DNA from: Lentisphaeria bacterium
Lineage (GTDB): Bacteria; Verrucomicrobiota; Lentisphaeria; Victivallales; JAADHT01
Assembly: GCA_015486135.1 (NCBI GenBank)
Contig: WFSE01000009.1
Span: 1-53,466, forward strand
Length of the DNA stretch: 53,466 nucleotides
Direction: 5' to 3'
Within the stretch, counting starts at the first letter, position 1. Each line of letters opens with the position of its first letter. Shown here one piece after another: positions 1 through 53,466 of this stretch. The notes below the pieces were generated by a model. That model was not told the DNA's origin. It made no database searches and saw only the letters and a list, made by a program, of their open reading frames with translations. The position numbers were made by a program, and so were the translations under genes.

Positions 1-27
1 CGAAGGCAACGTGATCAGCGGTGCGTT

Positions 28-178
28 TCCGGCTTTCGCGAAATTGGCAAATGCCTCAAATCGTTAGTCGTCTCCAAGGTTTCTGGGAGGTCCCTTACCA
101 AAGCCTTGGAGACGACACTGCTAAAAAGGAATTTAACCCTATGAAAATAAAGCACTTGCCAATTATTCAGTGAGCCCT
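28..178 (+). repeat. Dispersed hairpin repeat family, near full-length copy (R1)
   Basis: AATTGGCAAATGC...GCACTTGCCAATT outer arms; perfect 13-bp inner arms GTCGTCTCCAAGG (67-79) / CCTTGGAGACGAC (104-116); conserved CACTGCTAAAAA...TTAACCC segment; ends ATTATTCAGTGAGCCCT. Confidence 0.85.
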
Positions 179-890
179 ATTTAGTGGGGCTTAGTATGTG
201 GTGGCTTCCTATAACCGCTGCGGTTTCGATGCGTAGAGTCCAAGGGCCTAGAGAGAGAGGGATTGCGCCGGCCTTCGCTAGAAGCTTCTCCTCCGATTCC
301 GTGAATCCCCCCTCGGGGCCGACAATCCACGCAACATTCGTGTCGCGTTCGCTATGTTGTGGGGGGGGATTCGCTTCGCGCGTGTTCGTTCGCGTGGCAC
401 CGAAGTACGATTGTTTCATGGATTTCAGGCGGACTAGCATTTCGGAGAAGGGGATGGTTTTGTTTTCGATTTCCGGGAACCAAGGGTTGCCTGATTGTTT
501 GCATCCCTCGATTATGATGCGCCGCATCCTTTCGAATGCCGTTTTGCCGCTGGGTTTCGCCACTGAACGTTCGGTGGCTATCAAGTGGACGCTCCACACT
601 CCCACTTCGGCACATTGTCTGAGCATGTGGTCTAGAGCGTGTTTCGCAGGGGCTGCGGAGAAAAGGCGTAATTTAAGGCGGGGACGCGGAACCCGCGAGA
701 TTTTTTCCACGAAGAGTTCGCCATCCTCTCCAACTGCGGCTTCGCCCAAGGCACCATGGCCATCGAGGAGTATCACTCTGTCACCGGCGGACGCTCTTAG
801 AACTTTTCTTAGATGCGTCGATTCGCGTTGCGGAAAGGAATCCCGCGGAAGCGTGCCGGTATTGATGGTTTCGCAATAGAAGCGACGCAT
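177..890 (-). CDS. rsmE: 16S rRNA (uracil-1498-N3)-methyltransferase, RsmE family
   Basis: MRRFYC start, C-terminal IVGPEGGFTESE and LGPWTLRIETA motifs of the RsmE SPOUT family. Confidence 0.93.
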   Translation of the reverse strand: MRRFYCETINTGTLPRDSFPQRESTHLRKVLRASAGDRVILLDGHGALGEAAVGEDGELFVEKISRVPRPRLKLRLFSAAPAKHALDHMLRQCAEVGVWSVHLIATERSVAKPSGKTAFERMRRIIIEGCKQSGNPWFPEIENKTIPFSEMLVRLKSMKQSYFGATRTNTREANPPPQHSERDTNVAWIVGPEGGFTESEEKLLAKAGAIPLSLGPWTLRIETAAVIGSHHILSPTK

Positions 891-1007
891 CTACCGCTCT
901 CCTGAGATTGAGCCAACCAAACCATGGACGGCGTGTTATTAGGGCACTGTCCGTATCAATTCCACACAGGGGCCGACGGAGGATCCGCGGTCCGCGGGCT
1001 GGATGAA

Positions 1008-2120
1008 TCAGAGGCTTTCAACGACAAGGTCACCAACCTCGCTCGTGGAATATCCCATTTTACCTGCAGCCATGGATTTGAGCTTCGAGCCAGTGACTTT
1101 CGCAACCGCTGTTTCCACGGCTTTTGCCGCTTCGCTCTCTCCGACTTCGTCGAGTAGCATTGCGCCGGAGCATATTGCGGCCATTGGATTTATGACTCCC
1201 ATTCCAGTGTATTTGGGGGCGGATCCGCCGATTGGCTCGAACATACTCACACCATTTGGATTGATATTGCCACCAGCCGCTATACCCATCCCACCTTGAG
1301 TCATTGCTCCAAGATCGGTTATGATGTCGCCGAACATATTGCCCGTGACTATGACATCGAACCACTCCGGATTTTTGACCATCCACATGCAAGTGGCGTC
1401 GACGTGGCAGTAGTCGGTTTTAACTTGTGGGTAGTCTTCGGCTATTTCATAGAACGCGCGGTCCCAAAGGTCGTAGACGTAGGTGAGGACGTTTGTCTTG
1501 CCGCAGAGCGTCAGTTGGCCTATTTTTCCGGCAGCCTTGTCCTTTTCGCTCAGGCCCTTCCAAGGGGTGTCCGCCGTGTGGCGTTTCATGGCTTGCTCGA
1601 ATGCGTAGCGAAGGCAACGCTCGACTTGGACGCGGTTGTAAACCATTGACTGGACGGCCACCTCGCCTTTTGTCCCTTTCATTGTGAATCCACCGATTCC
1701 CGTGTACAGCCCGCCAGTGTTTTCGCGGACTACGAGGTAGTCGATATCTTTTGGGGTCTTTCCAGCCAGCGGTGTCTCTACGCCTGGAAATAGCTTCACC
1801 GGACGGAGGTTTATATATTGGTCCAATTCGAATCTGAGTTTGAGGAGGATGCCTTTTTCCAAAATACCTGGTTTGACATCCGGATGCCCGATGGCCCCTA
1901 GAAGAATGGCATCGAACTTCTTCAGGGTGTCGGCGGCGCTTTCGGGGAGGACTTCTCCAGTGTTTAGATAGCGGGTGCCGTCCCAGTCGAACGTCTCCAT
2001 GTCCAATTCGAACCCGAATTTATCGGCGGCGGCCTTCAACACCTTTACCGCTTCCGCTGTTACTTCGGGACCTGTGCCGTCACCAGGCAATACCGCTATT
2101 CTGTGTGTTTTTCCTGCCAT
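1008..2120 (-). CDS. leuB: 3-isopropylmalate dehydrogenase (isocitrate/isopropylmalate dehydrogenase family)
   Basis: [21 protein letters not shown]-terminus, [35 protein letters not shown]; start placed at internal ATG of the longer ORF. Confidence 0.88.
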
Positions 2121-2184
2121 TGTAGTGCATCCTCGATAAATAGCCGACGCGGCACTTGTGGCCACGGGGACTGACTCCAAAAAA

Positions 2185-2260
2185 TGGTGCGCCCACCAGG
2201 ACTCGAACCTGGGACCCAGTGATTAAGAGTCACTTGCTCTACCAACTGAGCTATAGGCGC
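2185..2260 (-). tRNA. tRNA-Lys (anticodon CTT), CCA encoded
   Basis: Minus strand GCGCCTATAGCTCAGTTGGTAGAGCAAGTGACTCTTAATCACTGGGTCCCAGGTTCGAGTCCTGGTGGGCGCACCA folds as a cloverleaf; anticodon loop CTCTTAA. Confidence 0.96.
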
Positions 2261-2445
2261 TTGAAAGAGGGGCAATATGCTACGGCTAAATATTTTTTCA
2301 AACTTTGTTTTCGCTGAAATTCAAGGCAATATGGCGGTGGGCGAGATCGTTTGACAATTATGGTGCGGCGCGTCATGTTCGAGTGTGGCGATGTCGCCAG
2401 CCAGTTGTCTTTCAAAGAGTTGTTACGGGTGATTGGAGGTCTTCG

Positions 2446-3966
2446 ATGTGCGGTAACGGACGAGAGATTGCGAAAATAGCCGTTGCGGCAGCTTTGGCGG
2501 TTCCGTCTACCGCCGCAGTTCTTCATGCGGCGGACGAGCGCCCCAATATTTTATTCTTCGAGGTGGACGACTTGATGTATCGGTTTGTCGGAGCCTTCGG
2601 GGGGAAGTTTATGGTGACGCCAAACATCGACTCGCTTGCCAGAAACGGAGTTTATTTTTCAAACGCTGTTTGCCAGGGAATGATGTGCGGTCCCTCGCGC
2701 AACTCCCTGATTACAGGCTTATATCCCCATAATCTCGGCTTTTACAGAAATGGGCAGATGGGAGACCTCAAAAAGGGAATATGGTCGATTCCCGCAGCGG
2801 TGAAACGCGCCGGATACACAACAGCATGGGTTGGAAAATGCCATGTTCATCCACCACGCACGAAACGCGGCGAGTCCGTGGCTAAGGCGCTGGAGAGTGA
2901 AATGGGGTTCGACTATGCCGTGGCTTCCCTGGGACGCGCCATGCTAGCCAATCGGGCGTTGCGGGGGAAGGAGGTCAAGGACGATGTCTATTTTAGTTTT
3001 CTGAAGAAACGCGGCTTATGGGAGACGTATTTGAACGACTGCAAAACCAAGGCGAAGGTGACATCATTGCCGGAAGATGCCTACCTGGACGGCTTCTACA
3101 CGAATACCGCTATCGAATGGCTTGGCAATTTGGACCGTCGGAAGCCCTTTTTCCTGTGGGTGAATTTGTCCTGTCCTCACGGTCCCTATGACGCGCCCCA
3201 AAAGTACCACGACCTTTACAAGGGCAAGAAAATTCCGCCTCCTTTGACCAATCGCTTCGGGGAGGATATTCCCGAGGGATTACTTAAGGACAATAGATCG
3301 GCTCATAACAATGCGGTGGAGGAGCATAGGCGCGGCATGGCGGCAAATGTCTCGTTTGTCGATGCGATGTTGGGCAAAGTGTTGGCGAAATTGGAGGCTA
3401 TGGGCGCTAAGGACGACACCGTGATATTTTTCTTTTCCGATCAAGGCGTGTTTATGGGAAACCACGGCAGGTTCCACAAGGGGTCGGTATTCAACGAGAT
3501 AACTAACGCCTGCCTGGTTATTTCATATTCCAAATTCAGAAAGGGGGTGGTGGACAGGCATCCTGTGGAGTTGATGGATATTGACGACACCGTCTTGGAT
3601 TTGGTTGGTGCGTCCAAGGAGGGCAAACGCATGTTGTTCGGCGCAAGCCTTCTGCCAATTCTCACGGGCAATGGCGAGTACAAACGTAAATACGCGTTCA
3701 GCGAGATCGAGGGATTCCAGTCATGTTTCGACGGGCGCTACCGTTATATCGCCAACGAAGAGAAGCCACTATTGTTCGATTTGACATCCGATCCAGGCGA
3801 GATGAAGAACATAGCGGAGGAGCGTCCCGAACTAGCTGAAAGGATGCGCAAGGCCACGGAGGAGTGGCTCGTGAGAACTGGAGCGCCATTGCCGGCGAGT
3901 TGTTTGAAAAAGGCTGGCAACCTCGAAAAGTGGCGGAGGCCTGTTCCAAATACGCGCGGACAATAG
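2446..3966 (+). CDS. Sulfatase (formylglycine-dependent), exported
   Basis: N-terminal signal-like sequence, RPNILFFEVDD metal site, CGPSR (C-x-P-S-R) catalytic signature, SDQGVFMGNHGRFHKGS. Confidence 0.92.
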   Translation: MCGNGREIAKIAVAAALAVPSTAAVLHAADERPNILFFEVDDLMYRFVGAFGGKFMVTPNIDSLARNGVYFSNAVCQGMMCGPSRNSLITGLYPHNLGFYRNGQMGDLKKGIWSIPAAVKRAGYTTAWVGKCHVHPPRTKRGESVAKALESEMGFDYAVASLGRAMLANRALRGKEVKDDVYFSFLKKRGLWETYLNDCKTKAKVTSLPEDAYLDGFYTNTAIEWLGNLDRRKPFFLWVNLSCPHGPYDAPQKYHDLYKGKKIPPPLTNRFGEDIPEGLLKDNRSAHNNAVEEHRRGMAANVSFVDAMLGKVLAKLEAMGAKDDTVIFFFSDQGVFMGNHGRFHKGSVFNEITNACLVISYSKFRKGVVDRHPVELMDIDDTVLDLVGASKEGKRMLFGASLLPILTGNGEYKRKYAFSEIEGFQSCFDGRYRYIANEEKPLLFDLTSDPGEMKNIAEERPELAERMRKATEEWLVRTGAPLPASCLKKAGNLEKWRRPVPNTRGQ

Positions 3967-4137
3967 GGGAGGGGGGAATTCTTCCGATTGACTTGACAAC
4001 CGCGGACTTGGCGCGAGATTTAAACATATCTTGAAGAAATTGGCTTGGGGTGTTCCGTTGAAGTGGTTGTATCCCTAAGTTTATACGTTCCGGACTTTTT
4101 CCGAGTCGGACGGGGCATGGGGTTTGCTTGCTAGGGA

Positions 4138-5025
4138 GTGTGCGGTTTGGGTCATTGTTTCGACAGGAAATTCGTGGATTTGCACACGCACAGCGTGGCT
4201 TCCGATGGTACGTTGACCCCAACGGAGATAGTGGAGTTAGCCGACAAAATAGGTTTGGCGGCTGTGGCGTTGGCTGATCATGACACCGTTTCCGGTGTGG
4301 CGGAGTTCTTGAAAGCGGGAGCGTCCTGTCCTGGATTGGAGGTTGTGCCAGGAGTTGAGATTTCCACCGACTTCGACCACAAGGAACTTCATATAGTTGG
4401 TCTATTTGTTGATGGCGACAACATACCTTTGAACGAACTTTTGCGCGAAATACGCAGCAACCGCAATAAGCGCAACGACCAACTTGTGGAGAAATTGCGT
4501 GGGCTGGGATTTGGTATAACTATCGAGGAGCTTCTCGAGGAGGCTGGAGGCGAGTCGATAGGACGTCCAATCGTAGCGAAAATCCTTGTGCGCAAAGGCT
4601 ATTTTTCGGAGCCACAGGAGGTGTTTGACAAATGCCTTAACCGGAACGGACCGGCGTACTGCAAAAGAATTCTGCCATCACCGGTTAGGGCGATAGATGC
4701 GATTCATGCGGCGGGAGGTTTGGCCATTTGGGCGCATCCACTCCACCGCGGAGGCAGAGACCGCTCATTTATGAGAAGAGTGCTCAAGGCGGTTGTCCCA
4801 TTGGGGCTGGATGGTGTCGAGGCCTATTACACCCAATTCACGCCGGAACAGACTCGGGCGGTTTTGGACGTGGCTGCGGAATTCGGGCTTGCCATTTCCG
4901 GCGGCTCCGATTTCCACGGCGCCAACCAGGCGGGTGTCGAGCTGGGCTCTGGGCGAGGAGAGCTTGAAGTCACTGTGGAGGTGTTCGATAATTTGCGTGA
5001 AATACGTACGGGTATCCCGTCGTAG
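4138..5025 (+). CDS. PHP domain phosphoesterase (3',5'-nucleoside bisphosphate phosphatase-like)
   Basis: FVDLHTHSVASDGTLTPTEIV...ALADHDTVSG...WAHPL...SGGSDFHG; GTG start assumed. Confidence 0.88.
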   Translation: MCGLGHCFDRKFVDLHTHSVASDGTLTPTEIVELADKIGLAAVALADHDTVSGVAEFLKAGASCPGLEVVPGVEISTDFDHKELHIVGLFVDGDNIPLNELLREIRSNRNKRNDQLVEKLRGLGFGITIEELLEEAGGESIGRPIVAKILVRKGYFSEPQEVFDKCLNRNGPAYCKRILPSPVRAIDAIHAAGGLAIWAHPLHRGGRDRSFMRRVLKAVVPLGLDGVEAYYTQFTPEQTRAVLDVAAEFGLAISGGSDFHGANQAGVELGSGRGELEVTVEVFDNLREIRTGIPS

Positions 5026-5048
5026 GTTATTTCTAAGGAGGTTTGGTT

Positions 5049-5879
5049 ATGAATTCGAAAAGAATCTTTGCGGGACTGGTTGTCTGTGCGGTTTTCGCGC
5101 TTTTCCAGGTGGTTTTGGCCGGAGACGACGCATCGTTGAAAGGGAAAGAGCTTTCCAACTCCGAAAAGGCGAAGATGCTCCTGGAGAAGGCTAGAAAGAC
5201 TATGAAGAGGATGAAAGGTTATTCTGCCACAATGCTCACCGAGAATCTAACCGGGAAATCAATGACATCCAAATATTACGCCCTGAATAATCCCGATGGC
5301 ACCGTTTCCATGAGAATGGAGACGGCGCATATTCCCCCGATGGTATTTATCACCAATAGTCAAGGCCACTGGTATATCGTTGGAGATGTAGCCATTAAAC
5401 TTAATTATATGACAAAAATGCAAGCGAACGCCATGGCGAATATTGGGCAGTTGCCGAAAGTCCAGGATGACGTTACGTATTCCGTTGAGAACGGCAAGAT
5501 AAATGATGTGGAGTGCTTTGTGGTAACGACCAAAATGTCTGACAAGCGCATAAAGGCCGCCGCGGATTTTATCCTGAAATCGCTTTCCGAGGATATGAGA
5601 AAAATAGTTCGGAAGAACAAGATGGATTTGACGGCGAATATCCCAGTGATGACAAAACTGTATATAGGTAAAGACGATTTGTTTGTTTATTCGGTGGAGC
5701 AGTACAGCAAAGCTGGGACGAGAATATCCCGGACAACCTACAAGGATGTGAAATTGAATGTCGCTCCAGATAAGCACCTGTTTGAAATCCCTGCGGACAA
5801 AAAGGTGAAAGTGGCTAAGACGATAATGGACCTCCCTAAGATAATGATGGGAGCTTCGAAAGAAAAAGTGAACAAGTGA
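5049..5879 (+). CDS. Secreted/periplasmic LolA-like outer-membrane lipoprotein-sorting family protein
   Basis: Signal peptide, YSATMLTENLTG..., C-terminal VAPDKHLFEIPADKKV; overall LolA-like pattern. Confidence 0.55.
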   Translation: MNSKRIFAGLVVCAVFALFQVVLAGDDASLKGKELSNSEKAKMLLEKARKTMKRMKGYSATMLTENLTGKSMTSKYYALNNPDGTVSMRMETAHIPPMVFITNSQGHWYIVGDVAIKLNYMTKMQANAMANIGQLPKVQDDVTYSVENGKINDVECFVVTTKMSDKRIKAAADFILKSLSEDMRKIVRKNKMDLTANIPVMTKLYIGKDDLFVYSVEQYSKAGTRISRTTYKDVKLNVAPDKHLFEIPADKKVKVAKTIMDLPKIMMGASKEKVNK

Positions 5880-5904
5880 AAAGGTCCGTTGCGCAGAGAC
5901 TCCG

Positions 5905-5972
5905 GAGCCGGCGCTACAAAAAGACGCGGCATAATAAAGGATAAAGCGCTTGCCAATTATTCAGCAGGCCCT
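5905..5972 (+). repeat. Dispersed repeat family, truncated copy (R2)
   Basis: AAAGCGCTTGCCAATTATTCAGCAGGCCCT right end. Confidence 0.7.
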
Positions 5973-6055
5973 AACATAAGACACTGGGCATCGCCACCGA
6001 TTGGCGCCGCCTTGAAAAGTTGTCCGTTTTATGCAACACGGAAGGAGGAGATCGC

Positions 6056-6325
6056 ATGGTAACCGCCGTGGTACTCATCAACGTCGAGAGGTCGGAGCTG
6101 AAGAATACAGTTGACTCGCTATTGGAAGTGGATGGAGTGACAGAGGTTTACACCGTTGCCGGAGAATACGACTTGGTAGCGATAATTAGAGTTTCCGACA
6201 ACGAGCGCCTGTCGAGCATCGTCGCCGATGAGCTGACCCATAACTTCAAGGGCATAACACATGCGAAGACTCTTTTCGCTTTAGGGGCGCATTCCAGATA
6301 CGACTTGGAGAAGATATTCGGCTGA
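6056..6325 (+). CDS. Stand-alone Lrp/AsnC ligand-binding (RAM) domain protein
   Basis: MVTAVVLINVERSELKNTVDSLLEVDGVTEVYTVAGEYDLVAIIRV; RBS ggaggag; no HTH domain. Confidence 0.85.
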   Translation: MVTAVVLINVERSELKNTVDSLLEVDGVTEVYTVAGEYDLVAIIRVSDNERLSSIVADELTHNFKGITHAKTLFALGAHSRYDLEKIFG

Positions 6326-6327
6326 TT

Positions 6328-7671
6328 TCAGTCCGTGCTCTTGTTTCGGAGTATCGAGAGGATCGCATTTTTAGCGTCGTTTTTCGAGGATATGGCGCCT
6401 TCGAGCGTCATATCTGTTAGTGTAGCCATGATTTTTCCGACATCTGGACCTTCCTGTACTCCCATAGCAATGATTTCCCTTCCGTTGAGAAGGGGAGGTG
6501 GTAGCTTGGTCTGATTCGATACCTCGGCCAGCTTGTCGAGCAGGAATGCGTAGATGTCGAATTTCCGGTGGCTGGAGGCGCAATCCACACGGTGTAGTTC
6601 CAGCTCGACGGGGAACGATGGCGCCGCCAAAAGCCGTCTGAGCTTCGCCTCGCGCATTTTGGGTGAGTGGGCTAGTCGCATGTGTCCACTCACGGCGGCG
6701 ACGACCGTTTCCCTGGTTTTATTGGGAAACTTGAATCGTCTGAGAATCCCGTCCGCGATTTCCGCGCCTAGGCAGTCGTGCCCGTGGAATCTTTCAACAC
6801 CATCGTCGCCTATTCGCAATGTGTCTGGCTTGCCGACATCGTGCAGGAGGACCGCCCACATGGTTTCCATGTCCGGTGCCGCGACGGCATCCAGAGCCAA
6901 AACGGTGTGTTCGAAAACATCACCTTCGGGGTGGTATTGTTTGGGCTGGGGGATCCCTCTAAACGCATCCACTTCGGGTATTGCCACCGCCAACGCTCCA
7001 ATATCGGCGAGTGAGCGTAATGCCTGTCCCGGCCGCGGCCCCGTCAGCATTTTGCTCAACTCGTCGCGTACGCGCTCCTTGGAGAGACTGTTCAATCCTT
7101 TGACGTTGGCACATATGGCGGCGGTTACTCCATCGTCCATCTTGAAGTCGAATCGATTGGCGAATCTTACTGCTCTGAGAATGCGCAGATAGTCCTCGGC
7201 GATTCGTTCCGAGGGGTTTCCCACGGCGCGGATGATTCCACGGTCGAGGTCCTCTTTGCCCCCAACGAAATCGCGCACCTCCCCGGAAATTGGGTCCAAA
7301 AACATGGCGTTGATGGTGAAGTCCCGCCTTAGTGCATCGATTTCGGGCGAATCAGAGTAGGATACTTCGTCGGGATGGCGTCCGTCAGCGTATCCCCTTT
7401 CGGAGCGGTATGTGGCTACCTCGAAGGGCGTTCCATCGACGAGGACGTTGACGACACCAAACGCGGCCCCGACGGCGAACGATTCCGGAAACAGTTCCAT
7501 AACTTGCTCCGGTGTCGCGGAAGTCGCGATATCGATGTCGGCGTTACTGGATGTTGCTCCCAGGAGTAGATCTCTTACCGCACCTCCTGCGAAATACGCG
7601 GAGTATCCTTTCGTTTTGAGGATTTCCACCAATCCGCGGGCCTTGTCCCAAGCTGAAGTGCTGTTGCTCAT
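6328..7671 (-). CDS. cca: CCA tRNA nucleotidyltransferase / poly(A) polymerase family with HD domain
   Basis: YFAGGAVRDLLLG, NADIDIATSA, RRDFTINAMFLDP, LLHDVGKPDT HD motif. Confidence 0.92.
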   Translation of the reverse strand: MSNSTSAWDKARGLVEILKTKGYSAYFAGGAVRDLLLGATSSNADIDIATSATPEQVMELFPESFAVGAAFGVVNVLVDGTPFEVATYRSERGYADGRHPDEVSYSDSPEIDALRRDFTINAMFLDPISGEVRDFVGGKEDLDRGIIRAVGNPSERIAEDYLRILRAVRFANRFDFKMDDGVTAAICANVKGLNSLSKERVRDELSKMLTGPRPGQALRSLADIGALAVAIPEVDAFRGIPQPKQYHPEGDVFEHTVLALDAVAAPDMETMWAVLLHDVGKPDTLRIGDDGVERFHGHDCLGAEIADGILRRFKFPNKTRETVVAAVSGHMRLAHSPKMREAKLRRLLAAPSFPVELELHRVDCASSHRKFDIYAFLLDKLAEVSNQTKLPPPLLNGREIIAMGVQEGPDVGKIMATLTDMTLEGAISSKNDAKNAILSILRNKSTD

Positions 7672-9446
7672 CGCCGTTTTTCGTGGATATTTTTAACGGT
7701 CAATTCCGGCTCAAGTGTGGGAATAGGGCGGGGGGTGGCTTTCTCCCCTTTCGCATATGCGTCTATTTGCCTGAACAAATCAGCCAAATACTTGCTGATT
7801 TCCACCGTGGAGAACGTTTCGTCGCTGGTATTGTTTACGACTTTCAGAATGTCCCGGGCGGTTGCGGCCGCGTTGGCGTTTCCAGCCTTGCCCATGTCCA
7901 CACAAGCTAGAAGCGCGGAGGCGCGGGAGTAGTCGATATCGAAAATCATTTGCCCCCCCCTGATCCGAATGATTTTGGTTAGGACGATTTTACGTAGCCA
8001 CTGCGTGACGCGAGGATCCGTGGAATTCACTTTCGAGAGTCCCCAACAGGCGTATGAGCGGATATCGGGGCTTCCCGTGATACGCTTGGCCGCCTTTAGC
8101 AGGGCCGGGGCGAAAAAGGTGTCGCCAATACGTCCCATCCATAACAACGCCTCTTTGGCTACTTCCGTTGTTTGATCCTCGGAAAGTTTGACTAAAACTG
8201 CGAAGGAGGGTTTCTTGGCAAATACTCCCAAGGCGGTTGCCACGGCTCGCCTAACACCAGGAGATTTGCTGTTGGCCTTGGCGGCTACAGTTCGCCATGC
8301 CTTGGTGTAGCCAAGTTTCCCAAGCGTTTCGACGCATCTTCTTGAAAGGTCCTCGTCGGTGGTGCTAGCGAGCAATTTCTCTACTTTTTCCGCAAACTCC
8401 TTGGCGTTGAGCAATCCTATCGCCGTGACGGCGGAATGCCTGGACTTTAGGTTATCCAGTAATTCCCCCCCTATCTTTTTCTTGGTTTCATCGTCGGGAA
8501 ATATCGCGGCGATCGCATTTTCCGCCGCGGTTCTGACTCGTTCGTCTTTGTCGGAAAAAGCCTTGATCACGGCTCCCACCGCTGTGGCGCTTTTGAAATA
8601 TCCCAACGACAAAATAGCCAAACGGCGCGTTTCGGAGTCTGGATCGGAGGCTAAGTTTACAAGAGTGTTCAGAATCTTTGGTGGCGAATGCGCGGTGGCG
8701 ACCATCCCCCGGACGGAGGTGGAAGTGTCCTTGGATAGCCGTGCCAAAAGTTGTGCGCCACGGGCATTATCAATCAAGGCTTTAGCCAATGCCATCCGTA
8801 CAATGACGCTGGGGTCCCCGATGACTTTTTGTAGCGCTTGGTCGCTATCCGGGTTTTTTGATTTGCCGGCCAAGATCGCGGTGACTCCGGCTCTGTTTTC
8901 GTCGAATTCGGAGCCGAGTAATTTTCTCAGTTCGGAATCGTTGCACGCATTAGGAACGGCCCGAAGTTCCTTCCAGAGAAGTGAGCGGACGAACAGCGAC
9001 TTCTCTTTCCCTAGCATGCGTAGCACAACGTCGGCATCGCCGGACGCATCCAAATACAACACAGCCGCCTTGCCCCGGATCGATGGTGCTTCCGAAGTCA
9101 TCAATTTCGCCATCAAGCTCCGATGCCCGCATTTAGCGGTTTTTCTTAACGCTAATAGCGCCGACAAAATGTCCGCCTTCACCAATTCGTCTTTTTCCGT
9201 TCCTAGCATTAGTACGAGTTTCTCCACTGCTTTGGGGTTGTTGGATTGCGCTAGGGAAATGGCGATTTGGGAGCGGATTCGGGGGTCTTTTATCTGACCG
9301 AAAAACTTGAATTGCTCCTCTAGCTTGGTGGAGTTGATAAAAGTGACGTTGTTCGGGGGGGGGGTGTTGCGGGCGCTCAGCGGCCCCTTTTCCCATATTG
9401 GGATTATCAACGTGTAGAAGGCCGTTAGAGATGCTAGTATCTTCAT
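7668..9446 (-). CDS. HEAT-repeat domain protein
   Basis: Repeated helical HEAT/PBS-lyase-type units (e.g. DPDSETRRLAILSLGYF, DKDERVRTAAENAIAA); 4-nt overlap with the neighbouring CDS. Confidence 0.8.
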   Translation of the reverse strand: MKILASLTAFYTLIIPIWEKGPLSARNTPPPNNVTFINSTKLEEQFKFFGQIKDPRIRSQIAISLAQSNNPKAVEKLVLMLGTEKDELVKADILSALLALRKTAKCGHRSLMAKLMTSEAPSIRGKAAVLYLDASGDADVVLRMLGKEKSLFVRSLLWKELRAVPNACNDSELRKLLGSEFDENRAGVTAILAGKSKNPDSDQALQKVIGDPSVIVRMALAKALIDNARGAQLLARLSKDTSTSVRGMVATAHSPPKILNTLVNLASDPDSETRRLAILSLGYFKSATAVGAVIKAFSDKDERVRTAAENAIAAIFPDDETKKKIGGELLDNLKSRHSAVTAIGLLNAKEFAEKVEKLLASTTDEDLSRRCVETLGKLGYTKAWRTVAAKANSKSPGVRRAVATALGVFAKKPSFAVLVKLSEDQTTEVAKEALLWMGRIGDTFFAPALLKAAKRITGSPDIRSYACWGLSKVNSTDPRVTQWLRKIVLTKIIRIRGGQMIFDIDYSRASALLACVDMGKAGNANAAATARDILKVVNNTSDETFSTVEISKYLADLFRQIDAYAKGEKATPRPIPTLEPELTVKNIHEKRR

Positions 9447-10513
9447 TTTCGTTCCCCTTGCGGGACCAGACGCGTCAGCGCCTCCAGTAGAAAATCAATC
9501 TCGTTCGCAGTGCCTACCGTGACCCTGATATAATTGCGCACCCGCTCCTCGTCAAACCACCTGACGAGAACTCCTTCGTCCCTGAGTCGCATGTAGATCC
9601 GTTGGGCGTCTCCATCGGGAGGGGATGCCAAAACGAAATTGGCGTGTGACTCGGGAACGTCGAAGCCGAGGGCCAGCAATCCCGAGATTAGTTTTGCGCG
9701 GGATTCGCGGACGCGAGCTATGTTTTTCGCCAACCACTCGGAGTCGCCTAGGGCAACGGCCCCCAATCGTTGCGATATGGCATTGACGTTATAGGAGTCC
9801 TTAACTTTCATCATGCCCGACACAATCTCATTCGACGCTATGGCATATCCCAACCTGAGCCCGGCTAGCGAATGGCTCTTGGAAAGGGTTCGGCCAACCA
9901 CGACGTTGCCGCATTCCAGCGCCAAGTCCAGGCAGTTGTCGTCGGCGAATTCCACGTAGGCTTCGTCTATTAGCACAACACCATTGAACCGAGCGCATAG
10001 CCGTTTCACGGCGTCTTTCGCAAATGCCGTTCCAGTTGGGGCGTTCGGCCTGGGTAGCATGAGTAATGACGCCCCTTCCGCCTGTTCCGCAAAATCATCG
10101 GGCAGGGAAAAGTCGGCCGCCAATGGTATCTCGACGCACGCGGCTCCTTGTATGGCCGCTAATGTTCTGTAGAGGGTGTAGGAGGGGGAGGGGCACGCCA
10201 TTTTTCCTCCTTCCGGCACGAAACAGCGGGTGGCGATGGTCAGAATGTCGTCGGAGCCATTGCCCACGATCACATTTTCCAAATCGACTCCATGCTCCAT
10301 TGACGCGGCCGCGCGGAACTCCGAGCCCATGGGGTCGGGATACAAGCGCAGGCCCGCGGGGTCGAAGTTTTTCAGCGCTTCGGCAACCTTGGGGGACGGT
10401 GGATATGGATTTTCGTTAGTGTTCAACTTAACGATCGAAGCTCCGGAGGACGGTTGTTCCCCCGGCGTGTACCCCGCCATGCGTTCTATGTTTTCTCTGA
10501 AAAGAGTGCCCAC
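9443..10513 (-). CDS. hisC: Histidinol-phosphate aminotransferase
   Basis: KLNTNENPYPPSP, GNGSDDIL, RPNAPTG, DEAYVEFA, TLSKSHSLAGLRLGYA. Confidence 0.93.
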   Translation of the reverse strand: MGTLFRENIERMAGYTPGEQPSSGASIVKLNTNENPYPPSPKVAEALKNFDPAGLRLYPDPMGSEFRAAASMEHGVDLENVIVGNGSDDILTIATRCFVPEGGKMACPSPSYTLYRTLAAIQGAACVEIPLAADFSLPDDFAEQAEGASLLMLPRPNAPTGTAFAKDAVKRLCARFNGVVLIDEAYVEFADDNCLDLALECGNVVVGRTLSKSHSLAGLRLGYAIASNEIVSGMMKVKDSYNVNAISQRLGAVALGDSEWLAKNIARVRESRAKLISGLLALGFDVPESHANFVLASPPDGDAQRIYMRLRDEGVLVRWFDEERVRNYIRVTVGTANEIDFLLEALTRLVPQGERK

Positions 10514-10602
10514 AAGCCGTTCCCCAATCGGTCCGGATTACCACCAACACGTCTTTTAGCGACTGCCAGTAATAAACGGCTGTGATTGATGTTTTCAAGA
10601 AG

Positions 10603-10735
10603 CGCAAGTGTCTCAAATTGAGAGGAAAACACTAGCCATCTCCAAGGGAGGCGGGAGCATCACTCACAAAACCTTGGAGATGACACCACTAAAAACAGAT
10701 TTAACCCAATAATAATAAAGTGCTTACCAATTATT
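10603..10735 (+). repeat. Dispersed repeat family, near full-length copy (R3)
   Basis: CATCTCCAAGG/CCTTGGAGATG perfect inner arms; ACACCACTAAAAACAGATTTAACCCAAT; GTGCTTACCAATTATT. Confidence 0.82.
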
Positions 10736-10757
10736 GTCGGGGCTTGGTTGAGGATGG

Positions 10758-11261
10758 CTATGCCCTCTTGGCCAAAAGTTTTCGGTAGATAGCGGTGTTC
10801 TGAGCGGAAAATGTTACGAAAATTGTTTTTTCCGGGAGGTCTTCCGTCCAATTAGAGACCGTGTCTACCGCTATCGAGGCGGCTTCTTCAGGTGGGTAAC
10901 CGAAAATTCCCGCGCTGACGCATGGGAACGCCACTGACCGACAACCGTTTTCAGCGGCTAATCGGAGACTGTTTTTGTAGCAAGAGCGTAATTTTTCGGA
11001 CTCGCCGGCGCGACCTCCGCGCCACTTGGGGCCGGGAGTGTGTATTACGTAGCGGCATGGAAGATTGTACGCCTTCGTTATAACCGCCTCGCCAGTGGGG
11101 CAACCACCTATTTTCAGGCATTCTTCCAGTAATTCAGGTCCGGCGGCCCTATGTATGGCCCCATCGACTCCACCCCCTCCGAGTAAACTCTCATTAGCGG
11201 CGTTGACGATAGCATCCACCTCCAAATCGGTGATGTCCGATTGAGAAATTTCGATTTCCAT
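10758..11261 (-). CDS. Macro domain protein (ADP-ribose / O-acetyl-ADP-ribose hydrolase-like)
   Basis: DITDLEVDAIVNAANESLLGGGGVDGAIHRAAG, YVIHTPGPKW, VAFPCVSAGIFGYP. Confidence 0.94.
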   Translation of the reverse strand: MEIEISQSDITDLEVDAIVNAANESLLGGGGVDGAIHRAAGPELLEECLKIGGCPTGEAVITKAYNLPCRYVIHTPGPKWRGGRAGESEKLRSCYKNSLRLAAENGCRSVAFPCVSAGIFGYPPEEAASIAVDTVSNWTEDLPEKTIFVTFSAQNTAIYRKLLAKRA

Positions 11262-11278
11262 AGATCACACCTCCTAGT

Positions 11279-11347
11279 TAGGACTCACTGAACAATTGGC
11301 AAGAGCTTAATTGTCATTGGGGTAAAATCCCTTTTTAGCGGGTTCGT
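11279..11347 (-). repeat. Dispersed repeat family, right half, inverted orientation (R4)
   Basis: Minus strand CCGCTAAAAAGGGATTTTACCCCAATGACAATTAAGCTCTTGCCAATTGTTCAGTGAGTCCT. Confidence 0.78.
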
Positions 11348-11600
11348 CGCTTAATCGCAAGCCCTCCATTTTATCCGCCATGGCCTTGGTGAAGGCGGAA
11401 GCCCGGAGGGCGGCGGAGAATCGGCACGTTTCCTCCTTTTTCAGCAAGCCCTGGCATGGGAAGATATAGGCGATGGGGCCAGCGGTCAAGCGATATCCGC
11501 TCGAAGATGTGTCGTCCCCAGTCGGGGAGGGGGCTTTTGAACGGGCCTTCTCGCCTCCTTTGACTTGCCTTCGCTAAAAAGAAGCACGATACATTGCGAA

Positions 11601-11631
11601 GCCGGCGCTTGGCAATTATTCAGGAGGCCCT
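11601..11631 (+). repeat. Dispersed repeat family, right-end fragment (R5)
   Basis: GCGCTTGGCAATTATTCAGGAGGCCCT. Confidence 0.6.
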
Positions 11632-11643
11632 ATAGTACCCATT

Positions 11644-12078
11644 ATGAAAAGGATACTGGTGTTAAATGGTCCCAACATGAATTTGTTGGGTAGGAGGGAA
11701 CCGGAAATCTACGGGGTGGAGACCCTAGAGGATTTGGAGACGCGGCTCAGAGGTGTAGCGCAGGATTTGGGCGTGGAGGTCGAGTTTTTCCAAAGCAATC
11801 ACGAGGGCGACCTGGTGGATAAAATAGGCGAGTGTGTTGGCGGAAGCGATGGTATTGTGATAAATCCAGCCGCGTTCACGCACACGAGCGTGGCGATACG
11901 CGACGCTCTGGCGGCCGTCGATATCCCGGCGGTGGAGGTGCATCTCTCCAACATTCACGCTCGAGAGGAATATAGGCGGACTTCCATTACCGCGGAGCCA
12001 TGCGTGGGGCAGATATGCGGTTTTGGTTTGGCCGGGTACGAGCTGGCCCTCAGGGCGCTGGCTGGAATGGTGTGTTGA
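11644..12078 (+). CDS. aroQ: 3-dehydroquinate dehydratase, type II
   Basis: [67 protein letters not shown]. Confidence 0.96.
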
Positions 12079-12139
12079 TATGGCTAGGAGCCAGCTTCCA
12101 CCGCACGGTGGCGCGGCGCCAATCTAAGGAAATAACGCA

Positions 12140-12598
12140 ATGAAAATCGAAGAGATCAAAAACATCGTGCAGTTGATGTCCCAGCATGACTTGACCGAAT
12201 TCAAAATAGAGGCGGAGGAGACGCGTCTATGCATCAAGCGCGGCTCCGGAGGGGGTGTCGTGGCAACGTCTTCCGCTCCCATAATAACTCCAGCGGCGTT
12301 CCAACCTCCGCCAGTGGCGCAGCAACAGCAGATCGGGGAACCGGAAAAGAAAGAAGAAGCTCACCAGGAAACCATTGATTCTCCAATCGTGGGGACGTTC
12401 TACTGTGCTCCGTCGCCGGATGCCGAACCATTTGTAAAGGTTGGCGACTCCGTGACTCCGGACACCGTCGTTTGCATTGTCGAGGCGATGAAGGTTATGA
12501 ATGAGATAAAGGCCGAGAAGAGCGGTGTGATAAAAGAGGTGCTTGTCGAGAACGCTCAACCAGTAGAGTTCGGACAACCCTTGTTCGCGTTGGCGTAG
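12140..12598 (+). CDS. accB: Acetyl-CoA carboxylase biotin carboxyl carrier protein
   Basis: C-terminal [19 protein letters not shown] biotinylation motif; adjacent accC. Confidence 0.95.
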
Positions 12599-12607
12599 GG
12601 GGAAACG

Positions 12608-13966
12608 ATGTTTGATAGAGTACTTATCGCCAATCGCGGGGAGATCGCCCTCCGTATTATACGTGCCTGCAAGGAGCTGGGGGTCGAGACCGTGGCGGTC
12701 TACTCCTCGGCGGACGAGTACAGTCTGCACACGCAGCTGGCAGACCATTCCATATGTATAGGTCCGCCACAATCAACTGATAGCTATCTGCTCATTCATC
12801 AAATAATCAGTGCAGCCGAGATATGCGATGTCGACGCTATACATCCAGGCTACGGTTTCCTCGCCGAAAACGCGCACTTCGCGGAGATATGCGCGTCGTG
12901 TGGAATAAAATTCATCGGCCCTGGAGCGGAGCAGATCAATGCTATGGGGGACAAGGCTAAAGCGCGCGACACCATGCGCGCCGCCGGAGTCCCTATCACG
13001 CCGGGAAGCGATGGCGAGATAGAGGACGAGGATACGGCCCGCAAGGTGGCGGACAAAATGGGGTATCCAGTAATGATAAAAGCCTCGGCGGGTGGCGGTG
13101 GCAAGGGAATGCGGGTGGCTCACAACGCAGCCAGCTTGATCCAGGGGTTCCATGCCGCTAAGCGAGAGGCCGAACGGGCTTTCGGAAACGGTGGCGTGTA
13201 CATAGAGAAATATATCGAAAATCCAAGGCATATCGAGTTCCAAATACTCGCCGACGAGCATGGAAACGTGGTCCACTTGGGAGAGCGCGACTGCAGTCTG
13301 CAACGGAGACACCAGAAGCTTATTGAAGAGTCACCTTCTCCCGTGCTGGACCAGGAAACTCGCGAGAAAATGGGGGCGGCGGCGGTTAAAGCCGCGGCGG
13401 CCGCGAACTATACCAATGCGGGAACCATAGAGTTTCTATTGTCGGAGTCGGGCGAGTTCTTTTTTATGGAGATGAACACTAGAATTCAGGTCGAGCATCC
13501 GGTGACGGAGGAAATTACCGGGATAGACTTGATAAAAGAGCAGCTAAAAATAGCATCTGGAGAGCCACTGGCGTTTTCGCAAGAGGACGTGAAGTTTTGC
13601 GGGCATGCTATAGAGTGCAGAGTGAATGCCGAGAATCCACAAACCAATTTTACGCCTTCACCGGGCAAGGTGGACATATATTGCCCGCCTGGAGGAATGG
13701 GGGTAAGAGTCGATTCACACGTGTATTCCGGCTTCACGATAAGCCCCTACTACGATAGCATGATTGCAAAACTCATCGTGCGCGCCCCGACAAGGGAGGA
13801 GGCTATTGCCAAGTGCGAGAGGGCTTTGGATGAATTTATAATAGAAGGCGTTCACACGTCTATCCCGTTCGCTAAATTCCTTCTGGGCTCCAAGGAGTTC
13901 GTGGAGGGCAAATATGATACGGGATACATAGAAAGAGTGATGAAGAGTGGCATATTCTCCGGATAA
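12608..13966 (+). CDS. accC: Acetyl-CoA carboxylase biotin carboxylase subunit
   Basis: [68 protein letters not shown]. Confidence 0.97.
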
Positions 13967-13992
13967 GGGGAAGCCAACAGAAGGAGGACGAT

Positions 13993-14409
13993 ATGAAAGA
14001 TTCAAAGAGAAGAAGGAAGCAAAGCACGTTGCCGGGGGCCACGTCCGCCAACGGAGGTGAGCTCGGACTCATACACATCCACGAGAATGTTATTGCCTCG
14101 GCTGTTCGCAAGGCCACGTGCTCGGTTGATGGTGTCGTCAGATTGGCTGGTAGCGCGCTGGTGAACAATATCGCCGAGTTGATAGGCAACAAGACTATCG
14201 GGGACAGAGCTATTTCCGTGGATATCGACGGGGCGACGGTGGCTATCGATGTCAAGGTCAATATGGTGTATGGCACCCATGTCCCCACCGTGGCGGCAAG
14301 TGTTCAGAGCGCTGTCATCAACGAGGTGGAAAAAATCACGGGAATGACCGTGACGTGCGTTAATGTCGTGGTTCAGGAGCTTGACGAGGATGCCGCCGAG
14401 GATGAGTAA
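13993..14409 (+). CDS. Asp23/Gls24 family envelope stress protein
   Basis: GELGLIHIHENVIASAVRKATCSVDGV, VNMVYGTHVPTVAASVQSAVINEVEKITGM. Confidence 0.85.
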   Translation: MKDSKRRRKQSTLPGATSANGGELGLIHIHENVIASAVRKATCSVDGVVRLAGSALVNNIAELIGNKTIGDRAISVDIDGATVAIDVKVNMVYGTHVPTVAASVQSAVINEVEKITGMTVTCVNVVVQELDEDAAEDE

Positions 14410-14461
14410 TTCTCTTCCCGGGGACCCTCGAACGGGCGCTAGACGTTCATAGGAGATTGTC

Positions 14462-14938
14462 ATGGCAATATATCAGTGGTTGTTCGGTGCCGGAGGCGAC
14501 GAGTTTCTTGGGAATTTTAAAGCCGGATATATCACTGGCGTGGCCGTTGTCCTTACGCTGATTTTGTTGCTGAAACTCCTTTTCTTCTCTTCCAAAAATA
14601 GCGTCAAAGAGGTGACTATTCCCAACCCGGACGGTGATTTGGTGATATCCTCCAAGGCTATTGCCGACATGGTGCGCGCATTGGTGTCGGCCAAATTCCG
14701 CCATCTCTCCGTCACTAAAATAAACGTTGTGAAAAGAAGAGATGGCTTGGCATTGGAGGTGATTGGGAACTTCCATTTGGACGGAGGGAACCTGCCCTGT
14801 TTGATTGACGATTTTAGACGGGAGGTTTTCAAAAATCTTGACGCCCGATTGGGGATAACCGAGATCAAGAAGGTAATTCCGCATATTTCCAAGGCTCCGG
14901 CCACGGGGAAAACATTTTCCTCGCCGTCTTCTTCTTGA
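14462..14938 (+). CDS. Hypothetical membrane-anchored protein downstream of Asp23 gene
   Basis: Single N-terminal TM segment (TGVAVVLTLILLLKLLFF); RBS-spaced ATG. Confidence 0.65.
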   Translation: MAIYQWLFGAGGDEFLGNFKAGYITGVAVVLTLILLLKLLFFSSKNSVKEVTIPNPDGDLVISSKAIADMVRALVSAKFRHLSVTKINVVKRRDGLALEVIGNFHLDGGNLPCLIDDFRREVFKNLDARLGITEIKKVIPHISKAPATGKTFSSPSSS

Positions 14939-14977
14939 CCCGACGAGTGTTGCCCTCCATGTGGGAAACACGTCGAC

Positions 14978-15433
14978 TCATTCGCAATCCGCGCTCTCGG
15001 CCTTTATGTCTATTGCATCCTCCGATTTCATAGGGATGCGGTCAAGGTCAATCTCCATGTGCGCATTTGTCGATTCGCGGTATTTGCGCTTTAACCATGC
15101 GAATATAGCGGTCCGCGTGGGAGGGAGGAGAAGAGTCAGTCCTGCTATATCCGTGACGAGTCCGGGAATTATGAGAAGGACCGCCGCCATGAGGAACGCA
15201 ACCGTATCCACAATGTGCTTCCCGGGAGGGCCGGAAACCGTGTTGCCATCAAGAAGATCTTTAATCGCGACTTTAGCGTTCTCTTTGGCTATGAACGCTC
15301 CGAGTACCCCAGTGCCAAGCGCTATTGTCAACGTGGGGTATAGCCCTATAAGGGAGGCCACAAAACCAAGAGCCGACAACTCTACCACAGCCAGTAGTGC
15401 TAAAAACGCGAAAAGCGTCAGCAAGATTCTCAT
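14978..15433 (-). CDS. fxsA: FxsA family membrane protein
   Basis: MRILLTLFAFLALLAVVELSALGFVASLIG, LLIIPGLVTDIAGLTLLLPPTR; ATGA overlap with cdsA. Confidence 0.85.
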   Translation of the reverse strand: MRILLTLFAFLALLAVVELSALGFVASLIGLYPTLTIALGTGVLGAFIAKENAKVAIKDLLDGNTVSGPPGKHIVDTVAFLMAAVLLIIPGLVTDIAGLTLLLPPTRTAIFAWLKRKYRESTNAHMEIDLDRIPMKSEDAIDIKAESADCE

Positions 15434-16287
15434 GACGCGTATTTGCCGGCAAGCGTTAGAAATAGGAAAAATAACGGAGCGTCGAGAAGCAAGCTGTCCA
15501 CTATATCCAATGCTCCTCCCATCCCGGGAATCCAACTCCCGGAATCTTTCGCTCCAGCGGCGCGCTTGAGCGCCGATTCGGCCAAATCCCCGAAAAAGCC
15601 CCCGACAAAAAGAACGGCGCCAAGAATGGCCGGAAGCGTTAGCCCATCGCCGAGCCCGCCTGGAAGAAGCCATCTGAACGCCAAGGCTATTCCGACGCTG
15701 GCGCCTAAGCCGCCAAGCGTTCCCTCCCATGACTTTTTTGGGCTGACTTTGGGGACGATCTTATGGTTGCCTCCTGGTAGCAGTTTCGCAGTGACGGTGC
15801 CGACGGCGTAGGCCCCGGTATCGCCCATTTTGACGACTAGGAGAAGAAATAAAAATGCATCTTTACCCCCATCGTCCGAAAGATATACGATGACAAGAAA
15901 GCCCAAAGGAATCAATAGCGCGGGTAACGCTGAGAATGATACCGCTGTTTTAACCAATGTGCCGCATGGGTCGCGGGCGCTGATTGGGGTTAGCCATGCG
16001 GCAGCAATGAGCACTAGGACGACCGTTCCTATTATCGGTGCGGGATCGTTGAGAGCGACGAGGCAACCCATCAAGGCCGCCGAAACTGCGGCGGTCAACA
16101 GGGGTCTCGATGGCGCTCCGAGCTTTTCTAGCAGAGAAAGATATTCCGCTACAGCCGCGAAGACTATACCCATGCCAAACACTAGAAACGCGGCGCGTCC
16201 ATACCACTCCTTTAAAAATATGGAGGCGAGAACCAACGCGCCCAACGTGAGCCCGCTGCATAATCTGTAGCCTAACCCGTTTTTCAT
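15430..16287 (-). CDS. cdsA: Phosphatidate cytidylyltransferase
   Basis: KMGDTGAYAVGTVTAKLLPGGNHKIVPKVSPKKSWEGTLGG, FFGDLAESALKRAAGAKDSG..PGMGGALDIVDSLL. Confidence 0.95.
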   Translation of the reverse strand: MKNGLGYRLCSGLTLGALVLASIFLKEWYGRAAFLVFGMGIVFAAVAEYLSLLEKLGAPSRPLLTAAVSAALMGCLVALNDPAPIIGTVVLVLIAAAWLTPISARDPCGTLVKTAVSFSALPALLIPLGFLVIVYLSDDGGKDAFLFLLLVVKMGDTGAYAVGTVTAKLLPGGNHKIVPKVSPKKSWEGTLGGLGASVGIALAFRWLLPGGLGDGLTLPAILGAVLFVGGFFGDLAESALKRAAGAKDSGSWIPGMGGALDIVDSLLLDAPLFFLFLTLAGKYAS

Positions 16288-17003
16288 TTCCTGCCCCCGA
16301 ATCGCCGTTGCCGAGCCTTGAAATCAGCTATCGCCTGTTCTAGATCGCTTCTCCCGAAGTCGGGCCACAACGTCTCGGTGAACCATAATTCCGTGTACGA
16401 AAGTTCCCATAGAAGAAAGTTGCTGAGACGCTTTTCTCCGCTAGTCCGTATCATTAGGTCGGGATCCGGAATGTCGGGAGCGTAGAGGTGACGCGCAATC
16501 AAAGCCTCGTTTACATTTATCGCACTGATTTTTCCCGCCGCCACTTCCGTCGCTATGGATTGCGCCGCATCCGCTATCTCCGCTCGCCCACCGTAGTTTA
16601 GCGCTACTACTAAGTTGTTGTTGGTGTTGGCGCGGGTGGTTTCAATGGCGTGTTCGATTTTCGCCAACGTGCTTCTGGGAATACGACTTTTCCTGCCTAT
16701 GACGCGGAGTTTGGTGCCTTTTTCCATCATGTCGTCGAGGTTGTCGTCTATTGTATCTCCTAGTAGACGCATAAGAGCCGACACTTCCCTAGGGGAACGC
16801 CGCCAGTTCTCAGTGCTGAATGCGTATAGAGTGAGAAACGTAACCCCGAGCTCCCAAGCGGCTTCGGCGGTCCGGCGAACGGCCTTGCCCCCAGCCTTGT
16901 GCCCCTCTATTTTGGGTAGCCCACGCTGCTCCGCCCAACGTCCGTTTCCGTCCATTATTATCGCTATATGCGCTGGAACCTCGAGGCTCTTAGCCGACGC
17001 CAT
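16284..17003 (-). CDS. uppS: Isoprenyl transferase / undecaprenyl diphosphate synthase
   Basis: PAHIAIIMDGNGRWAEQRGLPKIEGHKAG, TLYAFSTENWRR, DLMIRTSGEKRLSNFLLWELSYTELWF. Confidence 0.96.
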   Translation of the reverse strand: MASAKSLEVPAHIAIIMDGNGRWAEQRGLPKIEGHKAGGKAVRRTAEAAWELGVTFLTLYAFSTENWRRSPREVSALMRLLGDTIDDNLDDMMEKGTKLRVIGRKSRIPRSTLAKIEHAIETTRANTNNNLVVALNYGGRAEIADAAQSIATEVAAGKISAINVNEALIARHLYAPDIPDPDLMIRTSGEKRLSNFLLWELSYTELWFTETLWPDFGRSDLEQAIADFKARQRRFGGRK

Positions 17004-17631
17004 GGAACTTCTCCTCAAGCATGGCGCATAGCGCATGGTAGATTGGAAGATGCAACTCCTGAGCTCGATGAGTCTCCGGTTCCGGTACCGCAATGATGGT
17101 GTCGGCCCAACGAGCGCATTCGCCGCTCCTGGCACCGGTGAGCGCCACACTGGCGATTCCACGGGCCTTGGACACCTTGAGCGCATTGAGGACGTTTTTT
17201 GAATTGCCCGATGTGCTTATCGCTATTAGCGCATCCCCAGGAGTCCCTAAAACATGAAGTTGCTGGGCGAACACCATGCTCGGATCAACATCGTTGGCGA
17301 ACGCCGTCGCCAACGATGGGTGCCCCACTAGCGAGACCGCCTTTATCCCTCCCTGAAGGGCGCTGGCCAATCTCTTCCCCTCGTCCCTACCGCATGCGTC
17401 CAGCAACGCGTTGGAATGCTCTTCGCTTAAAGGGCGCTTCAAGAGAAAGCCTTTCATAAGCTCGCCAACTATGTGCTCGGCATCAGCGGCGCTGCCTCCA
17501 TTTCCGCATGTGAATATTGTGCCTCCACCATCAACGGCGAATGATAACAACTCGAATGCGGAGTCAAAGGATTCCTCCACAGGCGCAAGCGCCGGGAACC
17601 GCCCAAAAAGATCCATCTTGTGTTGACTCAT
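16990..17631 (-). CDS. gmhA: SIS domain phosphoheptose isomerase family
   Basis: TIFTCGNGGSAADAEHIVGELMKGF, GDALIAISTSGNSKNVLNAL. Confidence 0.9.
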   Translation of the reverse strand: MSQHKMDLFGRFPALAPVEESFDSAFELLSFAVDGGGTIFTCGNGGSAADAEHIVGELMKGFLLKRPLSEEHSNALLDACGRDEGKRLASALQGGIKAVSLVGHPSLATAFANDVDPSMVFAQQLHVLGTPGDALIAISTSGNSKNVLNALKVSKARGIASVALTGARSGECARWADTIIAVPEPETHRAQELHLPIYHALCAMLEEKFHGVG

Positions 17632-17690
17632 TATGCTTGTACCCAATTCAAACCGTGGCTAATCCCAGGAATTTTGTCGGCGGATTGGCG

Positions 17691-18059
17691 TTATCCCTTC
17701 AAATGTTTTTGTACGGCGGCAAGAAGCTCCGCGGGACTGAAGGGTTTGGTCATGAAATCGGTCGCTCCCGCCGCTTTCGCCTCCTCTTCCGAGTTTTCTC
17801 GCAGCTGACTGGTCAATATCAATATCGGAACATTGCCATGCGTCTTGTTCGCTCTGAATTTAGCGCACAACTCCGTGCCGGTTATAGCTGGCATGCGTAT
17901 GTCGAGAATAACCAAATCCGGAGCTATCTCTTCAATCCGATCCAACGCAGCTAACCCGTCTGTCTCGGTCACAACATCGCACCCACATTTGTTGAGGTTG
18001 TACCGAATCAGTTTCAGCATAAATGGCTGGTCGTCTATGACGAGCACCCTTCTACTCAT
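17691..18059 (-). CDS. Single-domain response regulator (CheY-like receiver)
   Basis: RVLVIDDQPFMLKLIRYNL, DLVILDIRMPAITG, ILTSQL, FMTKPFSPAELL. Confidence 0.92.
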   Translation of the reverse strand: MSRRVLVIDDQPFMLKLIRYNLNKCGCDVVTETDGLAALDRIEEIAPDLVILDIRMPAITGTELCAKFRANKTHGNVPILILTSQLRENSEEEAKAAGATDFMTKPFSPAELLAAVQKHLKG

Positions 18060-18744
18060 TATCAATATATCCCTTGCCTCGCTTGACATCCGCTATCCAT
18101 TCGCCTTCGTGCCATACCACGCAATAATCGGCTCTGAGATAACGGTTTTGGGTCTTGAGATAGAAAGCCTCGAATTCCTTGAACGCCCAAAGTAATGAAA
18201 GGTAAAACCCAGCGTCCGAAGAATGCAATCGACCCTCGCGGTCTTCAACAGACACTATCTCGTTCACATAGGCAACTTCTTGCAAAATCGCCAGGTAAAC
18301 CAAATAGGGCTCGGGTAGTTTCGCTAGTTCCATCATGAAGCGGGCTTGACGGCGTTGCTTGAAATCCAATCCTATTTCTTCGGCAGAACGTGCCCCGGAG
18401 GAAAACATCTCGGCAAAAAGTAACAACCCTACCGCATCGACATCAAATACGCTATCCTCCCCGTCAACCTTCGATACTGGTCGCACAATCTCCCCAGACA
18501 ACAACGAGAAGCGCTCCGGACGCACGCCGAAGCGAATTTCCGATTTTGTCTTGTCATCAAAATAAGGCACCACCAAAGCAGCCGCCATCGAGGACGGAAC
18601 CGACGACGAATTGACTTCGTCCACTACTTGTTGAAGAAACGCTAGAGAGTCGGGAGACACAAATGCCTCGTCAGTAATGGAAACAGTTTTGATATTTTTC
18701 CAAAACCCAGCTAGTGTATTAGACTTTAATCGTCTTTTCGCCAT
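18052..18744 (-). CDS. Conserved hypothetical protein overlapping the response regulator gene
   Basis: 230-aa ORF in operon-like overlap; family not recognised. Confidence 0.6.
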   Translation of the reverse strand: MAKRRLKSNTLAGFWKNIKTVSITDEAFVSPDSLAFLQQVVDEVNSSSVPSSMAAALVVPYFDDKTKSEIRFGVRPERFSLLSGEIVRPVSKVDGEDSVFDVDAVGLLLFAEMFSSGARSAEEIGLDFKQRRQARFMMELAKLPEPYLVYLAILQEVAYVNEIVSVEDREGRLHSSDAGFYLSLLWAFKEFEAFYLKTQNRYLRADYCVVWHEGEWIADVKRGKGYIDNE

Positions 18745-18850
18745 GCGGGTGCTCCATTCTTTCGAGCATCAAAAAGGACCGTGCCGTAGCAACGACACGA
18801 AGCACATAGTACAATAGCATTGGCGTTGCCGAAAATCAAGGAAGAGTGGA

Positions 18851-20146
18851 ATGGTGAAATCTACAACGGGTCGCTTCTCCGAAAGAGTGCTTTCGCTGGC
18901 GGTAACGGGATTGGGGAATGTCGAGTCCGGTCGTACGCTGGATGATGTTGTTGACGATGTCAGGTCCGACCCTGTTGGCTCTGTCGTGGCGGATATCCTC
19001 TTCAAGTACTACCGTCGCAAGGGGGTGGTCGATTATCTCCTCTCAATGGCGCTTTCCAGCATTGATGCGGGGAAATTGCCGGCTAGAACTCGGCGATTGG
19101 CTGTGGTCGTGATGGTGCAGTCGCTTTTTCAGACTGGGGTTCCCCCCGAATCGGCGGCGAACGTGGCGGTGGGATTTCTTCGCAGAAAAGCCGGGGGGAG
19201 GACCGCTGGGTTTCTGAACGCCATTTTGAGAACGGCGTTGTCCATGGACTTGGAAAGAACATTGGCCGATGCGCCGGAATGCGTGGCCGCATGCGTTCCG
19301 GAACTCTTTCTTCAGCGATGGTCGGAGGCCGGAGGAAGTCGCGCTAAACTACTTCTAGAAGCGCGACAATTGATCGAAGCACAACCACCTTTGGCGTTCA
19401 GGGTAGTAGGCAACTCTATTTCCGACGCGGAACTCGCGGATGCCGGGTGCTCCCGGTTGAGTGTGCCAGGCATCTCCGGTGAATTTCATTTCTATCATAC
19501 ATGTCAACCCTTCGTTTTTTTCAAGCGCGGTTGGGTTGATGACGGACGGGCGCGGGTCCAGGATCCAGCTACAGCGTTGCCAATCGCGTTGCTCGAGGGC
19601 GCAGATGTGGCCAATTGGAAAAACGGATTAGTGTTGGACCTTTGCTCTGCTCCAGGGGGGAAAACTCTCAGACTGGCGGAGCTATTGAACAAATCCGCCT
19701 GCCTGGTCGCCTGTGATATATCCAAACGCAGAATGAACAGGCTTCTCGTCAATTTGGACACCGCGGATACTAATGTTTGTTGTGTGGTTTCATCGGCTCT
19801 GGCTCCACCATTCCTTCCGGAATCGGCGGACTTGGTAATTCTTGATGTGCCATGCTCCAACACGGGGGTATTCAGGCGTCGTCCCGATGTCCTGTGGAAT
19901 TTTTCCGAACGCAAGCTTGCCGAGTTGACCATGCTCCAAAAAGCGATACTAGATGCCGCAGCCAATTTGATCAAGCATGGGGGCGTTGTCTTATACAGCA
20001 CTTGCAGCCTGGAGGCGGAAGAGAACGAGGAATGCGTGAAGAATTTTGTCAATCTTCATCCGGAATTCCGAAAGGTCTCGGACCAATTACTATTTCCGAC
20101 ATCCCATAACGACGGCGCTTATGCCGCCGTTTTACTGAGGGATTGA
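18851..20146 (+). CDS. rsmB: 16S rRNA (cytosine-967-C5)-methyltransferase, RsmB family (NusB domain + Nol1/Nop2/Sun)
   Basis: VLDLCSAPGGKTLRLAELL, LDVPCSNTGVFRRRPDVLW, LYSTCSLEAEENE. Confidence 0.93.
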   Translation: MVKSTTGRFSERVLSLAVTGLGNVESGRTLDDVVDDVRSDPVGSVVADILFKYYRRKGVVDYLLSMALSSIDAGKLPARTRRLAVVVMVQSLFQTGVPPESAANVAVGFLRRKAGGRTAGFLNAILRTALSMDLERTLADAPECVAACVPELFLQRWSEAGGSRAKLLLEARQLIEAQPPLAFRVVGNSISDAELADAGCSRLSVPGISGEFHFYHTCQPFVFFKRGWVDDGRARVQDPATALPIALLEGADVANWKNGLVLDLCSAPGGKTLRLAELLNKSACLVACDISKRRMNRLLVNLDTADTNVCCVVSSALAPPFLPESADLVILDVPCSNTGVFRRRPDVLWNFSERKLAELTMLQKAILDAAANLIKHGGVVLYSTCSLEAEENEECVKNFVNLHPEFRKVSDQLLFPTSHNDGAYAAVLLRD

Positions 20147-20193
20147 ATTGTAAGCAATTTTAGGTCATTTCGGATTTTTGGACTAGCTCAAAC

Positions 20194-21484
20194 TAGGGAC
20201 AGGTGAATTATCCCTTGAATAGTTGTTATTGGCGGCTATGGTTTCGCATGGATGCTTTCAACGCGGGTTTCCGCCCGGAAGGAGGTTGGCGATGAGAAGA
20301 GCCAGGGAAAAGGTGACCGACTCGGGGTGCTATTATCACCTGATGAACCGTGTGGCCGGAGATAAATCATACATGCCGTTCGACGATGTCGACCGCGAGT
20401 TCGGGATGAGGTTGGTCCAGCGTTTGTCGAGGTATTATCTTCTGGAGTTTGTCTCGATGTGCTGGATGGGCAACCACTTCCATATAGTGTTGTACGCGCC
20501 CTCCGCAAACGAGCTTCCGTCCTCCGCGGAAATCGCGGCTAGGCACAATGCGTACTACGAGCGCGATCCCGCTAAGTCGATCGACCCGGGCGACGAGGAG
20601 TCGTGCCGGAAAGCCGGATGTCGAATGATAGATATCAGCCGTTTCATGAAGGACTTCCAGCAAAGATTCGTGTGCCGTTTCAATCGACTGAGAGGTCGCA
20701 GGGGGCATTTGTGGGGGGATCGGTTCAAGAGCACCATTCTCGAGGGAGCCGAAGCGCTCTGGACGGCCGTGAAGTATGTCGAGTTGAATCCCGTCCGGGC
20801 GGGGATTTGCGCGGATCCGGCGGACTACAGGCACAGCGCGTGGGGCTGGGCCAGTGGCGCTGGCGTCCACCCGTTCGAGGAGACCTTTTTGAAGCACATG
20901 CGGTGTTCGCTCGGAGACACCGGGATTGATTTGGGCGATGCCGAGATATACTCCATGTTCGCCGGGGAACTGGCTCGGACCGTGGCCGCCGAGTCCGAAG
21001 CAACATCCGAGGAGATAGAGGCCGCCGTCAAAAAGGCGGAGAGGGGCGAGAGCATGCCGATGCGCCTCCTCCGCCGAACACGGCATTTTTCCGATGGAGG
21101 CATCATCGGCTCCAAGGAGTTCGTGCTGCTGATCGCCGCCAAGTTCCGGGACGAAGCCGAGTTGAAGCGGAGACGCCTTAGCCGTGGCTCGCTCGATAGC
21201 GGCGCCCCAATTTATTGCTTCAAGCGTTTCCGGAAAACCACCTGAGTCCGGAACGCGACGCGGAAAGGCTGATAGCTCTCCGAAGCTAGGCTGGACATCG
21301 CCTCCGGCTGGTCGCTAGCGCCCAAATTAGCCCGCATTTCCCACAAACCAAGCCGATGCGCGGTTCCAGCGGGGTAATTACAGCCTCCGAGCCGCGACAA
21401 CACGCATCCAAAGCGTGCGCTACTGTCAATCCGGGCAATCCCCCCTAGGTTTTTGACAATATCGTCATAATTCACCTGTCCCTA
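20194..21484 (+). mobile_element. RAYT/IS200-like transposase element bounded by 17-bp perfect inverted repeats
   Basis: TAGGGACAGGTGAATTA at 20194-20210 and exact reverse complement TAATTCACCTGTCCCTA at 21468-21484 around the transposase ORF. Confidence 0.82.
20292..21245 (+). CDS. REP-associated tyrosine transposase-like (Y1_Tnp / TnpA_REP, HUH)
   Basis: GCYYHLMNRVAGD, CWMGNHFHIVLYAP (HUH), FMKDFQQRFVCRFNR, GHLWGDRFKSTIL, KYVELNPVRAGI; RBS ggagg before ATG 20292. Confidence 0.92.
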   Translation: MRRAREKVTDSGCYYHLMNRVAGDKSYMPFDDVDREFGMRLVQRLSRYYLLEFVSMCWMGNHFHIVLYAPSANELPSSAEIAARHNAYYERDPAKSIDPGDEESCRKAGCRMIDISRFMKDFQQRFVCRFNRLRGRRGHLWGDRFKSTILEGAEALWTAVKYVELNPVRAGICADPADYRHSAWGWASGAGVHPFEETFLKHMRCSLGDTGIDLGDAEIYSMFAGELARTVAAESEATSEEIEAAVKKAERGESMPMRLLRRTRHFSDGGIIGSKEFVLLIAAKFRDEAELKRRRLSRGSLDSGAPIYCFKRFRKTT

Positions 21485-21506
21485 ATATCGAAGATTCGAT
21501 ACTAGG
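21482..21506. terminator. Hairpin next to the right end of the RAYT element and 3' end of the DUF401 gene
   Basis: CCTA-A-TATCGAA-GA-TTCGATA-C-TAGG near-perfect stem. Confidence 0.45.
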
Positions 21507-21512
21507 GATATG

Positions 21513-22820
21513 CTACAAGATGGCTTTCAGGATGGCGTAGTATGCGGTTGTTAGCGCCAAGAGGGTGGCGACGGGTGGCGCAAGAGTTAGTATAGAGCGA
21601 GCCATGTTGGTTTTAAAGTGTTCGTTGGTGACAATCAGGCAGACGTGTATCGGAGAGAGGAGCATTCCTGCGTATCCACAGGCGTATGCCAGCGCCAAGG
21701 CGGGTGCGACATTCGCGAAAGAACCTCCTCCGACAAAGCTCATAACAATTGGTAGGGACGCACCGACGAATCCTATGGCCAATCCAGTGCTTAATCCGGA
21801 GACGAAAGGGATTAGCGCTATCGCCACGAGGGTCGGAGCGGGCCATCCCGACATCTCTAGGCGTGCTTTTTCAACCAACAGGATTCCGCTTGGCAATTTC
21901 GACTCTACCACCGCTCCGTAAATCCGAACCGCCGCTACTAGGACAATTAGTTTCGCCACGCGTTTTGAGCATACGATATTGCGCCACCGCGCCCATGTCA
22001 TAGGACGCTTTAAATGCGTGAACGCCATTCCCGCGAGTATTCCCAGAACTATGGGAGCGTACTTGTTCAGCGCTGACACGGCGGGGACGTAGATGCGGAT
22101 TGCCGTGTAAGTGATTGCCACAACCGCGATTGGAGCCACCGCCCGAAAAATTCCAGTTATTTGGCGCGTTTTTCCGCTCTGTTTCCGAGCCTGTTCGTCG
22201 TTGTCGTGGCAGGGTGGGGGAATTTTTCTGACGAGAAAAAACCATCCCACCGCCACTGCGGCGAAAGTCATCGGCAATTGAAGCAGTATAAAGCGTCCCG
22301 GGGATACTCCGGATATGTCTATAGCCAACAAGACCCCAGGATATAGGGGCCACCAGTATTCCCATATATGGCGAAACCAGTAGTTCACCTTGGTTTTCAA
22401 TTCGGGAGGCACTGTCCCGGTTTCGTCGCAATCGTCGACCAAGGGGGCGGAGAAAAGGGCGCCTCCGGGCATTGGGAGGATGCCGATGGTGGCTGGCAGG
22501 GCGGCCATGGCCACTTTCGCAGGCAGGGTGGCTTTTATGGATGACACAAGGTCGCGCATGATCCCTGTTTCCTGTAGTTGTCCACTGAACCAGATTATTT
22601 GGGCAACCACGAGCAACAGAGCCGCATCGGATGGGGAAGAAATTCTGTTCCACGCTATCTCCAAGCTGCTTGAGGCTGTGAATCCGGCCGAAAGCGCGAG
22701 CGTCGCCGCGGCCGCTAGAATCGCAGTGGTCAGATTTCTCAACTTCCAGTTGAGCAACAGAATAAGAGCTAAGGACGCGAGAAGCTTAACGGCGATTGGA
22801 ATTGTGGAGGGAGGGATCAT
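21513..22820 (-). CDS. DUF401-family integral membrane permease
   Basis: Polytopic; GILPMPGGALFSAPLVDD, VNYWFRHIWEYWWPLYPGVLLA; start at internal ATG overlapping yicC. Confidence 0.85.
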   Translation of the reverse strand: MIPPSTIPIAVKLLASLALILLLNWKLRNLTTAILAAAATLALSAGFTASSSLEIAWNRISSPSDAALLLVVAQIIWFSGQLQETGIMRDLVSSIKATLPAKVAMAALPATIGILPMPGGALFSAPLVDDCDETGTVPPELKTKVNYWFRHIWEYWWPLYPGVLLAIDISGVSPGRFILLQLPMTFAAVAVGWFFLVRKIPPPCHDNDEQARKQSGKTRQITGIFRAVAPIAVVAITYTAIRIYVPAVSALNKYAPIVLGILAGMAFTHLKRPMTWARWRNIVCSKRVAKLIVLVAAVRIYGAVVESKLPSGILLVEKARLEMSGWPAPTLVAIALIPFVSGLSTGLAIGFVGASLPIVMSFVGGGSFANVAPALALAYACGYAGMLLSPIHVCLIVTNEHFKTNMARSILTLAPPVATLLALTTAYYAILKAIL

Positions 22821-23704
22821 TCCACGTTTTGAACCTGCTCTCGAATTTTTTCGAGTTCGGTTTTGAATTCGACCACTAGCGGAGAAACCGCGACGTTGGC
22901 CGCTTTGACACCAAGAGTGCCAATTTCGCGTTGCAGCTCCTGGATTATGAAATCCATGGGCTTGCCCACCGGGCCATCTTCGGACAAGCGCGTCTGGATA
23001 GCCGCCAAATGTCCCCGGATACGAACAATTTCCTCGGATACATCGCAACGGTCCGAGAACACCACGAGTTCCTTGAGCACTCGTTCATCGTTAGGGTCCA
23101 CAGCCAGTCCGGCTGTGGTCAAATTTCTTTCCAACCGCGCCCGTTGCAATTCCGGGAGGTTTGCGGTTAACGGCTCGATTTCATCCAGCAATTCCGAAAG
23201 AGTGCTCCATCTTTCCAGAAGATCCTTTTCCAGCTCCCGCCCCTCAATGTGTCTTGTCCGAAGGAGTCCATCCAGCGCTTCGTTCAATGGCGTTTCGAAA
23301 TCCCCCAGTTCCAGTCGGATTTTCGCTATGGGATCGGACACTACTCCGGGAGCGTCCAAAATCCATTTCAAATCGACTTCACCCGAGAGTCCCAACTTTT
23401 CCCGTAACCGTTCCGCTTCGCTGGCGTAGGCGGTCGCCAGGGCTTCGTCCAGAACTACCGTGGCGCCAGGCGATTCGCCATCTTCCGTCCGAGGCGATTC
23501 CACCGAGAAACGGATGGTCACGGATCCACGATGCAACTTGGCCGTGGCGATTTTTTTCAAGGGGAGTTCGAATGACGCGAATTCGGAGGGAAGGAAGACC
23601 CTGACATCCAAATGGCGCTTGTTGACCGAGGTAACCTCTACCGACACATCCAAGCCGGAGGAGGCGCGTCGCCGCGCCGCGCCAAACCCGGTCATGCTGT
23701 TCAT
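22817..23704 (-). CDS. yicC: YicC family endoribonuclease
   Basis: MNSMTGFGAARR N-terminus; C-terminal GKPMDFIIQELQREIGTLGVKA. Confidence 0.93.
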   Translation of the reverse strand: MNSMTGFGAARRRASSGLDVSVEVTSVNKRHLDVRVFLPSEFASFELPLKKIATAKLHRGSVTIRFSVESPRTEDGESPGATVVLDEALATAYASEAERLREKLGLSGEVDLKWILDAPGVVSDPIAKIRLELGDFETPLNEALDGLLRTRHIEGRELEKDLLERWSTLSELLDEIEPLTANLPELQRARLERNLTTAGLAVDPNDERVLKELVVFSDRCDVSEEIVRIRGHLAAIQTRLSEDGPVGKPMDFIIQELQREIGTLGVKAANVAVSPLVVEFKTELEKIREQVQNVE

Positions 23705-24192
23705 TCGGAGCTCCTTGGGGATTTGACTTTGTTGAGGTTGAGAGTTCCGGAGGGGCGTTTGAGGCGGCGTTTACGTGTTCTGAAGGAGGCTGGTTTCTTT
23801 TTTTTAGGAGGTTCCAACTCGCGGTAGCGTTTGAGGAAGGCTCGGATAGGGTACCAGTCGCGGAGGTCGCGCTCGCCAAAGCCGACCACGACCAATTGCT
23901 TGCCATCGTACTCGTTCTTGGGCATGTCCCAGACCACGCATGTTTGCATCAAGTCGTTTTTGGAGCCGCCGGCTTCCTCCTCGAATATGAGTTCCTGTCG
24001 TAACATTGGCGCTTTGAATTTTATGGTATGAATGGACGCCTCGCTCAGGTCGGGATGTTTTTCCAGAGCGTATTCCCGGGCGGCTTTGATTACCGCCAGC
24101 TTGGGGTTGGTGGAGCAACCAACCGCGACAAGACACGCTACTACCATCGCGATTCCCGCGTTCAACCTGAAAATCCAACAAGTCATACTCAT
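23701..24192 (-). CDS. Putative lipoprotein of unknown function
   Basis: Signal sequence with VAVGCS lipobox-like motif; Lys/Arg-rich tail; ATGA overlap with yicC. Confidence 0.6.
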   Translation of the reverse strand: MSMTCWIFRLNAGIAMVVACLVAVGCSTNPKLAVIKAAREYALEKHPDLSEASIHTIKFKAPMLRQELIFEEEAGGSKNDLMQTCVVWDMPKNEYDGKQLVVVGFGERDLRDWYPIRAFLKRYRELEPPKKKKPASFRTRKRRLKRPSGTLNLNKVKSPRSSE

Positions 24193-24399
24193 TCAACCTC
24201 CGGAAAAATCCCAATACTCAGGGAAATATAACATGGACTCGAATAATGTCGAGCGCAAGCGCCCTTCTCTCCGCCAGATGTCGAACGATGTCCTTTTTCC
24301 TTCTTCCGAATGGCGACGAATAATCGGCAAGTTCGCGGCTTTATTTGCGAGTCCCTCCGATGACGGTTTCCGCTTGCGGAATAAGCCCTTGATGCCACT

Positions 24400-24416
24400 A
24401 TTCACCTGTCCCTAAT
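24400..24416 (-). repeat. Solo RAYT-element end
   Basis: ATTCACCTGTCCCTAAT, matches the right TIR at 21469-21484. Confidence 0.75.
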
Positions 24417-24482
24417 TTTTGACCACACGTAAGTTGTTGATAATCAAGAATGTTGTTTTTGAAGGTGTAGGAAGAAGATGAG

Positions 24483-25337
24483 CTAGAAGCAAATCTTCGC
24501 TCTGCGGAAGGACCAGCACATTAGGGAGACGGTGACGAAATAGGACGCTGGGAGGCGGTTCAATGCAGTGGCGAATACGTCGAGCGCGGTTGTCGCGCCT
24601 CCTAGGCCCATTGGGCCTATTCCCAAGGCGTTGATTTGTGCTAAAAGACCCCGCTCAAGATTGGCGAGTTCGGGGATTGTCGAGCGTTCGCCGATTTCGC
24701 GGAGGAAATTATTTTTGGCGGCGGCGTATCCGCCGGCCCGGTCTCCGCCGAGGCAGACGGAGACAATGTAGGGAGGGCATCCCTTGCCTCCGGCGCGTTT
24801 GACCGCGTCGAGAACGCATTTAGCGGCGCCATCGAGCGAGCGCTCGGCGTTTAATTCCGTATTTGGGAGGGAGTATTGAGCGCCGACGTTTTCGCTACCC
24901 CCCCCCTTGAGGAGTAGTTGGACGCGTATTTCGCGGTTGTCGGTTTCGTTCCAGTGAAATGCTGGGGTTCCCGGACCGAGGTTGTCGCCTGTGTTTTTTC
25001 CGGTAATCGGGCACACGGAGTTGGGCCTGAGCAGGCCATTTGCCGTGGCTTCGGCCACTGCCGCTTTCGCCGCGGTCTCGAAGGGGCTCCGGGGGGTGCC
25101 TAGCGGGAGTTCGACGAAGAAATTTGGGATTCCAGTGTCTTGGCAGAGGGGGCGTTGCTTCAGTCCGGCCAGGCGGATGTTTTCGATCATCTGCTCTATT
25201 CTGTCGGCGGCTGGAACATTGCCACGGTTCCGTTCCATGTCCAAGGCTGAGTTCAAGGCGTTTCCGACATCCTCTGGGATGGATGCCGAGGCCTTTTTTA
25301 TCAGATTGTAGATTGCTTGTTCCATATGATTTTTCAT
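24483..25337 (-). CDS. Class I fumarate hydratase / tartrate dehydratase alpha-type subunit
   Basis: LCQDTGIPNFFVEL, CPITGKNTGDNLGPGTPAFHW, KGGGSENVGAQYSLPN, VSVCLGGDRAGG; Fe-S cysteines present. Confidence 0.92.
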   Translation of the reverse strand: MKNHMEQAIYNLIKKASASIPEDVGNALNSALDMERNRGNVPAADRIEQMIENIRLAGLKQRPLCQDTGIPNFFVELPLGTPRSPFETAAKAAVAEATANGLLRPNSVCPITGKNTGDNLGPGTPAFHWNETDNREIRVQLLLKGGGSENVGAQYSLPNTELNAERSLDGAAKCVLDAVKRAGGKGCPPYIVSVCLGGDRAGGYAAAKNNFLREIGERSTIPELANLERGLLAQINALGIGPMGLGGATTALDVFATALNRLPASYFVTVSLMCWSFRRAKICF

Positions 25338-26830
25338 TTACCCTCCACCGCTTTTTCGTTTGATTTCGTTTTTTTCCCCAGCTCGACGCAATAGAGTCTT
25401 GTTAGGTCGCGGAGGAGTAGTCTCGTCCCGGCCAGAGCCATTGGCCCCCACGCGTCGCGTCCGTTCTCAATTATTTTAGCGCGTCCCAGCTCTTTGTATC
25501 CGGAGCGCGAGACCCGCGCCATGACTAATGTGCCATTGTCTTTCAGGATGAAAAGCTTGCCGTCGGCCATCAAATAGGGGCCCAATCCAAATTTGCGGTT
25601 GTTGCCGCTAGTCCAAAGAGGCCGCGTCAAATCGCTGGCACTGTAACACGCCAGCATTGTCCGGAAGGCCCCGGCGTCCTTGGGAAGGATACCGTAAACC
25701 AATCCGTGGCTTAATATAGGCGTTTGTTGCTCGGAGCAAAGCCCTTTTCGCGGGGAATGGCTTTCGAGTACCCGGACCTTCCAGTCTTTTCCCACCTGTA
25801 TGGTCATGCCTCCAGCGCCATAGCCGGCGGTTACGAAGAAGCGTCCGTTTCCAAGATGGAGGGGGGAGGGGGCCACTACCGATTGATTCCAGGCAGTGGT
25901 GGACCAGAGGATTTTCCCGGTTTCGGGGCCGTCGGCGGCGATTCCGGCGATTCCCCCCAGCGCGCAGTAAACGTACATCTTTCTGCCATTGAACTTTGCC
26001 GGCATGACAGAGGAGTGCGACATCTTCCATTTTCCTGGGTTCGGGGCGCTCCAAAGCGTCTCGCCGGTGCCGGCGTCTATACCTGTTACGAGGATGTCCG
26101 GCCCCGCTGGAGCGAGCACTACCACGCCCCTGTCTATCAGCGGGCATTGCCCGGTGTACCAAAAGGGGGTTTTGGTGCCGAATTTGGCTTCCATATCTAT
26201 CGCCCATTTGAGATCGCCGGTTATGGCGTCGGCGCATACGACATGGCATTTGGGGCCTATTCCCACCACTACACCCGACCCCACTGCGGCGACTGTTCTG
26301 GAGAATCCGTGGTTGCGTTTTAGTTTGATTTTGTGTCCGCGGCGCCATATTTCCCTTCCGTCATCCAGGGAAAGGCACCGGAGGGCGTCGGCTCGTTCGG
26401 TTTCGTCGTAATCCATGATGTAGACCCTGCCCCGCGCCACGGCCGGAGCGGCGTGTCCTTCTCCCAGAAGTTTAACGCTCCAAAGGATTTCCGGACCGTT
26501 TTCCGGCCAGTGGTCCGCGAGTTCCGCGCCGTTTGACACCACGTTTTTCGAGTCGGACCCTCGGAAATGCGGCCATGAAACGGCGGTATCCGCGGATGGT
26601 CGCCCTTCGAATGATCGGAATAGTTTTCCCGGCTCGATCTTTTCCCTTTCGGTAGCGCTTGGTTTGTTCGCCGATTGATCCATTCCGGGGACGCGTCTTT
26701 CCAAGGGAGGGGGCGCGGCGGACCTCCACCATGCGACTCCGGCCACCGCCGCGGCGGTGGCGAGAACTGCCGGGAGAACGATCGCGGCTATCGATGAGAG
26801 AGCGCTGACGGGGGAGTTGGATGACGACAT
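25334..26830 (-). CDS. PQQ-type beta-propeller repeat protein with N-terminal TM
   Basis: WPHFRGSDSKNV, repeated GDLKWAID / GETLWSAP / GKILWST blades. Confidence 0.85.
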   Translation of the reverse strand: MSSSNSPVSALSSIAAIVLPAVLATAAAVAGVAWWRSAAPPPLERRVPGMDQSANKPSATEREKIEPGKLFRSFEGRPSADTAVSWPHFRGSDSKNVVSNGAELADHWPENGPEILWSVKLLGEGHAAPAVARGRVYIMDYDETERADALRCLSLDDGREIWRRGHKIKLKRNHGFSRTVAAVGSGVVVGIGPKCHVVCADAITGDLKWAIDMEAKFGTKTPFWYTGQCPLIDRGVVVLAPAGPDILVTGIDAGTGETLWSAPNPGKWKMSHSSVMPAKFNGRKMYVYCALGGIAGIAADGPETGKILWSTTAWNQSVVAPSPLHLGNGRFFVTAGYGAGGMTIQVGKDWKVRVLESHSPRKGLCSEQQTPILSHGLVYGILPKDAGAFRTMLACYSASDLTRPLWTSGNNRKFGLGPYLMADGKLFILKDNGTLVMARVSRSGYKELGRAKIIENGRDAWGPMALAGTRLLLRDLTRLYCVELGKKTKSNEKAVEGK

Positions 26831-26862
26831 GTTCTATCCTTGTCCATTGCCGGTGGAATGGC

Positions 26863-27312
26863 TCAATCGTCGTTTTTGACTATAATCTTTCCTTCTTTCC
26901 GAAGTTCTTCCAGCTGGCGTGCCACCTCCGCGCGAATCTTCTCGTTGTCCGATGTCCCGGCTTCCGCCGAATTGCCGTTTCCAGTGTCTTTGATGGGGGG
27001 GCTTTTCGAGGCGGTTGGCTCGGGTACGCTGAAAAGGAACAGGTCCACGTAGCTGACGATCCAGATCAGCACGGTCAATCCTATTGGTATGAACACGCCA
27101 TACAGGTCGGCCACGACGGGTTTCCCATCCAATGCGTTGTACAGGTTGCCAATCATTATTTTGAATATGCCCACGAGCGCCCATACGAAGCACGTCAAGG
27201 AGGCGCCAAGGAAGAGCAATCCCCGAAGCCATCTTCTAAGTGCGAATTGCCCCACGCCGGGCGCCAGCAGATTCAGTGACATCGCCTTGATTCTCGATGC
27301 GATTCGAGCCAT
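26863..27312 (-). CDS. Small membrane protein of unknown function
   Basis: LAPGVGQFALRRWLRGLLFLGASLT plus second TM segment and charged tail. Confidence 0.6.
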   Translation of the reverse strand: MARIASRIKAMSLNLLAPGVGQFALRRWLRGLLFLGASLTCFVWALVGIFKIMIGNLYNALDGKPVVADLYGVFIPIGLTVLIWIVSYVDLFLFSVPEPTASKSPPIKDTGNGNSAEAGTSDNEKIRAEVARQLEELRKEGKIIVKNDD

Positions 27313-27327
27313 GATTTTTCTCCATTT

Positions 27328-28491
27328 TCAACGGGGGTTGTCCAATACTTTCAATACCGCCTCGGCCGCCTTGGCGCTGGACTGTCCAGCCTCCGCCGAT
27401 AGGGCGTCCACGACACGTTTTATTCCTTGTTCCACTACCTGGCGGCGTTCCCCTCCGGGCAGGATTTTCTCCATAGAGGCCGAAAGGGTTTCCGCGTTCA
27501 CGTCGCCTTGCAGAAACTCTTCGTACACGGCATCGTCGGCGATGATGTTGACCATGGTGAAAAAGGGGATGTCCACCACCATTCTAGCCAGCATGTAAGT
27601 GATGGGGTTCAATTTATAAACCACGGTGGCTGGAAGGCCTGCTATCGCGCATTCGACGGTGGCGGTCCCGGATGCGGCGAGCGCTGCTGTAGCCTCGCGC
27701 ATGGCCCTGGGGGTTTCGCCGCAACGCAACTCCACTTCCATATCACCCGCTGGGCCGCCGCGTTTTTTGAAACGCTCCAGTATTCCTTCCAGCCGGCGTA
27801 GGACGCTTTCCCGGGGGGCGGCGGCGACGAAACGGAGTTCCGGGTGGCGTTTTTTCAGCTCCACCGCCGTTTCCAGCATGGGAATGAAAAGACGGTTCAC
27901 CTCGTTGGAACGGCTGCCAGGCAGTAGCAACACCAGATTGTCGTCGCGTTCGACCGATTCCAAGCCACTTTCCCGGGCTATATCGACGAGGGGGTGTCCC
28001 ACGAATTCGACATCGAGGTCGTATTCTTTGTAGACTTTGACTTCAAAAGGGAATATGACAAGCATCTTGGCGCAATATGTTGCGAGTTTCGCGGCGCGTC
28101 CCTTTTTCCACGCCCACACTTGAGGGGAGATGTACCAGACGACCGGTACGTTCAACTTCCAAAGGCGTTTCGCCAAGCGGAGGTTGAATCCGGGATAGTC
28201 AATCAGCACCGCCGCGGCCGGAGGATTGCTGGCGGCCCTTCGCGTCAGTCGTCTGAAGACGCGGACGAAGACCCCGAGCATTTTGAAGACTTCCAAGAGG
28301 CCCACCACTCCGAGCTCCGTGGCGTCGACCATTACTTCCGCCCCGGTTCCCGCCATCCTCTTCCCCCCCATGACCGAGATGGACAGTTTGCTGTCGCCGG
28401 CTTTACTGAATAGCTCCTCGGCCAGCCTGGCTCCGTATATGTCTCCCGATTCCTCGCCGGAGATAATCCATATTTCGCGTTTCGTTCCCAT
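27328..28491 (-). CDS. lpxB: Lipid-A-disaccharide synthase
   Basis: IISGEESGDIYGA, VVWYISPQVWAWKKGR, LLPGSRSNEV, AASGTATVECAIAGLP. Confidence 0.94.
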   Translation of the reverse strand: MGTKREIWIISGEESGDIYGARLAEELFSKAGDSKLSISVMGGKRMAGTGAEVMVDATELGVVGLLEVFKMLGVFVRVFRRLTRRAASNPPAAAVLIDYPGFNLRLAKRLWKLNVPVVWYISPQVWAWKKGRAAKLATYCAKMLVIFPFEVKVYKEYDLDVEFVGHPLVDIARESGLESVERDDNLVLLLPGSRSNEVNRLFIPMLETAVELKKRHPELRFVAAAPRESVLRRLEGILERFKKRGGPAGDMEVELRCGETPRAMREATAALAASGTATVECAIAGLPATVVYKLNPITYMLARMVVDIPFFTMVNIIADDAVYEEFLQGDVNAETLSASMEKILPGGERRQVVEQGIKRVVDALSAEAGQSSAKAAEAVLKVLDNPR

Positions 28492-28595
28492 GGGAACAAT
28501 ATACTCCCTTAGGAAGAGGAAAGAAAGGAGTGCGCTTGGCGAACTCCCGGGTTCGTGCCCGCTGAACAGGTTTTGCGGAGAAACACATGAACGAG

Positions 28596-28681
28596 TGCTC
28601 CCAAAACTTTGGAGGCGACACCGCTAAAAACAAGCTTAACCCAATGGGAATAAATTGCTTGCCAATTATTCAGTGAGCCCT
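28596..28681 (+). repeat. Dispersed repeat family, right half (R6)
   Basis: CTTTGGAGGCGACACCGCTAAAAACAAGCTTAACCCAATGGGAATAAATTGCTTGCCAATTATTCAGTGAGCCCT. Confidence 0.82.
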
Positions 28682-28696
28682 GATTGGCTGGAGGCG

Positions 28697-29674
28697 CTAT
28701 GCCGATGGAGGGTCGAATTGAGCTATGAACTCGACGGCGAAGAGTCTGGAAAAGACATGGATCGGAATAGTCACCGCCACGATAAGATATCCTCCCACGA
28801 TGGGGATGCATCCCAGGCAGCAGAGGAAGCACGTGCCGAACATGACGGCCGCCATAAGGAACGCCACGGCGCAACTCAAGGCCACGCATACGAGCCAATA
28901 GATGGCGAAGCTCTTCTTGTTAACGAGCATTATCGGCTTGAGGATGCGCCAGGCCGATCCGACTCCTCCCAGCGTTTTCCTGTACATCAACGGAATTATG
29001 AAATGCCTCACGGCGAAGGCTACGAGGAATAACGCCACGTACAAGGGAAGGATGAAAAGGAACAGCAATACCACCCCGATGATGATCCCTGCTATTCCCA
29101 TTGGCAGCATTTGCCCAACCTTGATGGATTCCCAGCACATGGCGACAACCACGCTCCCGGAGAACACAATCGCCAGAGCCATGATGAAAAAGGCGCATAT
29201 TCCGAAAATGATCCGCCATTTAAATAGAGCGTTCCCCTCGTCCGAGAAAATGTGCCAAGGATTGACTATCATGGTATGATTTTGCACGATGTTGTCGAGA
29301 AAAATAAAATGGAAGCGGGAAGAGACCCATATTATGAAAATCCATATGGCGATTCCCAACAGGGCTAGCAGCACTGTGGCGCCTAGCATGAACCAAACGA
29401 TTTGAGACGATAAAAGAGATTGCAATTGGGGTAGTACGGATCCCGTTGGGCTAGGCGCGCCCACGGTAGGGGCTCCTCCGCTCCCAGGTCCACCGCTTCC
29501 GCCGAAGTTCAGGGGGAAATTGAATCCGCCACCACCTCCGCCTCCCTCTCCGAGCAGCATTAGCCAAGCGGAGAATCCCCAGACGAACCATTTGTTCAGT
29601 TCGAATTGGTTGAAGCAAATATCCAGTGTTTTGCTTATGGCCTTTTCAAAAGGTTTTTCAACGCCTATCTCCAT
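28697..29674 (-). CDS. Polytopic membrane protein, Gly-rich segment
   Basis: GEGGGGGGGFNFPLNFGGSGGPGSGG plus several TM segments. Confidence 0.65.
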   Translation of the reverse strand: MEIGVEKPFEKAISKTLDICFNQFELNKWFVWGFSAWLMLLGEGGGGGGGFNFPLNFGGSGGPGSGGAPTVGAPSPTGSVLPQLQSLLSSQIVWFMLGATVLLALLGIAIWIFIIWVSSRFHFIFLDNIVQNHTMIVNPWHIFSDEGNALFKWRIIFGICAFFIMALAIVFSGSVVVAMCWESIKVGQMLPMGIAGIIIGVVLLFLFILPLYVALFLVAFAVRHFIIPLMYRKTLGGVGSAWRILKPIMLVNKKSFAIYWLVCVALSCAVAFLMAAVMFGTCFLCCLGCIPIVGGYLIVAVTIPIHVFSRLFAVEFIAQFDPPSA

Positions 29675-29798
29675 GGGGCGGTTTTCTCCTCCCGACGCTA
29701 CCGGATGCGTCGTAGTTCCTATTCTTTCCTCAATATAGGCGCGGAGTTGGCGAACGCAACGACACCACTGGGATCGGCACGTTGTTCGAAGAAATGAA

Positions 29799-29824
29799 AA
29801 CGCCCCCCGGTGAAGGAGGGCGTT
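29799..29824 (-). terminator. Rho-independent terminator for the downstream-reading minus-strand membrane protein gene
   Basis: Minus strand AACGCCCTCC-TTCACC-GGGGGGCGTT followed by TTCATTTC. Confidence 0.55.
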
Positions 29825-29894
29825 GACTTTCTCGATGTCCGCGGTTGTTTCCGCGCTTTGACTGATCCGAAGTGCCAGTTCCGACCCCGTCGTC

Positions 29895-31073
29895 CTATCT
29901 AAGCTTGGAAAGCCACTTGTCCATCAACTTTCCAGCGGGTTCGCGGCCACCCAGTCCAAACGCCAGAATAATGGTCAGGGACAACGTGCCGAGGGTGAAC
30001 ATGAATGTCATCTCGATGATGTGTTGCGCTACACCCATCGTGTGGAGCCCCATGGCTAAGACCAGGAACAAGATGGACACCCTGGCCACCACGGGCAGCA
30101 ACGGCGATTTGGTGGTCTGCTTGAGCTTGTCCCGGGCGAATATGGCGATGAGATTTCCTATGCCGAGGACTATCAGTCCGAGAACAACCTTGCCGGATAG
30201 TAACAGTAGTTGCGTCAGAATCTCGGGAAGATTCTCTATTTTGAGATATTCCACCGCCGCTTCCGCCGCCGCGAGCATTACGAAGAAGAACGCCAGACGA
30301 CCGCAGAACTGGGAAAACGTAGTCTTTTTGAACATGTCTTTGGCGCCAATCTTTTCGGGAATAACATCGGCTCCCATGCTCGAGAGTAACTCCGCCAGGA
30401 ACCCGGTGGCCAGCTTGCCTATGACATATGATACGACAAGCACGAGAGCCGCGGCGATCATGTACGGTATCGCTTCGGAAAGCCGCTCGATCAACGCTTT
30501 CGCCGGTGCGGAAATAGCGTCAATATGCAGGGTGTCGAGAGACGTTATCGCCACGGGAATGAATATGACGATAAATACCAGCTGACTCAGGAGTTTGGAT
30601 ATGCTGGCGGATTTGCCCAGCCCCATTTTTGGCGCCAGGGAGTCCATCCCGCTCGCCGCCGCTAGCACAATGCTGGATATGATTTTCGCTAAAATATACC
30701 CGAAAAAGGCGATGAACGCCGCTCCCACGATGTTGGGAATCATCAGGATAAACTTCCCGAACATCTGCGTCACTGGTGCGAGAACATCATTTTTGACCTG
30801 AAGAATGTTCAGCGTGACAATGAGGACATACACGAGTAGGACGTAGTAGACCAACTTCGCTATGATGGACTCGATCTTGACGGGCTTTCCTTCCGTCTTG
30901 CGGTTCAGCCACTCGTCCATCTTGAGGTGGCGTAGAAGTGACGACACGCAGGCTTGGACGAACTTGCAGATGAGCCATCCGATGATAAATACCACCAACG
31001 CCTTGAGAACGATTGGAACTTGCTCCGCCAAAGGCTTGAACCATTCCACGATCTGGTCTTTCATCTCGCCCAT
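29895..31073 (-). CDS. MscS-like / conserved TM-helix-repeat membrane protein
   Basis: Repeated IPNIVGAAFIAFFGYILAKIISSIV / IPYMIAAALVLVVSYVIGKLATGFL segments; RBS aggagg. Confidence 0.7.
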   Translation of the reverse strand: MGEMKDQIVEWFKPLAEQVPIVLKALVVFIIGWLICKFVQACVSSLLRHLKMDEWLNRKTEGKPVKIESIIAKLVYYVLLVYVLIVTLNILQVKNDVLAPVTQMFGKFILMIPNIVGAAFIAFFGYILAKIISSIVLAAASGMDSLAPKMGLGKSASISKLLSQLVFIVIFIPVAITSLDTLHIDAISAPAKALIERLSEAIPYMIAAALVLVVSYVIGKLATGFLAELLSSMGADVIPEKIGAKDMFKKTTFSQFCGRLAFFFVMLAAAEAAVEYLKIENLPEILTQLLLLSGKVVLGLIVLGIGNLIAIFARDKLKQTTKSPLLPVVARVSILFLVLAMGLHTMGVAQHIIEMTFMFTLGTLSLTIILAFGLGGREPAGKLMDKWLSKLR

Positions 31074-31323
31074 TTTTCTCCTCCTGCTATTGCCCCTCTG
31101 AACCCCCTCGGGCGCCTCCAAATGCCCCCGAGAACGCACCAAGGCGTACTATAACCTTTTCAAACGACCTTGTCAAGCCCCGCGCCAGTTGAATCCAAAC
31201 GCCGGCGAACGTTGGAGTAGCCCCCTCGTGGCCTCGTCGGATACTGTAATATTGAATGGCACGCTTTATGCTTCACATCACTTGGGCAAGGGCGGACACA
31301 CCGCCGAAAGGAGGGTAGGTCGG

Positions 31324-31770
31324 ATGGCTTACATTCACACATGCCAGAATTGCGGACGGCAATACACCGTCTACAAAGAGGGGGCGTACATCTGCGATTG
31401 CGGAGCGTTGTACCAGTATCCCGCGATTTCCGCGCCGAAGGCAAGATACGCGGCGACCGCGCCGGTTTGCCTGGATGCCTCCAGCCGTAGCTTCAAGCGT
31501 TCCGAGAGGAGCCGTCGCGAATTTTATCATCCGCACCACCTCAGGGTCGAGGAATGTCCTTTGGCGAAAGCATCGTTGCTGTGTGCGATTCTTAGCATCC
31601 CGTTCTTTGGATTGCCAGCCCTGCCAGGCTTGGTTTTCGGGTTCGGCGCGCGGGTTATGATCGCCAATCCCAAGTATCATTATATCGGCAATGGAACGGC
31701 TACGGCCGGCATTGTGGTTTCCACTATAAGCATCACCGTTTGGGCGGCGTGCCTTATCTTGGCGTTGTAG
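31324..31770 (+). CDS. Zinc-ribbon plus two-TM (DUF4190-like) protein
   Basis: CQNCGRQYTVYKEGAYICDCG; AKASLLCAILSIPFFGLPALPGLVFGFGA. Confidence 0.6.
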   Translation: MAYIHTCQNCGRQYTVYKEGAYICDCGALYQYPAISAPKARYAATAPVCLDASSRSFKRSERSRREFYHPHHLRVEECPLAKASLLCAILSIPFFGLPALPGLVFGFGARVMIANPKYHYIGNGTATAGIVVSTISITVWAACLILAL

Positions 31771-31800
31771 TCTCCAAACACAGGAGAACGGCGGTGCGGT

Positions 31801-31955
31801 TCCGGCTTTAGCGGAATTGGCAAGAGCCTCAAAACGCTAGTCGGTTCCAAGGGGTTTAGGGGCGTCACTCCCAGAGTCTTGGAGATGCCATCCCCACTAA
31901 AAACAAGATTAACCCCCGTCATACTCAAACACTTGCCAATTATTCAGCAGGCCCC
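31801..31955 (+). repeat. Dispersed repeat family, near full-length copy (R7)
   Basis: GGAATTGGCAAGAGCCTCAAAA ... TTCCAAGG ... CTTGGAGATGCCATCCCCACTAAAAACAAGATTAACCC ... CACTTGCCAATTATTCAGCAGGCCCC. Confidence 0.85.
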
Positions 31956-32055
31956 GAAGCGGGAAGCGTTAGCGCGGAGGGCGCCTATATCATGCGAAGC
32001 CGGGGGGGCGCTTCCGGTTTTTTCAGGAATAGTGGTGGTATTTGTTGTTTCCAGC

Positions 32056-32088
32056 TTGACTTTCGTATAAATACTACTATATTTGTAG
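32056..32088 (+). promoter_or_regulatory. Promoter with palindromic operator upstream of CuA protein gene
   Basis: TTGACT-16 nt-TATATT; CTAC-TATATTT-GTAG palindrome (32074-32088) covers the -10. Confidence 0.6.
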
Positions 32089-32133
32089 GGATTTGCGGGT
32101 TTTTAGTTTGCCGGGATTCTCTAGGAGCGGATT

Positions 32134-32679
32134 ATGGGAGCGTCGAGGAAAGAATTGCTGTTCAGGGTTGGCGGGGTGATCGGGCTGGCGCTGTTGTTGG
32201 TTTTCACCATGTGGACTCGGCAACGTTCCGTTACCGCCAACCACGAAGGCGGGGATGCCGTCAAGGAGGAGCACGACCACTCCAATCCGGCGGAGCATGG
32301 CGACGTGAAGGGTGGCGAACTGTCTTCAGGGGATGTCGAGCTCAAGCCTAGCGGCAAGGTTGTCGACGGGAAAAGGGTTGTCGATTACGAGGCGTTCAAA
32401 TTCGGGTTTTCGCCCGACCCGTTGGTGGTGTTTAGCGGCGAGACCGTGGTGTTGAAGCTGAAAAGCCGCGATGTCGAGCACGGGATTATGATTCCGGAAG
32501 TCGATTTTAATTCGCCTATTCCGCCTAGCAAGACGACAACCAAATCGTTCACCGCTCCCGTCAAGCCGGGAAGATATCCCATTTTTTGCAGCACCTATTG
32601 CGGCGCGGACCACGGGAACATGCGCGGTGTTATGGTGGTGGTCCCGTCCGAAGCTACCGAAAAACCACATCACAAGTGA
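32134..32679 (+). CDS. Membrane-anchored cupredoxin with CuA-type site (COX2/N2OR-like)
   Basis: FCSTYCGADHGNMRGVMVVV = C-x3-C-x3-H-x2-M CuA loop; upstream His (DVEHGIMIPE); N-terminal TM. Confidence 0.87.
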   Translation: MGASRKELLFRVGGVIGLALLLVFTMWTRQRSVTANHEGGDAVKEEHDHSNPAEHGDVKGGELSSGDVELKPSGKVVDGKRVVDYEAFKFGFSPDPLVVFSGETVVLKLKSRDVEHGIMIPEVDFNSPIPPSKTTTKSFTAPVKPGRYPIFCSTYCGADHGNMRGVMVVVPSEATEKPHHK

Positions 32680-32686
32680 GGTGTCC

Positions 32687-33427
32687 GTGTCGTTCCTCAA
32701 AAACATGAAAGTGCGGATCCTGTTGTTGCTGGCCGCGCTTTTCGCGGTGGCGGTCTATCGAAATTCCGGAGAGGCTGGCGTTTATCTCTCTCAATGCGTT
32801 TTTGGCGTGTTGACCGCGATTTTCGCGCAATGCGCGTTTTTTGGGAACGCTAGTAAGACATCTCTCCAGAGCGCTGCGATAACCGGCATGATAGTTGCGA
32901 TGTTGTTGGCGCCAGGCATAGACGGGAGGATTCTCTGGGTCGCCGTGGCCGCTGCGATAGCGTCAAAATCACTGGCCAGGTTTCCCTCCGGGCCGCATAT
33001 GTTCAACCCGGCGGCGTTGGGGCTGGTGCTGGCGACGTGCCTCTTCGGCAACAAGATAAACTGGTGGGGTTTGTCCAATCCGTATATCGCTATTGTTGTC
33101 GGGGGATTCATTCTATACAGGTTGAGGAGATTGTCCCTTGTCTTTTCGTATATACTTTTCCGGATGGTTGGCGCGTGGATTCTGAACGCCGGCTCGTTAT
33201 CGATCGACACGCTGGCGTTGCATAATCTTTTCTTCGCGTTCATAATGGTAGTGGAACCGAAAACAACCCCCTCCGACAGATGGAGCCAGTGGCGATTCGG
33301 GGGTGGTGTTGGTTTGTTGTCGGCGTTGTCGGCAACCCTTATTTCTGGGTTCGACGGCGACCTTTTGGCCCTTCTGGCGATGAATCTTGTCCGCCCGCTC
33401 CTGCGAAGGCAATCGACGTGCCGATAG
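32687..33427 (+). CDS. RnfD/NqrB-like (UnbU-like) polytopic membrane protein
   Basis: GPHMFNPAALGLVLATCLFG, FFAFIMVVEPKTTPSDRWSQ; adjacent to CuA gene; GTG start assumed. Confidence 0.72.
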   Translation: MSFLKNMKVRILLLLAALFAVAVYRNSGEAGVYLSQCVFGVLTAIFAQCAFFGNASKTSLQSAAITGMIVAMLLAPGIDGRILWVAVAAAIASKSLARFPSGPHMFNPAALGLVLATCLFGNKINWWGLSNPYIAIVVGGFILYRLRRLSLVFSYILFRMVGAWILNAGSLSIDTLALHNLFFAFIMVVEPKTTPSDRWSQWRFGGGVGLLSALSATLISGFDGDLLALLAMNLVRPLLRRQSTCR

Positions 33428-33502
33428 ATTTTTGAATCCACGAAAAACACGAAAGGCGATTCGGAATCCCAAAGCGTTGGTATTCACCTGTGATTCCATA
33501 GA

Positions 33503-34333
33503 TCACGCACTATTCGTTTCTGCTTCCTTTAGCTTCTTGATTCGGTTGTCATTAGTCAACAGACGCATCTGTTGGATTGCAGTGTTGTTCAGGAGTTTCA
33601 ATCTTTCGGGTTGAGGCATGTTCTGTTGGACAAAATGAGCGTTCAGAGTCTCAAGGTTGGCAAGACAAACTAGCTGTGAGACATTAGCGTAGTCGCGAAT
33701 ATTCCCTTGTTTATCAGGATGTTCATCCCGCCACTGTTGCGCTGTTTTTCCGAACAGCGCCATATTGAGCAAATCAGCTTCCGAAGCGTAAATGGCGCTT
33801 ATTTGCCGCTGAGTCAGTTCCGGTGGTATCAGATTTTCTTTTACAGCGTTGGTGTGAATACGATAGTTGATTTTAGTTAGTTGACGTTTGACATCCCATC
33901 CGAGCTGTTTCTGCTCTTCTTTCTTGAGTCGTTGAAATTCTTTAACCAGATAAATTTTGAATTCGGCACTTATCCACATGCCAAACTCAAATGCGATATC
34001 CGGATGGGCATAGGTGCCGCCATAGCGACCCGCTTTTGCCTGCAAGCCAATGGCATTGGTTTTAGCAACCCATTCTTTCACACTGATTTTGTAGCTATTG
34101 AGACCTGCTTGACTTTTAATTATGGCGAATTCGCCATAATTAAAATCGGGGTTGTGTACCCGTTCCCATATGCCAAGATATTCAACGGTATTCCGATTTC
34201 TAAGCCAGTCTGTGATAAAAAAATTACCATCCTTTGATCGCAACATATCCGTCAAGGATATATAATCCTCTTTTGTAACACGAATCTCCTCGTTTAACAC
34301 AGTGATGGTTTTAGTTTTTTTTGACATGCCCAT
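33503..34333 (-). CDS. KilA-N domain protein
   Basis: YISLTDMLRSKDGNFFITDWLRNRNTVEYLGIWERVHNPDFNYGEFAIIKSQAGLNSYKISVKEWVAKTNAIGL. Confidence 0.88.
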   Translation of the reverse strand: MGMSKKTKTITVLNEEIRVTKEDYISLTDMLRSKDGNFFITDWLRNRNTVEYLGIWERVHNPDFNYGEFAIIKSQAGLNSYKISVKEWVAKTNAIGLQAKAGRYGGTYAHPDIAFEFGMWISAEFKIYLVKEFQRLKKEEQKQLGWDVKRQLTKINYRIHTNAVKENLIPPELTQRQISAIYASEADLLNMALFGKTAQQWRDEHPDKQGNIRDYANVSQLVCLANLETLNAHFVQQNMPQPERLKLLNNTAIQQMRLLTNDNRIKKLKEAETNSA

Positions 34334-34399
34334 CTCTCGATCTCTGTGGCAATCGTATCTATATCCGCATGTGGTGCGGAAAAAATCCACCCTAAATGT

Positions 34400-34593
34400 A
34401 GGGCTCACTGAATAATTGGCAAGCGCTTAATTTTCACTGGGTTAAGCCTTTTTTCAATGGTGTCATCTCCAAGCACACGTTCGTGTGTTTTGAATGCGCC
34501 CCTCGCTCCGCTTGGGCGCCACGAGAGCGATCCTCTCAAACCCCTTGGAGCCGAGTAGCATTTTGAGGCACTTGCCAATTCCGCGAAAGCCGG
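34400..34593 (-). repeat. Dispersed repeat family, full-length inverted copy with internal extra segment (R8)
   Basis: AGGGCTCACTGAATAATTGGCAAGCGCTTAAT...GTCATCTCCAAG...CCCCTTGGAG...GCACTTGCCAATTCCGCGAAAGCCGG. Confidence 0.85.
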
Positions 34594-34729
34594 GAACGGG
34601 CCATTGGCGGCGTTAATTTCGCCTAGGAGTGCGAAGCATCCTTCCGTTCGCTCCGCGAACCCTGTCGGGCTTTGCGGAAGGACTCATTGCCTAGCCACTA
34701 ACCCGTTCTCGACTTTTTTAGCAAGCCCT

Positions 34730-34852
34730 AATGTAGGGGACGGTTGAGTAATTGCCAAGCGATCTACGGCGATTGAATTGAAAAGATGTAGGGGGCCTGA
34801 GTGTTCGCCCTAATTAGTGTTGATTAGTGTCCATTCGTGGTTCGAAAATCTT
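34730..34852 (+). repeat. Composite repeat R9 (short form); 41-bp exact copy of R10 3' end
   Basis: AATGTAGGGGACGGTTGAGTAATTGCCAAG...AATTAGTGTTGATTAGTGTCCATTCGTGGTTCGAAAATCTT (34812-34852). Confidence 0.85.
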
Positions 34853-34862
34853 CGGGGCGATT

Positions 34863-37800
34863 TTATTTCCGTTTGCGGCGGAGTTCGAATTCCTTGATGG
34901 CGCAATAGAGGACGGGGACGATAAGCATTGTCATAACCTCGATTAGCATGCCGCCGAAGGATGGTATGGCCATCGGGATCATGATGTCCGAGCCGCGTCC
35001 GGTGGAAGTGAGGACCGGCAGGAGCGCCAGGATGGTCGTGGCGGTGGTTATCAAGGCCGGGCGAATGCGGTGTTTTCCCGCTTCCAGGACGGCGTCCCTG
35101 ATCTCCGCGACACTTTCGCGTTTTTTGCTACGGAATATGTCGGAGAGATAGGTGCCGATAACCACGCCGTCGTCGGTGGCGATACCGAACAGGGCGAGGA
35201 AGCCCACCCATACAGCCACGCTGAGGTTGACCGTGTGTATTTGGAAGAGATCTCTCAAATCGACACCGGCGATTGAGAAGTTCATGAACCAATCCTGTCC
35301 GTAGAGCCATATCAGGATAAAGCCCCCCGACCACGCCACGGCGATTCCGGAGAAGACCAGAGTCGTGGTGGGGAATGATTTGAATTGGAAGTAGAGAATC
35401 ATAAAGATGATGAAGAGCGCTATCGGAAGTACCACGACCAAAGTTTTCCTAGCTCGGATCTGGTTTTTGTAGTTTCCGGCGAAGGTGTAGCTGACTCCGG
35501 CGGGGATGACCAGTTCCCCCGATTTTATCTTGCTCTCGAGGAATTGCCGCGCGTTTTCCACCACGTCGGTTTCGGCGATTCCCTTCTTTTTGTCGAAGAG
35601 AAGATAGCCGGTGAGGAAGGTGTCCTCGCTTTTGATGACCTGCGGTCCTGGCGTGTATCTGATGGTGGCGAGTTCCCGGAGGGGAATCTGCTGTCCCGAC
35701 GGGGTGGGGATTATGATGTCGCCGAGCGATTCTATATTGTCGCGTAATTCGCGGAAATAACGCACCCTCACGGGGTAGCGTTCGCGGCCTTCGACTGTTC
35801 TTGTGATTGTCTTTCCGCCCACGGCGACCTCTATGACATCCTGCACATCTTGGATGAGGAGCCCGTATCTGGCTATTTTCTCCCGGTTTATCTCGATTTC
35901 GAGGTAGGGCTTGCCGATTATCCTGTCTGCGAAGACGGAGTTGGGTTCGACTCCTGGGACTTCCTTGAGGAGTTTCTCCATCGCCAGTCCGGTTTTTTCT
36001 ATCGTTTCCAGGTCCGGGCCTTTGATCTTGATTCCCATCGGCGCCCGCATGCCGCTTTGGAGCATGACGATTCTGGCGGCTATGGGCTGGAGCTTGGGTG
36101 CGGAAGTCGCGCCGGGGATGTTGCCGGCTTTAACTATTTCATCCCATATGTCCTGAGGACTGCGAATGCCTTGCCAAGGGGCTCTGCCTGGATTTAGTTC
36201 GGGGTCTAGCGGGGGCCTCCATAGCCGGAAGGGAGCGCCGTCGGGATCCGGGATGAGCGCGCCGTCGGCGGTTCTAGCGAACTTGCCTTTCACGAAATAC
36301 GGTTCGCCGTCGAGAGCGTTCACCGGGTTACCGACTTCGTCGCGGAAATAGTCTTTCGCTTCCGTGTTGCACTTGAAGAGGAGATAGCGGCCCTTTTTAT
36401 CCGATATGAATTCGGGTTTGTAGTTTATCACTGTTTCGACCATGGATATCGGCGCGGGGTCGAGCGCGGTTTCCGCGCGGCCGAGTTTTCCCACCGCCGA
36501 TTTGATCTCGGGGATTCGCTCGAACGCCATGTCCTGTTTGCGCATTATGTCCATGGCCTCGCCTATGGACGCGTGCGGCATCGTTGTCGGCATATAGAGG
36601 AAGGAGCCTTCGTCGAGGCTGGGCATGAACTCGTTGCCCAGTCCGGGGAAGACGCTAGCGGCGTAGGTGTAAACGGGGGTTTTCTTGACGAACCCGGGGA
36701 GCCAGCCAAAGACCTTGCCGAATCCCAGCCACGCCACGGGGCCTAGGATTACCACCGCCAAGGGGATTGTTAGAAAGAGCGCTTTGTGTTTAAGGCAGAA
36801 GGCTAGAAGAGTCGGGTAAACCTTTTGGAAGAGGAGAAATCCTCCGAGGAGCGCGCCTATTGGCAATGTCACCGCCATGAGATTCTTGAAGAAGCCCGCC
36901 GAGGGGCCCAAGGGAAGCCAATGGTCGGTTAGATACACGGCGACTACGGCTACCGCTAGAATGTTGGCGACGATGAAAACGATTCTGCCCGCTCGTCCGG
37001 TCGTCCATTGCGAAATGCGCAGGGCCCGCGCCAAGCGTCCCGCCTTTTTGAAGGGGGTCCAAGTGAAAAGGACATGGGCAAAGGCGGGAAGGATGAAGAG
37101 GGCGACGAGCACAGACGCCATCAAGGTGAAGGTTTTGGTGAACGCCAACGGCTTGAAAAGTTTGCCTTCGGGACCGACCATGGTGAAGACGGGGAGGAAG
37201 CTAACCACCGTGGTTAGGATGGCGGTTAAGACGGCCCCGCCGACCTCGCTGACCGCTTTGTAAACGGTGTCGAGCGTATTGGCGCCTTTCGGCGCCCGCC
37301 CCAAGTGTGTGATTATGTTCTCGCATATCACGGTTCCCATGTCCACTATGGTTCCGATGGCGATGGCGATACCCGAGAGCGCCACGATGTTGGCGTCCAC
37401 GCGGAACAACCTCATGGCGATGAAGCACACCAGCACGGTGAGCGGTAAAGTGGCGGATATTATCATGGAGCTGCGCAGATGCATGAGCATGACGATGATG
37501 ACGATGATCGTGACCAGAATCTCCTCGACAAGCGCGGTGTTAAGCGTATCCAACGTTTCGTTTATGAGGGATGTCCGGTCGTAGAACGGAACTATCGTCA
37601 CCTTGCTCGTTGTGATCCACTTCGGCCATTCGGCCCGGGGCGTTTTGTTCAAGAACTTCATCCAGGCCGCATTGTCTAATGTCATCCCGTTTGCGGCATA
37701 CGCGTTGAACCCGTGTTTTTTCGCGAACGCCGCGACATCGTCCGCTGAGGTCCGCGCGTAGTCGACAACGGGCTTCAGCGGGAGTCCCGGCGATATTTCC

Positions 37801-38801
37801 TTGATTTTCGCTTTCAGGTTTTTTATGGCGGCCAATGGATTTTCGCCGTATCGGACAATGGCCACGCCTCCGACGGCCTCCGCCCCGCCCTTGTCCAAGG
37901 CTCCGCGGCGCAAGGCCGGCCCCAAGGATACCGCGCCGATATTTTTTACATATATCGGGACATTGTCCTTCATCTTGACGACGATCTCTTCTACGTCTTT
38001 CACCGAATGGATAAAGCCGAGTCCCCGTATGACGTATTCGACCTTGTTGACCTCTATTGTTCTAGCGCCGACATCGACGTTGCTTCTTCTGACGGCGTTG
38101 AAGATATTTCTGAGGGATACCCCGTACATCCTCATGGCATCGGGGTCGACATCGATTTGGTATTCCTTGACGAATCCGCCGACCGACGCGACCTCGCTTA
38201 TGCCGTCGGCGGAGAGAAGGCCGTACCGCGCATACCAGTCTTGGATTGAGCGTAATTCGTCCAAATCCCATCCGCCGGCCGGCTTGCCGTCGGGGTCGCG
38301 TCCTTCCAGCGTGTACCAGTATATTTGGCCAAGCCCTGTGGCGTCCGGGCCGAGAGCGGGTTTGACACCCGGCGGGAGAGTTCCCGCGGGGAGGCTGTTC
38401 AATTTCTCCAGCACCCTGCTTCGGGACCAATAGAAATCGACATTTTCCTTGAAGATCACGCTTATGCTCGAAAATCCGAACATGGATGAGCTACGGACGG
38501 TTTTGACTCCGGGGAGACCGAGCATCGACACCGTCAGCGGATAGGTAATTTGGTCCTCTATGTCTTGCGGGGAGCGCCCAGGCCAGGCGGTGAAGACTAT
38601 CTGCTGGTTTTCGCCTATATCCGGGATGGCGTCCACCGGCACTGGCGAGCGTGGCATCCAGTCGATGTTCCAGTCGAATGGCGCCACTGCGATTCCCCAA
38701 AACACGCACGCGGCGGTGGCGAGTAGGACGACCAGTTTGTTTTTCAGGCAAAACAGTATCGCGGAATCGAGGAGTGATTTTTTCTCGTTCGAAGGTTCCA
38801 T
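34863..38801 (-). CDS. cusA: Heavy-metal efflux RND permease (CusA/CzcA family)
   Basis: VDAIPDIGENQQIVFTAWPGRSPQDIEDQITYPLT, YARYGLLSADGISEVASVGGFVKEYQIDVDP, HRIRPALITTATTILALLPVL. Confidence 0.94.
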   Translation of the reverse strand: MEPSNEKKSLLDSAILFCLKNKLVVLLATAACVFWGIAVAPFDWNIDWMPRSPVPVDAIPDIGENQQIVFTAWPGRSPQDIEDQITYPLTVSMLGLPGVKTVRSSSMFGFSSISVIFKENVDFYWSRSRVLEKLNSLPAGTLPPGVKPALGPDATGLGQIYWYTLEGRDPDGKPAGGWDLDELRSIQDWYARYGLLSADGISEVASVGGFVKEYQIDVDPDAMRMYGVSLRNIFNAVRRSNVDVGARTIEVNKVEYVIRGLGFIHSVKDVEEIVVKMKDNVPIYVKNIGAVSLGPALRRGALDKGGAEAVGGVAIVRYGENPLAAIKNLKAKIKEISPGLPLKPVVDYARTSADDVAAFAKKHGFNAYAANGMTLDNAAWMKFLNKTPRAEWPKWITTSKVTIVPFYDRTSLINETLDTLNTALVEEILVTIIVIIVMLMHLRSSMIISATLPLTVLVCFIAMRLFRVDANIVALSGIAIAIGTIVDMGTVICENIITHLGRAPKGANTLDTVYKAVSEVGGAVLTAILTTVVSFLPVFTMVGPEGKLFKPLAFTKTFTLMASVLVALFILPAFAHVLFTWTPFKKAGRLARALRISQWTTGRAGRIVFIVANILAVAVVAVYLTDHWLPLGPSAGFFKNLMAVTLPIGALLGGFLLFQKVYPTLLAFCLKHKALFLTIPLAVVILGPVAWLGFGKVFGWLPGFVKKTPVYTYAASVFPGLGNEFMPSLDEGSFLYMPTTMPHASIGEAMDIMRKQDMAFERIPEIKSAVGKLGRAETALDPAPISMVETVINYKPEFISDKKGRYLLFKCNTEAKDYFRDEVGNPVNALDGEPYFVKGKFARTADGALIPDPDGAPFRLWRPPLDPELNPGRAPWQGIRSPQDIWDEIVKAGNIPGATSAPKLQPIAARIVMLQSGMRAPMGIKIKGPDLETIEKTGLAMEKLLKEVPGVEPNSVFADRIIGKPYLEIEINREKIARYGLLIQDVQDVIEVAVGGKTITRTVEGRERYPVRVRYFRELRDNIESLGDIIIPTPSGQQIPLRELATIRYTPGPQVIKSEDTFLTGYLLFDKKKGIAETDVVENARQFLESKIKSGELVIPAGVSYTFAGNYKNQIRARKTLVVVLPIALFIIFMILYFQFKSFPTTTLVFSGIAVAWSGGFILIWLYGQDWFMNFSIAGVDLRDLFQIHTVNLSVAVWVGFLALFGIATDDGVVIGTYLSDIFRSKKRESVAEIRDAVLEAGKHRIRPALITTATTILALLPVLTSTGRGSDIMIPMAIPSFGGMLIEVMTMLIVPVLYCAIKEFELRRKRK

Positions 38802-38859
38802 GCCGTTTCCCGTTATTTTTCCTGTTTTGGGGGATTGGTTCAGTGGCGCTGTCCCGTTC

Positions 38860-40770
38860 TCATTTCACGACCGATCCGCATGTCGGCATCGCCGCGCCGA
38901 AATACGGATTCGCCACTTTATCGCTGTCGTCCAACCAATAGGCGCCCTTGTTATTGAACGCCATTGGACAGAAGAACTTCCTGATTTTTATCCCGTCCGT
39001 TCCGAAGCGGTTCCAAAGCTTTTCCACCAGGATTGAGACTTTTTCGAAGGCGGCTCTCGCCTCTTCGATATCCTTCGCGGCGGCCGCCTTGGCGGAAGCG
39101 TTGTCCAGCGACGCTTTCAACGATTCCCATTCGTCCCGTGAGTCGTCGTCTAGCAAGCCGCCGGGAATATGCTCCAGCATTTTCCGCAGCATCTTAACGG
39201 CGCTTACGGATTTCGGGAAGTCATCTCCCGCCAATGCGTCGTGCAATTTGAAATAGTTCGAGTAAATCATCGTGAGCGCCTTCACGAATTTCTTAGGCGG
39301 TGGCGGCGGGGTTGGCTTCGAGTGCCCGCCGACTACATCGTCCGGCAGGCTCATCATGCTGGATTTCGCCGTGATCTGGAGTGCGCTGTCTATTTTGAAA
39401 TTGCCGTTGACTACTACCAACTCGCCCGCTTTCAACCCGGATTTGACGATATACTTGTCCCCGCAACGCGGACCGAGGACAATCTCCCGCCCCTCGTAAG
39501 CGCCCGGGGCGGTCTTGACATACACAACCGCTCTCGTTCCGGTTAGGAGCGGCGCTGTCGCCGGCACGACCAGGGGGGATTGCTCGTTGACCGCTTTCTG
39601 GACGTAGGGGAGAGTGCTACCCTTCACCAACGGCATTCCGCATATGTCGCAATTCCCGGGGGCATCCTTTATTATTCCGGGATGCATGGGGCATATCCAC
39701 TTTTTGAGCAGGGACGCGTCCGCTATGGGTGTTCCATTCGCGGACATCGCGGATTTCACGACGGCCCTCACGAACATACCGGGTTTGAGTTTGCCGTTGG
39801 GATTGGGAGCGTCCACCCGCACTTTTACCACCCGCGTTTTCGTGTCCATCACGGGGCTGATGAATGTTATCATTCCATGGAAAGTTTTGCCCGGCCAGGA
39901 CTCCGTGGTGAACCCGACTTTCTGCCCGTAGCGCAATTTGGCGAGCTCGGATTCGTACGCCTCGAGCATTATCCAGACGCGGGAGAGGTCGGCTATGGTG
40001 AAAAGCCTGTCGCCAGTGGCGAAATATTTCCCCTCCAAAGCGTATTTTTCAATCACTATGCCGCTTATGGGGGCGTATAGCGTGACGTGTTGCGAGACCT
40101 TTCCGGTCTTGATAATCGTGTCGATGTTTTTTCCGGTCAATCCCCAGTATTTGAGTTTGGTCCTAACCGATGTCAGGATGCTTTCCGGCGAGAGGCTGTA
40201 TTTCGTTCGCTTCACGCCACCCGCGTTGATGGCTTTCATAGCCATGAGGAGCTCGCGTTGAGCCACCAAAAGATCCGGGCTGTAGTATTCGGCCATGTGG
40301 TCGCCTTTCCTGACGGGGATTCCGGTGTAGTCGATGAACAGGCGGTCTATGCGTCCGGGCATCCTGGCGGTTATGTATTCCACCCGCCGCTCGTCCATTT
40401 CCACTTTGCCGGTCATTCTTATCGTGGCGACCACCCGTTCGCGCCTGACCGGTGCCACACGCACGTCCGCCAGTTTTTCCGCCTCGGGAGTCATTTTAAG
40501 GACTGGCGCCGCCGTAGTCGCCGCCGCCGCCCCGTCACTCTTCAAGGGGATCAGGTTCATTCCGCAGATGGGGCATTTGCCTGGCTTGTCCATCTTGATT
40601 TGCGGGTGCATGGAACATGTCCACAGCGTCTTCGGGGTTTCGGCGGACGGGGTGGATTTATCCTCGGCGGCGGCACCGGATGTTCTGCCTGTCAACAGGC
40701 CGACGGCAAAGCCCGTGGCTAGCAGTATTATGGCCGCGGCTATGATCAGCGGAAGCTTTTTCTTTTTCAC
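38860..40770 (-). CDS. RND periplasmic adaptor (CusB/CzcB-like) with two heavy-metal-binding domains
   Basis: WTCSMHPQIKMDKPGKCPICGMNLIPL and WICPMHPGIIKDAPGNCDICGMPLVKG; membrane-fusion core. Confidence 0.92.
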   Translation of the reverse strand: MKKKKLPLIIAAAIILLATGFAVGLLTGRTSGAAAEDKSTPSAETPKTLWTCSMHPQIKMDKPGKCPICGMNLIPLKSDGAAAATTAAPVLKMTPEAEKLADVRVAPVRRERVVATIRMTGKVEMDERRVEYITARMPGRIDRLFIDYTGIPVRKGDHMAEYYSPDLLVAQRELLMAMKAINAGGVKRTKYSLSPESILTSVRTKLKYWGLTGKNIDTIIKTGKVSQHVTLYAPISGIVIEKYALEGKYFATGDRLFTIADLSRVWIMLEAYESELAKLRYGQKVGFTTESWPGKTFHGMITFISPVMDTKTRVVKVRVDAPNPNGKLKPGMFVRAVVKSAMSANGTPIADASLLKKWICPMHPGIIKDAPGNCDICGMPLVKGSTLPYVQKAVNEQSPLVVPATAPLLTGTRAVVYVKTAPGAYEGREIVLGPRCGDKYIVKSGLKAGELVVVNGNFKIDSALQITAKSSMMSLPDDVVGGHSKPTPPPPPKKFVKALTMIYSNYFKLHDALAGDDFPKSVSAVKMLRKMLEHIPGGLLDDDSRDEWESLKASLDNASAKAAAAKDIEEARAAFEKVSILVEKLWNRFGTDGIKIRKFFCPMAFNNKGAYWLDDSDKVANPYFGAAMPTCGSVVK

Positions 40771-40826
40771 GTTATTCTCCTGGTTCTAGCCCGGAAGCGA
40801 TTGCAGCCCCCGCCTATCCAAACTTA

Positions 40827-40845
40827 CCCTACTTCATTTGTAGGG
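40827..40845 (-). promoter_or_regulatory. Palindromic operator upstream of the metal-efflux operon
   Basis: CCCTAC-TTCATTT-GTAGGG; shares ATTTGTAGGGATT with 32081-32093. Confidence 0.6.
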
Positions 40846-40965
40846 ATTGTGCAAGCTGTTTGGGGGGATTGCCCGATTTAGCAAGTTTCATGTCCACTCC
40901 GCGGAGTTTCGATTCCGGGTGCGTGTCCGTCTTCCAGCGCTCCTCCGTCTCCCTAGGCCGCCTTT

Positions 40966-42522
40966 TCATTCCTCCCGCAGTTGTTTCAGTCTTTGCTTCA
41001 GGCGTTTAACCTTTGCGAAATCCTTTTTTTCCGAGTAGTAACGTATTTGCCTGTCGAGCAGTTTAGCATAGGCGTTTTTTATGTCGGGGGAATTTTTTAG
41101 GTCAGCGGGTATGGTGTCGAGCAAAAGCAATGCCAGATTAGCGTTTTCATCGGCGCGTCTTTCCGCCTCGGAGCAGAGTTCATCTTCTTTACACGTTGCG
41201 GGACTCCGATGGGCTGTTGACGTTGCGTGTTTTTTGGTCCGCTCAAGTAGGGCGGCCGCACTGTCGATATCGGACATGCTGCGCTGAATGCTTTTTTGAG
41301 CCGTATCGTACAACGGCCCGTATCTCATTTTCATAAACTCGTCATGCAAACCCAAGGCCGCGCCTATCGTGATAAGCAGGGTAATTACCGCCACGCTCGC
41401 TAGTTTATGTCTCAAGCAGAATTTTCTGAATCGCCCTAGCAGCGTGTGCTTCAGAGCGGAAACGGGGAAGTCGTCAAAGTAGTTGTAGATATCTTTAAGC
41501 AACTCGTTGACGCTTTGATATCTGTCCTCCGGCTTGTGGCTCATGGCTTTCTCGCATATCGCCTCGAGTTCCGCCGGGATGTGCCTTTTAGGTGATACCT
41601 GGCGGGGAGGGAGGAACTTTCCTTCCAGTATCTTGTTCATAATTTCCGGTACGTCTTCCCCTTCAAATGGAAGTTTCAGGGTAAGCATCTGATAGAGTAT
41701 GATGCCCAAGGTGTATATATCACTCCTGTGGTCTATTTTGCTGTTTTCCCCCAACGCTTGCTCCGGCGACATATAGCAGGGTGTTCCGCTTATATGTCCG
41801 TCTTTTGTGAGGTTTTTATCAAGTTTGTCGTCTATGTCGATATTCAATTCGGAGGCGCTGTCCCGCCTTGCTGGTCCTTCTTCGCTGGAATGGCTCCCTG
41901 GATTTTCCAGGTTTCTAACCAGTCCCCAGTCAATAATTATAACTTCTCCGAAATCACCTATGAAAATATTGTCCGGTTTCAGGTCTCTATGGATAATGCC
42001 TTTGCTATGGGCGTATGCGACACCGTTTCCAACGTCCGTGAAAAGGTGCATCAGTTGACTGAGAGAGTATTTTTTCTCGTATTCGGGGTTGCCGGCTCGC
42101 AGGCGCTGTATAATCGTACTCAGCGGTTCTCCGCCTATTTTCCTCATTGTAAAGTAAACGCCTAGTTCCGGGTGGACTCCCAGTTCGTGTACCGGCACAA
42201 CGTTCGGGTGGTCTATTTGCGCTGTGGCTCTGGCTTCACGTATGAAACGTCTGACAGCGTTTTTGTCGCTTCTTTTTCCGGGGCGGAGCACCTTTATTGC
42301 GATTTCACGGCCGAGGTTGCTGTCAAAGCCTTTCAAAATAAGCCCCACGCCACCTTCGGCCAGAATCGAGACATCTCCAAATGGATTGGTGTCCGAGCTT
42401 GGCTTTAAGGAAAAATCGCGGCGCAGGGAATCAGCATCGACAGCAGACTCTTCATTGTCAGGAGTAAACAAAACCGTTTTGTCGACGGCAGTGGGATCCG
42501 AGTTTTTGTTGTGATTTGTCAT
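40966..42522 (-). CDS. Serine/threonine protein kinase (Pkn family) with TM and extracytoplasmic tail
   Basis: IIHRDLKPDNIFIGDFGEVIIIDWGLVR, GTPCYMSPEQALGENSKIDHRSDIYTLGIILYQMLT. Confidence 0.95.
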   Translation of the reverse strand: MTNHNKNSDPTAVDKTVLFTPDNEESAVDADSLRRDFSLKPSSDTNPFGDVSILAEGGVGLILKGFDSNLGREIAIKVLRPGKRSDKNAVRRFIREARATAQIDHPNVVPVHELGVHPELGVYFTMRKIGGEPLSTIIQRLRAGNPEYEKKYSLSQLMHLFTDVGNGVAYAHSKGIIHRDLKPDNIFIGDFGEVIIIDWGLVRNLENPGSHSSEEGPARRDSASELNIDIDDKLDKNLTKDGHISGTPCYMSPEQALGENSKIDHRSDIYTLGIILYQMLTLKLPFEGEDVPEIMNKILEGKFLPPRQVSPKRHIPAELEAICEKAMSHKPEDRYQSVNELLKDIYNYFDDFPVSALKHTLLGRFRKFCLRHKLASVAVITLLITIGAALGLHDEFMKMRYGPLYDTAQKSIQRSMSDIDSAAALLERTKKHATSTAHRSPATCKEDELCSEAERRADENANLALLLLDTIPADLKNSPDIKNAYAKLLDRQIRYYSEKKDFAKVKRLKQRLKQLREE

Positions 42523-42549
42523 TTATGCCGATTTTTTTTGTAATCCCTC

Positions 42550-42763
42550 AATGTAGGGGGCCGTTGAGCAATTGACAAACCCTTTACGGAGGTTGAATAG
42601 AAAAGGGGTAGGGGCGAACCTGTGTGTTCGCCCGTGTGCGGGGGAGGGTATGGCGAAGCCACGGAATGGGGGGGATTACAGAACCACGAATGAACACGAA
42701 TAGACACGAATGGGGATTCGGAAATTAGTGTTGATTAGTGTCCATTCGTGGTTCGAAAATCTT
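42550..42763 (+). repeat. Composite repeat R10 (long form) with inverted CACGAAT repeats
   Basis: AATGTAGGGGGCCGTTGAGCAATTGACAAAC...ACCACGAATGAACACGAATAGACACGAAT...AATTAGTGTTGATTAGTGTCCATTCGTGGTTCGAAAATCTT (42723-42763). Confidence 0.85.
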
Positions 42764-42887
42764 ATTTTGGTGGGGTAATGGGATTACCCCGCGGAAGTCG
42801 CGCTGTCTTGCAATGAATCCGGGGTCGGCGTATAGTTTGTCTTGGTTCTTTACGCTATGCGCACCAAATATATTTAGGGGCATTTCC

Positions 42888-43937
42888 ATGAAGGCGAACA
42901 GTGCGGATATCGCGGATTTCTACAGGCAGATGTCGTTGTTGCTGAAATCGAATCTTCCGTTGCCGGAGTCGATGAGGCAGTTGGGGCTGAACTTGGACAA
43001 GGCTGATTTGCGCTCCGTACTGCTGGAGATGTCGAAGATGGTTTCCAAGGGGGAAGGGGTGGCGGATGCTATGAGTCGCTATCCTAAATACTTTCCCAAG
43101 TTCCATATCCGGATGGTCGATGCGGCTGAGATGAGCGACATGCTTCCGGAGGTTTTGCAAGAGATCGCCGACATCGCCTACTTGGATTCGCGGTTGGCGC
43201 GCATGGTTCGGGAGATATCGGTATACCCGTTGTTCGGGATAAACTTGGCGTTTCTTATTTGGTTCGGGCTATTCGTGTGGGTGATTCCCGAATTCAAGCC
43301 AGTATTTAAAAATCTGCTTTGGGGCGAGCCGTTGCCTAGGCTGACGGACTGGACGATGATGTTGAGCGATTTTCTCGTCGCCCACCGGACCGGGGTGTTC
43401 GCATGTTGGGTGTTGTTGGTTGTGTTTCTGTTGTGGCTTTTCTCCGGGGGGGTGTTGGCGAGGCGTATGTTCATAAGGGTAATTTCCACGTTTCCAGGGG
43501 CGGGATTGATTTACTCCAACCTCAACATGGCGAGATTTTGCGGGATTTGGTCGTTGCTCGCCCGCCGGAAGGTGGACGTGGTGGAGTCGATGGAGACAAT
43601 CGCCCCCCTGATGGACGACTGGCGGGTGGCGGCGGCGCTATCCAGGGTGGGGGATGCTGTTCGGAGGGGCGAGCCCTTGGTGGCGGCGCTTAGGGAGGAG
43701 AAGAGGATATCGGGTATGCTTCCCCTGACGGTGAGGCATGTGCCGGAGAAGGATTTGCCGGACGAGTTGGCGAATCTCTCGCTTTTGTTCCGGGAACGGG
43801 CGGCGTCCGCGACGCGGAAAGCGGGCGTAATTTGGGCCGTGGTCTTTTTCGTGTTCCTAGTGTTATCGGTTGGGATAACTATTCTTAGCTTGTTCATGCC
43901 GTTTATTAGTTTTTTTAAAATGTTGGGAGGGTGGTGA
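42888..43937 (+). CDS. Type II secretion / type IV pilus inner-membrane platform protein, GspF family (copy 1)
   Basis: DIADFYRQMSLLLKSNLPLPESMRQLG, GEGVADAMSRYPKYFPKFHIRMVDAAEMSDMLPEVL; three TM segments. Confidence 0.9.
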   Translation: MKANSADIADFYRQMSLLLKSNLPLPESMRQLGLNLDKADLRSVLLEMSKMVSKGEGVADAMSRYPKYFPKFHIRMVDAAEMSDMLPEVLQEIADIAYLDSRLARMVREISVYPLFGINLAFLIWFGLFVWVIPEFKPVFKNLLWGEPLPRLTDWTMMLSDFLVAHRTGVFACWVLLVVFLLWLFSGGVLARRMFIRVISTFPGAGLIYSNLNMARFCGIWSLLARRKVDVVESMETIAPLMDDWRVAAALSRVGDAVRRGEPLVAALREEKRISGMLPLTVRHVPEKDLPDELANLSLLFRERAASATRKAGVIWAVVFFVFLVLSVGITILSLFMPFISFFKMLGGW

Positions 43938-43938
43938 T

Positions 43939-44018
43939 AGTGAGGGTTGGCTTGACGCTATACAGCAAGCTGGAGAGGATGCCTTAGGCGGTGTCGACCG
44001 GTCGAGTTGGCACTGTGT
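43939..44018 (+). pseudogene. Decayed remnant of the 5' end of the third GspF-like gene
   Basis: Alignable at nucleotide level with 45168-45247; stop codon TAG after ~15 codons. Confidence 0.7.
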
Positions 44019-44116
44019 CAGCGGAGCCGCGTTATATTGCAATCGGGGCTGGTTTGGCGTATATTCAATCTTGGTTCTTTACGCCATGCGCGCCAAGCGC
44101 GCTCAGGGGAATTTCC

Positions 44117-45166
44117 ATGAAGGCGAACAGCGCGGATATCGCGGATTTTTACAGGCAGATGTCGCTATTGCTGAAATCGAATCTTCCGTTGCCGGAGTCG
44201 ATGAGGCAGTTGGGGCTGAACTTGGACAAGGCTGATTTGCGTTCCACGCTCCTCGATATGTCGGAGGGGGTCTCCAAAGGGGAAGGGTTGGCGGATGTTA
44301 TGAGGCGCTATCCGGAATACTTTCCCAAGTTCCATGTCCGGATGATCGAGGCGGCTGAGAGGAGCGACATGCTTCCTGCGACTCTCCACGAGATCGCCGA
44401 GATCGCCTATTTGGACTTGCAGTTGGCGCGCATGGTGAGGGAGATATCCATATATCCGTTGTTCGGGATGGGCTTGGCGTTTCTTCTCTGGTTCGGCCTG
44501 TTTGTGGGGGTGGTTCCACAGTTCGGTCGGATTTTCGATGAGATGTTGGAGGGCGAGCCGTTGCCTTGGCTGACGGATAAAATAATGTCGTTGAGCGATT
44601 TTCTTGTCGCCCACCAAGCCGGAGTATTGGCGTGCTGGGCGTTGTTGGTGCTGTTTCTGGTGTGGCTTTTCTCCGGGGGGGTGCTGGCGAGGCGTATGTT
44701 CATAAGGATAATCTCCAAGTTGCCCGGGGCGGGGTCGATTTACTCCAACCTCAACATGGCGAGATTTTGCGGGATTTGGTCGTTGCTCGCCCGCCGGAAG
44801 GTGGGCGCGGTGGAGTCGATGGAGGCAATAACCCCCTTGATGGACGACTGGCGGGTCGCTGCGGCGCTATCCAGGGTGGGAGATGCCGTTCGGAAGGGCG
44901 AGCCGCTAGTGGCGGCGCTTAGGGAGGAGAAGAGGATATCGGGCATGGTGGCGCTGACGGTGAGACATGTTCCGGAGAAAGATTTACCGGACGAGTTGGC
45001 GAATCTCGCGCTTTTGTTCCGGGAACGCGCGGCATCCTCGACGCATAAGGCGGGCATAATTTGGGCGGTGGTCTTTTTCTCCCTCCTCATCGTTTCGGTA
45101 GGCATTACCGTTCTCAGCTTGTTTTTGCCGCTGATAAGCATCATAAAAAAGCTTGGGGGGGGATAA
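44117..45166 (+). CDS. GspF family platform protein (copy 2, tandem paralog of copy 1)
   Basis: Nearly collinear with 42888-43937 product over the full length. Confidence 0.9.
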   Translation: MKANSADIADFYRQMSLLLKSNLPLPESMRQLGLNLDKADLRSTLLDMSEGVSKGEGLADVMRRYPEYFPKFHVRMIEAAERSDMLPATLHEIAEIAYLDLQLARMVREISIYPLFGMGLAFLLWFGLFVGVVPQFGRIFDEMLEGEPLPWLTDKIMSLSDFLVAHQAGVLACWALLVLFLVWLFSGGVLARRMFIRIISKLPGAGSIYSNLNMARFCGIWSLLARRKVGAVESMEAITPLMDDWRVAAALSRVGDAVRKGEPLVAALREEKRISGMVALTVRHVPEKDLPDELANLALLFRERAASSTHKAGIIWAVVFFSLLIVSVGITVLSLFLPLISIIKKLGGG

Positions 45167-45168
45167 TC

Positions 45169-46329
45169 ATGCGGGTTGGACCGATGCCATACAACAAGAT
45201 GGATGGGGCACCATCGGCGGTGTCACCCGGCCGAGTTGAAAACGTGTTCGCGTTGAAAGCGCGGTCGTTGCTTGGAGTCCTCGCTTGGGGGATGCGATGC
45301 GGGATTCCGCTCGACGAGGCGGTGCTGACACTGAAAACCGGGAAATACAAAGAGCCTAGGTTTGACAAGGTGCTCATACCCAAACCCTATTTTTGGAACC
45401 GGGATATCACGCGTATGGCGGCCGACCTCAAAGCCGGGTTCCCTCTCTCGGAAGCAGTCAGGCATATGAGGAGATATTTGCCGCCGCATGTCCCGCAGGC
45501 TATGAAAGTGGCGGAGAGTCGCGGTGTTCTGGACAAAATGATTCCGTTCATGGCGGAGCAGATGCCGTATATGGCGGGGGTGCTTAAGCAACGTTTGTCG
45601 GCGTTTATTTATCCCTTATTTCTATTGTTGGAATGTCTTGGTTTTGGCGCCTGGATGGTGTCGATGGTCTTGCCGCGGTTTATTCGAATATACAACGAGA
45701 TGCTTGATGGCGAGCCTATGCCGGGAGTCGGTGCGGCGTGTTTCCAGGCTATGGATTTCTTCCCTCTCCTAGCGATGGGGGTTTGGTTTATAATAACCTC
45801 CGCAATCCTTTTCGGGGTTTTATATCGGTTGGAACCGGTTACCAGGATGGTGGTCGATTTTTTCCTTTTGCGCATTCCCTTCATTGGGAGGGATATGAGG
45901 CGGTTGGCGCTTTTGGAGTTCGCCGGGGGCATGGCGTGTTACGTCGGGGCCGGGATGGATGTGGCTGAGGCGGCCGATATGACCGCCGAGACCCTCCGGT
46001 CGGCTTGGCTAAGGAAACGTGTGCGGCGGTTCGCGGAGATGGTTCGGAATGGCGCCGAATGGACGGACGCTTGGGAGGAGTTGCGTTTGGGATACCCGTT
46101 TTACGATTGGTTGCTGCGCAACTCGGCGGCCAGGGAGGATGTGGCGGGAGGCTTTTCCCAGTTGGTCAAGGTGTTGAAAAACGACATTTCCAATTTCACG
46201 ATAAGTTTCGTAAGGTGGGGGGAGATTGGCGGCACGTTACTCAACGGCGCGTTAGTGGCTTTAATCGTTATTGGAATTGGGACCACTCTTTATAACATTG
46301 TCGAGGTTCTAGCGGCGAACTCGCCGTAG
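45169..46329 (+). CDS. GspF family platform protein (divergent third paralog)
   Basis: AGFPLSEAVRHMRRYLPPHVPQAMKVAESRGVLDKMIPFMAEQM; CYVGAGMDVAEAADMTAE; TM pattern of GspF. Confidence 0.85.
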   Translation: MRVGPMPYNKMDGAPSAVSPGRVENVFALKARSLLGVLAWGMRCGIPLDEAVLTLKTGKYKEPRFDKVLIPKPYFWNRDITRMAADLKAGFPLSEAVRHMRRYLPPHVPQAMKVAESRGVLDKMIPFMAEQMPYMAGVLKQRLSAFIYPLFLLLECLGFGAWMVSMVLPRFIRIYNEMLDGEPMPGVGAACFQAMDFFPLLAMGVWFIITSAILFGVLYRLEPVTRMVVDFFLLRIPFIGRDMRRLALLEFAGGMACYVGAGMDVAEAADMTAETLRSAWLRKRVRRFAEMVRNGAEWTDAWEELRLGYPFYDWLLRNSAAREDVAGGFSQLVKVLKNDISNFTISFVRWGEIGGTLLNGALVALIVIGIGTTLYNIVEVLAANSP

Positions 46330-46346
46330 GGGTACTGAGAGGAATC

Positions 46347-47429
46347 ATGGACAAGGAACCGCACGAATTTGTCGAGGAGATTGTTCGGAAGGCGTTGGAC
46401 GAGAACGCCAGCGACATTTTCTTCCTCCCGGGAAGCGACTCCTACATAGTGAGGATGCGGGCGGCCGGAACGCCGAGGCGCGTGGCCGAGGTTCCATTGG
46501 ATTTCGGAAGCATGTGCGTCTCCCATATAAAGTCGCTTGCGAGTCTCCTCACCTACCGGACGAAGATAGCGCAGGACGGCGCGATACGCGGCGGAATTGG
46601 CGGCGGAATTGGCGGCGGAATTGGCGGGGAGGACGCCGCGAAGTTCGGCGATGCGGAGCTGAGGGTGTCGACATTTCCGACGACCCTGGGGGAACGGGTC
46701 GCCATCCGCGTGGTCCGCGAAGCCGACGCCGAATGGGTGTTGGACGACTTGGGTTTCCAGCCGGAGGCTAGGGAGAGGGTGGGGGCGATTTTGGCGAAAC
46801 CTTCCGGGCTATTGGTCCTCACCGGACCGACAGGATGCGGCAAGACCACCACGATATACGCCATGGTGCGGGATTTGCTGAAAAGCTCCCACGATCCAGC
46901 GGCCGTTATCACTATCGAGGATCCAGTGGAAAGAAATATCAAAGGCGTCTCTCAGACTTCCGTTTCCAAGGGAGGCGACGAATGGAACTACGCTATGGCG
47001 CTCAGGGCGGCGCTGAGGCAGGATGTCAAGACGCTGGTTATCGGCGAAATGCGCGACAAGGAGGTCGTCAAGGTCGCCTTGGACGCGGCGCTTACCGGCC
47101 ATCGGGTGATAACGACCTTCCACGCCGGCGATATTCCTTCCGTCTACGCTCGGATCCTCCACCAGGGATTCGAGCCTTTTCTCGTGGCGGCGGCGGTATC
47201 AGGAGTCGTGACGCAGAGGCTTGTCCAATCCGCCGACGGCGCGCGGCGGATACCGGTTGTCGCGGCGCTCGATGCGGACGATGAATGGAAGGACTTCATA
47301 GCGTCCGGACCGACGTTGCGCGATATCCGCGTGGCGGTCAAAGGGCGTTCGGGCGCGGATTTGGCGACGGAGGCGGAGTCAATGGAGAAGGCGGGTGTCG
47401 TGGCACCCGGCTGGCGGTTGAGGTTGTGA
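46347..47429 (+). CDS. Secretion ATPase, GspE/PilB/PilT family
   Basis: LLVLTGPTGCGKTTTIYAMV Walker A, ITIEDPVERNIKGVSQ Asp box, DVKTLVIGEMRDKEVVKVALDAALTGHRVITTFHA Walker B/His box. Confidence 0.94.
   Translation: MDKEPHEFVEEIVRKALDENASDIFFLPGSDSYIVRMRAAGTPRRVAEVPLDFGSMCVSHIKSLASLLTYRTKIAQDGAIRGGIGGGIGGGIGGEDAAKFGDAELRVSTFPTTLGERVAIRVVREADAEWVLDDLGFQPEARERVGAILAKPSGLLVLTGPTGCGKTTTIYAMVRDLLKSSHDPAAVITIEDPVERNIKGVSQTSVSKGGDEWNYAMALRAALRQDVKTLVIGEMRDKEVVKVALDAALTGHRVITTFHAGDIPSVYARILHQGFEPFLVAAAVSGVVTQRLVQSADGARRIPVVAALDADDEWKDFIASGPTLRDIRVAVKGRSGADLATEAESMEKAGVVAPGWRLRL
46591..46626 (+). repeat. In-frame 12-bp tandem repeat x3 in the ATPase gene
   Basis: GCGGAATTGGCG x3 encoding GGIG units (RGGIGGGIGGGIGGED). 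Confidence 0.9.
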
Positions 47430-47431
47430 GG

Positions 47432-47797
47432 ATGGGAAAGCATTTGAAATTCAGATGGATGTTGATGGCGGAGGTGATTTGCGCGCTGATGTTTTTCGCT
47501 GTCACCTTGGCCGCCTTTACCAGCCTTTTGGAATATGCGATGAAAGCGGAGGCCATGGCCGTGGCGGAGAACCGGGCGATTCTCGTGCTTGACAACACAT
47601 TGGAAAGAATCGCGGTTGCGGGGGACGATTTGTCCCGCGAGCGGGTGAACGCGATTTTTATGGACGAATACCACAAGAGCGGTCTGGACGGAACGGATAT
47701 AGTGAAGCCGAGTCGCGAATTCCGCGGCGGAAAGGCCATCCTTCTTTTCAAAAACCGCAGGAAACGCACCATTGCCGAGGTTAAGGTGGACCTATGA
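47432..47797 (+). CDS. Small TM protein, pseudopilin-like, in the secretion operon
   Basis: N-terminal hydrophobic helix with Glu (WMLMAEVICALMFFAVTLAAF); position between ATPase and prepilin. Confidence 0.55.
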   Translation: MGKHLKFRWMLMAEVICALMFFAVTLAAFTSLLEYAMKAEAMAVAENRAILVLDNTLERIAVAGDDLSRERVNAIFMDEYHKSGLDGTDIVKPSREFRGGKAILLFKNRRKRTIAEVKVDL

Positions 47798-48270
47798 ACA
47801 GACCTAAAATACGAGTGTTTACGCTGATGGAGGTGCTCTACGTTATTGGCGTTCTCGTCTTGCTATTCGCCACTACCGGTTATTTTCTGTTCAAGGGGGC
47901 GCGGGTGTGCCGTCAATGCGCCACCAAGGCGTTCGCCTCGCAGCAATTGCTTGTGCTCAAGGGCCAGTGGAGGAAATTTGTCCGCGCTTCCGATGGATTG
48001 TTTTTCAAGGTTGTGGACGGCGGATCGGGATTTTCAACGAACGCCGGGAAAGTGGTGTTTTCGGATGGAAGCGTGGTGTTTACCTTCCCTACCGGCGAGA
48101 AAAGTTCATACAAGCTGGCGAAGGGGATGTCCGTCGAATTCGCGGTGGAGTGCAATGACACTGGCTCCGTGGCGATTATGAACATCTCTATGCCTGGGAG
48201 GGGACCTATGTTCGAGCGCCGCGCTAGAATCGTGGCGGCGCCGGGAGCTATGGAGGGTGTCGCGAGATGA
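47794..48270 (+). CDS. Prepilin-like protein (type IV pilin N-methylation-type N-terminus)
   Basis: RVFTLMEVLYVIGVLVLLFATTGYFLF. Confidence 0.7.
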   Translation: MNRPKIRVFTLMEVLYVIGVLVLLFATTGYFLFKGARVCRQCATKAFASQQLLVLKGQWRKFVRASDGLFFKVVDGGSGFSTNAGKVVFSDGSVVFTFPTGEKSSYKLAKGMSVEFAVECNDTGSVAIMNISMPGRGPMFERRARIVAAPGAMEGVAR

Positions 48271-48479
48271 AAGACAACGGGGAGAAAGGGATGGCGTTGC
48301 TGGTGGTCATGTTGATCGCCGCCATGTTGGCGGCGGCCTTGGCCGCGGCGGTGCTCGCGCTTCATGCGCTTATGGCCCAGAATCAACTGGCTAAAAAAGA
48401 CTTGCGGACCCATGAAAAATCTATAAACGAACGGCAAGCCGATTTGTCCCCTCTCGAGCGCCCCATCCCGGTGGAGTGA
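48267..48479 (+). CDS. Short pseudopilin-like protein (GspK/PilX-like N-terminus only)
   Basis: EKGMALLVVMLIAAMLAAALAAAVLALHALMAQ; ends directly at repeat R11. Confidence 0.55.
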   Translation: MKDNGEKGMALLVVMLIAAMLAAALAAAVLALHALMAQNQLAKKDLRTHEKSINERQADLSPLERPIPVE

Positions 48480-48480
48480 T

Positions 48481-48538
48481 TCTCCTAAAACCCTTGGAGC
48501 GGACTATTTTTTTGCACTTGCCAATTCCAGGAAAGCCG
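48481..48538 (-). repeat. Dispersed repeat family, left half, inverted (R11)
   Basis: TCTCCTAAAACCCTTGGAGCGGACT...GCACTTGCCAATTCCAGGAAAGCCG, compare R8. Confidence 0.75.
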
Positions 48539-48586
48539 TAAACGTAAGAAGAAAAACGCTGTAAATGGGTGCGTTAAATCCAATTG

Positions 48587-48786
48587 TTTTCACCACGAAG
48601 CTCACAAAGCTCACGAAGGTTTTCCATCTCCGTCGACGGAGATGGAAAAGGCTTTCATGGGAGATAAGTCGATAGCGTCGGGATCGCAATTCTCTTCGGC
48701 GTTGTCGCATTGCCTTTACCCTAACATGCCGTTTCCGCGGAGCGGAAGCGGCATCTTCGTGAGCTTCGTGTCCTCTGTGGTGAAAA
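48587..48786. repeat. MITE-like long hairpin element with 30-bp perfect internal palindrome
   Basis: TTTTCACCACGAAGCTCACAAAGCTCACGAAG ... inverse at 48755-48786 (about 27/32 match); TTTTCCATCTCCGTCGACGGAGATGGAAAA at 48620-48649. Confidence 0.8.
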
Positions 48787-48936
48787 TCCCCTTCCTACCG
48801 AGCTCCGCCCCCCTCCGCCTTCCGTAAATTTCCCGCCTTCAGTAACCTTATGGCGGGACAAGGCGGCGGGACATGTTGGGCTTTGCGAAAGGACGGGACG
48901 CTCCGCTAGCATGTCCCCGTGGTCGGGGTGCGCACG

Positions 48937-50934
48937 TCACTTGAATGCGACAGCCTCGCGCGATATCAGCTTTTTGCCGTATTTTTCGATTCCTTTCGCC
49001 AAGTTGTCGAAAAGATCCGCGGTTCCCTGTATCTTTTTCTTGATAAATGGTGTCAAGTATTTGGACATGCTTTTTGTTCTGGCACGTATGATGGCGGCGC
49101 GTCTTTTGCAGATTCCGGAGAGTTTTTTATAGCTTTTGGTGGCTTGATTAAACGCCATCTTGTTCCAAGCTTTACGTTTCGAGTCGTTTATGCCTGGGGA
49201 AAGCATGCGGTTAAGCTTTTTCGTGGCGGTGTTGTGTGCCGATAGCCATGATTTCACGTCAGAGGCGACATATTCGCATACTATGGGTTTATAGGGAGCG
49301 CGTCCCCACTTGACAGCCAGCGCCAGTATGGCCTCAAAACTTTTCTTGTCGGCTTCAATCTGTTTCGTCAGTTTTTTGTAGAGCTTCCATTTCATTGGAA
49401 CCCATTTCACGTCCGGAGCGATTCTATACGCGAACCGTCTGACTGTTTGGCAATTTGTCCCCTTTGTCGTCCAGTTGGCTTTTTCCACTTTCATTGTCGC
49501 GTATGTCGCTATGCCAACCACTTTCCCCCCCTTCGTGACGACCGGGCTGCCGCTGTTGCCTGGGACGAACTTGGCCGAAACCTCGATTCTATCGGGACCG
49601 ACTCCCAGGACTTTGCCGTAGAGAGTGGTGCACACTCCAGCTCCCCCGCTGTTGCCTAGAACGGCGACGGGGGCTTCGGCCGCGACTTCCGCGCCTGGAG
49701 TCAATGCGTCCGGACCATTGTATTTGGGAAGGGTGAATCTAATAATGTCGCGGGACGCGCTAACCTGCATGGGGCCTGGTTGCAATGCGCGGTTTGAAAG
49801 TGTTTTCGCCTTGAAGCTATCGCATCCGCTGACGACGTGTTGGTTGGTGTATAGGTAGTATTTGCCGTCGGAGTCCTTGACGATGAAGCCACTGCCGGCA
49901 GCTTCGGCGGATGTCGTGATTGTGACGAGAGCTTTGGATACCGCGTTGAATGGCAGGTCCAGTTCTTTTTCAACCTCCTTGGCCAGCTTTCGTTCATCCA
50001 CTTTGAGCTTTTCAGGTTTATTGTCGTTTTCCGCTGTCTTCTCCGAGGTAGGGGTGCTTTTTGTCGGCTTGGGGCGTTCCGACGGATGGACATCCTGCGC
50101 TCGGAGTTCTGCCATTAGTTTATCGAGTTTTTCATCGCTGTACTCGTCGTGTCCTATGCGGAGGGTTTCCAAGTGTTTGAGTCGGGATACAGGGGCTAGG
50201 TCAAGGTCTTTGTTGCCAGGCAATTTGAGCCCAGTGAGTTGCGCGTCTCCCCGCAGGAATTCCAGCGATTTTATTTTGAGATCTCTTATGTCAAGGCGTT
50301 TGACGTTTAATCTGCCCAACTCGGCAAGCCCGCTTGTGTCCTTTATCAATTCCTTGGAGGATAGTGTGATTTCCTTAGCGCTTCCCAATGTTTCCAAAAA
50401 ATTCAAGTTGTCAACATCTTCGGGCAGGCCTAACGTTAGCTTGTCGACGCGCAATCCGTACAATGAGGTTAGTGCATAGTTGTCTCCTCTGATTTCCAGT
50501 TCGCTTAAATTGGATATTTTCGTTAGAAAGCTCAAGTCTTCCAAGCTCTTGCAACGGAGAAGAGAGAGGGATTGCAAGTCTTTGAGTTGCTCCCAGCCTA
50601 TGGCCGACCAATCGACTGAGTCGCAAGAATAGAAGCTCAACTTAGATCCAATAAGGTCCGCCACCTCTGCTATCGAGAGTATGGGGGCTCTGGCAATCTG
50701 CAGATCCGTGGACTTGTCGTCATACCTGATTGCACCTATAAGGCATTCGGGGCTATAGCCGGGATTGTCTATCATCATTATCCTGTTGAATTTGTCAAAG
50801 AAGGGATTGGACGTTTTCCTATGAGAACGCGCCTGCGACGGTATGGCCATAGTTAGCCCGGTCGCGGCGATGATAGTTAACGCGGTGATTTTCAATCCTG
50901 AAGATGTTGGCAGCCGCCAATGCGTGGTAGTCAT
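48937..50934 (-). CDS. Secreted trypsin-like serine protease with N-terminal leucine-rich repeats
   Basis: Signal peptide; LRR units (LEDLSFLTKISNLSELEI, LKHLETLRIGHD); GSGFIV..YYLYTNQHVVSG and FVPGNSGSPVVTKGGKVVGIATYA. Confidence 0.82.
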   Translation of the reverse strand: MTTTHWRLPTSSGLKITALTIIAATGLTMAIPSQARSHRKTSNPFFDKFNRIMMIDNPGYSPECLIGAIRYDDKSTDLQIARAPILSIAEVADLIGSKLSFYSCDSVDWSAIGWEQLKDLQSLSLLRCKSLEDLSFLTKISNLSELEIRGDNYALTSLYGLRVDKLTLGLPEDVDNLNFLETLGSAKEITLSSKELIKDTSGLAELGRLNVKRLDIRDLKIKSLEFLRGDAQLTGLKLPGNKDLDLAPVSRLKHLETLRIGHDEYSDEKLDKLMAELRAQDVHPSERPKPTKSTPTSEKTAENDNKPEKLKVDERKLAKEVEKELDLPFNAVSKALVTITTSAEAAGSGFIVKDSDGKYYLYTNQHVVSGCDSFKAKTLSNRALQPGPMQVSASRDIIRFTLPKYNGPDALTPGAEVAAEAPVAVLGNSGGAGVCTTLYGKVLGVGPDRIEVSAKFVPGNSGSPVVTKGGKVVGIATYATMKVEKANWTTKGTNCQTVRRFAYRIAPDVKWVPMKWKLYKKLTKQIEADKKSFEAILALAVKWGRAPYKPIVCEYVASDVKSWLSAHNTATKKLNRMLSPGINDSKRKAWNKMAFNQATKSYKKLSGICKRRAAIIRARTKSMSKYLTPFIKKKIQGTADLFDNLAKGIEKYGKKLISREAVAFK

Positions 50935-50961
50935 AGCTTTTATCCTTCCTTGTTTCAGACC

Positions 50962-51068
50962 CGCTGAATAATAGATTAGAGCTTAACTGTTATTGAGAGA
51001 TGCCTGTTTCCAGTGGTGTTATCTCCAAAGTTTTGGGAGGGATGATTCCCAATCCCTTGGAGGCGACT
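50962..51068 (-). repeat. Dispersed repeat family, inverted copy (R12)
   Basis: GCTGAATAATAGATTAGAGCTTAACTGTTATTG...GTGTTATCTCCAAAGTTTTGGGAGGGATGATTCCCAATCCCTTGGAGGCGAC. Confidence 0.75.
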
Positions 51069-51092
51069 TTCATGTTATGCTGGGGGCGCATA

Positions 51093-52433
51093 TCACTTGA
51101 ACACGACGGCGTCGTGCGATGTCAGCTTCTTGCCGTATTTTTCTATTTCTTTTGCCAGACTGTCGAAAAGATCTGCGTTGTCCAGCATCTTTTTCTTGAG
51201 AAATGGCGTTAGGCATTTGGACATGCTTTTTATCCTGGCGCGTACGATGGCCGCGCGTCTTTTGCAGATTCCGGAGAGTTTTTTATAGCTTTTGGTGGAT
51301 TGGTTCAATGCCATTTTGTTCCAAGCTCTACGTTTCGATTCGCTAATACCCCGGGAAAGCACGCGGTCTAGCTTTTTCATAGCGGTGTTGTGCGCCGATA
51401 TCCATGATTTCACGTCCATGGCGGTGTGTTCGCATGCCATGGGTTTGTAGGGAGCGCGCACCCACTTGACGGCCAATGCCAGGATGGCGTCCAAACTTTC
51501 CTTGTCGGCGTTAATCTGTTTAGTCAGTTTTTTGTAGAGTTTCCATTTCATTGGAACCCATTTCACATCCGGAGCGATTCTATAGGCGAACCGCCTTACC
51601 TTTTGAAATCGTGTCCCCTTTGTCGTCCAATCGGCCTTTTCCACTTTCATTGTCGCGTATGTCGCGATTCCGATGACTTTTCCGCCTCTCGTGACAACGG
51701 GGCTGCCGCTGTTGCCCGGGACGAACTTGGCTGAAACCTCGATTCTATCGGGACCGACTCCCAGGACTTTGCCGTAGAGAGTGGTGCACACTCCGGCTCC
51801 GCCACTGTTGCCTAGCACGGCGACGGGATCTTCGGTCGCGGCTTCCGCGCTTGGAGCAAGTGCGTCCGGACCGTTGTATTTTGGAAGGATGAACCTAATA
51901 ATGTCTCGGGACGCGCTGACTTGCATGGGGCCTGGTTGCAACGTGCGGTTTGAAAGTGTTTTCGCCTTGAAGCTATTGCATCCGCTGACGACGTGCTGGT
52001 TGGTGTACAGGTAGTATTTGCCGTCGGAGTCCTTGACGATGAACCCGCTTCCCGCCGCCTTGGCCGAGGTGGTGATTGTGACTAGAGTTTTCGATATCGC
52101 GTCGAATGGCAGGTTCAGTTCTTTTTTTATTTCCTCGAGCAGCTTTTTCCCATCCGCTTCCGGCTTTTCGTCTTTATCGTTGTTTGAGGCTTTGTCGTTT
52201 TTTGGAGCGGCCTCTGTTGTCTCGCTAGTATCAACTTTCAGCGGGGAGGGATTGTCGTTCTCGCGGAGTTCCGCCACTTCTTCCGGAGATTTGTCAACGA
52301 GGGAGGTGGACGTTTTCCTGTGCGAACGCGCTTGCGACGGTATGGCCATAGCCAGTACGATTACGGCGGCGATGGTTGACATGGCGATTTTCAATCCCGA
52401 AGATGTGGCTAGCCGCCAATGCGTAGTGGTCAT
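51093..52433 (-). CDS. Secreted trypsin-like serine protease, paralog lacking the LRR region
   Basis: Same signal peptide (MTTTHWRLxTSSGLKI), same protease and basic C-terminal region as 48937-50934. Confidence 0.85.
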   Translation of the reverse strand: MTTTHWRLATSSGLKIAMSTIAAVIVLAMAIPSQARSHRKTSTSLVDKSPEEVAELRENDNPSPLKVDTSETTEAAPKNDKASNNDKDEKPEADGKKLLEEIKKELNLPFDAISKTLVTITTSAKAAGSGFIVKDSDGKYYLYTNQHVVSGCNSFKAKTLSNRTLQPGPMQVSASRDIIRFILPKYNGPDALAPSAEAATEDPVAVLGNSGGAGVCTTLYGKVLGVGPDRIEVSAKFVPGNSGSPVVTRGGKVIGIATYATMKVEKADWTTKGTRFQKVRRFAYRIAPDVKWVPMKWKLYKKLTKQINADKESLDAILALAVKWVRAPYKPMACEHTAMDVKSWISAHNTAMKKLDRVLSRGISESKRRAWNKMALNQSTKSYKKLSGICKRRAAIVRARIKSMSKCLTPFLKKKMLDNADLFDSLAKEIEKYGKKLTSHDAVVFK

Positions 52434-52618
52434 TTCATCTCTCCCTTGTTTAGTCCCAAGTCAGTGGTTGGTTCTACGGTTGGGCTTGTCTTCAAGTCTG
52501 TAATTCCACGCTCCCTAGTGGGATTGCCCGGATTTACGGATATGAAAGAGGCAAAAGCCGAACCCGTCGCTACACGCGTGGAATATACCTTCCACCTATT
52601 TGAAAAACAAGCTGGGAT

Positions 52619-52716
52619 TGCTGAATAATTGGCGAGTTGTCATTATTGGATTACGATTTTCTCCTAAAGGCGTTGTGTTAAAGGTTTAATTTGAGGCATT
52701 TGCCAATTATTCAGCA
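52619..52716. repeat. Dispersed repeat family, copy with perfect 15-bp terminal inverted repeats (R13)
   Basis: TGCTGAATAATTGGC (52619-52633) / GCCAATTATTCAGCA (52702-52716). Confidence 0.8.
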
Positions 52717-52790
52717 GCTCCCGAGGTGTGAGATAAAGATATTGGACTATTGGGGTCATACATACGCTATTGGCTTTTATTGCGAATATG

Positions 52791-53201
52791 CTATATTGCT
52801 AGTGTTATGGATTGAAAAGCGGGAGGTCGGAGTGGCGATGCCGTTAAGAACCGAGGAGGACTTGGGGCAGGATTAACAAGCCCCCCTTTCGGCTTCCGGC
52901 GGCGGGCTGACAAGGGCGAGGGATGGAGGAGGGATGCAAAGCATAATAGGCTGGGTGAACTGGGAAGGGGAAGCCGAATTGTGAATTTCGCATCGCCTTT
53001 GAACTGATGGACTTTCCGGTAGGCGACCACAAACGTCTCCTGTGTGATATCCAGCGTATCCTCCTCGTTCAGTACCACTCGGAAGACCACCTTTTTTACC
53101 AGCCCGAAATATTCGTCAACCACCGCTCGGAAGCTATCGTGCGAACGATCCTCCAGAAATTTTCCTACGGCTTGGCCCTCAGACTTCCATTTAGTTCCCA
53201 A
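52791..53201 (-). pseudogene. Sigma-70 family (ECF-like) sigma factor, region 2 only, disrupted after FKGDAKF
   Basis: SFRAVVDEYFGLVKKVVFRVVLNEEDTLDITQETFVVAYRKVHQFKGDAKF followed by unrelated low-complexity translation; TTG start with strong RBS. Confidence 0.7.
52888..52978. repeat. Small putative insertion with 10-bp inverted repeats in the sigma factor gene
   Basis: TTCGGCTTCC (52888-52897) / GGAAGCCGAA (52969-52978). Confidence 0.45.
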
Positions 53202-53466
53202 TCGCTCCCTCCTCCAGTGGCCTCCCGCATGCGCGGGGTTGTCGAATGATTTTCAACGCTTTTATTTCCATAATGTTTAAGTCGGTTTTTATCGCTTGTC
53301 AATGAGCAAGTCCGAAACGGTGTCCTTTCCTGTTTTTTCAGTGAGCCCCGTGTCTAGGAGCGCCGCCGCGTTACGTTCCTTCATTTCATTTGACGCGGTT
53401 TTCGCGGAAATCTTTTATGAAAGAGTCGATTTTTTCCGAAAAATATCCTCGGGGGGGGTAGGGAAG

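Follow-up and report, generated by a model that had tools for sequence, protein, structure and literature searches.

A lineage-specific, high-copy MITE family of a Lentisphaeria bacterium, probably mobilised in trans by an NF033578-type transposase

The MITEs described in prokaryotes include Chunjie of Geobacter uraniireducens (178–235 bp; 38 conserved and 57 partial copies), Correia, QMITE2 and Nezha (PMC10969869). The repeat family analysed here, from a Lentisphaeria bacterium, resembles these elements in several respects: its unit is short and non-coding, with inverted ends and target duplications, it is located mostly between genes, many of its copies are truncated, and the copies outnumber the autonomous parents. 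Unlike them, it has a sequence of its own, 6–7 bp duplications of the TANNTA type, asymmetric ends, and loops that contain interchangeable smaller palindromes. Among palindromic intergenic repeats, ERIC has been reported in up to 711 copies in Photorhabdus luminescens (PMC10969869). The family shares with ERIC and other such repeats its palindromic structure, intergenic location and high copy number.

As described below, the repeat is a genuine lineage-specific, high-copy MITE family, which accounts for the densest repeat of the host genome and for many of its contig breaks. It is this family of the host that is new, its kind (MITE) being well known. The novelty is judged by the right end of the element in the collections searched, and an identical MITE may already have been named; a literature search for the end sequence returned nothing related, and no paper linking a MITE with Kiritimatiellota, a conjectural placement of the host, was found.

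Copies, extent and distribution of the repeat

The window, i.e. the whole analysed stretch of 53,466 nt, is an entire contig (C9) read from its first base, and belongs to a host genome assembly of 2.98 Mb (195 contigs, 91% complete). It contains 11 copies or stubs of the repeat in total (Table 1). A covariance model of the right half of the element matches eight of them (E 9e-33 to 8e-7). Together with the profile matches, this confirms the dispersed family proposed in the earlier note, which is present in both orientations and far above chance. Some of the sites listed there have to be redefined. The copy placed at 28–178 is real but incomplete, since it is cut by the contig start, and the sites at 5905–5972 and 11601–11631 do carry family sequence, but only as right-end stubs (E 0.007 and 0.012, respectively). 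The supposed diverged relative at 34730 is in part the true left end (34710–34728) of the copy that starts at 34401. The stretch 34733–34852 pairs with 42550–42763 as a separate repeat, so the second “relative”, at 42550, does not belong to this family.

Table 1. Copies and fragments of the MITE family within the 53,466-nt window (CM, right-half covariance model).
Feature	Position	Strand	Details
Left-truncated copy (cut by contig start), right half complete	1..177	+	Right end CTTGCCAATTATTCAGTGAGCCC at 155-177; CM match 44-177, 145 bits
Right-end stub GCGCTTGCCAATTATTCAGCAGGCCCTA	5940..5973	+	Repeat family D6; weak CM match, E 0.0066
Right-half copy, right end degraded	10604..10745	+	CM match, 75.7 bits
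Short 171-nt copy with both ends, interior rearranged	11281..11451	-	Left end GGGCTTGCTGAAAAAGG at 11451, right end at 11281; CM match 11281-11381
Right-end stub	11600..11632	+	Repeat family D6; CM match, E 0.012
Right half, partial	28568..28681	+	CM match 28536-28680, 63.6 bits; profile match; merged locus
Right half and part of left arm (CGGTGCGGTTCCGGCTTTAGCGG)	31782..31955	+	Profile match, 1.2e-38; CM match 31817-31954, 103 bits
Full-length copy with both ends; extra small palindromes in loops	34401..34728	-	Flanks TACATTA / TACATTT (6/7 match); CM match 34401-34578
Fragment from the middle of the element	48473..48546	-	Longer profile, E 1.5e-14
Diverged right-half copy	50954..51082	-	CM match 50957-51082, 54 bits
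Shortened diverged copy, end motifs at both sides	52614..52723	-	CM match 52614-52706, 40 bits, E 2e-7

Alignment of the copies together with their flanks revealed that the intact unit, of approximately 245–380 nt, is bounded by direct repeats and spans GGGCTTGCTGAAAAAGTCG to CTTGCCAATTATTCAGTGAGCCC. Its parts follow in the order: GGGCTTGCTGAAAAAGTCG start, a left arm of about 115 nt, the AATTGGCAAG...CTTGCCAATT region and the TATTCAGTGAGCCC end. The stacked copies are homologous well past the left boundary drawn previously; the real unit has roughly double the length first described, the earlier description having covered the right half only. Consequently, AATTGGCAAG, then taken for an outer arm, is internal, and the additional left arm of about 115 nt lies beyond it and ends in GGGCTTGCTGAAAAAGTCG. 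Unit lengths of 246–261 nt are recurrent, and longer forms reach 380 nt. Full-length copies are non-coding and without a transposase gene, and most of them (245–380 nt) fall within the size range of MITEs (less than about 600 bp). They carry, as MITEs do, terminal inverted repeats (GGGCTTGCTGAAAAA / GGGCTCACTGAATAA), which are imperfect, with 12 of the 15 outer bases identical.

A 176-nt piece of the first window copy gave at least 40 strong matches in the host genome, and the right-half covariance model detected at least 108 right halves scoring 98 bits or more (108 of 108 candidates scored). The covariance-model search of the genome and its relatives, which the earlier note had suggested, therefore found further copies in abundance within the host, and the same model produced no match in 30 relatives, including three of the host's own family. 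Among the GTDB species contigs and IMG/VR, from which host or near-host records may have been omitted, no other species was found to have the right-end motif. At up to two mismatches, the left end occurs 152 times in the host genome, compared to 0 for a reversed-pattern control. At up to one mismatch, among 137 genomes of the order, it is abundant in the host only (115 matches), with three occurrences in a genome of the sister genus (G003). A plasmid search with one gene of the window gave no match.

For the analysis of placement, 770 kb of the host genome were sampled on contigs picked from hits, and the sample is thus biased to copy-rich contigs. It contains 88 merged copies, which make up 1.8% of this biased sample. 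A figure of about 340 copies per genome is not claimed, because the choice of contigs from hits biases it upward.

Target-site duplications and location relative to genes

The sequences on either side of the element were compared in 55 distinct full-length copies (a first sample of 35 copies, later extended). Perfect duplications were present in 23 of the 55: 15 of 6 bp and 8 of 7 bp. When the right flanks were redealt in 1000 shuffles, six-bp matches numbered 0.6 on average and 5 at most, compared to the 15 observed. The 6-bp duplication is mostly TANNTA, and in 15/15 cases its second base is A and its fifth is T; no perfect duplication flanks the other 32 of the 55 intact copies. One pair of copies, on contigs C12 and C22, is nearly identical (5 differences in 250 positions) and has different flanks with perfect duplications (TAGGTA and TAACGTA, respectively), which indicates that some transposition was fairly recent. 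Identity in the remaining sampled full-length pairs does not exceed 91%. These duplications, together with ends common to a transposase-bearing insertion sequence (see below), identify the repeat as a MITE.

Within the 770-kb sample, the coding overlap of the 88 merged copies was 14%, compared to 87% for random placement (crude ORF calls). The original observation that copies lie only between genes holds for most of them, with 67 of the 88 showing less than 10% coding overlap, but 10 of the 88 overlap coding sequence by more than 50%. It seems probable that insertions into genes have been purged rather than avoided. Convergent gaps contain 26 copies compared to 16 expected (crude ORF gene calls), a mild excess of the sort that loss of promoter-proximal insertions would produce. 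The orientation of copies relative to tandem genes is not fixed (19 same, 12 opposite).

The presence of Y1_Tnp genes in the host genome, and of smaller palindromes that are located in the loops of the element and sometimes stand alone, might suggest that a RAYT (Y1) transposase moves the family as a REP/BIME system. REP units are not known to leave target duplications, whereas the unit described here, of 245–380 nt, is accompanied by duplications of 6–7 bp. Moreover, the neighbourhood of the best Y1 gene (L225) contains neither element ends nor loop modules, and the best that the remaining Y1 loci offer are degenerate matches to the ends, near one partial match (L226). REP units are also far smaller, being palindromes of 20–40 bp (PMC3733652). 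An origin of this kind is scarcely credible.

Folding, covariation and loop modules

The predicted fold of each unit has two arms and resembles a cruciform, whether as RNA or as DNA (z-scores of -6.5 and -8.0, respectively). The inner arms, in the right half, had been reported to covary between copies, and a maintained fold, or else recent spread, had been suggested on this basis. The stems of the right half are conserved, but in 57 copies 58 of 500 shuffles attain their covariation score, which is thus close to chance and does not support covariation or a maintained fold. At one inner pair the bases fail to match in 32 of the 57 copies, and the outer stem has no both-sided change at all. RNAalifold analysis of the right half gave five pairs, no compensatory changes and a covariation term of about 0.

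The left arm behaves differently: 84 cells are changed on both sides, compared to 34 ± 6 in shuffles and at most 29 in slid versions. Much of this both-sided change separates two subfamilies, and the pairs 19-103, 24-98 and 56-65 change within one subfamily. A hybrid copy (L010) combines the left strand of one subfamily with the right strand of the other, and its arms do not match, which indicates that individual copies can do without pairing. As an alternative to selection, the left-arm changes may stem from correction of imperfect palindromes by template switching.

The strength of the predicted RNA fold, the compensatory changes of the left arm in excess of shuffles and the mild excess of copies in convergent gaps would all be compatible with conservation of a transcript (as a leader, terminator or processing site), the repeat being a structured RNA or cis-regulatory element that multiplied secondarily. 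Folding is equally extreme for DNA, as with any palindrome, and the chance-level covariation of the right half, the lack of a fixed orientation to tandem genes and the non-matching arms of the hybrid copy all argue against this explanation. Terminator-like sites, counted in one copy-rich 20-kb stretch, are no commoner than in shuffles. The comparison with Rfam proposed in the earlier note, a scan of the window at gathering thresholds, revealed only a tRNA, and the repeat matched no Rfam family. Finally, the direct duplications require transposition. Conservation for a transcript is therefore highly improbable, and of the initial alternatives (a MITE/REP-like element or a structured RNA) the MITE stands, the REP and structured-RNA readings being disfavoured.

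The loops of the longer MITE copies hold smaller palindromes, e.g. CCTTCCGTTCGCTTTGCGAACCC...GGGCTTTGCGGAAGGAC and CACACGAACGTGTG, which occur mostly within elements, with a few elsewhere. One might speculate that the element grows and changes by the exchange of whole hairpins, its left-arm pairing being kept by repeated compensatory changes and its loops receiving smaller palindromes that are also found alone; the hairpin, whether as a substrate for transposition or as DNA extruded at replication, would then be either selected or corrected by template switching. We consider this idea unlikely. The paired subfamilies and swapped hairpins provide a usable case for the study of how palindromic MITEs evolve.

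Relationship to NF033578 (IS5-family) insertion sequences

The left-end 21-mer of the MITE is present, without mismatches, in 73 contigs of other species, chiefly cyanobacteria and Nitrospirota. It bounds complete insertion sequences of 1.7–1.8 kb, e.g. L115 (1717 bp) and L154 (1760 bp), whose transposases belong to NCBIfam family NF033578 (transpos_IS5_1; 411 and 427 bits, respectively, compared to a cut-off of 275). The label “IS5 family” follows the NCBI naming of NF033578; target duplications of IS5-family elements are usually 2–4 bp long, i.e. shorter than the 6–7 bp found here. The target duplication of L154 (TATCTA) is of the same 6-bp type as that of the host MITE. MITE-size elements with the same left end, flanked by TACTTA, TATTTA or TAAATA duplications, were identified in Symploca, Cyclobacteriaceae and a Prochloraceae MAG. 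The host family differs from L115 and L154 in lacking a transposase gene and in its divergent right end: the exact match is confined to the left end, and the right end of the MITE (GGGCTCACTGAATAATTGG) is similar but not identical to that of the insertion sequences. A widespread and little-described insertion-sequence end (cyanobacteria, Nitrospirota, Bacteroidota) is thereby tied to MITEs in a new lineage.

Traces of the same transposase type were found close to the host. The sister-genus genome contains several NF033578 fragments, one of them on a contig that also carries the left end, some 200 bp away, and in the host itself a truncated, frame-broken NF033578 remnant (C123:9472-9839) adjoins a repeat copy. 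An intact NF033578 transposase was not found in the 91% complete host assembly, and the PF13586 domain is absent from this genome; multi-copy insertion sequences are often missing from assemblies of such completeness. The earlier statement that no transposase ORF is associated with the repeat is thus correct locally, but the parental transposase type can be named (NF033578).

The left-end 21-mer also starts an ISAs1-family element of Microcystis (L119), and the host contains IS4_1 and IS1634 genes, so another transposase family with similar ends (e.g. ISAs1, or the IS4/IS1634 types of the host) could in principle have moved the MITE. L119 has no 6-bp duplication and its opposite end is poor, and it is for the NF033578 type alone that the ends, the duplication and the presence in both the host and the sister genus agree. 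We regard mobilisation by another family as quite unlikely, and a transposase of the NF033578 type as the probable mover.

The likeliest history is that a parent insertion sequence mobilised the units in trans and then decayed. We estimate a probability of roughly 90% that the MITE was moved in trans by an NF033578 (IS5-family)-type transposase with a shared end, the autonomous element having since decayed. According to this model, the transposase, encoded by an insertion sequence ending in GGGCTTGCTGAAAAAGTCG, would bind both ends of the non-coding units and move them in trans, each insertion creating a target duplication of 6 or 7 bp (TANNTA or TANNNTA). The surviving insertions would be those between genes, and the autonomous element would later decay in the host, leaving one truncated, frame-broken remnant.

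Insertion sequences of the host identified through PF01609 were also examined as candidate parents; they are of the IS1634 and IS4_1 types and do not have the ends of the element. As a separate observation, one copy of the element is located about 270 bp beyond a host IS4_1 ORF.

Palindromes within the loops, and MITE copies at contig ends

The loops of the MITE contain smaller palindromes of approximately 45 bp (CCTTCCGTTCGC...GCGGAAGG), together with other types (stretches L039, L180, L181, L186 and L188 of the host genome). The smaller palindromes are now and then found alone in the genome (L053:5332, L178:18600, L188:263), and they look as if they were a second-order repeat that enters the hairpin loops of the MITE or substitutes for them. 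The MITE family limits the assembly, since several contigs start or end within its copies (C9, at position 1 of the window, C11, C53, C67 and C160), with 137 identical bases common to C9 and C160.

Transposase loci of the host genome

The remnant of the IS5-family transposase NF033578, the type proposed to have moved the MITE in trans, is truncated and adjoins a MITE copy; its far end is TCAGGACTTGTTGAAATATTC. GGGGGCAGGCCC-type sequence and a lone CCTCCGTCGCCC palindrome flank the Y1 gene of L225.

Other repeated sequences in the window

In both copies of a second repeat, distinct from the MITE, GTAGGGG.CCGTTGAG.AATTG.CAA blocks precede a 41-nt sequence, AATTAGTGTTGATTAGTGTCCATTCGTGGTTCGAAAATCTT, which is identical in the two. 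In the two pairs of adjacent paralogous genes, the neighbours share DNA blocks that are 79-88% identical.

Coordinates of transposase loci, the second repeat and paralogous gene pairs
Feature	Location	Position	Strand
NF033578 (IS5-family) transposase, decayed N-terminal remnant	L164 (G000:C123)	1310-1690	minus
Y1 (RAYT-like) transposase gene	L225 (G000:C23)		
Y1 (RAYT-like) transposase gene	L226 (G000:C64)		
Second repeat, pair	window	34733-34852 and 42550-42763	
Second repeat, copy in part inverted	window	42674-42711	
Type II secretion F proteins (T2SSF), adjacent paralogues	window	42738-43937 / 43991-45166	
Trypsin-like proteases, adjacent paralogues	window	48937-50934 / 51093-52433
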